Positions 1 through 54,989 of a stretch of 54,989 nt of DNA are shown here, piece by piece. The stretch comes from Spirirestis rafaelensis WJT71-NPBG6. Its GTDB lineage: Bacteria; Cyanobacteriota; Cyanobacteriia; Cyanobacteriales; Nostocaceae. Numbering within the stretch: the first letter of the stretch is position 1; each line of letters begins with the position of its first letter. The stretch is taken from positions 1-54,989 of the forward strand of contig JAHHID010000049.1 in the NCBI GenBank assembly GCA_019359015.1, read 5' to 3'. The position numbers were made by a program, and so were the translations under genes. The notes beneath the pieces were generated by a model. The model worked only from the letters and a program-made list of their open reading frames with translations, was not told the DNA's origin and ran no database searches.

Positions 1-269
1 GATTGTTTCTTAGCTCTACATTGACTGCTCTTTCTTGACCTCAGTCTGGTCTATTATTTGACTGACGCGCACAAGTTGCTTTATACTTACTTTCAAACTA
101 TAATCTTTTCATGGTTCGGTCTCCAAAAGAGTCCGCTCTTTCGCGCTCGCTCATCTGGCACTTATTCAATATAACGAGTCCACACTTTCTTGTCAACTAT
201 TTTCTCAAAATTATTTTGGGAATACTTTGGAAACGTCTCAAAGCATTGCAAATAAAAGGTTTTCATTTA

Positions 270-625
270 TAGCGGTGCTCGAAGTCGAGAAGTTGATACT
301 CTGCGGACTAACTAAACTTCCAAGAACGCTCGAAAGCGTCTAAAAGTCCGGGGATTCTTGGGTCAATGGGAGGCAACGCTTAATGGCTCACTAAAATCTT
401 GGCTGTGTGCCTTACGGCTGCAACTCCCTTAAGAGATAGTATTAGAGAAACGCTGCAAGGTCTCTATCAGTCGTATAGCCGCAATTTTTACAAACATGAA
501 CACTTCTGAAAGTACTTTTTTCCCTGTCTGGGTTCCTTTGGACAAAGTACCGTGGATTGATGTTTGCCAAGTATCAGAGCCATCGCTCGCACACTCATAC
601 CTTGAGCTTTAGTCAGATAAAGTGT
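270..625 (-). mobile_element. Decayed TnpB (IS200/IS605-type) remnant
   Basis: No open frame survives, but the minus strand from about 625 down to 380 reads in shifting frames as a TnpB C-terminus: a zinc-finger half CKNCGYTTDRDLAAFL near 440-500, then, one frame over, AAVRHTAKILVSH near 375-415, which resembles the AVGHTVK stretch that follows the finger in cyanobacterial TnpB. The segment near 300-355 on the minus strand (AAGAATCCCCGGACTTTTAG) looks like the right end of such elements, where the guide RNA scaffold is encoded. At least one frameshift and stops make it inactive. Most of the N-terminus is unrecognisable. Confidence 0.5.
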
Positions 626-987
626 TTACAGACCATTGTTTCTGGTGGATATTTTTCTGTTGGCGTAGCAGTGTCTCCACTTCCTCTACACTCTCTTTAA
701 TAATGAGTCACCGCTTTGCGCGGGTTATCCGTTGTAGAAAGTGGTGAACCCACCTCTGGTAGACGGGTTCCCACAACAATAAGCACCTACCATTCGCACA
801 CGTCGATTTTCCTAAATGGTCATAGCCAAAGGAATACAGAACTAGGGAACGTGTTTTTCTGCGGTTTTCAATAAAGATGCCTATTTACTCTAAAGCTAAT
901 CTGGTGAATGGCTATAATGATTGCTTTGTTTGATTTTTACCGCTTGTAAAGCGACTATTTACAACTTTAGGTTGGGTTTTGGAACAT
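626..987. other. Gene-free stretch, probably more transposon debris
   Basis: There is no credible open frame. The minus strand near 540-610 also reads KAQGMSVRAMALILGKHQST, which resembles the helix-turn-helix of an IS1-type transposase. This overlaps the TnpB-like frame and may be chance, or debris from a second element. I see no RNA gene or clear promoter. Confidence 0.3.
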
Positions 988-2757
988 CTACATCCTTTCC
1001 AATACCTCAATTCCTAACAAAGAAAGTCCCAGTTTCAGGGTTTTAGCAGTTAAATCGCATAGCACTAACCGAGATGTCCGCAACGGTTCTTCTGCCTCCA
1101 AGACTCTAACCCCACGATCGCGATCATAAAATAGATTGAACTTCTGGCTTAGTTGAAATAAATACTCACACAGACGATTGGGTAGTAAATCTTGCTCGAT
1201 CGCACTAATAACTTCATCCAACTGTAATATGTGCTTCGCCAACGTTATCTCTGTTTCATGCTGCAACAAAACTTTCGCATTCTCCCCTAACTGCTCAAAG
1301 TTAATGCCACCCTTACGGCTAATTCCCTGAATTCGGGCATAAGCATAGAGCATATAAGGTGCCGTATTACCTTGGAGAGCCAGCATTTTCTCATAGCTAA
1401 AGATGTAGCTACTGGTACGGTTTTGGCTGAGATCAGCATATTTGACTGCACTGATCCCAACTACCTGAGCAACTTTGTTAACGAATTCTTCTGTTTCTTG
1501 GCGCTCTTCTTGTTGTAATCTTCTTTCTAGGTCAGCACGGACTTTAGCGATCGCACCATCCAACAAATCCTGCAATCGTACCGCGTCGCCAGACCGAGTT
1601 TTTAACTTTTGACCATCTTCACCCAGCACTAAACCAAAGGGTGCGTGAACAAACTCTATATTATCTGTAATCCAACCAGCTCGCCGTGCCACCTGAAAAA
1701 TCTGGGCAAAATGGTTAGTCTGTTCTGCACCAACTGGATAAATCACCCGTTGAACTTTATCTACCTTAACCCGATAACGAATTGCGGCTAAATCCGTAGC
1801 TGCGTAGTTATAACCACCATCGGATTTTTGGACAATTAAAGGTAGAGGTTCACCATCCCTATTTGTAAAGCCTTCAAGAAAAACGCATTTCGCTCCCTGA
1901 TTTTCTACTAGTAGTCCCAGTTGATGCAATTCTTGTACTACTTCAGGCAACAATGCATTGTAGAAGGATTCACCCCGCTCAATAAAGGGAGCAATCCCCA
2001 TTAAATTGTAAATTATTTGGTATGCTCTACTCGATAGTTGACAGACAATTTTCCATGCTAGTAGAGTCTTTTCATCACCAGCTTGTAACTGTACTACAGC
2101 CTGTCGAGCAGCTTCCTTAAACTCGTCATCGGTATCAAACCGTTTTTTCGCTTGACGGTAAAATGAAGACAAATCTCCTAAATCTAGTGTCTCATCAGTT
2201 GTCAGTGCTTCTGGGTATTCCGTTTGCAAATAGGCGATAAGCATCCCAAAGGGAGTTCCCCAGTCTCCGACATGACTAATCCGGATTACATCATCACCGA
2301 TAAATTCTAAAATTCGGGAAATACAATCTCCAATCACCGCTGGACGCAAATGTCCCACATGCATTTCTTTCGCTATGTTGGGACTGGGATAATCGACAAT
2401 TACCCGCTTAAGATTTTTGGTGGGTGCTATCCCCAACCGAGGATCAACCTGAATCGCGTTTAGTTGTGCTTGCAGGTATGCTGTTTTCAGTTTGAGATTG
2501 ATAAAGCCAGGATCAGCAATTTCTGGCGGTTCGCAGATATCAGTTACATCCAAGTTCTGAATAATAGCGGAGGCGATCGCTCTTGGTTGCTGTCCCACCT
2601 TTTTCGCTAAGGATAAGGATACATTCGCTTGATAATCACCAAATTTAGGATTGCTTGTAGATACCAAAATTGGATCAACTTCTGCGTATTCCGCGCCAAA
2701 AGCTGCTCCCATCGCTTGTTGAAATTTTACTTTAAGTTGCTCTTGTGTAGCGTTCAT
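988..2757 (-). CDS. argS: Arginyl-tRNA synthetase
   Basis: Charges tRNA-Arg with arginine in the cytoplasm (class I synthetase). From the chosen ATG at 2757 the product has 589 residues, normal for bacterial ArgRS. Visible signatures are the N-terminal tRNA-binding (Add-1) domain, the HIGH-type motif in [15 protein letters not shown], the [17 protein letters not shown]-like KMSKS region (seen as [14 protein letters not shown]), and a C-terminal DALR anticodon-binding domain ending in [10 protein letters not shown]. The frame stays open upstream to 2901, but that extension is basic, not family-like and unlikely to be translated. No operon partner: the neighbouring downstream DNA is transposon debris. 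Confidence 0.96.
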
Positions 2758-3195
2758 CTTTAATTTGCGTTTACGCCAATTTGTGGCTTTTGTTTTAAGT
2801 TCGGCTAACACATGCATTGTAAGCCTTACTCCTACTTCCAGATAATTATGTAATATAATACTACACAGTTTTCTTGCCGGGATGTGGAGGTACGATCGCA
2901 ACTAATTAGTATAATCGTCAAGAATATAAATTATTGGCAGATTATTGGCAAAGATTCTTATTCTCCTACTTCCCAACCGTGCGATTCATGTATAAAGCTT
3001 TAAGTGCGATCGTCAACTCCTTTACTCGAAGATAGATAGACAGGTGAACCGAAAAGGTCTACAATTTGACTGATTGTAGTAATCTTACCCATTGCCCAAT
3101 CAACCCAAACATAGTAAAAAATTTTGGTGATTCGGCTCAATTGCGCTGATCACTCTATTAAGATAAAGACGTCTTTAGTAGAGGGCGACAAACAA
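2758..3195. other. Intergenic region upstream of argS
   Basis: Holds the argS promoter region (minus strand) and the leader of the small plus-strand gene at 3196. It contains HIP1-like GCGATCG sites and AT-rich stretches. I see no convincing hairpin or RNA gene. Confidence 0.4.
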
Positions 3196-3318
3196 ATGGA
3201 TGTAAAGTTGATTTTAGTTGGATTAACAGTTATCTTTACCGTTTCTTGCTTGTTTTTCGGCACTAAAAACGGCTTTTATGACTCAGACAACTACCACGGC
3301 AACGGATCGGCACATTAA
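3196..3318 (+). CDS. Small one-helix membrane protein, 40 aa, unknown
   Basis: Encodes a 40-residue protein, MDVKLILVGLTVIFTVSC..., with a hydrophobic helix at about residues 4-22 and a short polar tail ending DNYHGNGSAH. It resembles small uncharacterised proteins of filamentous cyanobacteria, from memory only. The frame is open from 3124, but ATG 3196 begins directly at the hydrophobic helix and has GAGG about 12 bases upstream. Likely a single-pass membrane peptide; no function can be assigned. Confidence 0.55.
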   Translation: MDVKLILVGLTVIFTVSCLFFGTKNGFYDSDNYHGNGSAH

Positions 3319-3526
3319 CAAACGCCCTTAAACTCTAGTTTGATGGCTTGCCATTATCTACGTTTTTCCGAACCGGCGCGGGTTCGGAGGCGTCCTCCCC
3401 AATTCCATAATCCGCATTCGGGCGGCGCAGTTAGGAACTTACCTCTAGGTCACAAGACCAAAAACCGCGTAAATCTAGGCTTTTGGGAAATGTGTAACTA
3501 AAGATAAGGTTTAAGGGGAAAAGAGT

Positions 3527-5191
3527 ATGAGTGAGGATCTGTCAGCATCCTCTCGCATTGATGTTGGGGAGGGGAGAAATGAATTAGAATGTTTTCCTTA
3601 TGGTGTCCATCATAAGGATGAAGGCATCTGTTTATTGGTGCGGATGGGACCACACCGCATCTTGCTTGACTGTGGCTTAAAAGATATTTCATCGCTGGTA
3701 AAGGGGCTGAAAAAATCGGCAAAGCGAGGCAATTCGCCGCTACCAGCAGATTTAGTTTTAGTAAGTCACGCCCACCCAGATCATGCTAGCGGGTTGCTGG
3801 CACTGCATGAGGCTTTTCCCTTATTACCTATATACGCCAGCGAGGTAACAAGCAAGTTACTACCGCTGAATTGGCAAGATCAGAAAATTAACGAAATTCC
3901 CGACTTTTGTCAAGCATTGCCGTTGCGATCGCCTGTGGAATTTAAAGATGGTCTAGTCGCAGAATTATACCCCGCAGGTCATCTACCTGGAGCCGTGGCG
4001 ATTCTCCTCACCTACACGACCCAGCAACGCTCTTACAAATTACTATATACAGGTGACTTTTTCTTATCGAATTCGCGGCTGGTGGAAGGTTTGCGTTTAG
4101 AAGAATTGCGAGGATTAGAGTTAGATGTGCTGATTATTGAAGGCAGTTATGGCACATCGCGTCATCCGCACCGTCGCAACCAAGAAAATCAACTAGCAGA
4201 ACGAATTAATCGGGCGATCGCGGATCGTTTATCCGTACTATTACCTACATCAACATTGGGTTTAGGTCAAGAACTTTTAATGCTCTTACGCAGCCATCAC
4301 CACTTCACTGGTCGTGACATAGATATCTGGGTTGATGGTACTGTGGCTACCGGATGCGATGCTTACTTAGAATTGTTACCCCACCTTCCCCCGTCGGTGC
4401 AAAACTTCGCCCGTCATCAACCGTTGTTTTGGGATGAACGAGTGCGTCCCCGCGTGCGTCGTTTGCAGCCAGAATATCGTCACAGTGTTGGCAACAGTCC
4501 TTGTATTGTCCTGACCGACTCTACAAGTGATTTGGGTGAATACTGCCAACTAGGTATGAATTCTTGGGTAATCCTCTCACCAGAAAAAAGTCATATACAA
4601 TTTAATACGCCAAACCAAGCACAAACCAGTGTCGAAACTTATCTTTTGGCACAGCATAGCGATGGTCCAGGTACCACCCAGCTAATTCATAATTTGCGAC
4701 CCCAGCACGTCATTTTCGTTCATGGTTCCCCCGGCTATTTGGCAGACCTCACAAGTTTGGAAGAATTGCAAAATCGCTACCATGTACATTCGCCGGCAGG
4801 GGGTACATTAGTAGAATTGCCGATTGGCGATACATTTTTGCAACCAGCACCCCCAGAGACTAATTATGAGGGTGAATTAACAGAATTGGGAACGGTAATC
4901 ACAATTACCCTCCCGGATGCGGTTACCGCTGACCCTAGGTGGCAACAATTCGGCGATACTGGCTTAATTGAGGCGCGTTGGCAGGGAGAAGAACTCGTAT
5001 TGCGAGGTTTGTCGCAACGAGAACTACTCAATCAAAATAGCGATCGCTTTATTTGGTCTGATGTCGATTGCTGCGGTACCTGTAGACATCAAAGGGGGCA
5101 GCGGTGTTGGAACCCCGCTTCCCCCCTGTATAACTTCAAGGTAACTCTTGAAGGTTATTGCCCTGCCTTTGAACGTTTGAGCGAGAGTTAA
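3527..5191 (+). CDS. Metallo-beta-lactamase-fold hydrolase, beta-CASP-like
   Basis: A 554-residue protein with an N-terminal metallo-beta-lactamase domain. The zinc motif is SHAHPDHA (about residues 82-89) and later fold elements include YTGDFF and IIEGSYGTSRHP. The central region with PTSTLGLGQELLMLL and, near residue 400, VIFVHGSPG is laid out like the beta-CASP and final histidine region of CPSF73/RNase J relatives, so RNA or DNA phosphodiester cleavage is possible but not shown. The C-terminus has five cysteines (515, 516, 519, 527, 545), suggesting a small metal or Fe-S site. ATG 3527 is preceded by AAGGGGAAAAG, a good ribosome binding site. Monocistronic. Confidence 0.8.
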   Translation: MSEDLSASSRIDVGEGRNELECFPYGVHHKDEGICLLVRMGPHRILLDCGLKDISSLVKGLKKSAKRGNSPLPADLVLVSHAHPDHASGLLALHEAFPLLPIYASEVTSKLLPLNWQDQKINEIPDFCQALPLRSPVEFKDGLVAELYPAGHLPGAVAILLTYTTQQRSYKLLYTGDFFLSNSRLVEGLRLEELRGLELDVLIIEGSYGTSRHPHRRNQENQLAERINRAIADRLSVLLPTSTLGLGQELLMLLRSHHHFTGRDIDIWVDGTVATGCDAYLELLPHLPPSVQNFARHQPLFWDERVRPRVRRLQPEYRHSVGNSPCIVLTDSTSDLGEYCQLGMNSWVILSPEKSHIQFNTPNQAQTSVETYLLAQHSDGPGTTQLIHNLRPQHVIFVHGSPGYLADLTSLEELQNRYHVHSPAGGTLVELPIGDTFLQPAPPETNYEGELTELGTVITITLPDAVTADPRWQQFGDTGLIEARWQGEELVLRGLSQRELLNQNSDRFIWSDVDCCGTCRHQRGQRCWNPASPLYNFKVTLEGYCPAFERLSES

Positions 5192-5277
5192 TTGTTAGCT
5201 GTTAGTTGGAGCATTGTTGATTGACGGTTAATAGTCAACAATCATCCAATATTCACTAACCACTAACAAATAACCAC

Positions 5278-5589
5278 TTACTCTGGATTTGAGTCTGTGT
5301 AACGATTGCGGATGCGTTCAGCTTCTGGACAATCTTCAGTCATAAGAGGTTCGACGTTACCACGGGGCACTGAAGCTAATTTTTGCGTTACAGCGCCAAT
5401 ACTTTCAAGGCGAACCATCTCTTCCCAAGAACAAACTTCGTCCTCTTCTTCTGTCTCATAGCGTAGGGTCACTAAATCTCCCTCTATGTCCAGGATGCGG
5501 GCGCGTTCAATCCAGCGTTGCTGGTCCCGCAAGAATACACATACCTCCCGCCCGTCGCAACACAGTTGATAAATCTTGCGGTGTAGCAT
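5278..5589 (-). CDS. Conserved cyanobacterial protein (DUF6679-like)
   Basis: A 103-residue soluble, acidic protein starting MLHRKIYQLCCDGREVC. It has a compact beta-rich first half (VCVFLRDQQRWIERARI, GDLVTLRYETEEEDE) and a charged C-terminus. It resembles a very conserved cyanobacterial family that I believe is DUF6679; that name is from memory. No catalytic motif is visible and function is unknown. It converges with the metallo-hydrolase at 3527, with STRR-like GTTAG/TAAC repeats between them. Confidence 0.72.
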   Translation of the reverse strand: MLHRKIYQLCCDGREVCVFLRDQQRWIERARILDIEGDLVTLRYETEEEDEVCSWEEMVRLESIGAVTQKLASVPRGNVEPLMTEDCPEAERIRNRYTDSNPE

Positions 5590-6098
5590 GTACTGCTTCT
5601 GCCTTTTTAAACGACGTAGTTAAACCTGTCAACATGTGGGTTTTATCCCAATATATAGTACCCTTAAGAAGCTAGTTGCACGGTTGGTGAACAACTCTGT
5701 ATCTTGATCCAAACCATTATATTTGATGATTGGATGGTATACAGCTTGCTTACTGCACCACTTAAACTGAATCTCTTTGGGGGTAACATTAGAAATGTCT
5801 ACTTATATAGTAGAGACGTTAGGTGCAACGTCTGTACATAATTTGGGACTTGTCCTGATAAGCGTGAGTATTTTCTGGCGAATACTTTCTACCATTATGT
5901 AATAAATAATACTCCAAAACAAGTGGTAAGTGCGGTTGTTTAAGTTGCCTACTTGTAATCATTGGCATTTTTGGGAAGTCTTTACCCCTATGTATTTGAT
6001 CTTAACTCATTCTCTTGTGACCTTAATGCTTTTAAACAACAACAATACTAAAAGTTCTTCACTAGGTCTTTATCTCTGTTGATGACACTTACGAAGAG
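5590..6098. other. 509-base gene-free stretch
   Basis: No open frame of note. It holds the upstream region of the minus-strand gene at 5589 and one hairpin repeat at 5810-5837. The rest is AT-rich with no feature I can support. Confidence 0.4.
5810..5837. repeat. Hairpin repeat GTAGAGACGTT
   Basis: GTAGAGACGTT (5810-5820) pairs with AACGTCTGTAC (5827-5837), with one mismatch in 11, around a 6-base loop. Hairpins of this kind are scattered through cyanobacterial intergenic DNA. No T-run follows, so it is probably not a terminator. Confidence 0.6.
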
Positions 6099-6356
6099 TC
6101 AACTTGCAATCGTGCAAGATCCACCCTTTGATAGAGTGTCAGCTTCGTTTGTACTGTGTGGTAATTTGATTAACAAACTTGACGAGGATGCCTCTCGTTT
6201 AATTTGAGCGACGCGAACTGCTTCATCTAGTGCCGCCAAGGCAGTCAAATCCTTTGAATCATAGCTTTTGGTAGCTAAAACTTGATGAGGTAGACCCTGG
6301 GATTCAACACTAAGACATCCGGTTTTAAAAGCAGATTCAACGATTGCGTGAATCAT
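6099..6356 (-). CDS. Small conserved hypothetical protein, 85 aa
   Basis: Begins MIHAIVESAFKTGCLSVESQ and resembles a family of small cyanobacterial proteins of unknown function that share an AIVESALKTG start, a QVLATK segment and an IKRE segment (from memory). The last 25 residues (SSSSLLIKLPHSTNEAD...) look unlike that core and may be a recent extension after loss of the original stop. No transmembrane helix or catalytic motif. Monocistronic, flanked by AT-rich DNA on both sides. Confidence 0.6.
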   Translation of the reverse strand: MIHAIVESAFKTGCLSVESQGLPHQVLATKSYDSKDLTALAALDEAVRVAQIKREASSSSLLIKLPHSTNEADTLSKGGSCTIAS

Positions 6357-6654
6357 TTTAATTCGGGCATAGTTAGCAACGTATTAGATACAGTTTGCAA
6401 CATTTTCCTAGCCTGCTAGTTGATATCAAACAGTATTTAGTAGTGATTATATTATAGCAGCAGTGTGATTAAAAATACATACTTCAAAGAAGTAAAGTTC
6501 TGGCTAAACCTGTAAAGAAAGGATAATGATTCAATTTTATGGTTCGTCACACTTAATTCTTACTTAGATTTAAAATTTAAATCCATACTAGTAAATGCTT
6601 AATAAAAGTATAACTATAGTAAAAATCTATACTTTAATTAAAGTTTACATTTAA

Positions 6655-7443
6655 TTAAAGAAAAAACTGACGGAAATCCTCATCCTTTTGACTCAACTGT
6701 ACCCAGTCCAAGTTTAAAGCTTGGAACTTTTGCACCAAGCGATCGCACGCGGGGCGTTCGGTAGCGTAATGCCCAGCATCAATTAAAATAAGATTGCGAT
6801 CGCGGCTTTCTTGAAACTGATGGAACTTACAGTCAGAAGTCAGATAAGCTTGAGCACCAGTTTTGACGACAGCCGAGATATAACTTGCTCCCGAACCACC
6901 TAAAACAGCAACTCGCGAAATTATCTGCTGTAAATCAGGAGTTGGAGAAAAAAGAAGCTTTGGGGGAGCAAGCCGGGTTTGAATTGTCGCCAGTAAATCC
7001 TGTAAACTCAGAGACGGATTTAAAACTCCAACGCGCCCATATCCCAAACCAGCTTGTGTGGGTACTATCGGAGCGACTTCCTGAAGTTGTAAAATTTGAG
7101 CTAAAACATCAGCAGTACCATCATCAACTTGGTCAAAGTTAGTATGAGCGCTGTAAATGCCGATATTGTGAGTAAAAGCTAACCGTGCCATTTCGGCGAT
7201 CGCTTCCCCAGCGCGTAAAGATTTCGGCGGACTAAAAATCAACGGATGGTGAGCAAAAATGAGATTAGCACTTTTGGCGATCGCTTCGTCCATTACCGCC
7301 AAAGTAGGTGTTAAACAAACCAACACTCGTGCGCTTGACTGTAAAACTCCCGGCTCAATTTGCCACCCGCAATTATCCCAGCTTTCACACCAAGCAGGAT
7401 TTGCCCATTCTTCAAACCAAGTAATTAAATTAGCGATTTTCAT
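6655..7443 (-). CDS. Nif3-like dinuclear metal centre protein
   Basis: A 262-residue member of the Nif3/YbgI/DUF34 family, often labelled GTP cyclohydrolase I type 2 without good proof. Metal ligands are visible: FAHHPLIF (His pair), YSAHTNFDQ (His/Asp), and GHYATERPACD near the C-terminus (His and Glu). The family forms toroidal hexamers with two metals per subunit; its physiological reaction is unsettled. The length matches the short form without the inserted PII-like domain. ATG 7443; the next minus-strand gene (stop at 7490) lies 46 bases upstream, so co-transcription is possible. Confidence 0.9.
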   Translation of the reverse strand: MKIANLITWFEEWANPAWCESWDNCGWQIEPGVLQSSARVLVCLTPTLAVMDEAIAKSANLIFAHHPLIFSPPKSLRAGEAIAEMARLAFTHNIGIYSAHTNFDQVDDGTADVLAQILQLQEVAPIVPTQAGLGYGRVGVLNPSLSLQDLLATIQTRLAPPKLLFSPTPDLQQIISRVAVLGGSGASYISAVVKTGAQAYLTSDCKFHQFQESRDRNLILIDAGHYATERPACDRLVQKFQALNLDWVQLSQKDEDFRQFFL

Positions 7444-7489
7444 AAAATGGATAATGCATAGCTTAGTAGTAATTGTTAATAACTAATAA

Positions 7490-8233
7490 CTAATTCTTAT
7501 TTGGAATATTCAACTTTAATGATAACTGCTCGCGAAGTTGGTGGAAAGGTTTATTCCATACTGGTTGAGTATTCCAATTCCATACTGTCACCGGGATGAG
7601 TTGATTAGCAGCAAGATATCTTAGCATACGGCATTCATCCTCTGGTTCACGAGAAAAGCAATAAGGATTACGGTAGCCTTTGCCACAAGGTTTGTAATAA
7701 TTAGCTTTTTTAAGACAGATACGTTGCAAAATTTCCTCGCATTTGGCAAGCAAATAATCTAAAAACTTTAAACTAAAGGGTTCTTCGTTAGCGCGAGTTT
7801 CTGGTTCTTTTTGCACCCATCTTGCCCAGTCAAACCCATACATAAAGTCGTGGACGTAACGGAAGCGTATTTTTCTTTTAATTCCGCATAACTCCAGAAG
7901 CGATACCATCTTGCCACCAAAACATTGTAAAAACTCAACAGCATCATCTGCTACCAAAGCTTGATTTAACATACTACTTACTAAAAAATCAAAATCCCAG
8001 AATATGTTTTCTGGGAAGTTGTCCAACTCAGCAAAGATTATCTGCTCCAAAGTATTATGTAAGGATGTGATTACTTGAATATCACTGGTTTTTTCAACAA
8101 TCAAACTTCCCAGTTCTGCAAAGCTGGTAGCTAAAATTTTCTGCGGATTGAGAGAGAACTGATTAATAGACTGCTGGGCAATGATTTCATCAAGAATACT
8201 GAAACTATGAATAGGTGTCAGATTTTGCTTCAT
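7490..8233 (-). CDS. Conserved hypothetical protein, 247 aa
   Basis: Not recognised as a named family. The protein is soluble and mostly helical, with aromatic-rich segments (RYVHDFMYGFDWARWV near residue 125) and a cysteine/tyrosine-rich stretch, KANYYKPCGKGYRNPYCF, near residue 180. The pattern CGKGY..PYC and a later DECRM could form a metal site, but there is no standard zinc-ribbon spacing. It lies upstream of the Nif3-like gene on the same strand and may share its transcript. ATG at 8233. Confidence 0.65.
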   Translation of the reverse strand: MKQNLTPIHSFSILDEIIAQQSINQFSLNPQKILATSFAELGSLIVEKTSDIQVITSLHNTLEQIIFAELDNFPENIFWDFDFLVSSMLNQALVADDAVEFLQCFGGKMVSLLELCGIKRKIRFRYVHDFMYGFDWARWVQKEPETRANEEPFSLKFLDYLLAKCEEILQRICLKKANYYKPCGKGYRNPYCFSREPEDECRMLRYLAANQLIPVTVWNWNTQPVWNKPFHQLREQLSLKLNIPNKN

Positions 8234-8393
8234 ATAAATTGAAATAAACCCAGCAGTTTACAGTTTTATAAACTGCTGCATCAAGCAACAAATCTTAGTT
8301 TAATCGAGCAGTAGAGAAGAAGTAAATTAAAATAAATAAACTTAACTTTTTAGTGATTATACTTATTACATGAGTAAGTGCATTACCCCAGCC

Positions 8394-8804
8394 CTACCCA
8401 GAAATATGGACAACCAATTCTCTAGTATGACTGCGTTGACGATGTTCCCAAATATAAATTCCCTGCCAAGTTCCCAGGACTAGATGACCTTGATTTATGG
8501 GGATGTGTTCTGAGGTATGAGTAAGGGCAGTGCGGATATGCGCTGGCATATCATCGGGACCTTCAGCATCATGGATGTACTTAGCTGATTCGGGCACAAT
8601 TTTTGCCATAAAATTAGCAAGATCCAAAAGTACATCTGGGTCGGCGTTTTCTTGAATCAGTAAACTAGCTGATGTGTGGCGTAAAAATAGTGTACAAAGC
8701 CCGATTTTCACGCTTGATTCTGCAACTATAGCCTCAATTTTTGACGTGATATTATACAAAGATTTGCCTGTGGTGGGAATTCTCAGTAACTTTTGATAAT
8801 GCAT
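8394..8804 (-). CDS. YjbQ/UPF0047 family protein
   Basis: A 136-residue protein of the YjbQ family, annotated as secondary thiamine-phosphate synthase because E. coli YjbQ has weak activity of that kind; the real role is unclear. Family signatures are LRHTSASLLIQENADPDV, the H-x-E-G-PDDMPAHIRTAL segment and GTWQGIYIWEHR near the end. The conserved His and Asp residues would bind a metal. It sits 12 bases downstream of the glycosyltransferase stop on the same strand, so the two are likely one transcript. Confidence 0.92.
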   Translation of the reverse strand: MHYQKLLRIPTTGKSLYNITSKIEAIVAESSVKIGLCTLFLRHTSASLLIQENADPDVLLDLANFMAKIVPESAKYIHDAEGPDDMPAHIRTALTHTSEHIPINQGHLVLGTWQGIYIWEHRQRSHTRELVVHISG

Positions 8805-8816
8805 ACAATAAAATTG

Positions 8817-9914
8817 TTAGTTGTTTAGTTCTTCAGCTTTATGGAAGTACTCAATAACGGCTTTAGCTATAACTTCATTACCATCTTTAGCAATCGGTTG
8901 AGATTGCTTTGGTTGCTGGGCTGGTTGATTGAGAAAGTCCCAATTTCCTGCAAAAAATTCTGTAGGAGTAAGGATTTGATGCTGATTATAATTAGTAATA
9001 CCTTCCAAGAGAAAAGCAGCTTCGGCAAACTCTTCACGAGTGACTGAAACAATTGGCACTCCTAGCCGTGTCGCTTCAGCAAAAGTGCCGAAACCAGGTT
9101 TAGAAACAACGCGCCCACAAATCGACATAAAATCGACAGGTCGGTATTTTTTATCAGTTATTTTCACAAAATTAGGTAAATCCGGGGCAGATTTATCAAA
9201 AACGATAAATTGCCAATCTGGAAATTTTCGCAGATTTTCATAAGGAATTTGCTGCAAACCCAAGCCACCAAAAGTCAGTAAGATGGTTTTTTCTATTGGG
9301 GCAGTTATTCCCCAAGTAGATCGTAATTCATCTGCCGGATAATGAGGAGAACCACCAGTTAAGCCTACATCTGTGATATTTGAGAAAGCTTGCATCGGTT
9401 CATGGAAGGGAAGACGAAACAAGCGATCGCTATACGAATAACAATCACTAATCCAATTGGCAATTTCTTCAAACTGACCTCCCCAATCTCGATATATAAA
9501 GTCCCAGCCAAAGTTACTCATCATCCAACAGGGAATATTAGCTGCTTTGCCAATCAAGGAAGCGAGAAAGGGAATATCTGCCAAAATAAGATTAACGCGA
9601 TTTTGGCGAATAAAGTTAACTTCAGAGGCAATCAAGGAATTTTGATTTTTTTTAATTTCAAGCAACTTTTCCAAGGTCGCTGCTTTATCCATCGTCAAGC
9701 TGTCTGCTTGGACAACACCCAAATCAAATGCGCGGGGACGATGAATAAAATCCCCTTCTATATAGCACTCTAGCAACCACCGTGGCGCACTCGTCACCAT
9801 AATTAACAATACTTCTGGACATAACTTTTGAATTGTCGCCGCTACAGATGCAGTGCGGGTAGCATGACCAAAGCCGTGATTAGTGATGGCGATATATAAA
9901 ATTGGACGTTCCAT
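8817..9914 (-). CDS. MurG-like glycosyltransferase
   Basis: A 365-residue protein with a GT-B type layout. The N-terminal domain opens with ILYIAITNHGFGHATRT, a MurG-like glycine/histidine loop. The C-terminal half has LLTFGGLGLQQIPYENL and RVVSKPGFGTFAEATRLGVP, the usual donor-nucleotide-sugar site. It resembles the glycosyltransferase-like half of L-arabinokinase and related bacterial proteins. Donor and acceptor cannot be read from sequence. The first gene of a two-gene unit with the YjbQ protein; ATG at 9914. Confidence 0.82.
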   Translation of the reverse strand: MERPILYIAITNHGFGHATRTASVAATIQKLCPEVLLIMVTSAPRWLLECYIEGDFIHRPRAFDLGVVQADSLTMDKAATLEKLLEIKKNQNSLIASEVNFIRQNRVNLILADIPFLASLIGKAANIPCWMMSNFGWDFIYRDWGGQFEEIANWISDCYSYSDRLFRLPFHEPMQAFSNITDVGLTGGSPHYPADELRSTWGITAPIEKTILLTFGGLGLQQIPYENLRKFPDWQFIVFDKSAPDLPNFVKITDKKYRPVDFMSICGRVVSKPGFGTFAEATRLGVPIVSVTREEFAEAAFLLEGITNYNQHQILTPTEFFAGNWDFLNQPAQQPKQSQPIAKDGNEVIAKAVIEYFHKAEELNN

Positions 9915-9919
9915 ATTAA

Positions 9920-10140
9920 ATTGGGGATGGGGACTAGGGACTGGGGACTGGGGGACAGGGGGACAGGGGGAGCTTTCTTGAGCAGGGGAAGAAATATTTC
10001 TTCTTTCTTGCCTTTTACCCTTTACCCTTTAACGCCACATGCTTCAAGTCGGCACAGCCGCCCAACGCAGTGGCTCCCCTTTCCCCCTCCTCAAATTGCC
10101 CGATGCCGAATGCCCAATGCCCCATGCGATCGTGCCCATT
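9920..10140. repeat. STRR-rich intergenic spacer
   Basis: Tandem short G-rich repeats (GGGGACTGGGGACTGG-like, about 9926-9972), then TTTACCCTTTACCC and GAATGCCCAATGCCC runs. These are typical short tandemly repeated repetitive sequences of Nostoc-type genomes. No gene is supported here. Confidence 0.7.
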
Positions 10141-10142
10141 AC

Positions 10143-11324
10143 TTATTTGCAAAATCTCTGAATTTCCTCAATTAATTGGTCGATTTCTGATTCTAGTGTA
10201 AAGTAATGGACGCAGGCGCGTACACAATCTGGATTGGCAATTGTTCGAGTTAGCACCTTTTGTGACTCTAAAAAATTTACCAGCTGCATGCTGGCTTGGG
10301 GTTTGTTATTTGTCAGTTGAAATGAGACTAAACCGGTTTCTGGTGGGGAAGTTAGCAAACATTTGACATCGGATAGCGTCGCCAAACTTCGCCAAAGGAA
10401 CTCACTCAAACGGCGAATTTCCTGATAACGTTGTTCAGCTGTTCCCCATTCGTGATGGATAGCGATCGCTTCCCTTAAACCAGCATAAAGCGGATAATCT
10501 GAAGTAGCCACTTCATAGCGTCGTCCATCTGGATGCCAATCTTCTGGGTTACCTTGACTATCTGTGGCAAAGCTACGCCAACCAATAAAAGTCGGTTTCA
10601 AGCTTTCTCTTACTTCGGGTCGCACATACAAACCACCCACACCCGCAGGACCACACAACCACTTGTGAGCTGTAAAAGCATAAAAATCTGCCCCCAATTC
10701 TGTTAAATTCAAAGGCATTGAGCCGACAGACTGTGCCGCATCTACGAGAATTCTTACATTTTTCTGTGTGCACACTTCCACAATTTTGTCAAGTGATAAA
10801 AGTTGACCCGTATTCCAGAGGATGTGACTCAACACCAGTAGACGAGTATTGGGGCGTAAGTGTTGGGCAATCACATCAACGGGATCGCCTTCATTTAAAG
10901 TTGCCATTACAGGACAAGTGGTAATTTCTACTTTTAACCTGCGCCCAATTTCCTGTGCGATCGCCACAATCCCATGATGTTCGCAGTCTGTAAGCAGCAT
11001 ATGGTCGCCGGCTTGCCATTCAAGACCCCACATAGCAATATTGCAACCTACAGTTACATCCTCCGTGAGAGAGATTGTTTGGGGTGGTACATTTAATTCC
11101 GACGCGATCGCATCTTTTACCGCTTTTTCTTCCCGTACAAGCCAGCGATATGCCTCAGCGCCAAAAGGACCTATATGCTGAATATGTGCTTGGGATAAAG
11201 CGATCGCGTCCAACGCCCTTTGCGGCATCGGTCCTTGTCCCCCATAGTTAAAATAAGTCTTATTAGCTAAAGCTGGAAATTGCTGACGATGGCGATGCAA
11301 CTCAATTTGTGCTGTAGAAACCAT
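10143..11324 (-). CDS. Cystine/cysteine lyase, C-DES type (PLP, class V)
   Basis: A 393-residue PLP enzyme of aminotransferase class V. It closely resembles Synechocystis C-DES, which cleaves L-cystine to cysteine persulfide, pyruvate and ammonia and can feed Fe-S assembly. Seen: TYFNYGGQGPMPQRAL near the N-terminus, LTDCEHHGI, DAAQSVGS, the PLP-lysine motif FYAFTAHKWLCGPAGVGGLYV, and a C-terminal TIANPDCVRACVHYF like the lyase. An alternative is a generic cysteine desulfurase. The open frame continues to 11423, but that part is encoded by STRR repeats and is not family-like, so ATG 11324 is preferred. Divergent from the gene at 11483. Confidence 0.85.
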   Translation of the reverse strand: MVSTAQIELHRHRQQFPALANKTYFNYGGQGPMPQRALDAIALSQAHIQHIGPFGAEAYRWLVREEKAVKDAIASELNVPPQTISLTEDVTVGCNIAMWGLEWQAGDHMLLTDCEHHGIVAIAQEIGRRLKVEITTCPVMATLNEGDPVDVIAQHLRPNTRLLVLSHILWNTGQLLSLDKIVEVCTQKNVRILVDAAQSVGSMPLNLTELGADFYAFTAHKWLCGPAGVGGLYVRPEVRESLKPTFIGWRSFATDSQGNPEDWHPDGRRYEVATSDYPLYAGLREAIAIHHEWGTAEQRYQEIRRLSEFLWRSLATLSDVKCLLTSPPETGLVSFQLTNNKPQASMQLVNFLESQKVLTRTIANPDCVRACVHYFTLESEIDQLIEEIQRFCK

Positions 11325-11482
11325 ATCGATTTTAGATTTTAGATTTTGGATTGATAATAATTGGCATTTCTCCCCCTTGCCCACTCCCCCACTCTTCCGC
11401 TCTCCCGCTCTCTCCCCTCTCATCCCAAACAGCTCTTGCTTAGATTACTCCGATTAGCGCTAATTCTTGCTAGCTTAAAAGA

Positions 11483-12958
11483 ATGTTAATTAATGCTGAA
11501 CATCTGCTGCAATACCAACGGTGTAAGCGGCGACCTTTTTTAGATATTTACGGTGATAAAAAGCAGCGAGATCCCGCCAATGACTTGCTGCGAAAATTGC
11601 ATGTAGATAAAATCGCTCATCAACAGAGTATTTTGACACCCTTGAGTTATCACGAACCTGATTATCCTTATGGAGACTGGGAGGCTGGGGCAAAGGGTAC
11701 TTTAGAATTGATGCAGCAAGGCGTAGATTGCATTTATAAAGGAGTGTTGCTAATTACTTATGGTGAAGAATACACCCTGCTTTCGCGTCCCGATTTACTC
11801 TTCAAACAGCCAGGACAGTCAAGTTTTGGAGATTGGATGTATGTGCCGACGACTATTGAACTAGGTAAGCGTCCCAAACAAGAATATCAAGTTTCGGCAG
11901 CATTCCACGCTCAGGTGTTAGCGACGGTGCAAGGTGTTGAACCTGAAGCCGCTTGGTTAATATTGCGTACTAAAATGACGAGCTATGAGGTGGAGTTATC
12001 TAAATGGACACCGCAAATGCAGGAAATTTTAGAAGAGTTTATTCAAACTTTAGAATCACCCGCAGCGCCAGAGGTATTTATTGCCCGCCAAAAATGTAAT
12101 CTTTGTCATTGGTACAGTAGTTGTTATGCGATCGCTCATTCTGAAAAACACCTCTCACTATTACCAGGAGTCACACCCCTTCGCTACACTCAACTCCAAG
12201 CACTTTCGATTACCACAGTAGAATCATTAGCTAAAACTCTTCCAAGCGAACTAGAAAATTTGGTTGGGTTTGACAGCGAAGTAGCGCTGAAAATGGTAGT
12301 GCAAGCTGAATCTGTAGTCAAAAATCGTCCGTATATCTTACCCTACGCTATACCAACAGAAGATATCAGATTTACAGCGCCTATCGAGATTTACTTTGAT
12401 ATTGAAGCGCAGCCAGACTTGCATTTAGATTATCTCTTAGGAGTTTTAGTAGTTGACAAACAAGCCAACACTGAAAAATTTTATTCATTCTTGGCAGAAA
12501 AACCAGAGGAAGAAGAATTAATTTGGCAGCAATTTTTACAATTGGTTTGGCAATATCCTGAAGCGCCAATTTATCATTTCTGTGTTTACGAATTTGATAC
12601 AGTCAAACGACTGGCGAGACTTTACCAGACTCCGCAGCGAGATGTAGCACCCGTACTGAATCGATTTGTGGATGTATATGAAGAGTTAATACAAAGTGTG
12701 GCATTGCCGATAGAAAGCTATGCCTTGAAAGCGATCGCTAAATGGTTAGGATTTGAGTGGCGTGATTCAGATGCCAGTGGTGCTAAGTGCATTTACTGGT
12801 ACGATCAGTGGTTAGAAACAGGCGATCGGACTTCACTAGAAATTATCCAACGCTACAACGAAGATGACTGTCGTGCCACCCGCAATGTTAAAGAGTGGCT
12901 AGCTAACTTTTTTCAAAATGAGTATTATTTTCGCCAACATAGAATTCTTTCTAATTAA
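11483..12958 (+). CDS. TM0106-family RecB-like nuclease
   Basis: A 491-residue protein with two nuclease-like modules. The N-terminal RecB/PD-(D/E)XK part has SRPDLLF (Asp about 103), TTIELGKR (E-x-x-K type, about 124-131) and a QxxxY-like helix. Cys14 plus Cys205, Cys208 and Cys214 match the one-plus-three cysteine arrangement of the Fe-S RecB/Cas4-type nucleases. The C-terminal part resembles an RNase H-like 3'-5' exonuclease: IYFDIEAQ (DxE), HFCVYEFDT and YNEDDCRATRNV. Probably acts in DNA repair, but the substrate is unknown. ATG 11483 begins at the family's usual LINAEHLLQYQRCKRRPF start. Confidence 0.88.
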   Translation: MLINAEHLLQYQRCKRRPFLDIYGDKKQRDPANDLLRKLHVDKIAHQQSILTPLSYHEPDYPYGDWEAGAKGTLELMQQGVDCIYKGVLLITYGEEYTLLSRPDLLFKQPGQSSFGDWMYVPTTIELGKRPKQEYQVSAAFHAQVLATVQGVEPEAAWLILRTKMTSYEVELSKWTPQMQEILEEFIQTLESPAAPEVFIARQKCNLCHWYSSCYAIAHSEKHLSLLPGVTPLRYTQLQALSITTVESLAKTLPSELENLVGFDSEVALKMVVQAESVVKNRPYILPYAIPTEDIRFTAPIEIYFDIEAQPDLHLDYLLGVLVVDKQANTEKFYSFLAEKPEEEELIWQQFLQLVWQYPEAPIYHFCVYEFDTVKRLARLYQTPQRDVAPVLNRFVDVYEELIQSVALPIESYALKAIAKWLGFEWRDSDASGAKCIYWYDQWLETGDRTSLEIIQRYNEDDCRATRNVKEWLANFFQNEYYFRQHRILSN

Positions 12959-13170
12959 GCGCTAATTACTAAATAGGTAGCCGTAAATAAAGGAATCTTA
13001 GTAGTAAGGGGATCAAAACCCTTAGCAAAAGCCAAGAGCGAAAATAGAGTTCACTATGAACAAAAATATTTTTTTTATTTACTTATACTTACGTACGTTA
13101 ATAGTAGATATTGCTTAATAGCTATTTATGATATCCTCTTTGTGGTTTTGACATTTCACAATAGCTTCCC

Positions 13171-14364
13171 ATGCAGCTAATTAAAAAAACTTTCACCTTG
13201 CCGCAATTAATTTACTTTTTTATCCCAATTATTGTCATCAGCATCTTATTCTTTTTCCATAATTTACCCATCAACGCAGTCGAAATAACAGACATAGATT
13301 TTATCGGGCAAGCTACTTTACCAAATAATATAAGTTTTCAAAACACCACCATCGGGGGATTATCAGGAATTACATACGACCCCAAAAAAAACCTTTATTA
13401 CGCCATATCTGATGACCGTGGTAAAAAAGCTCCAGCGCGATTTTACACCCTAAAAATAGATTTGAGCAAAGGTAAATTGACAAATGGTAGCGTTGTTCCG
13501 GTAAGTGTTACCACATTGTTAAACGAAAATGGTCAGAAGTTTAACCCTGGTGAGACCGATACAGAAGGTATTGCTTTAACTAGTCAAGATACTGTATTTA
13601 TTTCTTCTGAAGGGGATGTTAATCAATTAATCAATCCTTTCATTAAAGAATTTGCATTGCCTTCTGGCAAAGAAATTACAACATTATCAATTTCTAAAAA
13701 GTTTTTACCAGACAAAAATGGTAAGCAAGGTATTCGTAAAAACTTAGGGTTTGAAAGTCTTACCATCACACCCAATGAAAAGAATTTGTTTACAGCTACC
13801 GAAAACGCATTAATTCAAGATGGTTCAGAAGCAAAACCAAATACTAGTAGTCCTTGCCGTATTTTGCAATATAACCTACTCACTAAGCAGCTAGAAAAAG
13901 AATTTCTTTATCAAACTGAACCAGTAACACCGCTTTTGGATATTTCTAAACATTTTGCTAGCGGTTTACCTGATTTACTTGCTGTTGATAATCGAGGTAA
14001 CTTCCTTAGTTTAGAGCGGGCTTTTACAGGCTTAGGATTTTATATTGCTTTATTTCAGGTTTCCTTAGAAGAAGCCGATGACATTCACAATATTGACAGT
14101 ATGAAGCAAGCTGATACAAAAAACATTAAACCAGTTCAGAAAAAACTACTATTAGATTTAAGAAAATTAGACGTGTTGCTAGACAACATTGAAGGTTTAA
14201 CTTTTGGTTCAAAACTACCTGATGGACAGCCCTCATTAATTCTTGTCAGCGACAACAATTTCAATTCTGTGCAACGCACTCAAATACTAGCCTTTAGACT
14301 CAAGATGGAACCAAGGCTTATCAGGTTACTACGTCGTTTAGTCCCGCCAAACTTCAAGCGTTAA
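13171..14364 (+). CDS. Secreted/anchored phytase-like esterase-fold protein
   Basis: A 397-residue protein with an N-terminal hydrophobic segment (about residues 10-36) acting as signal peptide or anchor, so it works outside the cytoplasm. The body belongs to the family called 'esterase-like activity of phytase': GGLSGITYDPKKNLYYAISDDRG, DTEGIALTSQDTVFISSEGD, GFESLTITPNEKNLFTATEN and a late LDNIEGLTFG. This is a beta-propeller-like architecture with acidic clusters suited to calcium and phosphoester binding. Possible role in phosphate scavenging, not proven. No partner gene nearby. Confidence 0.82.
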   Translation: MQLIKKTFTLPQLIYFFIPIIVISILFFFHNLPINAVEITDIDFIGQATLPNNISFQNTTIGGLSGITYDPKKNLYYAISDDRGKKAPARFYTLKIDLSKGKLTNGSVVPVSVTTLLNENGQKFNPGETDTEGIALTSQDTVFISSEGDVNQLINPFIKEFALPSGKEITTLSISKKFLPDKNGKQGIRKNLGFESLTITPNEKNLFTATENALIQDGSEAKPNTSSPCRILQYNLLTKQLEKEFLYQTEPVTPLLDISKHFASGLPDLLAVDNRGNFLSLERAFTGLGFYIALFQVSLEEADDIHNIDSMKQADTKNIKPVQKKLLLDLRKLDVLLDNIEGLTFGSKLPDGQPSLILVSDNNFNSVQRTQILAFRLKMEPRLIRLLRRLVPPNFKR

Positions 14365-15116
14365 CTGCTGCGTCGTCTTAGAATACCTAATGTTGAATTT
14401 GTTTTGAGAATGTCTTTAGCATCCTGCCAAGAAATAAATGCCCAGCCCTTCTCTTCTCTAGGAGAGGCAGCCCCAACCAGACCAAGGCGAACAGGTTCAT
14501 CAGTACGAAAGAAGGAAACCCTTGCGGGTTCGGGGGTGACGCTCCTTCGTCGCTACCGCTGCGCTAACGTAATCGACGGGAAGCGGAGCCACTGCGCTAT
14601 CGCGGCGAGCCGCTCTTGTTGCAAGTGGCATCCAAGACTGCGACCCTTGGGCTAACTCCGGACAAATGTGGACAGCCTTCTTCTGAGTTAGTCGTGGGGT
14701 ATTGAGGATCTTTAATACAAGGCTGTCCACATTTGTCTATTTTTTATGAAACCCCCTCACCGACCCCTTTCGACTCCCAACACCCTCAAACCTAGCTCTT
14801 CAACACCCACGATAAGGTAATCACACGGCTGGGTATTTATTTTTATCGATCACTCTTACTGTAAATATGAGGTAATTTAATTAACATTATGTTTTTTTTA
14901 CGTATAATTTCTCATCCGCATAGCTTAAGAAATATGTTACACAATGTTTAGAAACTTTTACATAGAGCGGAAGCCTGAACTTATCAAAAGTTCACCTTTA
15001 TTTGTATTATTTTCCATCTCACCTAATTGAGCCTATAAAATACTTTATCTTTTAATCAGATAAGATTAGGTATTAAAAAGAATCTTTTATTAATTTTTTC
15101 TTAAAAACATATTTTT
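14365..15116. other. 752-base gene-free stretch with repeats
   Basis: No credible gene. 14470-14640 is filled with iterated cyanobacterial repeat units (GCTACCGCTGCGCTAACG and relatives). 14644-14755 is copy 1 of the long-armed hairpin element. The remainder is strongly AT-rich and is the upstream region of the first kinase. Confidence 0.6.
14644..14755. repeat. Long-armed inverted-repeat element, copy 1
   Basis: Left arm GACAAATGTGGACAGCCTT (14661-14679) and right arm AAGGCTGTCCACATTTGTC (14719-14737) are perfect reverse complements over 19 bases, with a 39-base loop. The flanks CCCTTGGGCTAACTCCG on the left and TATGAAACCCC-like sequence on the right are shared with copies at 34587 and 36825. 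This is a short copy lacking the inner hairpin of the other two. Confidence 0.85.
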
Positions 15117-16742
15117 ATGGTAGCCAATAAATTTAATAATATGGTAACGCCAAAAAAAGAATTAGATGTTTATATAGGAAAATTTTTAAATAATCGATAT
15201 TTAATTAGAGATTTAATTGGCAAAGGTGGTATGGGTAGAGTTTACCTAGCCGAAGATGCTGCAAAAGGTGGGATGGCAGTTGCAGTCAAAATTCTATCGT
15301 TGAGTCTGGTAAATGACCAAATGTCCCAGCGCTTTATTAGAGAAATTTTTATTGGTGCTCAATTAGGTCGCAAAAGTAAACATATTGTCCGAATGTTGAG
15401 CTACGGAATTACCGAACAAAAAGTTCCCTTCTGTGTAATGGAATATCTTCCAGGTAAAAATTTAAAAAAAATTTTACAAAATCAAATATTAACAATAAAG
15501 CAGTTTATAGATTTTTGTCATCAAATTTGTTTAGGGTTACAGTGCGCTCATCAAGGTATCAGCCTCAAAGGACAGGTTTATCCGGTTATTCACCGAGATA
15601 TTAAACCAGAAAACATATTTATAGTTGAAGATGCCAAAGCTGGAGCAATAGCAAAAATTCTTGATTTTGGTATTGCCAATTTTTTAACAGAGTGTGGTGG
15701 TGTGACACTTACAGATTCTTTTATTGGCAGTTTACCTTACTGTTCTCCAGAATACATAGAAGGACGTAAACTGCTGGATATGCGTTCTGATATTTATAGT
15801 TTAGGAGTGTTAATGTTTGAGATGCTAACAGGCAAGCATCCATTCTACACAACAAGCCAATTATTTAGTACTTGGTATCAGGCTCACCACTTTGAAATAC
15901 CACCAAGCTTTGATAAAGTGAATACTGAAGCTAAAATTCCCCATAAATTAGAAGAATTAGTAATAAGTTGTTTAGCTAAAAATCCAAGCGATCGCCCACA
16001 AGATATTAGCCAAATATTAATAACATTAGAAACAGTAAAAACACAGATAAATGATAAAAGCTTCAATAGTAGCAATTGCTTGGAAAGTTCATATACCTTG
16101 CAATTAATACCTTTTATCTCAATATCAGAAAAAAATTGCTTGCACCAAGTTTGGCCTACAAATAAACCAATTAGCATAATTGGTTTTCCACATTTACTAG
16201 ATACTAGTCAAGGAACTATGCCAACTTTTTGGGCAATGTTACCTAAAAAAGAAATTAGCAAATTTTTAGATGAAACAAACGGCACTGAGTTTATATCTAA
16301 AATGAATCTCTATCCAATGATATTATGGACAACGGTTTTATATAATGCCGATTTGCCTTTAACACGGTGGTTGTCTTATTTATTGGATATGAAAGATAGT
16401 AGAGGACAAAAAATAGCGCAGATATTAGCAGAGACTGGCTACTATCATCTGCTATTTTTTGCTTTTGAAGAACCAACTAGTTGCCTTCATGTCAAGACTT
16501 TAACTCTCACTGCTAGCCAGCGTCAGCAACTTGCAGATTGGTTAGAGCTTAGTCAAAATTCCTCTGAAGTTATTAATTTTAATCAAGCTAAAGTTATTCT
16601 TAAAGCAGAGTACGAAAAGATTAAACCAGAAATTTTACGAAAGTTAGCACTCAATCAAAATCACAGCAAAGTCAATGTTAAAAAAAGCCTATCTAAAGTA
16701 TTTTCTAATTTAGTTAAAAATGTATTAAAACCGGAAAACTAG
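15117..16742 (+). CDS. Serine/threonine protein kinase 1
   Basis: A 541-residue Hanks-type kinase. The kinase domain spans about residues 28-310: G-loop GKGGMGRV (35-42), VAVK (Lys58), catalytic IHRDIKPENI (HRD at 159-161), LDFG (183-185) and GSLPYCSPE in the activation segment. All key residues are present, so it should be active. Residues about 340-510 form a second domain with no family I know; it is shared with the next gene and includes FPHLLD, PMILWTTVLYN, LLDMK and LLFFAFEEPTSCLHV. No transmembrane helix. ATG 15117 is followed by a second in-frame ATG at residue 9. Kinase 2 starts 58 bases downstream. Confidence 0.92.
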   Translation: MVANKFNNMVTPKKELDVYIGKFLNNRYLIRDLIGKGGMGRVYLAEDAAKGGMAVAVKILSLSLVNDQMSQRFIREIFIGAQLGRKSKHIVRMLSYGITEQKVPFCVMEYLPGKNLKKILQNQILTIKQFIDFCHQICLGLQCAHQGISLKGQVYPVIHRDIKPENIFIVEDAKAGAIAKILDFGIANFLTECGGVTLTDSFIGSLPYCSPEYIEGRKLLDMRSDIYSLGVLMFEMLTGKHPFYTTSQLFSTWYQAHHFEIPPSFDKVNTEAKIPHKLEELVISCLAKNPSDRPQDISQILITLETVKTQINDKSFNSSNCLESSYTLQLIPFISISEKNCLHQVWPTNKPISIIGFPHLLDTSQGTMPTFWAMLPKKEISKFLDETNGTEFISKMNLYPMILWTTVLYNADLPLTRWLSYLLDMKDSRGQKIAQILAETGYYHLLFFAFEEPTSCLHVKTLTLTASQRQQLADWLELSQNSSEVINFNQAKVILKAEYEKIKPEILRKLALNQNHSKVNVKKSLSKVFSNLVKNVLKPEN

Positions 16743-16800
16743 GATAAATGAGTTAGATAAAATTTAATTTTTCACTTGCGAAAATGCAGAGGCTTGAAAA

Positions 16801-18420
16801 GTGAATAAAAGTGCATTTACTTATTCAAATAAGACTGAATTACTTGCAAATCGTTATAAACTTAAGCAGTTAATTGGCAAGGGAGGTATGGGTGAGGTAT
16901 TTTTAGCTTCGGACATGTTGTTAGGGGGAATACCAGTTGCTATAAAGTTCCTTTCTCAAACAGTTTCAAATCCTCGGCTCCAAGAACACTTTGCCCGTGA
17001 AGCTCGTACTTGTGCAGTTTTAAGTCAAAAAAGCCTACATATAGTCCGGGCACATGATTATGGCGTGAGTGAACAAGGCAAACCATTTTACGTGATGGAA
17101 TATCTGTGCGGCAAGACTTTAAAGGATTTAATTCCTATACCTTTGACGATGTTTATTACTCTTTTCCGGCAGATTTGTTTGGGTTTACAATGCGCTCATG
17201 AAGGAATTAATATTGACGGAAAAATTTATCAGCTAGTTCATAAAGATATTAAACCAAGCAATATATTAGTTATACCCGATCCGATATTAGGTCAGTTAGC
17301 AAAAATTTTAGACTTCGGAATTGCTAAATTTTTAAGTTCTTCAGGAACAACCAGCACAAATAAGGGGTTTAATGGTACTTTGTCCTACTCTTCCCCGGAA
17401 CAATTAGAAGGAGAAAAATTAGATAATCGCTCTGATATTTATAGTTTGGGTGTAACAATGTATGAAATGCTTACAGGTAAAAAACCCTGGCAGCCAGAAA
17501 CACACTTATTCGGGGCATGGTATAAAGCACATCACTTTGAAGCCCCAAGAGCGATCGCCGATGTTAATCTCAACCTCAAATTGCCCAAAGAGCTAGATGA
17601 TTTAATCATGGCTTGTCTTGCCAAAGCACCAAGCTCACGTCCTCAAAATATCAGCCAAGTCCTAAATATCTTAGAAAAACTAGATCAGTCTACTTATCTC
17701 GGCTTGCCTAGGACTTTAATAAAAGCAGGGTCCACTGCTAGCATCAGTTCCTTATCCCCCCCATCTCACACCACATCGCTCAAACTCCTCAACCCCCGCA
17801 CCTTTCGTGTGGCTCCCCCTTTCCCCCTCTCTCCCATCTCTCCACCCCTTCCCTTGGGTTCTGGCTTACCTTTAATAGTAGAAAAAGCCTATCGTCAACT
17901 ATTTTGGCCCCAAGACAAACCAATCCAGGAAATTGTTTTTCCCCAACTTCTGAACGTTGAACAACGATTCGCAGCACTATTGCTGATGATGTCTAAAAAA
18001 CAAATAAGCAGCCGCGCTTTTTGTACTCGTTACAACCAATTTATCTTTGTCACATCTCCACACCCGATGCTGCTGTGGTTGACTGTGCTTTATAACAAAG
18101 GACTCGAACCCAAGTGGCTTCCTTGTTACCTGGATATGCAAAATCCTCAAAATCAGAAATTAGTGTCTTCATTGGCTGAAAATGAACGCTACCCTGTGAT
18201 TTTCTTTACTTTGGAAGCACCCCATTCCTGCGCCAATGTGATTACTAGTCGCATCGATCCAACTCAGCGACAAATGTTGAAAACCTGGGTAGAACATAGT
18301 CAAAGTTTACCACCCTCATCTTTGCCCCAGTTGAGTAAAAACCTCTTAAAACAAGAGTATAAAAAATTGCAATCCCATATATTGCGGCATCTGACATCAC
18401 AGCCAAAGATAGGGCATTAG
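16801..18420 (+). CDS. Serine/threonine protein kinase 2 (HKD variant)
   Basis: A 539-residue paralogue of the kinase at 15117, starting with GTG. G-loop GKGGMGEV (26-33), VAIK (Lys49), catalytic LVHKDIKPSNI and LDFG (171-173) are present. The catalytic loop reads HKD (147-149) rather than HRD, as in so-called non-RD kinases, suggesting activation without the usual loop-phosphate contact. The shared C-terminal domain (FPQLLN, PMLLWLTVLYN, YLDMQN, VIFFTLEAPHSCANV) follows a proline-rich linker at about residues 315-360, encoded by STRR-like DNA and absent from kinase 1. Probably co-transcribed with kinase 1. Confidence 0.92.
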   Translation: MNKSAFTYSNKTELLANRYKLKQLIGKGGMGEVFLASDMLLGGIPVAIKFLSQTVSNPRLQEHFAREARTCAVLSQKSLHIVRAHDYGVSEQGKPFYVMEYLCGKTLKDLIPIPLTMFITLFRQICLGLQCAHEGINIDGKIYQLVHKDIKPSNILVIPDPILGQLAKILDFGIAKFLSSSGTTSTNKGFNGTLSYSSPEQLEGEKLDNRSDIYSLGVTMYEMLTGKKPWQPETHLFGAWYKAHHFEAPRAIADVNLNLKLPKELDDLIMACLAKAPSSRPQNISQVLNILEKLDQSTYLGLPRTLIKAGSTASISSLSPPSHTTSLKLLNPRTFRVAPPFPLSPISPPLPLGSGLPLIVEKAYRQLFWPQDKPIQEIVFPQLLNVEQRFAALLLMMSKKQISSRAFCTRYNQFIFVTSPHPMLLWLTVLYNKGLEPKWLPCYLDMQNPQNQKLVSSLAENERYPVIFFTLEAPHSCANVITSRIDPTQRQMLKTWVEHSQSLPPSSLPQLSKNLLKQEYKKLQSHILRHLTSQPKIGH

Positions 18421-18565
18421 GCATAGGGAATAGGGATTTTCTTCAGGGTAAAGGACTCATGTGAAGAAGTAATTTTAAATAACTCCCTCCCTTTCCCCTC
18501 CGTCTTGCGAGCGTGCCCAATTCCCAATTACCATGAACTAACAAATAACTCATTTAGAAAAAAGC

Positions 18566-18594
18566 TTGACAAACAAGCAGAAAATAGGCACAAT
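18566..18594 (+). promoter_or_regulatory. Sigma-70-type promoter of tRNA-Asp
   Basis: TTGACA at 18566-18571 and CACAAT at 18589-18594 are separated by 17 bases. The start site would fall near 18601, about 12 bases before the mature tRNA. The perfect -35 box and ideal spacing make this the clearest promoter in the window. Confidence 0.7.
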
Positions 18595-18612
18595 AGGGAA
18601 GCTTGGAATTAA

Positions 18613-18686
18613 GGGACTGTAGTTCAATTGGTTAGAGCACCGCCCTGTCACGGCGGAAGTTGCGGGTTCGAGCCCCGTCAGTCCCG
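18613..18686 (+). tRNA. tRNA-Asp (GTC)
   Basis: A full cloverleaf of 74 bases. The acceptor GGGACTG pairs with CAGTCCC, followed by discriminator G. The anticodon arm CCGCC-CTGTCAC-GGCGG carries GTC, reading Asp codons. The T-arm is GCGGG-TTCGAGC-CCCGT, and the D-arm holds the usual AGTTCAATTGGTTAGAGC pattern. CCA is not encoded. It lies just upstream of gltX and may be read into it. Confidence 0.96.
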
Positions 18687-18765
18687 TTAAATTAGTTTAG
18701 ATTGAGTATAAAAAATATTAAATCTAAGCTACATTAATCATGCTTTAGCGAAGAGAGAATTTGCT

Positions 18766-20208
18766 GTGACTGTCAGAGTGCGTATTGCTCCGAGTCCAAC
18801 TGGGAATTTGCATATTGGTACGGCGAGAACCGCTGTATTTAACTGGTTATTTGCCCGTCACCAAGGCGGCAAATTTATTCTGAGAATTGAAGATACAGAT
18901 ATCGAGCGATCGCGTCCGGAATACACCGAAAATATCCTGGAGGGACTGCGGTGGTTAGGACTAAATTGGGATGAAGGACCATTTTTCCAGTCCGAACGCC
19001 TGGATATCTACAAAGAAGCAGTCAAAAGCTTGCTAGATAAACAGTTGGCTTATCGCTGCTACACCACCTCCGAAGAACTAGAGGCTTTGCGAGAGGGTCA
19101 AAAAGCCAGAAACGAGGCTCCCCGATACGACAACCGTCATCGCAACCTCACCCCTGAACAACAAGCAGCTTTTGAGGCAGAAGGACGTAGCTTTGTAATT
19201 CGCTTCAAAATTGAAGACGACCGGGAAATTGTTTGGAATGACCTGGTACGGGGAAACATGAGTTGGCAAGGCAGCGATTTGGGTGGTGATATGGTCATCG
19301 CTCGTGCCGCAGAAGATGGAATTGGTCAGCCACTGTACAATTTTGCAGTTGTGGTTGATGACATGGATATGCAAATCAGCCACGTCATTCGAGGAGAAGA
19401 CCACATTGCCAATACAGCCAAACAAATTCTGCTTTATGAAGCCTTTGACGCAAAAGTTCCAGAATTTGCCCACACACCCCTAATTTTGAACATCGATGGG
19501 CGCAAGCTTTCCAAACGGGACGGTGTTACTTCCATCTTTGACTTCAAGCAAATGGGTTTCACCCCCGAAGCTTTAGTCAATTACATGACCTTATTGGGTT
19601 GGTCGGCTCCAGACTCAACGCAGGAAATCTTCACCTTAGAAGAAGCCGCCAAGCAGTTTAGCTTTGAGCGTGTGAATAAAGCAGGCGCTAAATTTGACTG
19701 GGCAAAACTGGATTGGTTGAACAGTCAATATATCCACCCAATGCCAGTGGATAAATTGACAGATTTGATTATTCCCTATTGGGAGAAAGAAGGGTATAAA
19801 TTTGACCAAGGACGGGAACGTTCTTGGTTAGAGCAGCTAGTTACTTTAATTCAACCGAGTATGACTCGTTTGACAGATGCGGTAGCGATGAGCCAACTGT
19901 TTTTCAGCGAAACAGTACCATTTAGTGACGAGGCGATCGCTCAACTAAAGCAGGAAGGTGTTGCTGCTGCATTACAGGCAATTATCGTTGCTGTAGATAA
20001 TCAGCAACTAAGTGAATCTAGCGCCCAAGACATTATTAAACAGGTAGTGAAACAGCAAAACGTCAAGAAAGGTTTGGTAATGCGTAGTCTCCGTGCTGCC
20101 TTAACTGGAGATGTTCACGGTCCCGACCTGATTCAATCGTGGTTACTACTTAATCAGATTAATTTAGATAAGTCGCGCTTGACTGAGGCTATAGCAAAAG
20201 CTAATTAG
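18766..20208 (+). CDS. gltX: Glutamyl-tRNA synthetase
   Basis: A 480-residue class I synthetase charging tRNA-Glu, which also feeds tetrapyrrole (chlorophyll) synthesis through Glu-tRNA. The HIGH motif is [14 protein letters not shown] (about 9-22) and the KMSKS motif is [10 protein letters not shown] (about 243-252). The C-terminal anticodon-binding domain is complete, ending in [12 protein letters not shown]. The start is GTG at 18766, preceded by AGAGAGAA. In cyanobacteria the enzyme is probably non-discriminating, with Gln-tRNA completed by GatCAB; gatA lies in this same window. Confidence 0.97.
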
Positions 20209-20236
20209 CCATTCTTTGCATATAGTCGGAATTCTG

Positions 20237-20258
20237 GGGGCGGACGTTTGTACGCCCC
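20237..20258. repeat. Hairpin GGGGCG/CGCCCC after gltX
   Basis: GGGGCG (20237-20242) pairs with CGCCCC (20253-20258) around GACGTTTGTA. This is a common intergenic hairpin repeat in cyanobacteria. No T-run follows, so termination is uncertain. Confidence 0.5.
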
Positions 20259-20461
20259 TAATGATTCGTAACAGTAGAAAGTCCTGAATGCTAAGTTTTG
20301 GTAGAGAATAAATAAGAAAGAAGATAAAAAATTCGGGAGTCCGCATTACTGAATAATAAATAATTCCCAATCTAAATTAAGTAGTCAATTACTCGCGTCT
20401 TGGGAACTTGGCGTGTAAAATTAGTGTCTTAAAAAACACTTAGAAAATTTCTGTAAACAAA

Positions 20462-20959
20462 ATGCCGAAAACATTACTAAATAGAGGGATAAGATTATCG
20501 TTCACGATAGTTACGCTTTTAGTGGCATCAGCAATTAATACCGTTGCTTATGCTCAAGAAGTGCCACCGCCCATATTTGGAGATATTCGTGTTGGCGGCA
20601 AGTTTTCCCCAGACCCTTTGGTAGTTCGAGGTATGAGTGGTGGTTCCATACCTGCCAGAAGAGTCGTTGGGAGAGCAGAAACTGCCACGGGTCCCTGTAC
20701 AGGGTTTGTGAATGAAGAACCAGGTCATACTTTGGAGCTAACAAGTAAATTCAACTACCTGAAGTTACAAGTATATAGTCCGGAAGATACTACACTGATT
20801 GTCACAGGACCAGGTGGCAGCTGGTGTAATGATGAGTTTGACGGCGAGAATCCCGGCATTGTTGGTGAATGGCTTCCTGGAACTTACAAAATTTGGATTG
20901 GTTCCTACAACAAAAATAGGTATCTGCCTTACACTTTAGAGATTACAGAAGCAAACTAA
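20462..20959 (+). CDS. Secreted hypothetical protein, 165 aa
   Basis: Begins with a clear Sec signal peptide (MPKTLLNRGIRLSFTIVTLL), with likely cleavage after VAYA near residue 31. The mature part is beta-rich with two cysteines (CTGF and WCND) that could form a disulfide. It ends GTYKIWIGSYNKNRYLPYTLEI, a beta-sandwich pattern seen in pre-peptidase C-terminal-like domains. Probably periplasmic; no catalytic motif. Homologues exist in cyanobacteria by resemblance, but I know no function. Monocistronic. Confidence 0.75.
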   Translation: MPKTLLNRGIRLSFTIVTLLVASAINTVAYAQEVPPPIFGDIRVGGKFSPDPLVVRGMSGGSIPARRVVGRAETATGPCTGFVNEEPGHTLELTSKFNYLKLQVYSPEDTTLIVTGPGGSWCNDEFDGENPGIVGEWLPGTYKIWIGSYNKNRYLPYTLEITEAN

Positions 20960-21798
20960 AGGGAATAATTGTAGCAACTTACTTTCCAAGGCAATGAAAA
21001 TTGGCTTGAACAGTAGTTTTAAGCCTTCCTATGTTGGTATGGAGGCAATAGCCAATGGTAGAGCAAATATTACGCCAGCGATAATCCGTTTCATCACGAA
21101 ATCTCCTTTACTAGTTCGGAGAGAAGGCTCCCGCCATACTGTACTCAACGGCTTCAACGTCGTTTGTCTAAAACTCAAAAAGGAAGCCCAAAGAGCAATC
21201 TTTGGAATCCCCCGCTATACCTGGTACTCCGGGTTAGCGGTGGGAGGATGTCAATCAATTATTTTCGGTTGAGCCAGCAAACTTTTATGTGGCTTGATGT
21301 CTCATGCCTTAATCGTATAAATTGGAGCTAATGTACAGTAGTGATTAAAGTAATAAAGAATACCATTATTTTAGGAGCAATTTCTTATGTAACGTTAATA
21401 ACGTATCTTGAATTTTAAGTATATTTAACTACATTATATATTAGACAAAATTATCGATTCCCCACTTACTCAATTTATTTTTTGGTGGATTGTATTAGAA
21501 TTAAGTTAAATTTAATTAAGATTATTAATGGTGTCATGGATTTGCCGTAGCGCTTCAATAGCTCTATGGCGATGCATGTAAAACATCAGATTAAACAAAA
21601 ATGGATTTATAAACATCCGTTTCACAGGGTAGTGACAGGGTTAACAAAAAAAGGATGAAGGATAAAGGATGAAGGATAAAGTACTAAGCTTCGGTTCGAG
21701 CCGCAAAAGTATACTTCATGCTCCGCACTTCAGCCTGAACTTGTCAGCACCATAAGTTACTACTAGTTAATTGTATTGGCATCTAGAGGCAAATTAAA
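20960..21798. other. 839-base stretch upstream of ftsH
   Basis: Contains a TnpB remnant (21120-21265), a tandem GGATGAAGGATAAA repeat (about 21652-21680), and AT-rich DNA that must include the ftsH promoter. An open frame at 20994-21272 overlaps the transposon remnant and is not a credible gene. Confidence 0.5.
21120..21265 (+). mobile_element. Internally deleted TnpB-type element remnant
   Basis: One plus-strand frame reads RLQRRLSKTQKGSPKSN (about 21150-21200), matching the RLQRRLSRKQKGS segment in the middle of TnpB. It runs directly into AATCCCCCGCTATACC ... GGGTTAGCGGTGGGAGGATGTCAA-like DNA (21208-21255), which looks like the right end of an IS200/IS605 element. The C-terminal half of TnpB, with its catalytic and zinc-finger residues, is missing, so this is a non-autonomous relic. 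Confidence 0.5.
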
Positions 21799-23685
21799 AT
21801 GAAATTCTCTTGGAGAGTCCTAGTACTCTGGACATTGCCTGCTTTAGTAATTGGCTTTTTCTTCTGGCAAGGAGCATTTGCTGGCGCTCCTGCGGACATG
21901 ACTAAGAACACAGCCAGTACCCGCATGACCTATGGTCGCTTTCTGGAATACTTGGATGCAAATCGAGTCACCGCCGTGGATCTTTATGAAGGTGGTAGGA
22001 CAGCAATTGTCGAAGCCGTCGATCCAGAACTCGATAATCGCGTTCAACGGGTGCGGGTAGACCTGCCGATGAGCGCTCCGGAGCTAATTTCCAAGCTTAA
22101 AACCAAAGGAATTAGTTTTGATGCTCACCCGATGCGGAATGATGGAGCAATCTGGGGACTGTTAGGTAATCTGATTTTTCCAATTTTATTGATTACTGGA
22201 CTGTTCTTTTTGTTCCGACGCTCTAGCAACCTTCCTGGTGGTCCAGGACAAGCGATGAATTTTGGCAAGTCCAAGGCTCGCTTTCAAATGGAAGCGAAAA
22301 CAGGAGTCAAATTTGACGACGTAGCAGGTATTGAGGAAGCTAAAGAAGAACTACAAGAAGTGGTCACCTTCCTAAAGCAACCAGAAAGATTTACCGCAGT
22401 CGGGGCACGCATTCCTAAAGGAGTGCTGTTAGTTGGACCTCCGGGAACTGGTAAAACTTTACTAGCAAAAGCGATCGCTGGGGAAGCTGGTGTACCATTC
22501 TTCAGTATTTCCGGTTCGGAATTCGTGGAAATGTTTGTCGGTGTCGGTGCGTCCCGCGTGCGCGATTTGTTCAAGAAAGCGAAAGACAACGCTCCTTGTA
22601 TCATCTTTATCGATGAAATCGACGCTGTAGGCAGACAGCGGGGTGCTGGTATCGGTGGTGGTAACGATGAAAGGGAACAAACCCTGAACCAACTCCTCAC
22701 TGAGATGGATGGTTTTGAAGGTAACACCGGCATCATTATTATTGCGGCTACCAACCGTCCTGACGTATTAGACGCAGCATTATTGCGTCCTGGACGCTTT
22801 GACAGACAAGTAAGTGTTGATGCACCGGATATCAAAGGACGCTTGGAAATCTTGCAAGTTCACGCCCGGAATAAGAAACTAGATAAGAGTGTATCTTTAG
22901 AAGCGATCGCTCGCCGCACTCCTGGTTTCACTGGTGCTGATTTAGCCAACTTACTCAACGAAGCGGCAATTCTCACCGCCAGACGCCGTAAAGAAGGTAT
23001 GACCCTGGCAGAAGTTGATGACGCAGTTGACCGCGTTGTGGCTGGCATGGAAGGTACTCCTTTGGTAGATAGCAAGAGCAAACGCTTGATTGCTTACCAC
23101 GAAGTTGGACACGCTTTGATCGGCACATTGCTCAAAGACCATGACCCAGTGCAAAAAGTTACCCTCATCCCACGAGGACAAGCGCAGGGTTTAACCTGGT
23201 TTACTCCCAACGAAGAACAAGGGTTAATTTCCCGCTCTCAGTTAAAAGCAAGAATTACTGGTGCTTTGGGTGGTCGCGCAGCTGAAGATGTGATTTTTGG
23301 TCATGCTGAAGTGACTACTGGTGCCGGTGGAGACTTGCAACAGTTGTCAGGAATGGCACGACAAATGGTAACACGTTTCGGGATGTCGGATTTAGGTCCG
23401 CTGTCTCTGGAAAGTCAGCAAGGAGAAGTCTTCTTGGGTCGTGACTGGACAACGCGCTCTGAATATTCAGAAGCGATCGCTCGTCGCATCGACTCCCAAG
23501 TTCGAGAAATTGTCGAGCAGTGTTATGACTTAGCCAAGCAGTTGATTCGCGAAAATCGCAGCGTTACCGATCGCTTGGTGGATCTGCTCATCGAAAAGGA
23601 AACTATTGACGGCGAAGAATTCCGTCAGATTGTGGCTGAGTACACCGAAGTACCGGAAAAGCAACAGTACGTACCTCAGTTGTAA
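21799..23685 (+). CDS. ftsH: FtsH protease, FtsH2 (Slr0228) type
   Basis: A 628-residue membrane AAA+ zinc protease. There are two N-terminal transmembrane helices (about 7-26 and 119-139) around a lumenal/periplasmic domain. The AAA+ domain has Walker A GPPGTGKT (213-220), Walker B IIFIDEID (about 268-275) and the second region of homology [10 protein letters not shown]. The zinc site is HEVGH (434-438). The N-terminus MKFSWR..., the GAFAG segment and the C-terminus resemble Synechocystis FtsH2, which forms a hexamer with FtsH3 and degrades damaged photosystem II D1. ATG 21799 has AGAGG upstream. A terminator follows at 23756. Confidence 0.96.
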
Positions 23686-23755
23686 TGTATCCAGCATTTC
23701 CGGAATTGGATTTGAAACAACTGTAGCAATAAGTGCTTTCAGCAAACGTTGTTAA

Positions 23756-23786
23756 GGGAATGGTAAATACCATTCTCTTTTTTTTT
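23756..23786 (+). terminator. Rho-independent terminator of ftsH
   Basis: GAATGGTA (23758-23765) and TACCATTC (23768-23775) form a perfect stem, extended by flanking pairs, with a two-base gap. It is followed by a run of nine T. It lies 70 bases after the ftsH stop. Confidence 0.85.
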
Positions 23787-23958
23787 AGTTTTTATATATT
23801 ACAAAAATAGTACAACAAGAGAATAATTAAGAAACCGCAAATAAATACAGATGAACACAGATAGTGATAGCTCAGTTTCACAAACAAACAAAGTGAAAGT
23901 CCGAAATAATGAAGATGGGAATTGTAGATAAAGGCATTCCCATTTTTATTTATAAAAA

Positions 23959-24504
23959 ATGAATAGTAAACATAAATTATTAACTTTAATTACGGCAACA
24001 GTTGCGTTTTCTTCTTTGACTGTCGGGACTGTTTTAGCGCAAGCGAAGTTAACAAACCAATCGAAAGTAACTCTCAACGGTATCGGAACAGTGCGAGTGG
24101 GAATGACTGTGAAAGAAGCAACAAGAGCTGCTGGAATAAAACTAGTTGGCGATCCGCCTAATAATAGTTGTTACTATGTTAAACCGCAAGGGGAACCGCA
24201 AAATATTGGTTTCATGGTGGCAGCAGGTCGTATTTCTAGGGTCGATGTGTCTAAGAACAGTCGCATTACTACTTTTAGCGGTGCGCGTATTGGGGATACA
24301 GAAGCGCAGATTAAATCTCTCTATCCAGGACAAATTACAGTTACACCTCATAAATATATCCAAGGTGGGCATTACTTAACCTTGATACCGAAAGACCGCG
24401 CTTATGGTAACTATCGCTTAATATTTGAGATTGATGGCAAGCGTGTTACTGAGTTGCGATCGGGTAAACTGCCGGAAGTGGAATTTGTAGAAGGGTGTTC
24501 TTAA
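23959..24504 (+). CDS. Secreted hypothetical protein, 181 aa
   Basis: N-terminal signal peptide (about residues 1-28, ending VLAQA). The mature protein has an N-terminal GIGTVRVGMTVKEATRAAG segment followed by a CYYVKPQG strand, a GARIGDTEAQIKSLYPGQI repeat-like segment and a C-terminal EGC. The two similar G-x-R(V/I)G-x-T-x2-(E/Q)A units suggest an internal duplication of a small alpha/beta unit. Two cysteines could form a disulfide. Periplasmic or secreted; no function known. The terminator at 24651 is in position to end its transcript. Confidence 0.75.
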   Translation: MNSKHKLLTLITATVAFSSLTVGTVLAQAKLTNQSKVTLNGIGTVRVGMTVKEATRAAGIKLVGDPPNNSCYYVKPQGEPQNIGFMVAAGRISRVDVSKNSRITTFSGARIGDTEAQIKSLYPGQITVTPHKYIQGGHYLTLIPKDRAYGNYRLIFEIDGKRVTELRSGKLPEVEFVEGCS

Positions 24505-24508
24505 TGAG

Positions 24509-24633
24509 TAGACCTCTTGCACTCATTCCCTAATACCCCACCCCCAACCCCGGACCGCAAGCGGTCCGGGGAGCGTTTGCGCGATTCAAATGCGGGGTGG
24601 GGTTCTTTATTTTTGATTTATGCAAGAGGTCTA
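24509..24633. mobile_element. MITE-like element, 125 bp
   Basis: Perfect 13-base terminal inverted repeats TAGACCTCTTGCA (24509-24521) and TGCAAGAGGTCTA (24621-24633) enclose a GC-rich core. That core has its own nested palindromes: CCGGACCGC/GCGGTCCGG around AA, and ACCCCACCCC/GGGGTGGGGT further out. No coding capacity. It begins 5 bases after the stop of the gene at 23959. Confidence 0.75.
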
Positions 24634-24650
24634 GTGCTGAAATTATGTCG

Positions 24651-24678
24651 GGGATGGCATACACCATCCCTATTTTTT
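24651..24678 (+). terminator. Rho-independent terminator
   Basis: GGGATGG (24651-24657) pairs with CCATCCC (24664-24670) around CATACA, followed by TATTTTTT. It faces the plus strand, so it ends the transcript of the secreted protein gene. It abuts the stop of the convergent aminopeptidase gene. Confidence 0.8.
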
Positions 24679-25987
24679 ATCTTTCTATTTCGTCTACTGC
24701 TTTGGGAACTCCCGCAGTCAACACTTCATGTCCTGTGGGTGTAACTAAGACATCATCCTCAATGCGAATACCAATACCAACCCAACGCGGGTCTGTCTGT
24801 GGTTGGTCTTCTGCTAGTTTGGTATCTGGGACAATATAAAGTCCTGGTTCTACTGTCAGCACTTGACCTGGTTGTAATATCTGCGGTTTATCCTCACCAT
24901 GCTGATAAACTCCTACATCATGGACATCTAAACCTAACCAATGACCCGTGCGGTGCATGTAATAAGGTTTATATTTTTCTTCTTCGATTAACTTGTCAAT
25001 TTCACCTTTGAGAATGCCGAGTTCAACTAAGCCTTCGGTGAGGACACGCACTGCTGTATCATGAATTAATTTGTAGGGGTTGCCGGGTTGCACTTGAGCG
25101 ATCGCTTGTTTCTGTGCTTCTAAAACAAGTTCATACAGTGTCTTTTGTTCAGCCGTAAATTTGCCACCTACGGGAAATGTCCGCGTAATATCTGAGTTGT
25201 AATAACCATAAGCACAACCAGCATCAATCAGCAGCAATTCGTTATCTTGCATCTGCCGATTATTTTCGATATAGTGCAATACGCAAGCATTCACCCCAGA
25301 AGCGACAATTGAAGGATAAGCAGGTCCTATCGCACCCTGTTTTCTGAAAATATGTTCGATTGCTGCTTGAACTTCATACTCATAACGACCAGGTTGGCTA
25401 AATGCCATTGCGTAATTGTGCGCGTCAACGGCAATATCGGCAGCTTTCCGCATTAATTCCAACTCGGCTTTACTTTTCACCAACCTCATGCTGTGTAAGA
25501 TTGTACAAGTATCTTCAATGGCAGTTGGTCCTGTACCGCGTTTGGGAAATGAGCGCAGTAAGCTTTGGTAATGTTTGAGAATAATGTCATTGAAAGAGCG
25601 ATCGCGTCCTAAATGATAATAAAGGCGATCGGCTTTTTCCAAATATTGCGGCAATTTTTCATCTAATTCCGCGATCGGGTAAGCTTCATCCGCACCGTAA
25701 ATTTCCTTTGCTGCATCCACCCCGCAGCGATAACCACTCCAAACTTCCTTTTCTCTATCCTTCGGTTGTACAAACAATATAAAGCGGTGTTCTGCGTGAT
25801 GGGGTGCTAAAACTGCTACCGCTTGGGCTTCGTTAAAACCAGTCAGGTAGAAAAAATCGCTATCTTGGCGATAAGCATATTCAACATCATTGTGCATCAC
25901 TGAAGAAGGCGCACTGCGAAAAACAGCAGTCCCATTGCCAATTTTTGCCATCAACTGCTCGCGACGTTGCTTATATTCTGCTTGCAT
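24677..25987 (-). CDS. pepP: Xaa-Pro aminopeptidase (aminopeptidase P)
   Basis: A 436-residue M24-family metallopeptidase that removes N-terminal residues preceding proline. The N-terminal creatinase-like domain includes DVEYAYRQDSDFFYLTGFNEAQA. The pita-bread catalytic domain carries the dinuclear metal ligands in LLIDAGCAYGYYNSDITRTF (two Asp), HRTGHWLGLDVHD (His), LTVEPGLYI (Glu) and GIRIEDDVLVT (Glu). Complete and probably active. ATG 25987 is chosen; a TTG six codons upstream (26005) is the only extension. Monocistronic. Confidence 0.93.
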   Translation of the reverse strand: MQAEYKQRREQLMAKIGNGTAVFRSAPSSVMHNDVEYAYRQDSDFFYLTGFNEAQAVAVLAPHHAEHRFILFVQPKDREKEVWSGYRCGVDAAKEIYGADEAYPIAELDEKLPQYLEKADRLYYHLGRDRSFNDIILKHYQSLLRSFPKRGTGPTAIEDTCTILHSMRLVKSKAELELMRKAADIAVDAHNYAMAFSQPGRYEYEVQAAIEHIFRKQGAIGPAYPSIVASGVNACVLHYIENNRQMQDNELLLIDAGCAYGYYNSDITRTFPVGGKFTAEQKTLYELVLEAQKQAIAQVQPGNPYKLIHDTAVRVLTEGLVELGILKGEIDKLIEEEKYKPYYMHRTGHWLGLDVHDVGVYQHGEDKPQILQPGQVLTVEPGLYIVPDTKLAEDQPQTDPRWVGIGIRIEDDVLVTPTGHEVLTAGVPKAVDEIER

Positions 25988-26005
25988 AGTTACTTGATAA
26001 CTCAA

Positions 26006-26602
26006 ATTCTCGTTGTAAGTACGTGGGCAAAGTCAAACCTAGACATATAATTTATTGTTTTTTTTGCCAAACTGGCAACACAGCTAAGTTTGATTTGTGT
26101 CTTTATATCTACCTACTTATCTTAACTCTTGGCAACTACTGACTTCATATATCGCGCTGTTGGGAAGCAGCTCTTTTGTTCAAGTAAGTAGGTTCGAGAA
26201 TAAACATAACGCTAGTTATGGCTAGTAACAATAACTAAAGTGATTAATACTAACTTTTGACAGATGACCACCAGGAGCGCTTTGAACTTTATTTCTGTAC
26301 CTCTACTTAAAAGTTAGCAAATGTTTTGCACAAAGCCTGACATGGAAGAGAAAATAATTATTCCTACTTTGAACTTTCTAGATAAAAATATTAAGAAAAG
26401 CAAAGTTTATTTTGAACAAAACAAAATAAAGATAAAGTTCAAATTTAACTGAATTATGAACATTCATATCGTAGTGTTTTATAGCCAAAAGATGACAGTT
26501 ATAAAGAAAACATTAAACAACCGGAAAAGTGTTTAAATAACACTTGAATTTAATTCAATAAAACAGTTAAAACTTTATGAAACTGCGTCATAAACAAACA
26601 AC
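26006..26602. other. 597-base AT-rich stretch
   Basis: No gene is supported. It separates pepP (minus) from the first FG-GAP gene (plus) and should hold both promoters. TTGAACTTT near 26369 and AAAGTTCAA near 26434 form a loose inverted pair, too far apart for a confident call. Confidence 0.4.
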
Positions 26603-27796
26603 ATGTTTGAAGCTAAAAATCCTCTAAGTGCGACAAGTACTGTATTAACATCAGACATAACTTCAAATACTTCCATCAAAGATGATTTAAATACTTCTTT
26701 GAGCTTAGGGAAAGCTTCAGAATCCTTACAAGATGAAGCCTCGGCGACACTAAACCCGAATCCTAATCCTTACCTAACCAGTGCGGCGATTGTTCCTGAT
26801 TTCAACGGCGATGGTAAAGCGGATAAAGTCTGGGTCAATAGTGTAACAGGTGAGACTCAGGTTTGGCTGATGGATGGTTCAACAGTTACTGAAACTGGTT
26901 CTCTGGGGACTTATGACGTATCCTCATGGACTTACAATATTGCCGATTTTAATGGTGATGGTAAAACTGACTTTTTGTTACACAACAAGGCAACGGGTGA
27001 CAATGTCATTGCGCTAATGGATGGGACAAAAGTTGCTAGTTCAGCTTCTTTAGAGAAGGTTGATCCAGCGTTGACTTCTAGCATTGGTGATTTCAATGGC
27101 GATCGCAAAACCGATATCTTGTGGCATAACACCCAAACCGGTGAAAATACCATTTGGGAGATGGATGGCTCAACAGTCACTTCTTCTACTGCTTTAGATA
27201 ACTCAGACCCAGCATTCACTCCTACCATTGTTGATTTTGACGGCAACGGTAAGAGCGATATCTTCTTGCGTAACGCGACAACCGGTGAGAACAAAGTTTG
27301 GTTTATGGATGGTGCTCAAGCCAGTCCGTTTGATCTTCAATCGCAGGATGCAGCCTGGAATGCAACCCTTGGCGATTTCAACGGCGACTTTAAGACTGAC
27401 ATCCTGTGGCGCAATGAGACAACTGGGGAAAACAAAGTTTGGACAATGAATGGCGTCCTCGTTAATGAGGGTGCTCTAGCAACACTTGATTCCAACTGGC
27501 AATCTAACATTGGCGATTTCAACGGCGATGGCAAGACCGATGTCTTGTGGCACAACACCCAAACCGGCGAAAACACTGCTTGGTTAATGGATGGCACCAC
27601 AGTTAGCAGCGAAGCTGTTCTAGCGCAATCTAATCCATCTTCAGTAGCTAGCATTGGCGATTACAACGGTGATGGCAAGAGTGACGTGTTCTGGCGCAAT
27701 TACGAAACTGGTGACAACACCATTTGGACGATGGATGGAACGAATGCAACTGAGACTCCTACGGATGCACTTTCTCCTGAGTGGTATACCATGTAA
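26603..27796 (+). CDS. FG-GAP/VCBS seven-bladed propeller protein A
   Basis: A 397-residue protein made of seven repeats of about 46 residues, each with a calcium-type loop (DFNGDGKTD or variants) followed by W/H-N-x-x-TGEN-x-x-W-x-MDG. Seven repeats fit a single closed integrin-alpha-like beta-propeller. The roughly 60-residue N-terminus is Ser/Thr-rich, with no signal peptide, so export (if any) would be by an unconventional route. Likely role is binding or surface structure; no enzyme motif. A paralogue follows at 28259. Confidence 0.85.
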   Translation: MFEAKNPLSATSTVLTSDITSNTSIKDDLNTSLSLGKASESLQDEASATLNPNPNPYLTSAAIVPDFNGDGKADKVWVNSVTGETQVWLMDGSTVTETGSLGTYDVSSWTYNIADFNGDGKTDFLLHNKATGDNVIALMDGTKVASSASLEKVDPALTSSIGDFNGDRKTDILWHNTQTGENTIWEMDGSTVTSSTALDNSDPAFTPTIVDFDGNGKSDIFLRNATTGENKVWFMDGAQASPFDLQSQDAAWNATLGDFNGDFKTDILWRNETTGENKVWTMNGVLVNEGALATLDSNWQSNIGDFNGDGKTDVLWHNTQTGENTAWLMDGTTVSSEAVLAQSNPSSVASIGDYNGDGKSDVFWRNYETGDNTIWTMDGTNATETPTDALSPEWYTM

Positions 27797-28258
27797 TTCG
27801 TAGTAAGCGTTTTAACGCTTAAATTAAGGACTTCAGTCCTGACTGCGAATCGCTCTTATCAATCGTAGTAAGCGTTTTAACGCTTAAATTAACGATTCTT
27901 GTCCTAACGCGCGATCGCTCTTATTAATTACTGAATATGACTTGTATATCAATGTGGATATGCAAGTCATATTTTTTGACTTTCATCAAAACTCAGAATA
28001 ATGTTTTTTATCTAACAGTTCAATTCAGCAAATAAACTGATGAAAAATGATATATGTTTTTTAGATTAAATAAAAATATTTCAAAATAATAAGTATAAGA
28101 CCAAATATAATTTATTTTCCCATCAAAAATTACGATATAAAAAATATAAAAATGGCATATGATTTAACAAAATCAAAATATTGGATGTTATAAACTAACA
28201 GAAAACTCCAAAACAACTAGTTAAAAATAGTTAGGAGAATTAGTAAAAAACACAATCT
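27797..28258. other. 462-base spacer between propeller genes
   Basis: Starts with two 30-base direct repeats (27798-27827 and 27863-27892) spaced 65 bases apart, each holding the palindrome AAGCGTTTTAACGCTT. The rest (28000-28258) is very AT-rich and must include any promoter for the second gene. Confidence 0.5.
27798..27892. repeat. 30-bp direct repeat pair with palindrome
   Basis: Two identical 30-base copies at 27798-27827 and 27863-27892, each containing AAGCGTTTTAACGCTT. The first is followed by the small palindrome AGGACTTCAGTCCT, the second by a diverged form. Related GGACTTCAGTCC hairpins recur at 29530. Confidence 0.8.
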
Positions 28259-29434
28259 ATGTTTGAATCTAAAGATTCCTTAATTATTTCTACAGATAGT
28301 GCCTTAAAATCAATAGAATCGGTAAAAAATTTGGGAGACAAGCTTAATTTAGATAATTTTTTAGGTTTGGGTAAATCCTCAGAATCTGCACAAGTAGCAG
28401 AAAATCCGAACTCAATTTTCAACAGTCCGGCAATTCTTGCCGATTTCAACGGTGATGGTAAGACAGATAAATTCTGGCGCAACTCTCAAACGGGTGAAAC
28501 CTCAGTTTGGCTGATGGATGGTACAAGAGTTGCTGAGGCAGGTAATTTGGATCAACTTGACTCATCCTGGAATTTTAAGATCGCCGATTTTAACGCTGAT
28601 GGTAAAAGCGATATGTTTTGGCGTAATAGTCAAAGTGGCGACAACTTTATTTGGTTGATGGATGGTACAAAAGTTGCCTCTGGAAGTTCTGTATTGCAAG
28701 TTGACCCATCTTGGAATAGTGACATTGGCGATTTCAACGCTGATGGCAAAACTGACATCTTGTGGCGCAATGCTCAAACTGGTGAGAATGCTGCTTGGGT
28801 GATGGATGGCACAACAGTTACCACTGCGGCTTTTTTACCGACATCTGATGCCAACTGGACTCGTAGCATTGTAGATTTCAACGGCGATCGCAAGACCGAT
28901 GTTTTCTGGCGTAATAATCTAACTGGTGAGAATAAAGTTTGGTTTATGGATGGGACCAAAGAAAGTGAGTATTCTCTATCCCAACTCGACCCATCCTGGA
29001 ATTACACCCTTGGCGATTTCAACGGAGATTCCAATACTGACATTTTGTGGCGCAATGCTCAAACCGGAGAGAACAAAGTTTGGCAGATGAGTGGCATCCT
29101 GATCAATGAAAATACTTTAACAACACTTGATGCCAACTGGAATCCTAGCATTGGCGATTTCAATGGTGATGGCAAAACTGACATCTTTTGGCGCAACTCT
29201 CTAACGGGGGAAAATACTGCTTGGCTGATGGATGGTACAAATATTGATACTTCTGCTTTTATGCCGAAAGTTGACCCAGCCTGGAGTTCTAGTATTGGCG
29301 ATTTCAATGGCGATGGCAAGACCGACATCTTCTGGCGCAATACTCAAACTGGCGATAATACAATTTGGGAGATGAATGATACCATAGCCACTCCCACCAA
29401 TCTAGACCAAGTTCCTCTAGAGTGGTATGCCTAA
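28259..29434 (+). CDS. FG-GAP/VCBS seven-bladed propeller protein B
   Basis: A 391-residue paralogue of the protein at 26603, with the same seven-repeat plan and matching blades in the same order. For example, blade 5 in both ends NKVWxM(N/S)G(V/I)L(V/I)NE. Its calcium loops are closer to consensus (DFNGDGKTDIFWRN). The N-terminal 60 residues have diverged but both begin MFE(A/S)K and lack a signal peptide. This points to whole-gene duplication of a finished seven-bladed protein rather than separate repeat growth. Ligand unknown. Confidence 0.85.
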   Translation: MFESKDSLIISTDSALKSIESVKNLGDKLNLDNFLGLGKSSESAQVAENPNSIFNSPAILADFNGDGKTDKFWRNSQTGETSVWLMDGTRVAEAGNLDQLDSSWNFKIADFNADGKSDMFWRNSQSGDNFIWLMDGTKVASGSSVLQVDPSWNSDIGDFNADGKTDILWRNAQTGENAAWVMDGTTVTTAAFLPTSDANWTRSIVDFNGDRKTDVFWRNNLTGENKVWFMDGTKESEYSLSQLDPSWNYTLGDFNGDSNTDILWRNAQTGENKVWQMSGILINENTLTTLDANWNPSIGDFNGDGKTDIFWRNSLTGENTAWLMDGTNIDTSAFMPKVDPAWSSSIGDFNGDGKTDIFWRNTQTGDNTIWEMNDTIATPTNLDQVPLEWYA

Positions 29435-29806
29435 TAAAATTGTGTCGTGTTAGTCGTGATTGCGAGAAAGCCAATTTCTTAAAGTGATATCACGTCGGTC
29501 AATTCGTCATTAGAAACATTTTTGTAGTAAGGACTTCAGTCCTTATCTAAATAATATAAGGACGCGCATTCCTTAGTACAAACTTACCAAAGGGAGGGTC
29601 CAAGGGGAAAGGGTCGGGGACAAGAGGATTAAAGGGGAGGCAGTGCGGTCTTGGGGTTTCCCCAAGTGGAGCATCTGCCGTGAAAGGGTAAGCGCGGAGG
29701 GCAGGGGAAAGGTTAATAAAAATCAAGAGTTTTTTTAAATAGCTCTTTATTTCCATACCTTTCCCCTTTCCCCTTTACCCCTCTTTTTCATCCATCTCCC
29801 GATTTC
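29435..29806. other. 372-base spacer with repeats
   Basis: Contains the GTAAGGACTTCAGTCCTTA hairpin near 29526-29545 and an STRR-like block at 29620-29700 (CAGTGCGGTCTTGGGG..., GTGGAGCATCTGCCGTG). No gene is supported. Confidence 0.45.
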
Positions 29807-30775
29807 CTATTCGTTAGATAACTGTTGCTGATATTGCATTGCTTTGGCATTATCGCCTAAAGCAGAGCAAGCAACTCTTAAACTGGTAAGAGCTTGTTGT
29901 TCGCTGCGACGGTCTTTAACTAACCTAGCTAAATTTAAACGTTGTTCATAATATGTAATCGCTTTGGTATAATCCGCCAAAGCAGAGCAAGCAACTCCTA
30001 AACTGCTAAGAGACTGTTCTTCGCTACGTTTATCATTAAGTTCTCTGGCTATATGCAAGCGTTCTTCATAATATATAATTGTTTTGGCATAATCCCTGAT
30101 CGCATAATAAGCATTACCGAGGTTTTTCAGCACCTGAGATGCATTGCGGCGGTTGTTGAGACGCGCTAGTGTGACACACTGTTCATAATAGGCGATCGCT
30201 TTGGGATAATCGCTCAAAGCATACCAAGCATTGCCGATATTTTTTAGCACTTGTTCCTCACCCCAATGGTCTTCAAGCTCGCGAACAAATTCTAGGCTTT
30301 GCTGCTGATACTCAATCGCTTGGGCTATTTTGCCCAAAGCTTTATAAACTAATCCTAGGTTATTCAACGCCACCACTTGAGTCCGCTTATCTTGCAAGTG
30401 CTGTCCTATTTTCAAGCACTCTTGCAAAAACTCAATTGCCTTTTCATGCTCGTTTAGGTGACGATAAGAATTCCCCAAATGAGAAAACGCTTGCACTCGC
30501 ACCCGCAAATCAGAAGAACCCTTGGTTAAAGATAGACACTGCCGAGAGTAAGAAATTGCGCTTTTATAATCTTCTGAAGTGTATGCAATTAGTGCTAAAT
30601 AAGAAAGCGTCTCCGTTTGTGTTTCTAAGCCTCCAAATGCTTGAGACAATGCTAAGGATTCTTGTAAAGACTTGATCGCAGCACTTAAATCTCCTGCTTG
30701 TTGTTGTTGAATTCCTTGTCGCAGTAGCTTAGAAGCTTTTGATGAGTAATCGTCATTATCTTGTAAAAGTAGCAT
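29807..30775 (-). CDS. Tetratricopeptide repeat protein
   Basis: A 322-residue protein made almost entirely of TPR units of about 40 residues (the long TPR_12/kinesin-light-chain spacing). Repeats read like ALGDYxKAIxYYEQxLxLARExxDRRSExQALxNLGxAYxALxDYxKAI, at least seven units. The last three are very similar to one another, indicating recent internal duplication. Such proteins are scaffolds for protein binding; there is no enzymatic or membrane part. The minus-strand orientation matches the VWA gene, but 0.9 kb and a plus-strand gene separate them. Confidence 0.88.
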   Translation of the reverse strand: MLLLQDNDDYSSKASKLLRQGIQQQQAGDLSAAIKSLQESLALSQAFGGLETQTETLSYLALIAYTSEDYKSAISYSRQCLSLTKGSSDLRVRVQAFSHLGNSYRHLNEHEKAIEFLQECLKIGQHLQDKRTQVVALNNLGLVYKALGKIAQAIEYQQQSLEFVRELEDHWGEEQVLKNIGNAWYALSDYPKAIAYYEQCVTLARLNNRRNASQVLKNLGNAYYAIRDYAKTIIYYEERLHIARELNDKRSEEQSLSSLGVACSALADYTKAITYYEQRLNLARLVKDRRSEQQALTSLRVACSALGDNAKAMQYQQQLSNE

Positions 30776-30966
30776 TTCACCTTGTAAATTTTTATCAAAG
30801 TTGTGGCTAATTGTGCCGCCTTACCTTGCATTCGTATGTATTGTAGTTACTGGCAAGGAAACTGTGTTTTTTGGGTTAAGATTGCATTCGCCTTTTTAGA
30901 TCAACTGATCCGTGATATTTGTAATGATATGTTTAGTATTCCCATAGCTTGGGCGTATCTTTCATA

Positions 30967-31629
30967 ATGGAAAGAATTCTCGAACCTGAGGTGATGGATA
31001 GTCTCACTGAGGCTATTGAATATGACGCAATGGATTTCACAGAGGTAAATATGGATTTTGCCTTGAAGGCGATCGCTCTTGGACCCCCAGAACAAGGTAT
31101 AGTGTTGGATGCTGGCACAGGTCCGGGTCGTATCCCTGTTATAATCTCTCAAATGCGTTCTCAATGGCAAATTATCGCTATTGATGCAGCTCAAAGTATG
31201 CTGGAAGTTGCCGCGCAACACGTTCAGCAGGCTAACTTACAATCTTCAATTAGTCTGGAATTAGTGGATGCGAAATCTTTGCCTTACGAGGACGGGCATT
31301 TTGATATGATTATCTCTAATAGCCTTGTTCATCACTTACCCGATCCGTTGCGGTTCTTTAAAGAACTCAAGCGCGTGTTAAAATCTAACGGCGGCATTTT
31401 CATCCGCGATTTATTTCGACCAGCCAATGCGGAAATCATGAATGCTTTAGTTGATAGCATCGGTGAAGAATATGATGAGTATCAAAAAAAGTTATTTCGC
31501 GATTCTCTAAACGCTGCACTGACCCTTGATGAGGTAAACCAGCTAATTTCTCAAGTTGATTTACAACAAGTAAAAGTTTATCAAAGTTCCGACCGCCATT
31601 GGACAGCCCAAAGAAGTTGGAATCAATAA
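30967..31629 (+). CDS. Class I SAM-dependent methyltransferase
   Basis: A 220-residue protein with the Rossmann methyltransferase fold. Motif I is VLDAGTGPGRIPV, the acidic motif II strand is IIAIDAAQSML, the adenine-contact region is VDAKSLPYEDGHFDMIISN, and VHHLPDPLRFFKELKRVLKSNG follows, typical of the Methyltransf_11 type. The substrate cannot be read. ATG 30967 is preferred; a TTG at 30949 would add six residues. It converges with the VWA gene, with only 12 bases between stops. Confidence 0.85.
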   Translation: MERILEPEVMDSLTEAIEYDAMDFTEVNMDFALKAIALGPPEQGIVLDAGTGPGRIPVIISQMRSQWQIIAIDAAQSMLEVAAQHVQQANLQSSISLELVDAKSLPYEDGHFDMIISNSLVHHLPDPLRFFKELKRVLKSNGGIFIRDLFRPANAEIMNALVDSIGEEYDEYQKKLFRDSLNAALTLDEVNQLISQVDLQQVKVYQSSDRHWTAQRSWNQ

Positions 31630-31641
31630 ATTTTTAATTTT

Positions 31642-32787
31642 TTACCGTGTAGTTACTATATCGTTATTAGCTGCCCATTGTCTGATATCTTGGCGAGCGA
31701 TCGCAGCTGCCATTAAATCGGGAAATTTATCAGGAGTGCAAGCAAACGCGGCAATACCAAATTCTGTTAATGATAAAGCAATATGGCGATCGTACATCGG
31801 AGCGCCGTCATCATTCAACGCTAGCAAGGCGATAAATTGCACCCCAGCATTCACCATCGCTGCAACTCGCTTGAGCATTTCTTTCTTGTCGCCGCCTTCA
31901 TACAAATCACTTATTAATATTAAAATTGTATCTTGGGGCTGTTGCACAAAATTTTGACAATATGCTAAGGCTCTATTGATATCAGTGCCACCACCCAATT
32001 GAGTGCCAAATAATAAATCTACCGGGTCTTGCGCTTCATCAGTCAAATCTACAACTTCGGTATCAAAAGCAACTATCCGCGTCTGCACTGCTGGTAAAGA
32101 TGCCAATACAGATCCGAAAATACCTGCATAAACAACAGAAGTTGCCATCGAGCCACTTTGGTCAATGCAGAGTATGATGTTACGTAAATTACTTCGCTTG
32201 CGTCCATAACCGATGCGAACTTCCGGAATAATAGTACGATATTCGAGTTGATAATGCTTGAGATTGGCGCGGATGGTGCGATTCCAATCAATTTCATTGT
32301 GTCGGGGACGACGATTGCGGATGCTGCGGTTTAAGCTTCCCATAACAGCTTGACGCATCGGGTTAGCGAGTTTGCGTTGTAACTCTTCGACGACGCGACG
32401 CACAACCATACGAGCTGTATCTTTAGTTTTGCTAGGCATAATATTGCTTAAAGAAAGCAAATTCGCCACTAAATGTACATCTGGCTCAACAGCTTCCAGC
32501 ATTTCTGGTTCTAACAACATTTGACGCAAATTGAGACGGTCTAGCGCGTCGAGTTGCATCACCTTAACTACCGATGAAGGGAAATAAGTGCGGATGTCAG
32601 AAAGCCAACGAGCAACTTTTGGGGATGAAGAGCCTAAACTACCAGAGCGCTCCGAATCGTACAATGCACTCAAGGCGTTGTCCATTGCCAAATCAACACC
32701 GCTTAATCGACAACCTGTACCATCAGCTTCTTGACTTCCTAACAAAAGTCGCCAGCGGCGTAAACGTTCGTCGTCATTTTGAGTCAT
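31642..32787 (-). CDS. VWA-domain protein of the MoxR/SWIM gene set
   Basis: A 381-residue protein. The N-terminal helical half ends with a basic linker, and the C-terminal half (about 200-375) is a von Willebrand A domain with a complete MIDAS: DQSGS (209-213), Thr268 in GGGTDIN and Asp294 in LISDLYEGG. It should bind a divalent metal and a partner carboxylate. Proteins of this layout occur with MoxR AAA+ ATPases, which remodel their VWA partner. Here the ATPase (42075), DUF5682, DUF5691 and SWIM genes lie on the same strand, but about 6 kb of unrelated DNA intervenes. Confidence 0.9.
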   Translation of the reverse strand: MTQNDDERLRRWRLLLGSQEADGTGCRLSGVDLAMDNALSALYDSERSGSLGSSSPKVARWLSDIRTYFPSSVVKVMQLDALDRLNLRQMLLEPEMLEAVEPDVHLVANLLSLSNIMPSKTKDTARMVVRRVVEELQRKLANPMRQAVMGSLNRSIRNRRPRHNEIDWNRTIRANLKHYQLEYRTIIPEVRIGYGRKRSNLRNIILCIDQSGSMATSVVYAGIFGSVLASLPAVQTRIVAFDTEVVDLTDEAQDPVDLLFGTQLGGGTDINRALAYCQNFVQQPQDTILILISDLYEGGDKKEMLKRVAAMVNAGVQFIALLALNDDGAPMYDRHIALSLTEFGIAAFACTPDKFPDLMAAAIARQDIRQWAANNDIVTTR

Positions 32788-32810
32788 ACTTTAGGTTATT
32801 TGAGAAATTT

Positions 32811-33092
32811 TTATCTATTGATTGGTCTTTTTGTATTCCACATTAATTCAAATTCGGCTTTTGTAATTTCAAATTCTTGTATATCTTCTTTTTGCATGCG
32901 TCTATCACTTAACATGCCGTAATTATCGCCCAAGTGCGTATGATCATAAAATAGAACGTTTCCGTTTTCGTAAACCTCTATTTGTCTAACAACGCGTGAA
33001 TTCTCATTAATTTCCATAAAGTAAGTACTAGTACCCCACTCATCAAACTCACCACCAAGGGATTCATCCCAGAAGCATTTGCAGTATTTCAT
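32811..33092 (-). CDS. Small hypothetical protein (possibly DUF6881)
   Basis: A 93-residue acidic protein with the pattern W-x-S...YFMEINENSRVVRQIEVYENGNVLFYDHTH followed by FEITKAEFELMWNTK. This resembles small one-domain proteins I know as DUF6881, some found near toxin or immunity genes; the assignment is from memory. No signal peptide or catalytic motif. It lies 23 bases upstream of the VWA start on the same strand, so it may lead that transcript. Confidence 0.55.
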   Translation of the reverse strand: MKYCKCFWDESLGGEFDEWGTSTYFMEINENSRVVRQIEVYENGNVLFYDHTHLGDNYGMLSDRRMQKEDIQEFEITKAEFELMWNTKRPINR

Positions 33093-33276
33093 AGCTTTCC
33101 CTGTATAGAGAAATACAATTTTAATTCTTGTCCGGCATCGCCATTCAAGATTAAATTAAACAAAATATAAATCCTCCTATCAGCAGATTTTTTGTATTAG
33201 GCAACAGACGCAAAGAATAATAAGAATACTCATTTATGAGTGTCATAAGTCTCTTATATTATTAAAATAAATAATA

Positions 33277-33747
33277 TTATTCAGTTAAGCTATTATGAGC
33301 TTTTATATGATAACGATGACGGAATATCTCTCGGACTTCCATTAAAATTATTCCCAGCCTATTTTTACCACTGCCATTAGCACCACAACCCCAGTAATAA
33401 TCAATAGGAGAATTTTCGACTATTTCTGCATCTTTTGTAGAAAGTAAAATTTCTCGGATATCCGCATGAGTTTCAAATTTGCGTAATACCGCTTTTTGCA
33501 TAATATCGTCTTTAACTTGTTCCCAATCAGCACGTAGGGGACGAGTTCTTTAGCGTCCCATTTTCGCCGCTTCTTTCGGTGTTTTTACTAAGCGGATTTG
33601 TTCGGCATCAAGGGTTAGAGGAAATTTTTGCGCTTGAAAATAGTGTTCGCTGGTAGACCAATATAACCCATCTAATTCAAAGCCCTGTGCTGAAAAGTTC
33701 GAGAAACAACCGTATCTTTCACGAGTGTTGGAAAAGTAAATTTTCAT
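33277..33747 (-). pseudogene. NADAR-family protein with one in-frame nonsense codon
   Basis: The frame reads as a complete NADAR (YbiA-like) protein of about 156 codons. Members hydrolyse the N-glycosidic bond of riboflavin intermediates or ADP-ribose-linked bases. Signatures are CFSNFSAQGFELDGLYW, SEHYFQAQKF, KTPKEAAKMGR and NSPIDYYWGCGANGSGKNRLG. At 33550-33552 the codon after KMGR is TAA; reading continues in the same frame as RTRPLRADWEQVKDDIM, exactly as expected for the intact family. One base change (for example GAA to TAA) explains it. The downstream half has no good start of its own. Confidence 0.85.
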
Positions 33748-34200
33748 AACGATTTATGACACAATAATAAAATTGTTGTACAATAAGTAAAAAGTAGCTT
33801 ATAGAGCGTTTTATGCTTAAAAGTAGGTGCAAAGTCTCCTTGACTAACCTTTTATGTTGTAAGTGCTAAATCAACTAAGCAGCCCAGAGTAAAATCTATT
33901 TGCTGGTTTTATAAGGCGATCGCTGTTGGTGGAAGTCTTAGACTTAATTTCTTAAGAAGTTTTCTGGCACGATGGCGTTGCCGCCCATCCCGCAAAGCGC
34001 GATCGCTTCATCAGACGAAAAAACCAACATCACACCCCGTAACTAAGATTATGCAATTATGTGGGTATAAGTAAGCAAGAGCTACGTTTTTTATGTTATA
34101 GTTGTCTTTAATTGAGTATTATTTTCGGTGATATGACTCCTTTTTATAAAGTCTCTACTGAATCTAAATCTCTACACTTAAGATTTCTTGGAGATGTTTT
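33748..34200. other. 453-base region, rbpA promoter and leader
   Basis: No gene. It holds repeat-like GGCGTTGCCGCCCATCCCGC (about 33973) with two HIP1 sites, then an AT-rich stretch leading to rbpA. Cyanobacterial rbp genes are often cold-induced through their 5' untranslated leader; the AT-rich 34090-34190 segment could be that leader. Confidence 0.4.
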
Positions 34201-34515
34201 ATGTCCATTTACGTCGGTAATCTGTCTTATGAAGTTACAGAAGAAGACCTGAAGCGAGCTTTTGGTGAATACGGCACAGTAAACCGCGTTCAGCTCCCCA
34301 GTGATCGCGAAACAGGTCGTCCGAGAGGCTTTGCCTTTGTCGAAATGGCAAAGGACGAGGAAGAAACAGCGGCAATCGACGCGCTCGATGGCGCTGATTG
34401 GATGGGTCGTAGCTTAAAAGTTAATAAAGCTAAACCCCGTGAAGACAGAGGTTCCTCTGGTGGTGGTGGTGACAGACGAGGTGGTGGTGGTGGATACTCT
34501 CGAGGTCGCTACTAA
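34201..34515 (+). CDS. rbpA: RRM-type RNA-binding protein (Rbp)
   Basis: A 104-residue protein with one RNA recognition motif: RNP2 is IYVGNLSY (3-10) and RNP1 is RGFAFVEM (about 43-50). It has a glycine-rich, arginine-containing tail (SSGGGGDRRGGGGGYSRGRY). This is the cyanobacterial cold-inducible Rbp type; related Rbp proteins in cyanobacteria bind mRNA. GGAG lies about 7 bases before ATG 34201. A terminator at 34551 and then rpsU follow, the arrangement known for rbpA1-rpsU in Anabaena. Confidence 0.93.
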   Translation: MSIYVGNLSYEVTEEDLKRAFGEYGTVNRVQLPSDRETGRPRGFAFVEMAKDEEETAAIDALDGADWMGRSLKVNKAKPREDRGSSGGGGDRRGGGGGYSRGRY

Positions 34516-34550
34516 GCTTTGAGAGCAAGAGTTTAACTCGTTGGTCTTAA

Positions 34551-34577
34551 GGGTAGACTCCTTGTCTGCCCTTTTTT
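34551..34577 (+). terminator. Rho-independent terminator of rbpA
   Basis: GGGTAGAC (34551-34558) pairs with GTCTGCCC (34564-34571), with one G-T pair, around TCCTT. Six T follow (34572-34577). It lies 36 bases after the rbpA stop and immediately before hairpin element copy 2. Confidence 0.85.
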
Positions 34578-34586
34578 GCTCACCAC

Positions 34587-34748
34587 CCCTTGGGCTGAAC
34601 CTGGACAAAAATGGGCAGCCTCTGTTGCGAAGCTTTGATGGGAGGGAACCTCCGCTTAAACTTCGCGCTTCTATACAGACTGTCTGTTATGCTCGATGAA
34701 TATTTCACGTGCAAGGCTGTCCATTTTTGTCTATCGTTTGTAAAACCC
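34587..34748. repeat. Long-armed inverted-repeat element, copy 2
   Basis: Left arm GACAAAAATGGGCAGCCT (34604-34621) pairs with right arm AGGCTGTCCATTTTTGTC (34714-34731), 17 of 18 bases, the exception being a G-T pair. Inside is a second hairpin (TTTGATGGGAGG/CCTCCGCTTAAA around 34635-34660). The flanks CCCTTGGGCTGAACCTG and TATCGTTTGTAAAACCC are shared with copy 3. It fills the space between the rbpA terminator and rpsU, so it may form the 5' part of the rpsU transcript. Confidence 0.88.
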
Positions 34749-34775
34749 CGAAATATCAATTTAATTGGAGATACA

Positions 34776-34967
34776 ATGACGCAAATAATTCCCGGCGAAA
34801 ATGAAGGAATTGAGTCAGCCTTACGCCGATTTAAACGAGAAGTTTCCAAAGCTGGAATTTTTCCAGACATGAAAAAGCATCGCCACTTTGAAACACCTCT
34901 GCAAAAACATAAGCGTAAAGCAGTTGCTAGACACAAACAAAGTAAAAGACGTTTTCGTAGTAATTGA
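34776..34967 (+). CDS. rpsU: 30S ribosomal protein S21
   Basis: A 63-residue basic protein starting [19 protein letters not shown] and ending [12 protein letters not shown], the normal S21 form in cyanobacteria. S21 binds the small subunit near the 3' end of 16S rRNA and assists initiation. The open frame extends upstream through hairpin element copy 2, but ATG 34776 has GGAG six bases before it and begins the conserved protein. Downstream of rbpA, as in other heterocystous cyanobacteria. Confidence 0.95.
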
Positions 34968-34984
34968 GGATAACTCCTCACCAA

Positions 34985-35133
34985 CGGTTACTTTCACGTT
35001 TAGGGGCTTGGCTTGTGATAGTAGCCAAGAGCGAAGAGTATTTGACAGTTTTACGCCCGATAAACTGAAAATCTCCCTCAGTTCACTGGTGTTTTATCAG
35101 CATTCAACTGCTGCACAAGCGTGAAAGTAACCG
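34985..35133. mobile_element. Possible MITE, 149 bp, 14-bp terminal inverted repeats
   Basis: CGGTTACTTTCACG (34985-34998) and CGTGAAAGTAACCG (35120-35133) are perfect reverse complements and face each other across 121 bases. It begins 17 bases after the rpsU stop. No target duplication is obvious. The open frame running through it lacks a start-site signal and any family resemblance. Confidence 0.5.
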
Positions 35134-35804
35134 CTTCGGGTTGCACCGACGTGCTTTTGCTGATCGCGATCGCAGGATGCCTTTTGGGATCTTCGTTGAT
35201 TTCAACGAATTCAAGGGGTGAGGAAGTGTAACTTAATTCCTATACATCTCTACCCATTGCTATTGATTTTGGGTAGGCTTTTCTGTTGCCATGCGTTCTA
35301 TGCCGATATCAACCGAAGTTTGAACATTGGGCGAAAAGTAATTCCTAACTTTATTAAGGGAATAGAGAAACTGCCGTTTGTCAGGCTCTGTGGTTGACCC
35401 ATTACGAATGCATTTGTGTAGAAATCACTAGCTTTGGCTAGCTTTGACTAGTTATGTATAGACATTTGTGAGCGGCGATCGCAACTCTATATTCTAGATA
35501 AATCATAAAGTTTGCCCCGATCAAAAGTATGACACACTATTTGCTCGAAACACTCTTCCCCCAGCTAAAATAAAATACATTTGTGGCTTTTTAAATAATA
35601 GTGTGTTCCTTGGTTAGATGAATGATAATCGACAATAGCGATCGCACTACTCCCAAAGCACTGTTGAATAAAAAAACAGAGATTTCCTCATCATAATTGT
35701 GCAGCATGCGCTAGAAGGGGAATTATTTGCGATTAAGTAACAAAAAAGCAAACGAAACTTGTATTTCCCAGATTATTTTAGCCTTATTATAGAAGCTGGA
35801 AAAA
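35134..35804. other. 671-base stretch without genes
   Basis: One terminator-like hairpin, CTACCCA (35250-35256) with TGGGTAG (35270-35276) followed by GCTTTTCT, could end plus-strand transcripts from rbpA-rpsU. A tandem CTAGCTTTG/CTAGTTATG-like patch occurs near 35425-35455. Otherwise only AT-rich DNA and scattered HIP1 sites. Confidence 0.4.
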
Positions 35805-35981
35805 TTATTGCTTGTCCTCAATTATCGCTTCATAAAGTATTCGTGTTGGCAACACAACCATGATGTTTGGTGTGAGCATCGCGTCCGCTTGGTAGTTATG
35901 CTCAATCGTCTGGATAGCTGATGCCTCATCTACGGATGGATATTCTTTGTCAAGTTCTAATTTGCCTGATTGAGTTTGCAT
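35805..35981 (-). CDS. Small hypothetical ORF, 58 aa
   Basis: Reads MQTQSGKLELDKEYPSVDEA and ends LPTRILYEAIIEDKQ. Codon usage and composition look protein-like, but no family is recognised and the ribosome binding site is weak. The frame continues open for 16 codons upstream of the ATG (LLLENFRYQNEY), so this may be the 3' remnant of a longer gene. Could also be chance. Confidence 0.3.
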   Translation of the reverse strand: MQTQSGKLELDKEYPSVDEASAIQTIEHNYQADAMLTPNIMVVLPTRILYEAIIEDKQ

Positions 35982-36132
35982 ATATTCATTTTGGTATCGG
36001 AAATTTTCAAGTAATAAGGAGTAATATGATTAACATGTTCTTCAAGTACTATTTGAATTAGCAATCTGCTGTATGAATATTTAGCTTGGAGCTACAACTC
36101 AGATCAGGCTTAACAAAACTCAACTATAGTTT

Positions 36133-36501
36133 TTAATTTGTCAAAACTCCTTGTTCTTGAAGTATCAGTTTCTTTCCTTGATAAACTTGCAAAGTGTTGT
36201 CTGCCACCCGATAGAGATACTCTCCATTGCGGAACTGATAACCGAGGAACCGACTTGGCGTAACACCATCCGCACCAGTTGTGTGGATTGTTTTGCCAGT
36301 CAGACGAATCGATTTACCTGTCCTCAAATCCTTTCCATAATATGTAACATTGTTGCAAGTTACATATCCTTCTGGGCAGTTTCTTGTAATTGTGACGTTA
36401 AAATTTTTGGTCTTTAAAGTTTCAGCATTAGCTGTTTGAGCCCAGAGAGTAACAACTGGCAGTAAAGCAAGCAATGCGGCATATTTTTTGTAGTTCAACA
36501 T
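36133..36501 (-). CDS. Secreted hypothetical protein, 122 aa
   Basis: Signal peptide MLNYKKYAALLALLPVVTLW with cleavage likely after TANA (about residue 26). The mature part is about 96 residues and beta-rich, with two close cysteines (NCPEGYVTCNN) that probably form a disulfide. Then come GKDLRTGKSIRLTGKTIHT and a C-terminal EYLYRVADNTLQVYQGKKLILQE. Probably periplasmic. No known function. Monocistronic, with a hairpin terminator-like element upstream at 36597 that isolates it from the next region. Confidence 0.7.
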   Translation of the reverse strand: MLNYKKYAALLALLPVVTLWAQTANAETLKTKNFNVTITRNCPEGYVTCNNVTYYGKDLRTGKSIRLTGKTIHTTGADGVTPSRFLGYQFRNGEYLYRVADNTLQVYQGKKLILQEQGVLTN

Positions 36502-36596
36502 TTTCTATTTCCTGTACATTAATTTAGTAGCTGTTTGATGGATACACATTGATTGATCCGATTCCGAAAAAAAGCACCTCAAAATAAAAAAATGTT

Positions 36597-36625
36597 AAAA
36601 GCCCAGTACAATGACTGGGCTTTTT
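36597..36625. terminator. Bidirectional terminator-like hairpin
   Basis: AAAAGCCCAGT (36597-36607) and ACTGGGCTTTT (36614-36624) form a perfect 11-bp stem around ACAATG, giving a T-run on either strand. It lies where minus-strand transcripts from the DUF2171 gene would need to stop before the secreted protein gene. Confidence 0.75.
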
Positions 36626-36824
36626 ATAAGAGATGGCAGGGATATATTCCCTGATTTTTAGTTATAGAAGTTAGTTATAAGTCGCTTACCTAATAATGAC
36701 TACAATGGTGTCAAGAGCGATTTCGGAAAAATAGAAACAACATTGACAAAGTAATCAACAACTGCCATCGCAGTTGTTGAAAATGAGTACAGGAGTTCAC
36801 AAAAAAGCCAAAATTTAGCAATGT

Positions 36825-37166
36825 CCCTTGGACTGAACCTGGACAAAAATGGACAGCCTCTGTTGCGAAGCTTTGAGCGGAGGTTCCCTCCGATCAAACT
36901 TCGCGCTTCTACACAGACTGTCTGTGTTCGCGTTGGCGTTCGCGGAGCGTGTCGCAGACAAGCCTCTCGAAGAGAAGCGTCTCGTAGAGATGCCCCATAA
37001 ATATTTCAAAACAAGGCTGTCCAATGGGGAGCATCCCAATTTTGCCGCAATACCCGCGCGTGGGTATCGCTACACAAACAAAGCCCCAGGCTTATAGCCT
37101 GAGGGCTTTTTGCCAAATTGGGATGCTCCCCTCCCGCCCAATGAGTGTCTATCGTTTGTGAAACCC
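36825..37166. repeat. Long-armed inverted-repeat element, copy 3, interrupted
   Basis: Left arm GACAAAAATGGACAGCCT (36842-36859); the right arm begins AGGCTGTCCA (37014-37023) and is then cut by a second element, resuming at GTCTATCGTTTGTGAAACCC (about 37147-37166). The inner hairpin GGAGG/CCTCC in TTTGA...TCAAA (36873-36897) matches copy 2. Relative to copy 2 it also carries about 70 bases of iterated repeat (36927-36995: GCGTTGGCGTTCGCGGAGCG, CTCTCGAAGAGAAGCGTCTC). Confidence 0.85.
37026..37131. mobile_element. Nested MITE, 106 bp, 17-bp terminal inverted repeats
   Basis: GGGGAGCATCCCAATTT (37026-37042) and AAATTGGGATGCTCCCC (37115-37131) are perfect reverse complements. The interior holds CCCGCGCGTGGG and a strong hairpin AAGCCCCAGGC/GCCTGAGGGCTT followed by T5, which would act as a terminator on the plus strand. 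It is inserted in the right arm of hairpin element copy 3. CCAATG occurs on both sides and may be part of a target duplication. Confidence 0.8.
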
Positions 37167-37233
37167 GACCAGAAGGTATTTTTTGGCGTATTTAGATGAA
37201 CCACGCACCAAAACTGTCCAATGGCTTCAAACA

Positions 37234-37497
37234 CTATTCTGGCTGCTCAGACAGCAATTGTGCCATCACTTCGTCCACCGTTTTGTTAAGGTACACGGCT
37301 CGTTCATCCGCTGCCCTCACCCAATCGATTGGACACCAGTGGTGTTGCCCATCGGGGGCGTTATGCTTCGTCAACTTGAGATATTTACCTTTATCTATAG
37401 AATCGATATTGGCAATATGCACATCAGATGCCCCTGACAAACCGCCGGAACCTTCTGCGTAGACGGGCATGTGTTCTTTAATCTTCGATATGTCCAT
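37234..37497 (-). CDS. DUF2171-type protein
   Basis: An 87-residue protein from ATG 37497 (MDISKIKEHMPVYAEGSGGL). It matches the DUF2171 pattern: an MPVYA core, SGASDVHIANIDSIDKGKYLKL, a PDGQHHWCPIDWV turn and AVYLNKTVDEVMAQL at the end. It is a small beta-barrel-like (PRC-barrel-like) domain of unknown role; members are often stress-associated by annotation only. The frame is open upstream to 37662, but that part is not family-like; another ATG lies at 37515. The transcript would run into hairpin element copy 3. Confidence 0.8.
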   Translation of the reverse strand: MDISKIKEHMPVYAEGSGGLSGASDVHIANIDSIDKGKYLKLTKHNAPDGQHHWCPIDWVRAADERAVYLNKTVDEVMAQLLSEQPE

Positions 37498-37826
37498 GAC
37501 TGTGTGCCTCTTCATTGATAGAATGCGCTCTGTCTCTCGCCCAAATTTAAGCAAACTGGGTTTTGATTCATACGCTACAGAATACGCTGCATCCCAAAAA
37601 ATCTGCCTCGCTCTACAGACAGATGGATGCTTTTCGCACTTCACAACAATTGCCACGCGCACAAAGAGCGTGCGATCGCGCAGGGTTTAGGTAAGAAACA
37701 AGGAAAGCATCTGGTACAAACTCCTAGTTTTGGGATAGGGGTATGGGAAAATACCTAACAGAGGCAAGCATTGGTCTAATCAATTTGTTAGCGTTAAATA
37801 CCTCAGAAAACTAAAAAACAAGAACA
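37498..37826. other. Divergent promoter region
   Basis: Lies between the DUF2171 gene (minus) and the EgtD-like gene (plus), so both promoters should be here. An open minus-strand frame across 37516-37662 has no recognisable product. No hairpin or RNA gene is seen. Confidence 0.35.
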
Positions 37827-38888
37827 ATGGCTAAAAATATTCATAGCAATTCACCATTTTCTTCGGATCTTCCAACTTTTAGCGTTCGCACAGCAAAGCC
37901 AAGTTCTGAGTTTTATTCTATTTTTTCTGAAGAAGAAATTTTTGGGCTAATTCATGCGTTAGAAGTCAGACGAGAAATACCTCTAAAGTATTCTTATAAA
38001 GGTAGAGGCGCAAAAATATGGAATGATTTTTATCGAAAATATATTATTCCTAAATGGTATAGGACATCAAGTTTAGAAATTGACCTTTTAAGGAAGAATT
38101 TTGAATATCTTAATGGCAATCATCAAAAATGTGAAAAAGTAAATATTATAGATGTCGGCTCAGGAAATTCATATCCAGTTAAAGAATTTGTCGGTAGACT
38201 GAGTAAATTGAATAAAATTAATAAATATATAGCCTTAGATATTAGCGAAGAATTACTTAAGTTAGCCAAGGAAAATTTTCAGAATTGGTTTCCACTAATC
38301 GAGTTTATAAGTCATCCAATTGACATAGAAAATAGTTGTCTACCCAAACTTTGGTCAACAAATCAAGCTCACCTCAAAACTGACGATACACCAAAAATAA
38401 TTTTACACTTGGGTGTGACAATGGGCAATCATCAAAACATAACTAAAGTCCTGAAAAACTTTAGAGACAGCATGGGTAATAATGATTTACTCGTTTTCAC
38501 TAACGAAACTGGTTCTAACTCTAATTGGGATGGAAAAGTGAGAGGTGGCTGCAATTATCATGCAAAAGAAGTGTATAAATGGAATAAAAACAAGATTGGA
38601 ATTAAATCTGAAGATTGCGAACTTATAAGGAAGTATGATTTAGAAACAGATAGCATAGTTGCTAATATGAAATTCCGTCATAATTACACTATAAATTTAA
38701 CTTGTGGGGGAGTAGATAAGAACATTCAAATTTTGGAAGGTGAAGAAATTACTATTTGGAGACATCATAAGTATGAAATACCTGAACTTATGCAAGAAAT
38801 AAAAAAAGCCGGACTACAAGTTGTCCATTATAGTATTGACAAATACTTATCACATATGATGGTGATTTGTGAGGTTGCTAGCGCTTAG
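37827..38888 (+). CDS. EgtD-like (histidine-specific type) methyltransferase
   Basis: A 353-residue SAM methyltransferase of the EgtD/DUF2260 type. EgtD trimethylates histidine to hercynine in ergothioneine synthesis. Seen: the N-terminal helical domain with KYSYKGRGAKIWNDFYR, motif I VNIIDVGSGNSYPVKEF, acidic YIALDISEELLKLA, LHLGVTMGNHQNI (the EgtD LGSTIGN-like turn), and a C-terminal IWRHHKYEIPELMQEIKKAGLQV. No EgtB-like gene is in the window, so the substrate may not be histidine. The gene is markedly more AT-rich than its neighbours, consistent with transfer. Confidence 0.8.
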   Translation: MAKNIHSNSPFSSDLPTFSVRTAKPSSEFYSIFSEEEIFGLIHALEVRREIPLKYSYKGRGAKIWNDFYRKYIIPKWYRTSSLEIDLLRKNFEYLNGNHQKCEKVNIIDVGSGNSYPVKEFVGRLSKLNKINKYIALDISEELLKLAKENFQNWFPLIEFISHPIDIENSCLPKLWSTNQAHLKTDDTPKIILHLGVTMGNHQNITKVLKNFRDSMGNNDLLVFTNETGSNSNWDGKVRGGCNYHAKEVYKWNKNKIGIKSEDCELIRKYDLETDSIVANMKFRHNYTINLTCGGVDKNIQILEGEEITIWRHHKYEIPELMQEIKKAGLQVVHYSIDKYLSHMMVICEVASA

Positions 38889-38933
38889 GCTGGAAGCCTA
38901 GGGCTACACGAACTAAGCCCACCTACGTGGGCT
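38886..38933. repeat. Tandem hairpin repeat TAGGCT / AGCCCAC
   Basis: Two perfect small hairpins in a row: TAGGCT-GGA-AGCCTA (38886-38900), overlapping the EgtD-like stop, and AGCCCAC-CTAC-GTGGGCT (38916-38933). A related inverted copy, with the same two motifs spaced differently, lies at about 47187-47243. These are dispersed repeats that may also act as terminators. Confidence 0.65.
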
Positions 38934-38965
38934 GATTAAGAGTATCTTTTTGCCTTTTACTTTCT

Positions 38966-41377
38966 TTACGCTCCTAACAATTGAGCGATAATAGGCAAGA
39001 CAACAGCAGCGTTCTCTTCATCGAATTCGGGAATATTTGTAGAATTTGATGCATTTTTTGTGTTGAGTCCTTGTTTGACTTTTTCACCCATTTGTCGTCG
39101 TTCTGGAGCGGTAAAATTGCTAAAAGTGCGTCGCAATAATGGTAGCAAAGCGGTAAACAATTCACCAGGTAATTGAGTTATCCAATTGTCTAAAACTTGC
39201 CAAAGGATATCATCGTGTAGAAGCAATAAACCACTACCTTTTAGAAATCCTTCTACCCACGCGGCTGCTTGGGGTGGTTCAGTGGCGATAGAAAGCGCTA
39301 ATCTCATGCGTCGCGCTGCTTCATCTGCGTTAAAAATACCAGCATCTAGCAATAAACGACAACAGCAACCAGCTATTAGTTTGTGTAGTCTTTGGTTGTC
39401 GGAAATTTGCGATAATACTTGTTGCCAAGATGTTATGTGTTCTTGGTTTTGCAGTAAAGCGATCGCACTATTCACTTTCATCACATTATCGTACATTGCT
39501 GCCGCTGCATCGTCATCCAAAGAAGCGCAAGCACCAGGTAAAGAAATGCAAATTCTCGTTACTAACTTATCTACTACATGAGTTATCATCTTCGTATCTG
39601 AGGAGCGGACGTTACCGTAACGCAATACATTTGCTAATGGTGGTAATGCTGCCATTAAATGTGTGACATCACTAACTAAAGCCGCAGCATTTTCCAAACG
39701 CGACATCAGATAAGTTACAGCATCAGCTAAATCTGATAATATTACTTGATTTAAAAAATTTGTCAGCGTTGGCAAATCATTTGCTGCATCTGCTTTATTA
39801 CAAGCAATGTTTGCAGCAGCATCTTTAACAGTATTGCCCCAAATACCAGCTTCAATTAAGCTGACAGCAAATTCTGGATGCCATTGCAAACGCCAGAATT
39901 CGTGAAAAGTGCCCTTTTTATTGCTTGTTTGTTGAAGTTGTCCCCAAGGAATTTCTAAAAGATTGAGACGATGTAATAAGTGCGATCGCTCTAAATCATT
40001 ATTATTTCTTAAATCTAAATCTAGAGTCTTTTCGGTTACTTCTGCCCCGATTCGCAAACGTTTTTGTTGCCGCATTAAATCTTGCTGCAACGGCATCATC
40101 GGCGTTTCTGGTGGAACTTTGCCCAGGCGATCGCCAACTATGAGTTTATCGTGAATGAGACGCATCGGTAAATCACTACCAAAACAAAATACTGCTTGGA
40201 TAGCTTCATTTAATTCTGGCAAACCTGGGAGACGGCGATTTCTCAAAGCCGCCAAAGATTCCGCCAACCGGACCGCTTCAATTACATGCGCCGAGGAAGC
40301 ATCTAAACCTTGTTCGCGTAATAAATGTGCAACCTGCGTTAGCCAGCGAATTACGACTTGGGAGTCGGGAGCGGGGTGTGGGGGAGTGGGGAGAGGGGGG
40401 GCTTCGGGGTCCCCACGAAGTGGGGTTGGGGGGAAGGGGGGGAAAGAAGAATTATCCTCCAAGGAGTCCCCTTGTCCCCCTTGTCTCCCTTTCTCCCTGT
40501 CTCCCTGCCCCATTCCCCATTCCCACAGATGATGATACCAACCCGGTGATTCAATACCAGCACCGTAGCCGCTGTTATAAGATAAACGTCCGTAAGTCCA
40601 AGGTATCCAAGTCGCTTCTACCTTTATTTTGGGTAATCCTTTAAGTATTGCTGTATCTTCTTTCACAGATGATATATCGGAAAGTGCTGGAGCGTGCCAA
40701 GCGCCACAGACAACTGCAATTCTTTTATAGCCAGCTTTTTCAGGTTCGCGGATAGTTTTCCGCATATATGCTTCGCGCTGTGCTTCTATGGGGTCTGTTG
40801 ATGGTGGTGTATCCTGACGCACAGCTGACATCGCTTCGAGAATGGCGGCGAACAAATCAACGCTGTTATGACGTTGTTCTACCATATGTTCCCACCAGCG
40901 ATCGCCGTCGGTGTAACCTGCGGCTTTTCCTAGCAAAGCCAGCGGATCTTCAGGGAGGGAGGAGGGGGGGAGCGAGGGAGTGGGGGAGGGGGGAGATAAA
41001 GGAGATGGGGAAGAAAATTCCTCCTTGTCTCCTTGTCCCCTTGTCCCCTTGTCTTCCCCTATCGCCATCCGATGCGCTAATGGTAAGTCCATAAAGCGCA
41101 CGGGGATGTTATTAGTTAAGCCGTAATGCAGTGCTTGCCATTCTGGTGAGAAGATGGCGAAGGGATAATAAACGCAGTCTTGGGGCTTATCTGGTACATA
41201 TATTAGTAATGCGACTGGTGGCTGCATTGCTGGGGAACTTAGCAATGGTAGTAATGATTCGGCGTCGGGTGGTCCTTCGATGAGGATAATGTCTGGTTCA
41301 AGACTTTCTAAGGCTTGACGCAGGCTGCGTGCTGAACCGGGACCGTGATGTCGTATGCCGAATATGTGGATAGTCAT
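38966..41377 (-). CDS. DUF5682-like protein of the MoxR/SWIM/VWA set
   Basis: An 803-residue protein. The N-terminal domain (1-290) opens with FGIRHHGPGSARSLR and has ILIEGPPDAESLL, VRFMDLPLAHRM and RIAVVCGAWHAPAL. These His/Glu motifs recall the EreA/ChaN/TraB-type metal hydrolase fold, so a hydrolase is plausible. The rest (340-803) is helical and repeat-like. Two low-complexity Pro/Gly-rich blocks (about 110-141 and 288-338) are encoded by STRR repeats and are probably insertions. It lies on the same strand as the MoxR, DUF5691 and SWIM genes. The family name is from memory and context. Confidence 0.78.
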   Translation of the reverse strand: MTIHIFGIRHHGPGSARSLRQALESLEPDIILIEGPPDAESLLPLLSSPAMQPPVALLIYVPDKPQDCVYYPFAIFSPEWQALHYGLTNNIPVRFMDLPLAHRMAIGEDKGTRGQGDKEEFSSPSPLSPPSPTPSLPPSSLPEDPLALLGKAAGYTDGDRWWEHMVEQRHNSVDLFAAILEAMSAVRQDTPPSTDPIEAQREAYMRKTIREPEKAGYKRIAVVCGAWHAPALSDISSVKEDTAILKGLPKIKVEATWIPWTYGRLSYNSGYGAGIESPGWYHHLWEWGMGQGDREKGRQGGQGDSLEDNSSFPPFPPTPLRGDPEAPPLPTPPHPAPDSQVVIRWLTQVAHLLREQGLDASSAHVIEAVRLAESLAALRNRRLPGLPELNEAIQAVFCFGSDLPMRLIHDKLIVGDRLGKVPPETPMMPLQQDLMRQQKRLRIGAEVTEKTLDLDLRNNNDLERSHLLHRLNLLEIPWGQLQQTSNKKGTFHEFWRLQWHPEFAVSLIEAGIWGNTVKDAAANIACNKADAANDLPTLTNFLNQVILSDLADAVTYLMSRLENAAALVSDVTHLMAALPPLANVLRYGNVRSSDTKMITHVVDKLVTRICISLPGACASLDDDAAAAMYDNVMKVNSAIALLQNQEHITSWQQVLSQISDNQRLHKLIAGCCCRLLLDAGIFNADEAARRMRLALSIATEPPQAAAWVEGFLKGSGLLLLHDDILWQVLDNWITQLPGELFTALLPLLRRTFSNFTAPERRQMGEKVKQGLNTKNASNSTNIPEFDEENAAVVLPIIAQLLGA
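40364..40516. repeat. In-frame STRR insertion in DUF5682 (second)
   Basis: G/C-rich tandem short repeats (GGGGAGTGGGG, CCCCTTGTCCCCCTTGTC) plus the CCCCACGAAGTGGGG palindrome lie inside the gene. They translate as Gly/Asp- and Pro-rich sequence between WEWGMG and QVVIRWLTQ. They match the STRR style of intergenic DNA in this window. Confidence 0.7.
40954..41050. repeat. In-frame STRR insertion in DUF5682 (first)
   Basis: Repeats of the CCTTGTCCCCTTGTCCCC and GGGGGAGGGGGG kind inside the coding sequence, encoding KGTRGQGDKEE and a Ser/Pro run. The joins read GED...PEDPLALLGKAAG, so removing the block leaves a natural GEDPLALLG sequence. Confidence 0.75.
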
Positions 41378-41500
41378 GGTGAGGAGGGTTTTGAGTCAAT
41401 CAAAACACATCACTTATTGATTTGCTTTTTCAAACGCGATCGAGTTTTGGCAAAAAAATGTCTAATGAAGGCGATCGCATAAAATGTCTGCATATTCAGA

Positions 41501-41725
41501 CTAGACTACATTATCTCGCGGCTCGGAACTATTACGAAAACGCGCTTTGAACTCCGGATAATTTTCTAAATCCTCTAATGATTGTAACGGAGGCATTTCA
41601 ATCCAATTACCCTCTGTATGTAGCTTGTCTACATAAGCATAAAAGGCTTCTTGATCGTCTCGATGAGTAAGAACATAATCGTGCAACTCTTTTTGGTTCA
41701 TTGCTTGAAAGTTAGGTTTACTCAT
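41501..41725 (-). CDS. DUF6887-like small protein
   Basis: A 74-residue protein, MSKPNFQAMNQKELHDYVLT, continuing with HRDDQEAFYAYVDKLHTEGNW and EMPPLQSLEDLENYPEFKARF. It resembles the small cyanobacterial family I know as DUF6887, which usually sits just downstream of a DUF6888 gene. ATG 41725 has GGAGG about 9 bases upstream and overlaps the stop of the DUF6888-like gene as ATGA. The pair is arranged like a toxin-antitoxin module, but no activity is known. Confidence 0.75.
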   Translation of the reverse strand: MSKPNFQAMNQKELHDYVLTHRDDQEAFYAYVDKLHTEGNWIEMPPLQSLEDLENYPEFKARFRNSSEPRDNVV

Positions 41726-41898
41726 CCTATATACCTCCATTTACCGTTAGGATATATTTCTATGATATTTTCCTCACCCGCTAGGATAAATACGTTTCCC
41801 GTTCGTTCATCCATCCGAACGATATTGATCGGTAAGTAAAGTTTAGTGAACCAACAGCACAACACATAGCACTGTGTTTTTTGTTCTAGCGTAGGGAT
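41722..41898 (-). CDS. DUF6888-like small protein with lost or non-ATG start
   Basis: The minus strand encodes 58 codons ending LPINIVRMDERTGNVFILAG, then EENIIEIYPNGKWRYIG and TGA, matching the DUF6888 pattern. Upstream it reads PTLEQKTQCYVLCCWFTKLY, also family-like. Relatives start M-P-T (from memory); here the codon before Pro-Thr is ATC (41896-41898), preceded by ATT, with AGGAG about 9 bases further up. Either the start is a rare ATT/ATC codon or an ATG-to-ATC change has silenced it. The stop overlaps the next gene's ATG (ATGA). Confidence 0.65.
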   Translation of the reverse strand: MPTLEQKTQCYVLCCWFTKLYLPINIVRMDERTGNVFILAGEENIIEIYPNGKWRYIG

Positions 41899-42074
41899 AA
41901 TTTGGACTCCTCAATATCGCTACCTAGCATGAGTATAACAGCTTCCAAACCACGCAAAACTTGATAAAACAAAAACATATAGTTGACGACGTGCGTAGAC
42001 GCAGCTTGCCCCATAACGCGATCGCGCTTATTTGAGGAACCGCGATCGCCTTGGTCTTTGCGTGATACTTTCCT

Positions 42075-43223
42075 CTAAGATACTTCCCGACAAGCGCGAT
42101 ATAAATCTTTCCACCCATCCCTTTCTTTCACCACCGTTTCTAAATACTCGCGCCAAACTACTTTATCCTGCACTGGGTCTTTAATCACCGCCCCAATCAA
42201 CCCAGAAGCAACATCTGCTGCTTGTAAATTTCCATCACCAAAATGCGCCGATAGCGCCATACCATTATTCACAACAGAAATAACTTCCGCTGTACTCAAA
42301 GTACTACTAGGCGATTTAATTTTGGTTTTTCCATCTTCGGTAACACCACTACGCAATTCTCGAAAAATGGTGACGATGCGGCGAATTTCTTCCAACGCTG
42401 GGGGTTCGGCTGGCAATTCTAAAGCTTTTCCTAGACTTTCCACCCGTCGCTGCACAATTTCGACTTCCTCATCCACAGTTTTTGGTAAAGGCAAAACTAC
42501 TGTGTTAAAACGGCGTTTCAACGCGCTGGAAAGTTCGTTCACACCTTTATCGCGGTCATTTGCAGTCGCAATTACACTAAATCCCTTCCGCGCTTGCACC
42601 TCGGAATTAAGTTCAGGTATGGGCAGTGTTTTTTCGGAAAGTACAGTAATTAATGTATCCTGCACATCTGCGGAAATGCGAGTTAATTCTTCCACGCGGG
42701 CAATTTTGCCATCTTCCATCGCTCGCATTAACGGACTTTGAACCAAGGCTGCCATTGAGGGACCATCAGCCAATAATTTGGCATAATTCCAACCATAGCG
42801 GATTGCTTCCTCACTCGTCCCCGCCGTACCCTGAATTAACAGCGTTGAATCTCCAGAAATCGCCGCAGCCAAATGTTCAGAAACCCAAGATTTCGCCGTT
42901 CCCGGTACACCAAGTAACAATAATGCCCTATCCGTCGTCAAAGTAGCCGTCGCAACTTCAATTATTCGTCTGTCTCCGATATACTTTGGCGACACCTCAA
43001 AACCATTCTCTAACCTCCCCCCCAAAAGATACGTTACCACCCCCCAAGGCGATAACTTCCAATTTGGCGGACGTTGCTTATTATCCACCTTTGCTAACTC
43101 CGCCAATTCAATAGCAAACTGCTCCTCCGCATGTTCCCTTAAAAGAGTCGTCTCTTTATTTACCTCAATCTCCTTCTCTGTGCCCTCTGTGCCTCTGCGG
43201 TTCGTTCTCTTTCTTTCACTCAT
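42075..43223 (-). CDS. MoxR-type AAA+ ATPase
   Basis: A 382-residue AAA+ ATPase. Walker A is GVPGTAKS (105-112). The Walker B region IARVEELTR (174-182) has Glu-Glu instead of the usual Asp-Glu. ATANDRD (about 219-225) is sensor 1, and LKRRFN (235-240) carries the likely arginine finger. MoxR ATPases remodel VWA-domain partners to insert metals or assemble complexes. The ATG overlaps the DUF5691 stop as TAATG, so translation is coupled. The first 20 residues (RTNRRGTEGTEKE) are encoded by a common CAGAGGCACAGAGGG-like repeat. Confidence 0.9.
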   Translation of the reverse strand: MSERKRTNRRGTEGTEKEIEVNKETTLLREHAEEQFAIELAELAKVDNKQRPPNWKLSPWGVVTYLLGGRLENGFEVSPKYIGDRRIIEVATATLTTDRALLLLGVPGTAKSWVSEHLAAAISGDSTLLIQGTAGTSEEAIRYGWNYAKLLADGPSMAALVQSPLMRAMEDGKIARVEELTRISADVQDTLITVLSEKTLPIPELNSEVQARKGFSVIATANDRDKGVNELSSALKRRFNTVVLPLPKTVDEEVEIVQRRVESLGKALELPAEPPALEEIRRIVTIFRELRSGVTEDGKTKIKSPSSTLSTAEVISVVNNGMALSAHFGDGNLQAADVASGLIGAVIKDPVQDKVVWREYLETVVKERDGWKDLYRACREVS

Positions 43224-44773
43224 TACTCACCTCTTAATTCCTGTATCATTTGAAAACGAAACAACAACGTAGCCAAAAACTCATTCACAAAATCTTGCCA
43301 AAACGAACCCTCTTCCACAACAGCGCACAATTCCCCAGCAGCTTCCACAACCGAAGGTTCCATATAAAGGGCGAAATTTTGAAAGAGCGATCGCATTTTC
43401 CATTCATACTGCTGATTATAAACTTCAATGTATTTTCGTATACTTGATAGTACAAGCTGACTAACTTTCGCACTCCAAGGCGTTTGGTGATGCTTCAATA
43501 ACGTATACGCGGGATGATTCACATTCAGCAATTTGCCCTGATTCTGCAATAATGTCTGCAAAATCAAAGTATTCGCTTTATCTTGTCCTACAACCTTCAA
43601 CAACCCAACAATTAATTCCTCACCATTGCTCATAAAGGTGTGATAAAACTTACTTGCATCTGGCAGTAAAACTTCTGCCCACTGTGAATCTTGACTTTTG
43701 AAAGCTGCTGTCGCCCAAGCTTCCAACAGCATTTTTTCCCACTCGCTACCATCAACAAATTCCAATAATTGCTGCGGCGTTTTGCCCCAATTATTACACC
43801 AAAAACTAGGTGGTACGGAACAAAGCATTTGCAACAATAAGCTAGCTTTCTCCCCCAATGCAGAACTGTAACGAGACTGATCGATCCCGTCGCGGATCAT
43901 TTGGCGATCGCCCTTGGCGGCGGCTTCCGCATCGCACGTTGAAGGCAAAGTCACTTGCACAGAGTTGTGGTTAAATGTAATTAATGGGCGAACTACCTGT
44001 ATCATCCGCTGACACAATCTCGATTTCGGCAGTTTTGACAGCAACTTAGCGGCAACATCTCGCACTTGCTTGCGTTTATCATCTAATGCAGCTTCTAAAA
44101 ACGGCTCATCGTTGATGCTCAAATTGATTTCTAAAGCTGCTAATAAACTCGCTCTCTCTTCAGCGCTTTCCTTTTTCCAAGTTTTCTTCAGTTGTTCTCG
44201 TGCTTTATCTGGATCTTGTTCGCGAAGTCTTTGCAGTAGCGCTCGCCTTGCTTGTTTGTTACCAGTCTGCCAAGTTTTATTAGTAATTTCACTGCTAACA
44301 TAATTCCAGTCTGGGTTCTGCTTTGCCAGCCAATATCCCCGTTTACCCAAAACTGGTAAAATACAAGCTTGTAAATTATTTTGCTTTTGCCCTAACGTCA
44401 GCACCTGAGGCAAGTATTCTGGAGGAACTCTTTTTCTAGCGGCGGCTGCCACTGTTAACCATTCTGGCAGAAGTTGGGCATATTTCCCACCTAATATCAA
44501 AGCTAGATGTTGCCGAGAAACAAGACTGCAATCAAGTAATTCTTCAGATTCACAGGCTTTTTGCTCTGGTGGCTGATTAATGATAGATATTTTACCAGCG
44601 CATTGATAAAGAGCGATCGCACCAGCCGCACTCAGTAAACTTCCTTCCTTGTCGCTGCTATCCAAACAACTCAAAATTTCACCCAACTTATTATCAGGTG
44701 GTATCACCTTTAACGCTTGTCGTTCAGTACCGACTAATGCTACTTTTACAACCTCTTGCCATAAATATTTCAT
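43223..44773 (-). CDS. DUF5691-like HEAT-type protein
   Basis: A 516-residue soluble, helical protein from ATG 44773 (MKYLWQEVVKVALVGTERQA). The middle has HEAT-like helical pairs (RRALLQRLREQDPDKAREQL, ERASLLAALEINL, DDKRKQVRDVAAKLLSKLP), suggesting a scaffold. I associate this protein with DUF5691, based on its position between SWIM and MoxR genes and its N-terminal VGTER motif. The frame is open upstream to 44893 but that would overlap the SWIM gene. It begins 5 bases after the SWIM stop and overlaps MoxR by one base. Confidence 0.8.
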   Translation of the reverse strand: MKYLWQEVVKVALVGTERQALKVIPPDNKLGEILSCLDSSDKEGSLLSAAGAIALYQCAGKISIINQPPEQKACESEELLDCSLVSRQHLALILGGKYAQLLPEWLTVAAAARKRVPPEYLPQVLTLGQKQNNLQACILPVLGKRGYWLAKQNPDWNYVSSEITNKTWQTGNKQARRALLQRLREQDPDKAREQLKKTWKKESAEERASLLAALEINLSINDEPFLEAALDDKRKQVRDVAAKLLSKLPKSRLCQRMIQVVRPLITFNHNSVQVTLPSTCDAEAAAKGDRQMIRDGIDQSRYSSALGEKASLLLQMLCSVPPSFWCNNWGKTPQQLLEFVDGSEWEKMLLEAWATAAFKSQDSQWAEVLLPDASKFYHTFMSNGEELIVGLLKVVGQDKANTLILQTLLQNQGKLLNVNHPAYTLLKHHQTPWSAKVSQLVLSSIRKYIEVYNQQYEWKMRSLFQNFALYMEPSVVEAAGELCAVVEEGSFWQDFVNEFLATLLFRFQMIQELRGE

Positions 44774-44778
44774 AATTT

Positions 44779-46089
44779 TTAAAGTAGAACAAATATACCA
44801 TTCGCATATACGCTTAGAGGCAAGAAGCGATCGCCATTCCATTCTCCAAAAATGCCGATAAAATGCCCCCCACTGAGTGCCAATAATTGCCACGCTTTTT
44901 GAGAAACTAAGCCAACTACTGGAAGCATATATCCATCGGCATCACACACAGCACGACAGGTTCCATCATCATTAAAGATAGGCATTACAGCTTGTAACGC
45001 TATAGGAAACTGTTCGATCCAAGGATTGCGTGCCAAAGCTTTGGCGTAAGCTTGCATCATGTCTTGGATGCTACTATATCCCGGCATTTTATCTATCGGT
45101 GCTGCATCATGATGAATTTTAACTAGCGATCGCAACGGATAAGCACTCTCGAAAAATACTAACTCTGCATCTATACTAGTTCCTGGGATCAAGCTAGTAT
45201 CTAATGGTTGACTACCATAAGCAAAGTTTAAAATTAGGGCAGCTTGTTGAGTTTTCTCGCCCCATAACCAATTAAACTGCGATCGCAACTTGTCTTCTTC
45301 AGTGACACGTTGACCTAATATTAACCAGCGATCGCGTACACCTGAAGACGTTAATAATTCTTCTTGATTCTGCGTCCAACCAATTTGGGTGCGGATGTCT
45401 GCTTGCATTTCGGCTGGTAAACTTTCCCAACGTTTAAAGCCGGAAATCAACAAATAAACACGTCCCAGCTGTGTCAACAGCCTTTCTTCCCATCCGATAC
45501 CAGAATGTGGTATACTTGCCATCTCGCGCAGCATACGAGCAACCCCTGGCGCTTGAGCATCTACAAGCCTCGCTGCTGCGGTATCCCAAAAACTGTAAGG
45601 TTGTCCTTGAGCTACAGCTAACCCCTGACGTACCAAATCGCGCAACCAAAGTTCTAAATCCTGCATTCCCGCAGTTACTTTGTTGTAGCGCATCTGAGCA
45701 CGCTTTGCTTGAGCTGCTGTATCAACTACTTTCTTTGTGGATTCAGTTTTTTTATCTGGTTTATGTTTGGGTGTATCAAGACTTGCCTTTTGTGGCAAAG
45801 TTTTTTCTGTAAAAGCTTCTTTTTGATCGGTAAAAAGCAAAAACAAACCGATTGCGTGTTTGCACGGTGTTTTGCGACTGGGACAGGTACATTTAAAAGC
45901 AAGTTCTGTAATATCAATCTGTGTTTGGTAAGTATTGCTACCGCTACCTTGACACTCACCCCAAATAGCTTGTTGGTTGTAACCCAACGACAACCATTTT
46001 GAGCGCACCGCTAAAGCTTGAGCATTCTTAGCGGAACTGGTATCCGGTGCTAGCGCTAGAATTTGTTCCTGAGTCCAGCTTGCAGACAT
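44779..46089 (-). CDS. SWIM zinc-finger protein
   Basis: A 436-residue protein and the first gene of the coupled unit. The SWIM zinc finger is near the N-terminus: Cys67, Cys69, Cys76 and His78 in FKCTCPSRKTPCKHAIGL (C-x-C-xn-C-x-H). SWIM domains bind DNA or proteins. A lysine-rich linker (about 90-130) leads to a large helical domain with LWLRDLVRQGL and a WLILGQRVTEE segment, without known catalytic motifs. ATG at 46089. Confidence 0.9.
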   Translation of the reverse strand: MSASWTQEQILALAPDTSSAKNAQALAVRSKWLSLGYNQQAIWGECQGSGSNTYQTQIDITELAFKCTCPSRKTPCKHAIGLFLLFTDQKEAFTEKTLPQKASLDTPKHKPDKKTESTKKVVDTAAQAKRAQMRYNKVTAGMQDLELWLRDLVRQGLAVAQGQPYSFWDTAAARLVDAQAPGVARMLREMASIPHSGIGWEERLLTQLGRVYLLISGFKRWESLPAEMQADIRTQIGWTQNQEELLTSSGVRDRWLILGQRVTEEDKLRSQFNWLWGEKTQQAALILNFAYGSQPLDTSLIPGTSIDAELVFFESAYPLRSLVKIHHDAAPIDKMPGYSSIQDMMQAYAKALARNPWIEQFPIALQAVMPIFNDDGTCRAVCDADGYMLPVVGLVSQKAWQLLALSGGHFIGIFGEWNGDRFLPLSVYANGIFVLL

Positions 46090-46099
46090 GAGTATTGTT

Positions 46100-46202
46100 G
46101 CTGAGTGCGCTGTGATAACTGCGTTTCCTCGTCCATGTCAACCCTTCAGGGCAAAGTCAAAAGTCAAAAGTCGGTTGACTATTAACCATTGACTATTGAC
46201 CA
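46100..46202. repeat. STRR spacer
   Basis: Tandem AAAGTCAAAAGTC followed by TTGACTATTAACCATTGACTATTGACC, heptamer-type repeats, between the SWIM gene and the next gene upstream on the same strand. Confidence 0.65.
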
Positions 46203-46532
46203 TTAAACCTTGTTTTCGTTATCGGCGGTGAATTCTCTTGCTTCATAATAACGGCAACCTTCACAAGGTCCTGAGGGATTGACAGCACAGCGTACATAGC
46301 CAGATTTAGCATTATATCGGCAACTGATGTCACCGATGAGGTAGCCGACTCCTTCGAGATAATAGCGATCGCTTAAATTTAGTCGAGAATTTTGCCCTAG
46401 TTGCCTTCTGGGAAAGCTCATACCAGCTTGTCTCATTTGCGTTTCTCTCCGCATATGACTTTTACGGATCATCCACAGGGAGAACAGTGACGGTAAGAAA
46501 CCAACGGCAATAACCAAGAGTGTCTTTAACAC
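46203..46532 (-). CDS. Conserved membrane-anchored protein (DUF6464-like)
   Basis: A 109-residue protein starting with GTG. It has one N-terminal transmembrane helix (about residues 3-21), then a basic stretch and a C-terminal module YLIGDISCRYNAKSGYVRCAVNPSGPCEGCRYYE with four cysteines. The C-x9-C-x7-C-x2-C spacing could bind zinc or an Fe-S cluster. It resembles a cyanobacterial family I believe is DUF6464. Function unknown. Confidence 0.7.
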   Translation of the reverse strand: MLKTLLVIAVGFLPSLFSLWMIRKSHMRRETQMRQAGMSFPRRQLGQNSRLNLSDRYYLEGVGYLIGDISCRYNAKSGYVRCAVNPSGPCEGCRYYEAREFTADNENKV

Positions 46533-46554
46533 CTTATCTTTACCTGTTTTTGGG

Positions 46555-47070
46555 TTATATTTTCAAATCGTAAAACACTTGCAACAATCCAGAGTCGTAG
46601 GTTTTCACATCTTTGAACTTAAGTGTTGTTTCTAGGCGATCGCGCACAATCAGGGGAATACCGTCTCCTAAAATAATTGGGTGGATTGACAGAATCAATT
46701 CATCGAGTAAACCCTGTTTTAGGAAATAATGAATTATCTGCGCTCCCCCAACTAACCAGATATCACCACCGCTTGACTGACGCAACCTGTTAATGAAGTT
46801 TTTCAAATCACCACCCACAAATTCTACATTGTTATCTTTTTCGCCTTGTAAAATTTGTGAGAAAACAAAACCTTTTTTGCCTTTGTATGGGTATTCTCCA
46901 AAACCTAGGATTTGCTGATACGTCTTATTACCCATGAGTACCGTGTCAATTTCGGCAAAAAACTCAGCATAACCGTAGTCAGAATCGGTAAATAGCCAAT
47001 CTACCTCTCCTGATGTTCGCGCAATATAGCCGTCAAGACTAGAGGCAATAAACAATCGTATTTTTCGCAT
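46555..47070 (-). CDS. Dihydrofolate reductase/RibD-C family protein
   Basis: A 171-residue protein from ATG 47070 (MRKIRLFIASSLDGYIAR). The fold is that of DHFR/RibD C-terminal reductases: GEVDWLFTDSDYGYAEFFAEIDTVLMGNKTYQ, GDIWLVGGAQIIHYFLKQGLLDELILSIHPIILGDGIPL. The GG-A motif binds NADPH. It is a generic YyaP/YwjB-like type; the substrate is unknown and it is not the housekeeping folA or ribD. A TTG five codons upstream would be the only extension. Confidence 0.88.
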   Translation of the reverse strand: MRKIRLFIASSLDGYIARTSGEVDWLFTDSDYGYAEFFAEIDTVLMGNKTYQQILGFGEYPYKGKKGFVFSQILQGEKDNNVEFVGGDLKNFINRLRQSSGGDIWLVGGAQIIHYFLKQGLLDELILSIHPIILGDGIPLIVRDRLETTLKFKDVKTYDSGLLQVFYDLKI

Positions 47071-47186
47071 ACAGAAATGTTGCAAATTTCTAAGAGCTTA
47101 TTTGTCAAGTCATAAGGTGCGATCCTCGTAGTGTAACGCACCTCTTTAACTTGTTACAAGGCTCTGCCTGGTAACGAGAAAATAGC

Positions 47187-47243
47187 CCACGTAGGTAAGC
47201 TCTGTACGTACAACGCTAGTGGTTTCTAGCCTAAGGGCTTTAA
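47187..47243. repeat. Dispersed hairpin repeat (second copy)
   Basis: AGCCCACGTAGGTAAGC near 47187 and TAGCCTAAGGGCTT near 47229, with 25 bases between. Read on the minus strand this gives CTTAGGCTA...GCTTACCTACGTGGGCT, the same two motifs as the repeat at 38886-38933. Confidence 0.55.
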
Positions 47244-47268
47244 ATTTATTTAAAAAAATTATTTTAAT

Positions 47269-47814
47269 TCAATATTCAGTCAATCTTGGATAATTTTTCC
47301 GCCATCTTTCCAGCTTATCGATAGAAATTGATTTAGTTACGACATTAACATCATTTCCTCGCCAATCAATTTCTGAATCTGTCGTAAAAACACCGCACTC
47401 TAATTGTTCTAATTGAATATCCCAATATTGACTAAATCTATTTTTTAAAGTGATGACTTGTTCAAATACTTTATTTCTGTGTTTGTTTCTTCTTTTTCTT
47501 TCGGTTGCCCCTGTCGCTTCTGTATCAATAAATTTAGTTTCGATTAAAAATAAATTACCTGTATATGTTAAATAAACAAAATCACACTTTCCTAAATCTG
47601 TATAATCAGAAATTGGAGACTTTTCAAATAAAAGTAGTTCTGAACATAAAGGAAATAAATCTTTCATATTCAAAAATAAATAAGCTTGTAATAGAAGTTC
47701 TTTGTCATAAGGAAAGACAACAACTCCCTGAAAAAATCTTTTAATATCTTCCTGACTTTGAGGCTGAATTTGTTTACAATAATTAACAAATTTCTTTAGG
47801 TCATTTGCGGTCAT
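47269..47814 (-). CDS. PD-(D/E)XK nuclease-like protein
   Basis: A 181-residue protein from ATG 47814 (a GTG at 47835 would add seven residues). The central segment GKCDFVYLTYTGNLFLIETK has the D-x13-E-x-K arrangement of the PD-(D/E)XK nuclease fold (Asp, Glu and Lys catalytic candidates). A helix with NKHRNKVFEQVITLKNRF follows, as in restriction-like folds. The N-terminal half is helical. No methyltransferase or helicase partner is nearby, so it is an orphan. AT-rich relative to its neighbours. Confidence 0.6.
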   Translation of the reverse strand: MTANDLKKFVNYCKQIQPQSQEDIKRFFQGVVVFPYDKELLLQAYLFLNMKDLFPLCSELLLFEKSPISDYTDLGKCDFVYLTYTGNLFLIETKFIDTEATGATERKRRNKHRNKVFEQVITLKNRFSQYWDIQLEQLECGVFTTDSEIDWRGNDVNVVTKSISIDKLERWRKNYPRLTEY

Positions 47815-47835
47815 CAAGTTCTGTTTGCTCCTCAC

Positions 47836-48199
47836 CCTGGTTGCCGCTATATAGTCACGGCATTAAAAAATACCATTTTCCACAGGTAATTATCATCAGC
47901 ATAAGTAACTAAAAAAACGGTTAGCTACTTAATATAGTACGGCAAATTACTGATGACGGAGCAAAGAAAGACGGGAAATGGGCATTGGGCATTGAGGAGT
48001 CAGTGCGTTAGGGAGGGCACTTGCACAGAGGGGGTTTCCTCACAGTCAGCCATCTGTCGTCATCGGGGATCGGGCATGAGAACGCTCTTGAGCTTGGACA
48101 CTTAGACTGGAAAAAGAATTATTACATTGCCCATTGCCCAATGCCGTATGCCCTTTCTTGGTAAACTAGTATTGAATTTTAAACTCAGCACTTATGCAT
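47836..48199. other. 364-base spacer with STRR
   Basis: No gene. GGGCATTGGGCATTG (about 47977) and an inverted CATTGCCCATTGCCCAATGCC (about 48126) bracket a block with CAGTGCGTTAGGG and GCCATCTGTCGTC units, which are repeat types seen elsewhere in the window. Confidence 0.55.
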
Positions 48200-49552
48200 T
48201 CAATTACCAGTAAGTTGTTTTAGCTCCGTAGGAAATCCGGCGTTGTTGAGAGCCTGAAAAGCGGTTATCGAATCTTGTACCCAAAATTGTCTGCCCAGAA
48301 GGACAGCTTGACGGCTGTTTAAAGCCTGTATAATACCTATCACTGGAACTTTTGCTTTTTCTCTGTCCCCTGAGTGTTCTTTCAAAATTGTTCTTACGCG
48401 ATCGAGTTCTTGGATGTCTGCTGTTTGTTGAGAAGTTAATTCCAACATAACCAGTTGTACTGTTTCTACTTGTTCGGCATCTTCTACAATAAATTGAGGT
48501 TTATCGTCTTTTCGCTCTATTTTGCCCCAAATAATCAAGCGGGAATCAACTTGAAGTAGTGAACTTATGCGTTCATAATATTTGGGAAAAACTACCGCTT
48601 CCGATTGTGCAGTTAAATCTTCTATTTGCAAAATAGCCATCGGGTCGCCTTTTTTTGTCATGACCTTTTTGACGCCATTTAGCATGACAAGCGCACAAAC
48701 CATAATTCCTTCTTTTTGTTCAGCAAATTGCGTAAGGTTAATAGGAGCCAGATATCGCGCTGTTTGCTGTATTGATTTCAGCGGATGATCGGATACATAA
48801 AAACCTAAAAGTTCCTTTTCTTTGCGTAATTTTTCCGGTTGGGGTAAATCAGGAACAGGATTTGCTTTAGGAGCAGTTTCAAAAGCTTTGCTTATTTTAT
48901 TATTATTTGTATTATTAGAAATTTCACCTAATAAATCAAAGAGATTTCCTTGACCGCTAGCTTTATCTCTGGCGCGGGATTGTGCCCAATCATATACTAA
49001 TTCCAGGTCTTTGATTAACTGGTGGCGATTGGATTCAATTTTATCAAAAGCTCCGCAGTAAATTAGGGACTCTAAAGCACGGCGATTAACAGCACGCAAA
49101 TCCACGCGATCGCAAAAATCAGGTAGAGATTTAAACGATCCTCCTTCGTTCCTCGCTTCCAATATACAGGCGATCGCATTCTGTCCCACATTACGCACTG
49201 CACTAAATCCAAACAAAATCTTTTTTCCAAGCGGCGTAAAATCCACTTGACTAACGTTAATGTCTGGTGGTTCTATATCAATATCCAAACTTGTACAGCT
49301 AGCAATATACTTCTGTACTTTATCTGTGTCACCACTGTTAGCCGTTAACAGTGCTGCCATATACTCTAATTTGTAATTAGCTTTTAAATATGCAGTTTGA
49401 TAAGTTACATAAGCATATGCCGTCGAGTGAGATTTATTAAAGCAATTAGAAGCGATTAATCCATCTTTAATTACAAAATTATGGTCTGAACTCACGCCTA
49501 TGTCATAGACATTTTGCGTTCCTAAAGATTTACGTGTAATAATTTTAACCAT
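48200..49552 (-). CDS. dnaE: DNA polymerase III alpha, C-terminal half, with split intein IntC
   Basis: A 450-residue protein that completes DnaE by protein trans-splicing. Residues 1-36 are the IntC half of the split DnaE intein: MVKIITRKSLGTQNVYDIGV, a DHNF block and the end GLIASN (Asn36). The extein begins with Cys+1 as CFNKSHSTAY. It continues with the helix-hairpin-helix and finger region, then an OB-fold (GIMVCALVMLNGVKKVM... LIIWGKIERKDDKPQF). All splice-junction residues are intact. ATG 49552 matches the start of known IntC. The N-terminal half must lie elsewhere in the genome. Divergent from gatA. Confidence 0.95.
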   Translation of the reverse strand: MVKIITRKSLGTQNVYDIGVSSDHNFVIKDGLIASNCFNKSHSTAYAYVTYQTAYLKANYKLEYMAALLTANSGDTDKVQKYIASCTSLDIDIEPPDINVSQVDFTPLGKKILFGFSAVRNVGQNAIACILEARNEGGSFKSLPDFCDRVDLRAVNRRALESLIYCGAFDKIESNRHQLIKDLELVYDWAQSRARDKASGQGNLFDLLGEISNNTNNNKISKAFETAPKANPVPDLPQPEKLRKEKELLGFYVSDHPLKSIQQTARYLAPINLTQFAEQKEGIMVCALVMLNGVKKVMTKKGDPMAILQIEDLTAQSEAVVFPKYYERISSLLQVDSRLIIWGKIERKDDKPQFIVEDAEQVETVQLVMLELTSQQTADIQELDRVRTILKEHSGDREKAKVPVIGIIQALNSRQAVLLGRQFWVQDSITAFQALNNAGFPTELKQLTGN

Positions 49553-49737
49553 ATAACTAGGGACTGGGCGCAACCCGTTCAATTAATTTATAGATATAGA
49601 TAATAGAGTAAGCAGCCCCCGCTCTGCTAAAAATTGATGCTAAACATGATAATTCACAGGCAGCCATACACAGACTTGCAGCAGAAGTTATCAAACTGTA
49701 CTAAAATCTAAGATTTGAGTCATAAAGGAAGCAATGC

Positions 49738-51198
49738 ATGGCATCGATCCGCGAGTTGCACACACAGCTAATTAAAAAAGAACGCTCTGCCGTTGAAATT
49801 ACCCAAGAAGCTTTAGACCGAATTCAAGCGTTAGAGCCAAAATTGCACAGTTTCTTATGCGTGACGGCAGAAAGGGCGCTGTTGCAAGCGCGGGAAGTGG
49901 ATGCCAAAATTGCCGCTGGCGAAGAAATTGGGATGCTGGCGGGGATTCCCATAGGCATTAAAGACAATATGTGTACCAAGGGTATTCCCACCACTTGCGC
50001 CTCCCGGATTCTAGAAAATTTTGTGCCGCCTTATGAATCAACTGTGACGCAAAAACTGGCGGATGCAGATGCGGTGATGGTGGGTAAAACCAATTTGGAT
50101 GAGTTTGCAATGGGTGGTTCTACAGAAACCTCCGCTTATCATATCACCGCTAATCCTTGGGATTTGTCGCGGGTTCCTGGTGGTTCTTCTGGGGGTTCAG
50201 CAGCAGCGGTAGCGGCAGAAGAATGTGTAGTTTCTATCGGTTCTGATACTGGTGGTTCGATTCGCCAACCTGCATCTTTTTGCGGTGTTGTCGGAATGAA
50301 ACCAACTTACGGACTGGTTTCGCGTTACGGGTTGGTGGCTTTTGCTTCATCTTTGGATCAAGTTGGACCATTTGGACGCAGCGTTGAAGATACAGCAATA
50401 TTATTGCAAGCGATCGCCGGTCACGATCCCAAAGACTCCACGAGTCTGAAAGTTGAAATTCCCAACTACGCTGCCAGCTTAAAACCAGACCTCAAAGCCA
50501 CACGTAAGTTGAGAATTGGTATCATTAAAGAAACTTTTGGCGAAGGCTTGGATTCACAAGTTGAACAAGCTGTAAATAAAGCGATCGAGCAACTACAACA
50601 TTTAGGAGCCGAAATTGATGTAGTTTCCTGTCCTCGGTTCCGCTACGGCTTACCTAGCTACTACATCATCGCCCCATGTGAAGCCTCAGCAAACCTAGCT
50701 CGTTACGATGGCGTTAAGTATGGCTTACGCGCTCCTGATGCCGACAATCTGCTGTCAATGTATACTCGTACTCGTGCCACTGGTTTTGGTGCTGAAGTCA
50801 AACGCCGAATTATGATTGGCACTTATGCTCTTTCTGCTGGCTATTATGATGCTTTTTATCTGAAAGCACAAAAAGTCCGCACCCTGATTAAACAAGACTT
50901 TGAAAACGCTTTTCAGCAATTTGATGTTTTAGTGTGTCCCACTGCTCCCACTACAGCTTTTAAAGCCGCTGAAAAAACTACCGATCCCTTGAGCATGTAC
51001 TTAGTTGACTTGATGACCATTCCCGTAAACCTTGCTGGTTTACCTGGTTTAAGTCTGCCCTGTGGTTTCGATAGCAATGGTTTACCAATTGGATTACAGC
51101 TAATTAGCAATGTGCTGCGAGAAGACCAACTGTTTCAAGTCGCTTACGCTTATGAGCAATCAACTAATTGGCATTTAAGTAAGCCAACACTAAGTTAG
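49738..51198 (+). CDS. gatA: Asp/Glu-tRNA amidotransferase subunit A
   Basis: A 486-residue amidase-signature protein, the glutaminase subunit of GatCAB, which converts Glu-tRNA-Gln to Gln-tRNA-Gln. The Ser-cisSer-Lys triad is visible: Lys in [14 protein letters not shown], the cis-Ser in [13 protein letters not shown], and the nucleophile Ser in [16 protein letters not shown]. Complete, normal length. ATG 49738 is preceded by AAGGAAG. It works downstream of the non-discriminating GltX, also in this window. Monocistronic, followed by STRRs. Confidence 0.97.
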
Positions 51199-51303
51199 TT
51201 ATCAGTCATTGGTCATTGGTCATTAGTTATTAGTCACTTATCTGGATAATTATTATGGACTCCTAACTCCTAACTCCTGACTCCTAACTACTGATTGTTG
51301 ACT
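51199..51303. repeat. STRR block after gatA
   Basis: Tandem CATTGGTCATTGGTCATTAG (about 51208-51228) and ACTCCTAACTCCTAACTCC (about 51259-51280) followed by TGACTCCTAACTACTGA. These are heptamer-type short tandem repeats of Nostocales; they end just before the stop of the convergent gene. Confidence 0.75.
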
Positions 51304-52133
51304 ACTGACCCCTCATTATTGACTTCTGGGGTGAAAGTAACTTCCTTAATTGCCCCAAGATTTCCTAAAATTTGGGGTTCCTTTTTATTCGCAGTAACTA
51401 ACACAGCACCTGCGTTACCAGAGCGTATAGTTAACTGTTTTTTTGCTGTCCAAGTTTTTCGCTCTCCCTTCTCTAAATTTCCCTCAAATGTAGTCTTACC
51501 ATCCTCTTTTACTTGTAACCATGATGTGTCTTGAAGTTCCAAAGTTACTTCAACTGTTGAATTTGTGTCAGTGTTTGGAGATGCTGTCAAAGCTGGGGTA
51601 GATGCAGCTGTCGGTAAAGGTAATGTTGTTGGTTGAACTGATGAAAGAATAGGTGCTATTTTTTGCTTGGCTACAATTGAAGAGTTTTCTTTCTGACTAA
51701 CTGGTTGAGTTGGACGACGCGGATTGAGTATATAAAACAATCCAAAAGAAGCTGCTGCTAACAAGAGGATATACGGTACTGCCAGAGGTATGTATAGATT
51801 TGGTTTTTTCTCTACATTACTACTATCATTTGCAGAGTCAAAAAGGAAAAAATTAATCGCGAAAGAGCGAGCTAAAGAAGTACCATCTAACTCTAAAATA
51901 TCTCCATAGCGACGAATAAATCCTTGCACATAAATAGGCTCAGGCAAATCTTCAAATCGTCCTTCTTCTAAAGCTTCTAAAAAAGTTTGTCGAATCAAAG
52001 TTTTAGCAGCTATTTCTTCTATACGTATAGATTTTTCTTGTCGAACTTGCCCTAAATATGCACCTATTTCCTTGAGTTGCTCTTGTTGAGGCTCATTGAA
52101 AAGTGTCACAATCTTCTCCTGATATCCACTCAT
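51288..52133 (-). CDS. RodZ-like protein with HTH, TM helix and DUF4115
   Basis: A 281-residue protein. It has an N-terminal helix-turn-helix of the HTH_25 type (about 20-85: LKEIGAYLGQVRQEKSIRIEEIAAKT, VQGFIRRYGDILELDG), one transmembrane helix (about 118-137) and a C-terminal DUF4115-like beta domain (TSWLQVKEDGKTTFEGNLEKGERKTWTA). This is the RodZ plan; RodZ links MreB to the cell-wall synthesis machinery at the membrane. Complete. ATG 52133. Divergent from the hydrolase at 52308; a second RodZ-like gene is 1.5 kb away. Confidence 0.85.
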   Translation of the reverse strand: MSGYQEKIVTLFNEPQQEQLKEIGAYLGQVRQEKSIRIEEIAAKTLIRQTFLEALEEGRFEDLPEPIYVQGFIRRYGDILELDGTSLARSFAINFFLFDSANDSSNVEKKPNLYIPLAVPYILLLAAASFGLFYILNPRRPTQPVSQKENSSIVAKQKIAPILSSVQPTTLPLPTAASTPALTASPNTDTNSTVEVTLELQDTSWLQVKEDGKTTFEGNLEKGERKTWTAKKQLTIRSGNAGAVLVTANKKEPQILGNLGAIKEVTFTPEVNNEGSVVNNQ

Positions 52134-52307
52134 TATTATTCTTAAAGAGACAAACTACTTAAACAAATGTATATAAGCTTACTAATTTGGTAAACTTATT
52201 AATAATAACTTGCTACATAAGAAATCATAATTCTAACATATTAATGCATCCAGTTAAACAATGACTATTGTATCTATAAATACCTTTCCAAATATAAAAT
52301 AGCGTAC

Positions 52308-53198
52308 ATGATAATAAAAAAACCGAAACCTATAATACAAGTGTTATTGAAATTACTATTTTGGCTGGGAGTAGTTGCGGCGATCGCCTACTGTACTATT
52401 TGCTTATATCTTTATTTTCAGCAACCTCGATTCATTTTCTTTCCCTCTTCTGTTATCGAAAAGACACCAGAATTATTTCAGCTTCCTTACGAGGAAGTTT
52501 GGTTACCCGTACCAGCCACATTTGGTAAGGTGGAACACATCCACGGTTGGTGGATAAAAGCAAACCAACCTAACCCCAAGGTCCTGCTGTATTTGCACGG
52601 TAACGGTATCAATATTGGTGCAAATGTAGCTCATGCTAAACGGTTTCATCAACTAGGATTTTCGGTTTTGCTGATTGATTATCGCGGTTATGGTCGGAGT
52701 GAAGGCAGTTTTCCTAACGAAATGCGGGTTTATCAAGATGCAGCTACAGCTTGGAATTACCTGGTGCAACAGCGACAGATTCCGCAAAAGGAAATTTATA
52801 TTTATGGGCATTCTCTAGGAGGAGCAATAGCCATCGATTTGGCAGTTAAACACCCAGACGCTGCCGGTTTGATTGTGGAAAGCTCTTTTACCTCGATTCA
52901 GCAGTTAGTAACTGCCAGGAACATGTTTTCGATGTTTCCCGTCAATTTAATTCTGACACAGCGGTTTGAATCGACTAAAAAAATACCACGCTTGAAAATG
53001 CCAGTTTTATTGATTCACGGCACAGCCGATTCTACTATACCGGCTTTCATGAGTGAAAATCTGTATGCTGCTGCACCAGAACCGAAAAAACTGATTTTGG
53101 TTCCCGGTGCAGAACATAACAACACAGCAGATGTTGCCGGCTTGCAATATCTGCTATGGGTGCAATCTTTTGTGGAAAAAGTGCAAGGTCTTAAATAG
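52308..53198 (+). CDS. Membrane-anchored alpha/beta hydrolase
   Basis: A 296-residue protein with an N-terminal transmembrane helix (about 12-33) and a Bem46/ABHD13-like alpha/beta hydrolase domain. The oxyanion region is YLHGNGINIGAN, the nucleophile elbow is GHSLGGA, acid Asp is in IHGTADSTIP and His is in PGAEHNN. The triad is complete, so it is probably an active serine hydrolase, with the domain on the far side of the membrane or held at its surface. Substrate unknown. ATG 52308. Confidence 0.88.
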   Translation: MIIKKPKPIIQVLLKLLFWLGVVAAIAYCTICLYLYFQQPRFIFFPSSVIEKTPELFQLPYEEVWLPVPATFGKVEHIHGWWIKANQPNPKVLLYLHGNGINIGANVAHAKRFHQLGFSVLLIDYRGYGRSEGSFPNEMRVYQDAATAWNYLVQQRQIPQKEIYIYGHSLGGAIAIDLAVKHPDAAGLIVESSFTSIQQLVTARNMFSMFPVNLILTQRFESTKKIPRLKMPVLLIHGTADSTIPAFMSENLYAAAPEPKKLILVPGAEHNNTADVAGLQYLLWVQSFVEKVQGLK

Positions 53199-53688
53199 CC
53201 ATTAAGTTTCATCAAACCGTATTGTTCAAACATTTGTAGATAGAAAAAAGACTGTCAGGGTGCAACCAAGCGTCAACTATCTACAATAGTCAATCATCTG
53301 TATCTAAAGATAGATGCATACTTAACTTTAATTTAACAACTTTACTTAGAAAAAATTCATTATGGAGAATTAGCAGTTCATCATAATACTTAAATTGAAG
53401 TAACAAGAGCAACAGTATTTATCAATAAATACTTTCGTACTTAGATGCTACATTTAGTCTCTGCATCTGCTATTTATAGTGACTGGCTCAATACTGAGAG
53501 AAAACTCTTGCCTATAAGGTGTAAGGCTTTAAAAGGCTAAATAAATCGTGAGCATAGCAATAATTTTTACAGCTTTGTAGATGACGGTAGAAAATTGATA
53601 CTTAACCGTCCGGATTGGGTATGAAAGCATCGAAGAAATTACACATGTAAAACCACTTTTTGAACGAGAGTTGGCAGAGGCTTAAAAT
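53199..53688. other. 490-base gene-free stretch
   Basis: AT-rich, with no open frame of note and no strong hairpin. It should hold the promoter of the gene at 53689. Confidence 0.35.
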
Positions 53689-54816
53689 ATGACTACCACA
53701 CCTGTATATTTATTAACAATTCCTGGAAATTCTTCTATTCAAATTTCTCAAGACGAATTGCGATCGCTTTTAGGTCAAATAGAAACCAAATTGCACCGCA
53801 GTAAAGTTTATCGTAATGCTTTGGCTACGTTACAAAATTTGCTAGGTCCTTCATCTGAACAAGCTAAGGTGTTGTTTAAAGCTATTAGCCGAGAAGCGAT
53901 CGCTTTATCATTTCAGCAATTTACAACACAGCAAGCAAAAGTTACAGACAATCAACAGAGCAATACTGCTGACTCACCATCTGTTGAACCAGAAAATCGC
54001 GACTTATCGCAGTCCTTAAGTAGTGTTCAATTAAACACAAACAATCCCGAAACAAATACTCATGAAGGTAATTTACAATCGCATAATCAAGTAATGGCAA
54101 GCATAACCGATCATTCCGTGAAAGCCAAAGAAAATAATGCGATACCTTCTGAAGCAGAGACTTCCCCAACAGTACGCTCCGCTAACGCAAACGCCAAAAC
54201 GCCTACAAAGTGGCTTAAACGCACTAGAAAGCCTTCCAAAGCGGAAATAGCCAAGCAACTTGCAGCTGAACAACGGATAGAAACTCTGCGCCAAATCAGT
54301 CAAGAATTACGACAAGCGCGTGAGTCTCAAGGTCTTTCTCTCTCCCAACTTAACGTTTACACTCACGTCCCCATCCATCATATGGAAGCACTAGAGAGTG
54401 GCAATTTTGAGTTTTTACCAGAAGATGTCTATTTGCGTGGCTTTATCCGCGTGATGGGAAATGCTTTGGGACTAAATGGTACAGCTTTAATTGCTTCCTT
54501 ACCTGCACCTGAGATCGCCAAAGCAATTTTACCCATCAGTTCTCAGCTGAAAAATAGCTCCGCAGGATTGGGATTAGATATACGTCCGGTGCATTTGTAT
54601 GTTGGCTATACAGCTTTGGTTGCAGGAGCAGTCGGAGGATTGTCTTTCATGTCTCAGCAAGCAAATGCCGACAGAGCGGTGATTCCAGATGAAGTTACGC
54701 CATCATCAGCTTCTCAATCATCTCAACGAATCGAACCAACGGCTACACCCGGACTTAGATCTAGTAGTTCTGGTATCAGTGTCGGATCTGATATTGCTCC
54801 CCCAGAAGCACTGTGA
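53689..54816 (+). CDS. Second RodZ-like HTH membrane protein
   Basis: A 375-residue protein. The first 85 residues form an unrecognised helical domain (SIQISQDELRSLLGQIETKL). A long, low-complexity linker (about 86-195) follows, part of which (VRSANANAKTPT) is encoded by an iterated cyanobacterial repeat. Then a RodZ-type HTH (about 200-275: LRQARESQGLSLSQLNVYTH, YLRGFIRVMGNALGLNG) and one predicted transmembrane helix (about 301-321). It ends in a short Ser/Pro-rich tail with no DUF4115 domain. The HTH matches the protein at 51288, so this is a diverged paralogue with an added N-terminus. Confidence 0.8.
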   Translation: MTTTPVYLLTIPGNSSIQISQDELRSLLGQIETKLHRSKVYRNALATLQNLLGPSSEQAKVLFKAISREAIALSFQQFTTQQAKVTDNQQSNTADSPSVEPENRDLSQSLSSVQLNTNNPETNTHEGNLQSHNQVMASITDHSVKAKENNAIPSEAETSPTVRSANANAKTPTKWLKRTRKPSKAEIAKQLAAEQRIETLRQISQELRQARESQGLSLSQLNVYTHVPIHHMEALESGNFEFLPEDVYLRGFIRVMGNALGLNGTALIASLPAPEIAKAILPISSQLKNSSAGLGLDIRPVHLYVGYTALVAGAVGGLSFMSQQANADRAVIPDEVTPSSASQSSQRIEPTATPGLRSSSSGISVGSDIAPPEAL

Positions 54817-54871
54817 TTAACCTAAAAGTAAAGGGGTAAAAGTAACAAGCAATATTTCTTACTTTCAGGAC

Positions 54872-54989
54872 TTACGCATTGACAGGAAGTTGACTATGTG
54901 CATTCAAGCCAACCTTTTGTTTAAGATGTTCCAGAATGAAGTCACGAGCTACCTGAAGAGATAAATTTCTTTGGAGTTCATACCAGTTT
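54872..54989 (-). mobile_element. 3' end of a transposase gene (runs off the window)
   Basis: The minus strand encodes 39 codons ending LQVARDFILEHLKQKVGLNAHSQLPVNA-like sequence (QVARDFILEHLKQKVGLNA, then HSQLPVNA) and TAA. It resembles C-termini of cyanobacterial IS transposases. TCAGGACTTACGCA (54865-54878), at and just past the stop, looks like the element's end. The rest lies beyond 54989. Confidence 0.6.

Follow-up and report, generated by a model that had tools for sequence, protein, structure and literature searches.

Several pairings of a MoxR-type AAA+ ATPase with a VWA protein have been described. NorQD mediates metal insertion into nitric oxide reductase (PMC13036017, PMC9976466), and the MoxR-vWA couple is also used by the ternary conflict systems of Kaur et al. 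2020 (PMC7159879), as stated in the accessible parts of these sources. YehL is one of seven MoxR subfamilies according to the available portion of PMC3893208, and our literature search found no paper assigning it a role. We analysed a window of 54,989 nucleotides from Spirirestis rafaelensis WJT71-NPBG6 (contig JAHHID010000049.1), which carries a MoxR-VWA-type system in a new form, with the following features:

31642..32787, minus strand: VWA_CoxE protein, 381 aa, relative of E. coli YehP (Pfam VWA_CoxE, PF05762, 173 bits, cut-off 26.4)
32788..38965, no strand assigned: region between VWA and DUF5682, with a Methyltransf_33 gene, an RRM-like ORF and a split NADAR gene
38966..41377, minus strand: DUF5682 protein, 803 aa, relative of E. 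coli YehM (PF18934, 993 bits, model positions 1-727, the whole model)
40658..41377, minus strand: putative TIKI/TraB-like domain, the first ~240 residues of DUF5682, by hhalign (H10, E34, R201, G225-x-x-H228)
42075..43223, minus strand: MoxR-type AAA+ ATPase, relative of E. coli YehL (Pfam AAA_5, 130 bits)
43223..44773, minus strand: 516-aa DUF5691 protein starting with the ATG at 44773 (PF18944, 445 bits, model positions 1-491, the whole model)
44779..46089, minus strand: SWIM zinc-finger protein of 436 aa whose C-terminal region is conserved (Pfam SWIM, 21.7 bits, cut-off 19.6)

ORF positions and Pfam matches confirmed all five reading frames on the minus strand where the first-pass annotation had placed them, and the DNA bore out its account of their spacing: the TAA stop of the SWIM gene is followed, after five bases, by the DUF5691 ATG at 44773 (a start set from the DNA, the Pfam match having been taken on ORF 43223-44893), and the DUF5691 stop overlaps the MoxR start as TAATG. 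Such tight coupling is limited in the window to SWIM-DUF5691-MoxR, with ~0.7 kb between MoxR and DUF5682. The operon is broken here, VWA lying 6.2 kb from DUF5682, and one shared transcript reaching VWA is unlikely in this genome because the intervening 6.2 kb holds other genes on both strands. The first-pass annotation named neither this split nor the E. coli yeh relative described below. Among the intervening genes, the RRM-like ORF is presumably that, a name we gave it from its sequence, and NADAR was considered and rejected as a sixth part, with an open copy in one locus (L196) and no match in the other loci compared. Parts of 35899-38956 also occur in a genome of the same genus (L197).

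The distribution of the set was examined across genomes. Strong matches to the SWIM protein, DUF5691, YehL-type MoxR and DUF5682 coincide in 8 of 146 cyanobacterial genomes, seven of which also contain the VWA protein, the eighth genome being 73% complete; in three (G002, G066 and G118) the genes are scattered, yet all five are retained. Within the window's own genus, three of five genomes carry the set, and one of the two lacking it is 54% complete. Among genome loci taken from the best 80 of at least 588 relatives, all five families, the same parts list, occur in 64, and the order SWIM-DUF5691-MoxR-DUF5682-VWA is kept in 58 of the 66 loci with enough flank, spanning 11 groups of approximately phylum rank; these order counts lean towards the window's type because of that choice of loci. 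Pairwise distances among the five proteins correlate across 63 loci (r 0.66-0.82, compared with a top value of 0.20 in 200 permutations; tree built without row L082), a correlation that stems partly from shared host ancestry. Gene fusions of two types were detected, joining SWIM to DUF5691 in three loci (L039, L059, L148) and DUF5682 to VWA on a Streptomyces plasmid (L146). For DUF5682 loci without DUF5691, 12 of 13 were followed up at the genome level, and in 3 of these 12 genomes the search did not find DUF5691.

The five genes are a co-inherited unit. Gene order, phylogenetic profile and fusions all strongly support the earlier proposal that the families occur together, with profile and order counts placing the co-occurrence above chance. 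Its statement that the set occurs in actinobacteria held in part: DUF5682 is present in Nonomuraea, Nocardia and Streptomyces records, but the Streptomyces locus, the one actinobacterial neighbourhood read, has the other layout, with DUF4132 and without an annotated DUF5691. The gene set is real and widespread, and no published function for it was found in the literature.

The MoxR profile matches E. coli YehL over positions 11-364 of 368 at 8e-90, and column identity averages 78% over 21 rows. In this 21-row alignment, Walker A (G105..K111-S112) and E178-E179, which we take to be the Walker B place, are intact and conserved; full-length similarity and invariant motifs identify the ATPase as YehL-type, YehL being the one of the seven subfamilies with which it was compared. 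Its nearest solved relatives in a PDB profile search are Midasin (8e-17) and NorQ (6e-5). The VWA profile matches E. coli YehP at 8e-96, and its PF05762 match together with an intact MIDAS (D209, S211, S213 and D294 invariant, T268 nearly so, in the 21-row alignment) assigns the protein to VWA_CoxE; a PDB profile search with it returned nothing useful.

The CxC(n)CxH zinc finger of the SWIM protein (C67, C69, C76, H78) is likewise intact, and C67, C69, P70-S71-R72-K73 and P75-C76-K77-H78 are invariant in 21 rows. The finger is absent in four lineages, comprising three cyanobacterial genomes and a Rhizobium plasmid operon, in which the proteins retain the C-terminal part only. The suggestion that the SWIM protein recognises a nucleic acid or protein is unsupported in that form: SWIM proteins in these four lineages have no finger. 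Nothing useful emerged from a PDB profile search with the SWIM protein. The whole-model PF18944 match places DUF5691 in its family; its profile positions 196-271 weakly match alphaRep-type PDB chains (best E 0.029), and the protein is possibly HEAT-like. A common origin with DUF4132 was considered and set aside as weak (20.9%).

DUF5682, which has low-complexity inserts in this strain, matches PF18934 over its full length, and its profile matches E. coli YehM at 2.7e-80. Its first ~240 residues resemble, at the level of sequence, the TIKI/TraB/PrgY putative metalloprotease superfamily, a tentative likeness that is new here. The signature of that superfamily consists of two GxxH motifs with a conserved E and R, and it was compared with the hhalign alignments. 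DUF5682 contains the same pattern, a GxxH, an E 24 residues past its H, an R and a second GxxH; H10, E34, R201, G225 and H228 are invariant across 45 DUF5682 rows, and the first G of GxxH varies, with P or V near it in some members. Comparison by hhalign produced two separate, collinear motif matches, one at 74-76% over 42-55 columns (without rows L142 and L173) and the other, searched alone, at 36-41% over 30-40 columns. Reversed T_all and T_prgY controls scored 0.2-1.1%, and a reversed ChaN control as high as 13.5-17.7%. The gumN-type subset alone reached only 2.6% and 8.6%, and with smaller alignments (without ChaN loci L124, L127, L128 and TraB locus L142) the best match was 20.5%. Pfam PF01963 had no match in DUF5682 at E 0.01, and a PDB profile search showed no relative. 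Kinship with ChaN-type haem-binding proteins was unsupported (0.6-2.0%).

MoxR, DUF5682 and VWA are a common core, present also in E. coli, where yehL-yehM-yehP-yehQ correspond to MoxR, DUF5682, VWA and a SWIM protein, with a DUF4132 gene and without DUF5691. This core was found in all six plasmid-collection neighbourhoods read, out of 32 records, and in another order in one further locus (L198). YehQ could not be aligned with the window's SWIM protein past the finger region, and homology of the two SWIM types outside the finger was not found. No function for the yeh genes was found in the literature, among the matches listed; a possible link of yehM to metal homeostasis in Salmonella, and one for yehP through PMC9512152, were not borne out by the main text of either paper.

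We favour, at a probability of roughly 0.45, a reading in which the five proteins work together as a single ATP-driven machine, with DUF5682 as its TIKI/TraB-type enzyme and MoxR-VWA switching it or loading it with metal. The enzyme would comprise a TIKI/TraB-type metallohydrolase in the N-terminal ~240 residues and a long C-terminal region. A MoxR ring would power its VWA partner, whose MIDAS would hold DUF5682, with ATP use opening or closing the DUF5682 active site; the outcome could be either activity gating or metal loading of DUF5682, the latter proposed by analogy with NorQ-NorD and nitric oxide reductase. The SWIM protein and DUF5691 may act as an adaptor or scaffold module, a place that the DUF4132 protein would fill in E. 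coli-type loci. The initial interpretation is supported in part: a MoxR-VWA machine working on DUF5682 is the most economical reading, and the fusion on the Streptomyces plasmid supports the pairing of DUF5682 with VWA. More tentatively, and with the odds against it, the system might constitute a cross-phylum ATP-gated hydrolase, in which MoxR-VWA metal-loads or gates the TIKI/TraB-type DUF5682 and the SWIM protein/DUF5691 or DUF4132 chooses substrates.

A chaperone that matures or repairs an external client, for instance a molybdenum enzyme, some other metal enzyme or a DNA-damage response, with DUF5682 as an accessory rather than the target, seems to us rather doubtful. Outside clients are reported for NorQD, CoxD and RavA-ViaA in the available parts of PMC9976466 and PMC3893208, and the E. 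coli neighbourhood includes yehF (WGR) and yehI (DUF4132). The accessible text of PMC8533742 connects MolR with molybdate and with the LexA regulon, and it assigns DRA0166, a DUF4132 protein, to the DdrO-controlled response of Deinococcus; that of PMC12409786 names yehM as one of the genes that acquired mutations in E. coli exposed to copper. However, no metabolic enzyme family is common beside the best 80 of at least 588 relatives; the largest flank clusters of these 80 loci (13 and 12) are generic, two-component/GAF and ABC-type, and DUF4132 adjoins eight of the 80 and occurs in only one of the eight cyanobacterial genomes carrying the set. Chance linkage or hitch-hiking, meaning co-location without common function, would suit the broken set in the window and the separated genes of some cyanobacteria, but genomes with scattered genes still hold all five, the order is shared across phyla and two fusion types exist; this explanation is highly improbable, being contradicted by the phylogenetic profile.

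We also regard as unlikely an anti-phage or self/non-self switch, with MoxR-VWA setting the threshold and DUF5682 acting as effector, as in Kaur et al. 2020, whose systems, in the accessible part of that paper (PMC7159879), likewise use the MoxR-vWA couple. The patchy spread among cyanobacteria and within the window's genus (given above with genome completeness) is in line with such a role, as are plasmid-borne loci, one of them adjoining type I restriction-modification genes, and a weak PADLOC match of the SWIM protein (PDC-S62, 27 bits). Yet PADLOC at E 0.1 gave no match for DUF5682, DUF5691 or VWA, its scores for the others (SWIM 27.2 and 13.1 bits, MoxR 11.4 bits) placed no core protein in a known anti-phage system, and the parts list stays the same in the 64 complete loci of the best 80 of at least 588 relatives. 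Of 5426 E. coli genomes, 5284 carry yehM, and 5289 of its 5291 places are chromosomal. Those neighbours in the window to which Pfam gives a name are ordinary genes, for example two tRNA synthetases, FtsH, RodZ and an amidase, and among ten of them PADLOC matched only FtsH, as an AAA protein, and one TPR protein. Viral carriage was discarded, a pattern scan of viral contigs yielding one short MoxR-like fragment and no DUF5682 relative; the one phage record, MT835988, originates from faecal samples and carries an unverified flag. By Pfam names, no bpMoxR, VMAP or iSTAND-type component was detected: the bpMoxR model scored 25.8 bits against the five proteins, below its cut-off of 27, and no VMAP- or iSTAND-named family was among their matches. 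The terms SWIM, YehL and YehP are absent from the main text of Kaur et al. 2020.

These results link ATPases of the YehL type with a constant group of partners that is conserved in different bacteria. They also suggest a candidate enzyme identity for DUF5682, specify the residues concerned and make the E. coli K-12 yeh locus a place for direct tests. If the proposed machine is correct, MoxR-VWA pairs would include, besides metal insertases, some that activate an ATP-gated hydrolase; on the more tentative reading given above, YehLMPQ would represent in E. coli a new kind of regulated bacterial hydrolase.

Among known systems, the E. coli yehI-yehK-yehL-yehM-yehP-yehQ region shares homologues of YehL, YehM and YehP and, in YehQ, a SWIM finger, but differs in its upstream DUF4132 protein YehI, its lack of a DUF5691 match and its gene order. 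DUF5682 has the GxxH, E (24 residues on), R and second GxxH of TIKI/TraB/PrgY (PF01963), whereas its long C-terminal region, its MoxR-VWA partners and the missing PF01963 match set it apart. NorQ-NorD, of the CGN subfamily, resembles the window's pair in combining a MoxR AAA+ ATPase, with NorQ near the window's own, and a VWA protein with intact MIDAS; its client, however, is nitric oxide reductase, and we know of no DUF5682, DUF5691 or SWIM partner of NorQD. The systems of Kaur et al. 2020 similarly join a MoxR-vWA core to a third component but, in the available part of that work, have hypervariable effectors, which are unseen in window-type loci. Finally, the window's VWA protein falls in the CoxE-named family VWA_CoxE, recalling CoxD-CoxE, in which CoxD, a member of the APE2220 subfamily, has CO dehydrogenase as its client, according to the accessible text of PMC3893208.

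The window carries five genes, all on the minus strand within 31642..46089, together with several intervening features:

44779-46089, minus strand: SWIM protein (Pfam SWIM)
43223-44773, minus strand: DUF5691 protein (Pfam DUF5691)
42075-43223, minus strand: MoxR ATPase (Pfam AAA_5)
38966-41377, minus strand: DUF5682 protein (Pfam DUF5682)
37827-38888, plus strand: Methyltransf_33 (EgtD/EasF-like) methyltransferase (Pfam), between DUF5682 and VWA
33277-33747, minus strand: NADAR / riboflavin-intermediate N-glycosidase gene, split over two frames, between DUF5682 and VWA
Between DUF5682 and VWA: RRM-like open reading frame, named by eye
31642-32787, minus strand: VWA protein (Pfam VWA_CoxE)

The tight spacing claimed in the first-pass annotation was confirmed on the DNA, with five bases between the SWIM and DUF5691 genes and a TAATG overlap between DUF5691 and MoxR. 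Alignments showed that the catalytic and metal-binding motifs are unbroken and conserved, and the 7.07-Mb genome contains one DUF5691 match. Short DNA repeats within the DUF5682 gene (40469-40506 and 40953-41054) give rise to low-complexity inserts, where aligned relatives differ in length.

The set is broken up in the window copy, with DUF5682 and VWA separated by 6.2 kb. Parts of 35899-38956 also adjoin DUF5682 in L197, a same-genus locus that has the Methyltransf_33 region in common with the window, indicating that their arrival predates the split between the two. At L196, from a relative in another genus, an open, unsplit NADAR gene (L196:568-1137) directly follows DUF5682, and SWIM lies about 6 kb from DUF5691. 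A same-genus genome (L195:6225-8630) has DUF5691, MoxR and DUF5682 grouped together, plus a second, partial DUF5691 reading frame. Elsewhere in the window, two adjacent FG-GAP repeat proteins on the plus strand (26603-27796 and 28259-29434) are a possible tandem duplicate.

A scan of an 84,980-species genome collection yielded at least 588 DUF5682 relatives, of which the best 80 loci were kept; these are the most window-like, and counts from them are not representative of the whole family. Among these best 80 of at least 588, all five families are present in 64, and the order SWIM-DUF5691-MoxR-DUF5682-VWA occurs in 58 of the 66 with enough flank (47 with no gap above 300 bases, 5 with a gap above 1000, and two with one gene in two reading frames), while of the remaining 8, five have only DUF5682 and three a partial set. 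DUF5691 is absent from 13 of the 80 loci, and genome-wide searches for 12 of these located it elsewhere in 9. In the same sample, a DUF5682 tree of 62 loci, covering 11 groups of roughly phylum rank, largely follows those groups (16 label changes versus a shuffled mean of 37). Pairwise distances of the five proteins across 63 of the best 80 loci correlate with r of 0.66-0.82 (permutation maximum 0.20), which is partly the shared ancestry of the hosts. MoxR evolves slowest in these loci (mean distance 0.29) and DUF5691 fastest (0.74), as might be expected of a motor core and an adaptor.

The co-occurrence put forward in the first-pass annotation held when each family was searched in 146 cyanobacterial genomes. 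Strong matches, with minimum scores of 546 bits for DUF5682, 220 for DUF5691 (taking the best match per genome), 271 for the SWIM protein and 561 for MoxR, fall in an identical 8 of the 146. VWA, with a minimum of 416 bits, is found in 7 of these 8 and is missing only from a genome of 73% completeness (G038). Weak matches of at most 38 bits in further genomes (DUF5682, 1; DUF5691, 7; SWIM, 5; MoxR, 1; VWA, 0) were left out of the counts. By plain counting, which ignores kinship, P is 2.4e-13 for two families on the same 8 of 146 genomes, and 4e-10 for the same overlap taken as 7 of 77 genera. Within the window's own family, DUF5682 occurs in 5 of 22 genomes, once as the distant type.

The set is kept even without an operon, since the five genes are scattered in three cyanobacteria: at about 0.39, 0.46, 1.64, 2.57 and 4.30 Mb on the single 5.0-Mb contig of G002, similarly on the one contig of G066, and on five contigs of the draft G118. 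Their SWIM-protein matches start at position 126-143 of 440, beyond the finger. Another SWIM-motif match, of 19 bits, lies elsewhere in each of the three; similar ones occur also in genomes lacking the system, and the finger may be supplied in trans. A Rhizobium plasmid operon has a finger-less orthologue at the SWIM place (L144:5521-6498; 189 bits, positions 125-428), for which a Pfam search returned no match. Finger-less proteins in these three cyanobacteria and on the plasmid argue that the finger is not essential to the SWIM protein.

Matches were found in 32 plasmid records, with AAA, DUF5682 and VWA in all six neighbourhoods examined. The SWIM protein and DUF5691 form a single reading frame in two loci (L039 and L059) and on a Hymenobacter plasmid (L148; SWIM-protein profile 460 bits, Pfam SWIM finger not reported), and a Streptomyces plasmid encodes DUF5682 and VWA_CoxE in one annotated protein (676 and 217 bits). 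E. coli K-12 carries yehL-yehM-yehP-yehQ, and a distant type in a genome of the window's own family (G151; L198:5901-12130) reads VWA-MoxR-DUF5682. The loci of E. coli, Iodobacter, Streptomyces and A. vitis have a DUF4132 gene beside or inside them. One is also present in 8 Bacteroidota loci among the best 80 of at least 588, following VWA in seven and lying between DUF5682 and VWA in L096 (family tested in L096, the other seven assigned by similarity to it); only 1 of the 8 set-bearing cyanobacterial genomes has it. These layouts point to a MoxR-DUF5682-VWA core with a second module, either DUF4132 or the pair of SWIM protein and DUF5691. One E. coli ST131 sublineage includes 184 isolates with a disrupted DUF4132 region (PMC9334617), so this part is not essential there. 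On an Iodobacter plasmid, type I restriction-modification genes (L145:15086-18743) follow the yeh-like operon.

DUF5682 residues H10, E34, E79, D97, R201, G225 and H228 are invariant in 45 sequences, and the pattern recurs in E. coli, Streptomyces, Agrobacterium and, by eye, in L198, the most distant member. With a 52-sequence profile, motif 1 (GIRHH...IEGP) aligned to GTxH...E of TraB/PrgY at 74-76% (pairwise E 2-3e-5) and motif 2 (R...CGAWH), with the motif-1 part removed, to R...GAGH at 36-41%, both short matches and in the same order as in TraB/PrgY; smaller alignments reached at best 20.5%. The accepted relatives ChaN and TraB scored 78% in the same set-up. Reversed T_all and T_prgY comparison profiles gave 0.2-1.1%, other operon profiles below 1%, and a reversed ChaN profile 13.5-17.7%. 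The gumN-type subset alone scored 2.6% and 8.6%, and Pfam PF01963 had no DUF5682 match. On these profile alignments, we put the probability that the DUF5682 N-terminus is TIKI/TraB-type at roughly 70%. PMC12329661 refers to TIKI proteins as metalloproteases or putative metalloproteases.

A patchy distribution and the plasmid copies make a plain defence system possible; however, 5284 of 5426 E. coli genomes carry yehM, the parts list is constant in the loci examined (best 80 of at least 588), three of the five parts had no PADLOC match, and a viral scan found no DUF5682. In the window, common genes surround the set. On present evidence, the set is not a plain defence system.

A seven-subfamily MoxR scheme was reportedly introduced in 2006 by Snider and Houry. 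YehL is named as one of seven MoxR subfamilies in PMC3893208. The literature searched, mostly without subscription papers, contained no mention of DUF5682, DUF5691, PF18934 or PF18944 and, among the matches listed, no operon study under the yeh gene names; in the excerpts available, yeh genes appear in gene lists and in mutation or expression results.

NorQ, as described in PMC13036017 and PMC9976466, is a hexamer that takes a NorD finger into its pore and acts on a NorD linker, allowing metal into nitric oxide reductase. The DUF5682-VWA fusion suggests that DUF5682 is the natural partner of VWA, and, taken with the NorQD precedent and the nearest structures, leads us to propose that MoxR-VWA would load or gate the putative DUF5682 hydrolase. 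Among solved structures, the window ATPase is nearest to Midasin, followed by NorQ.
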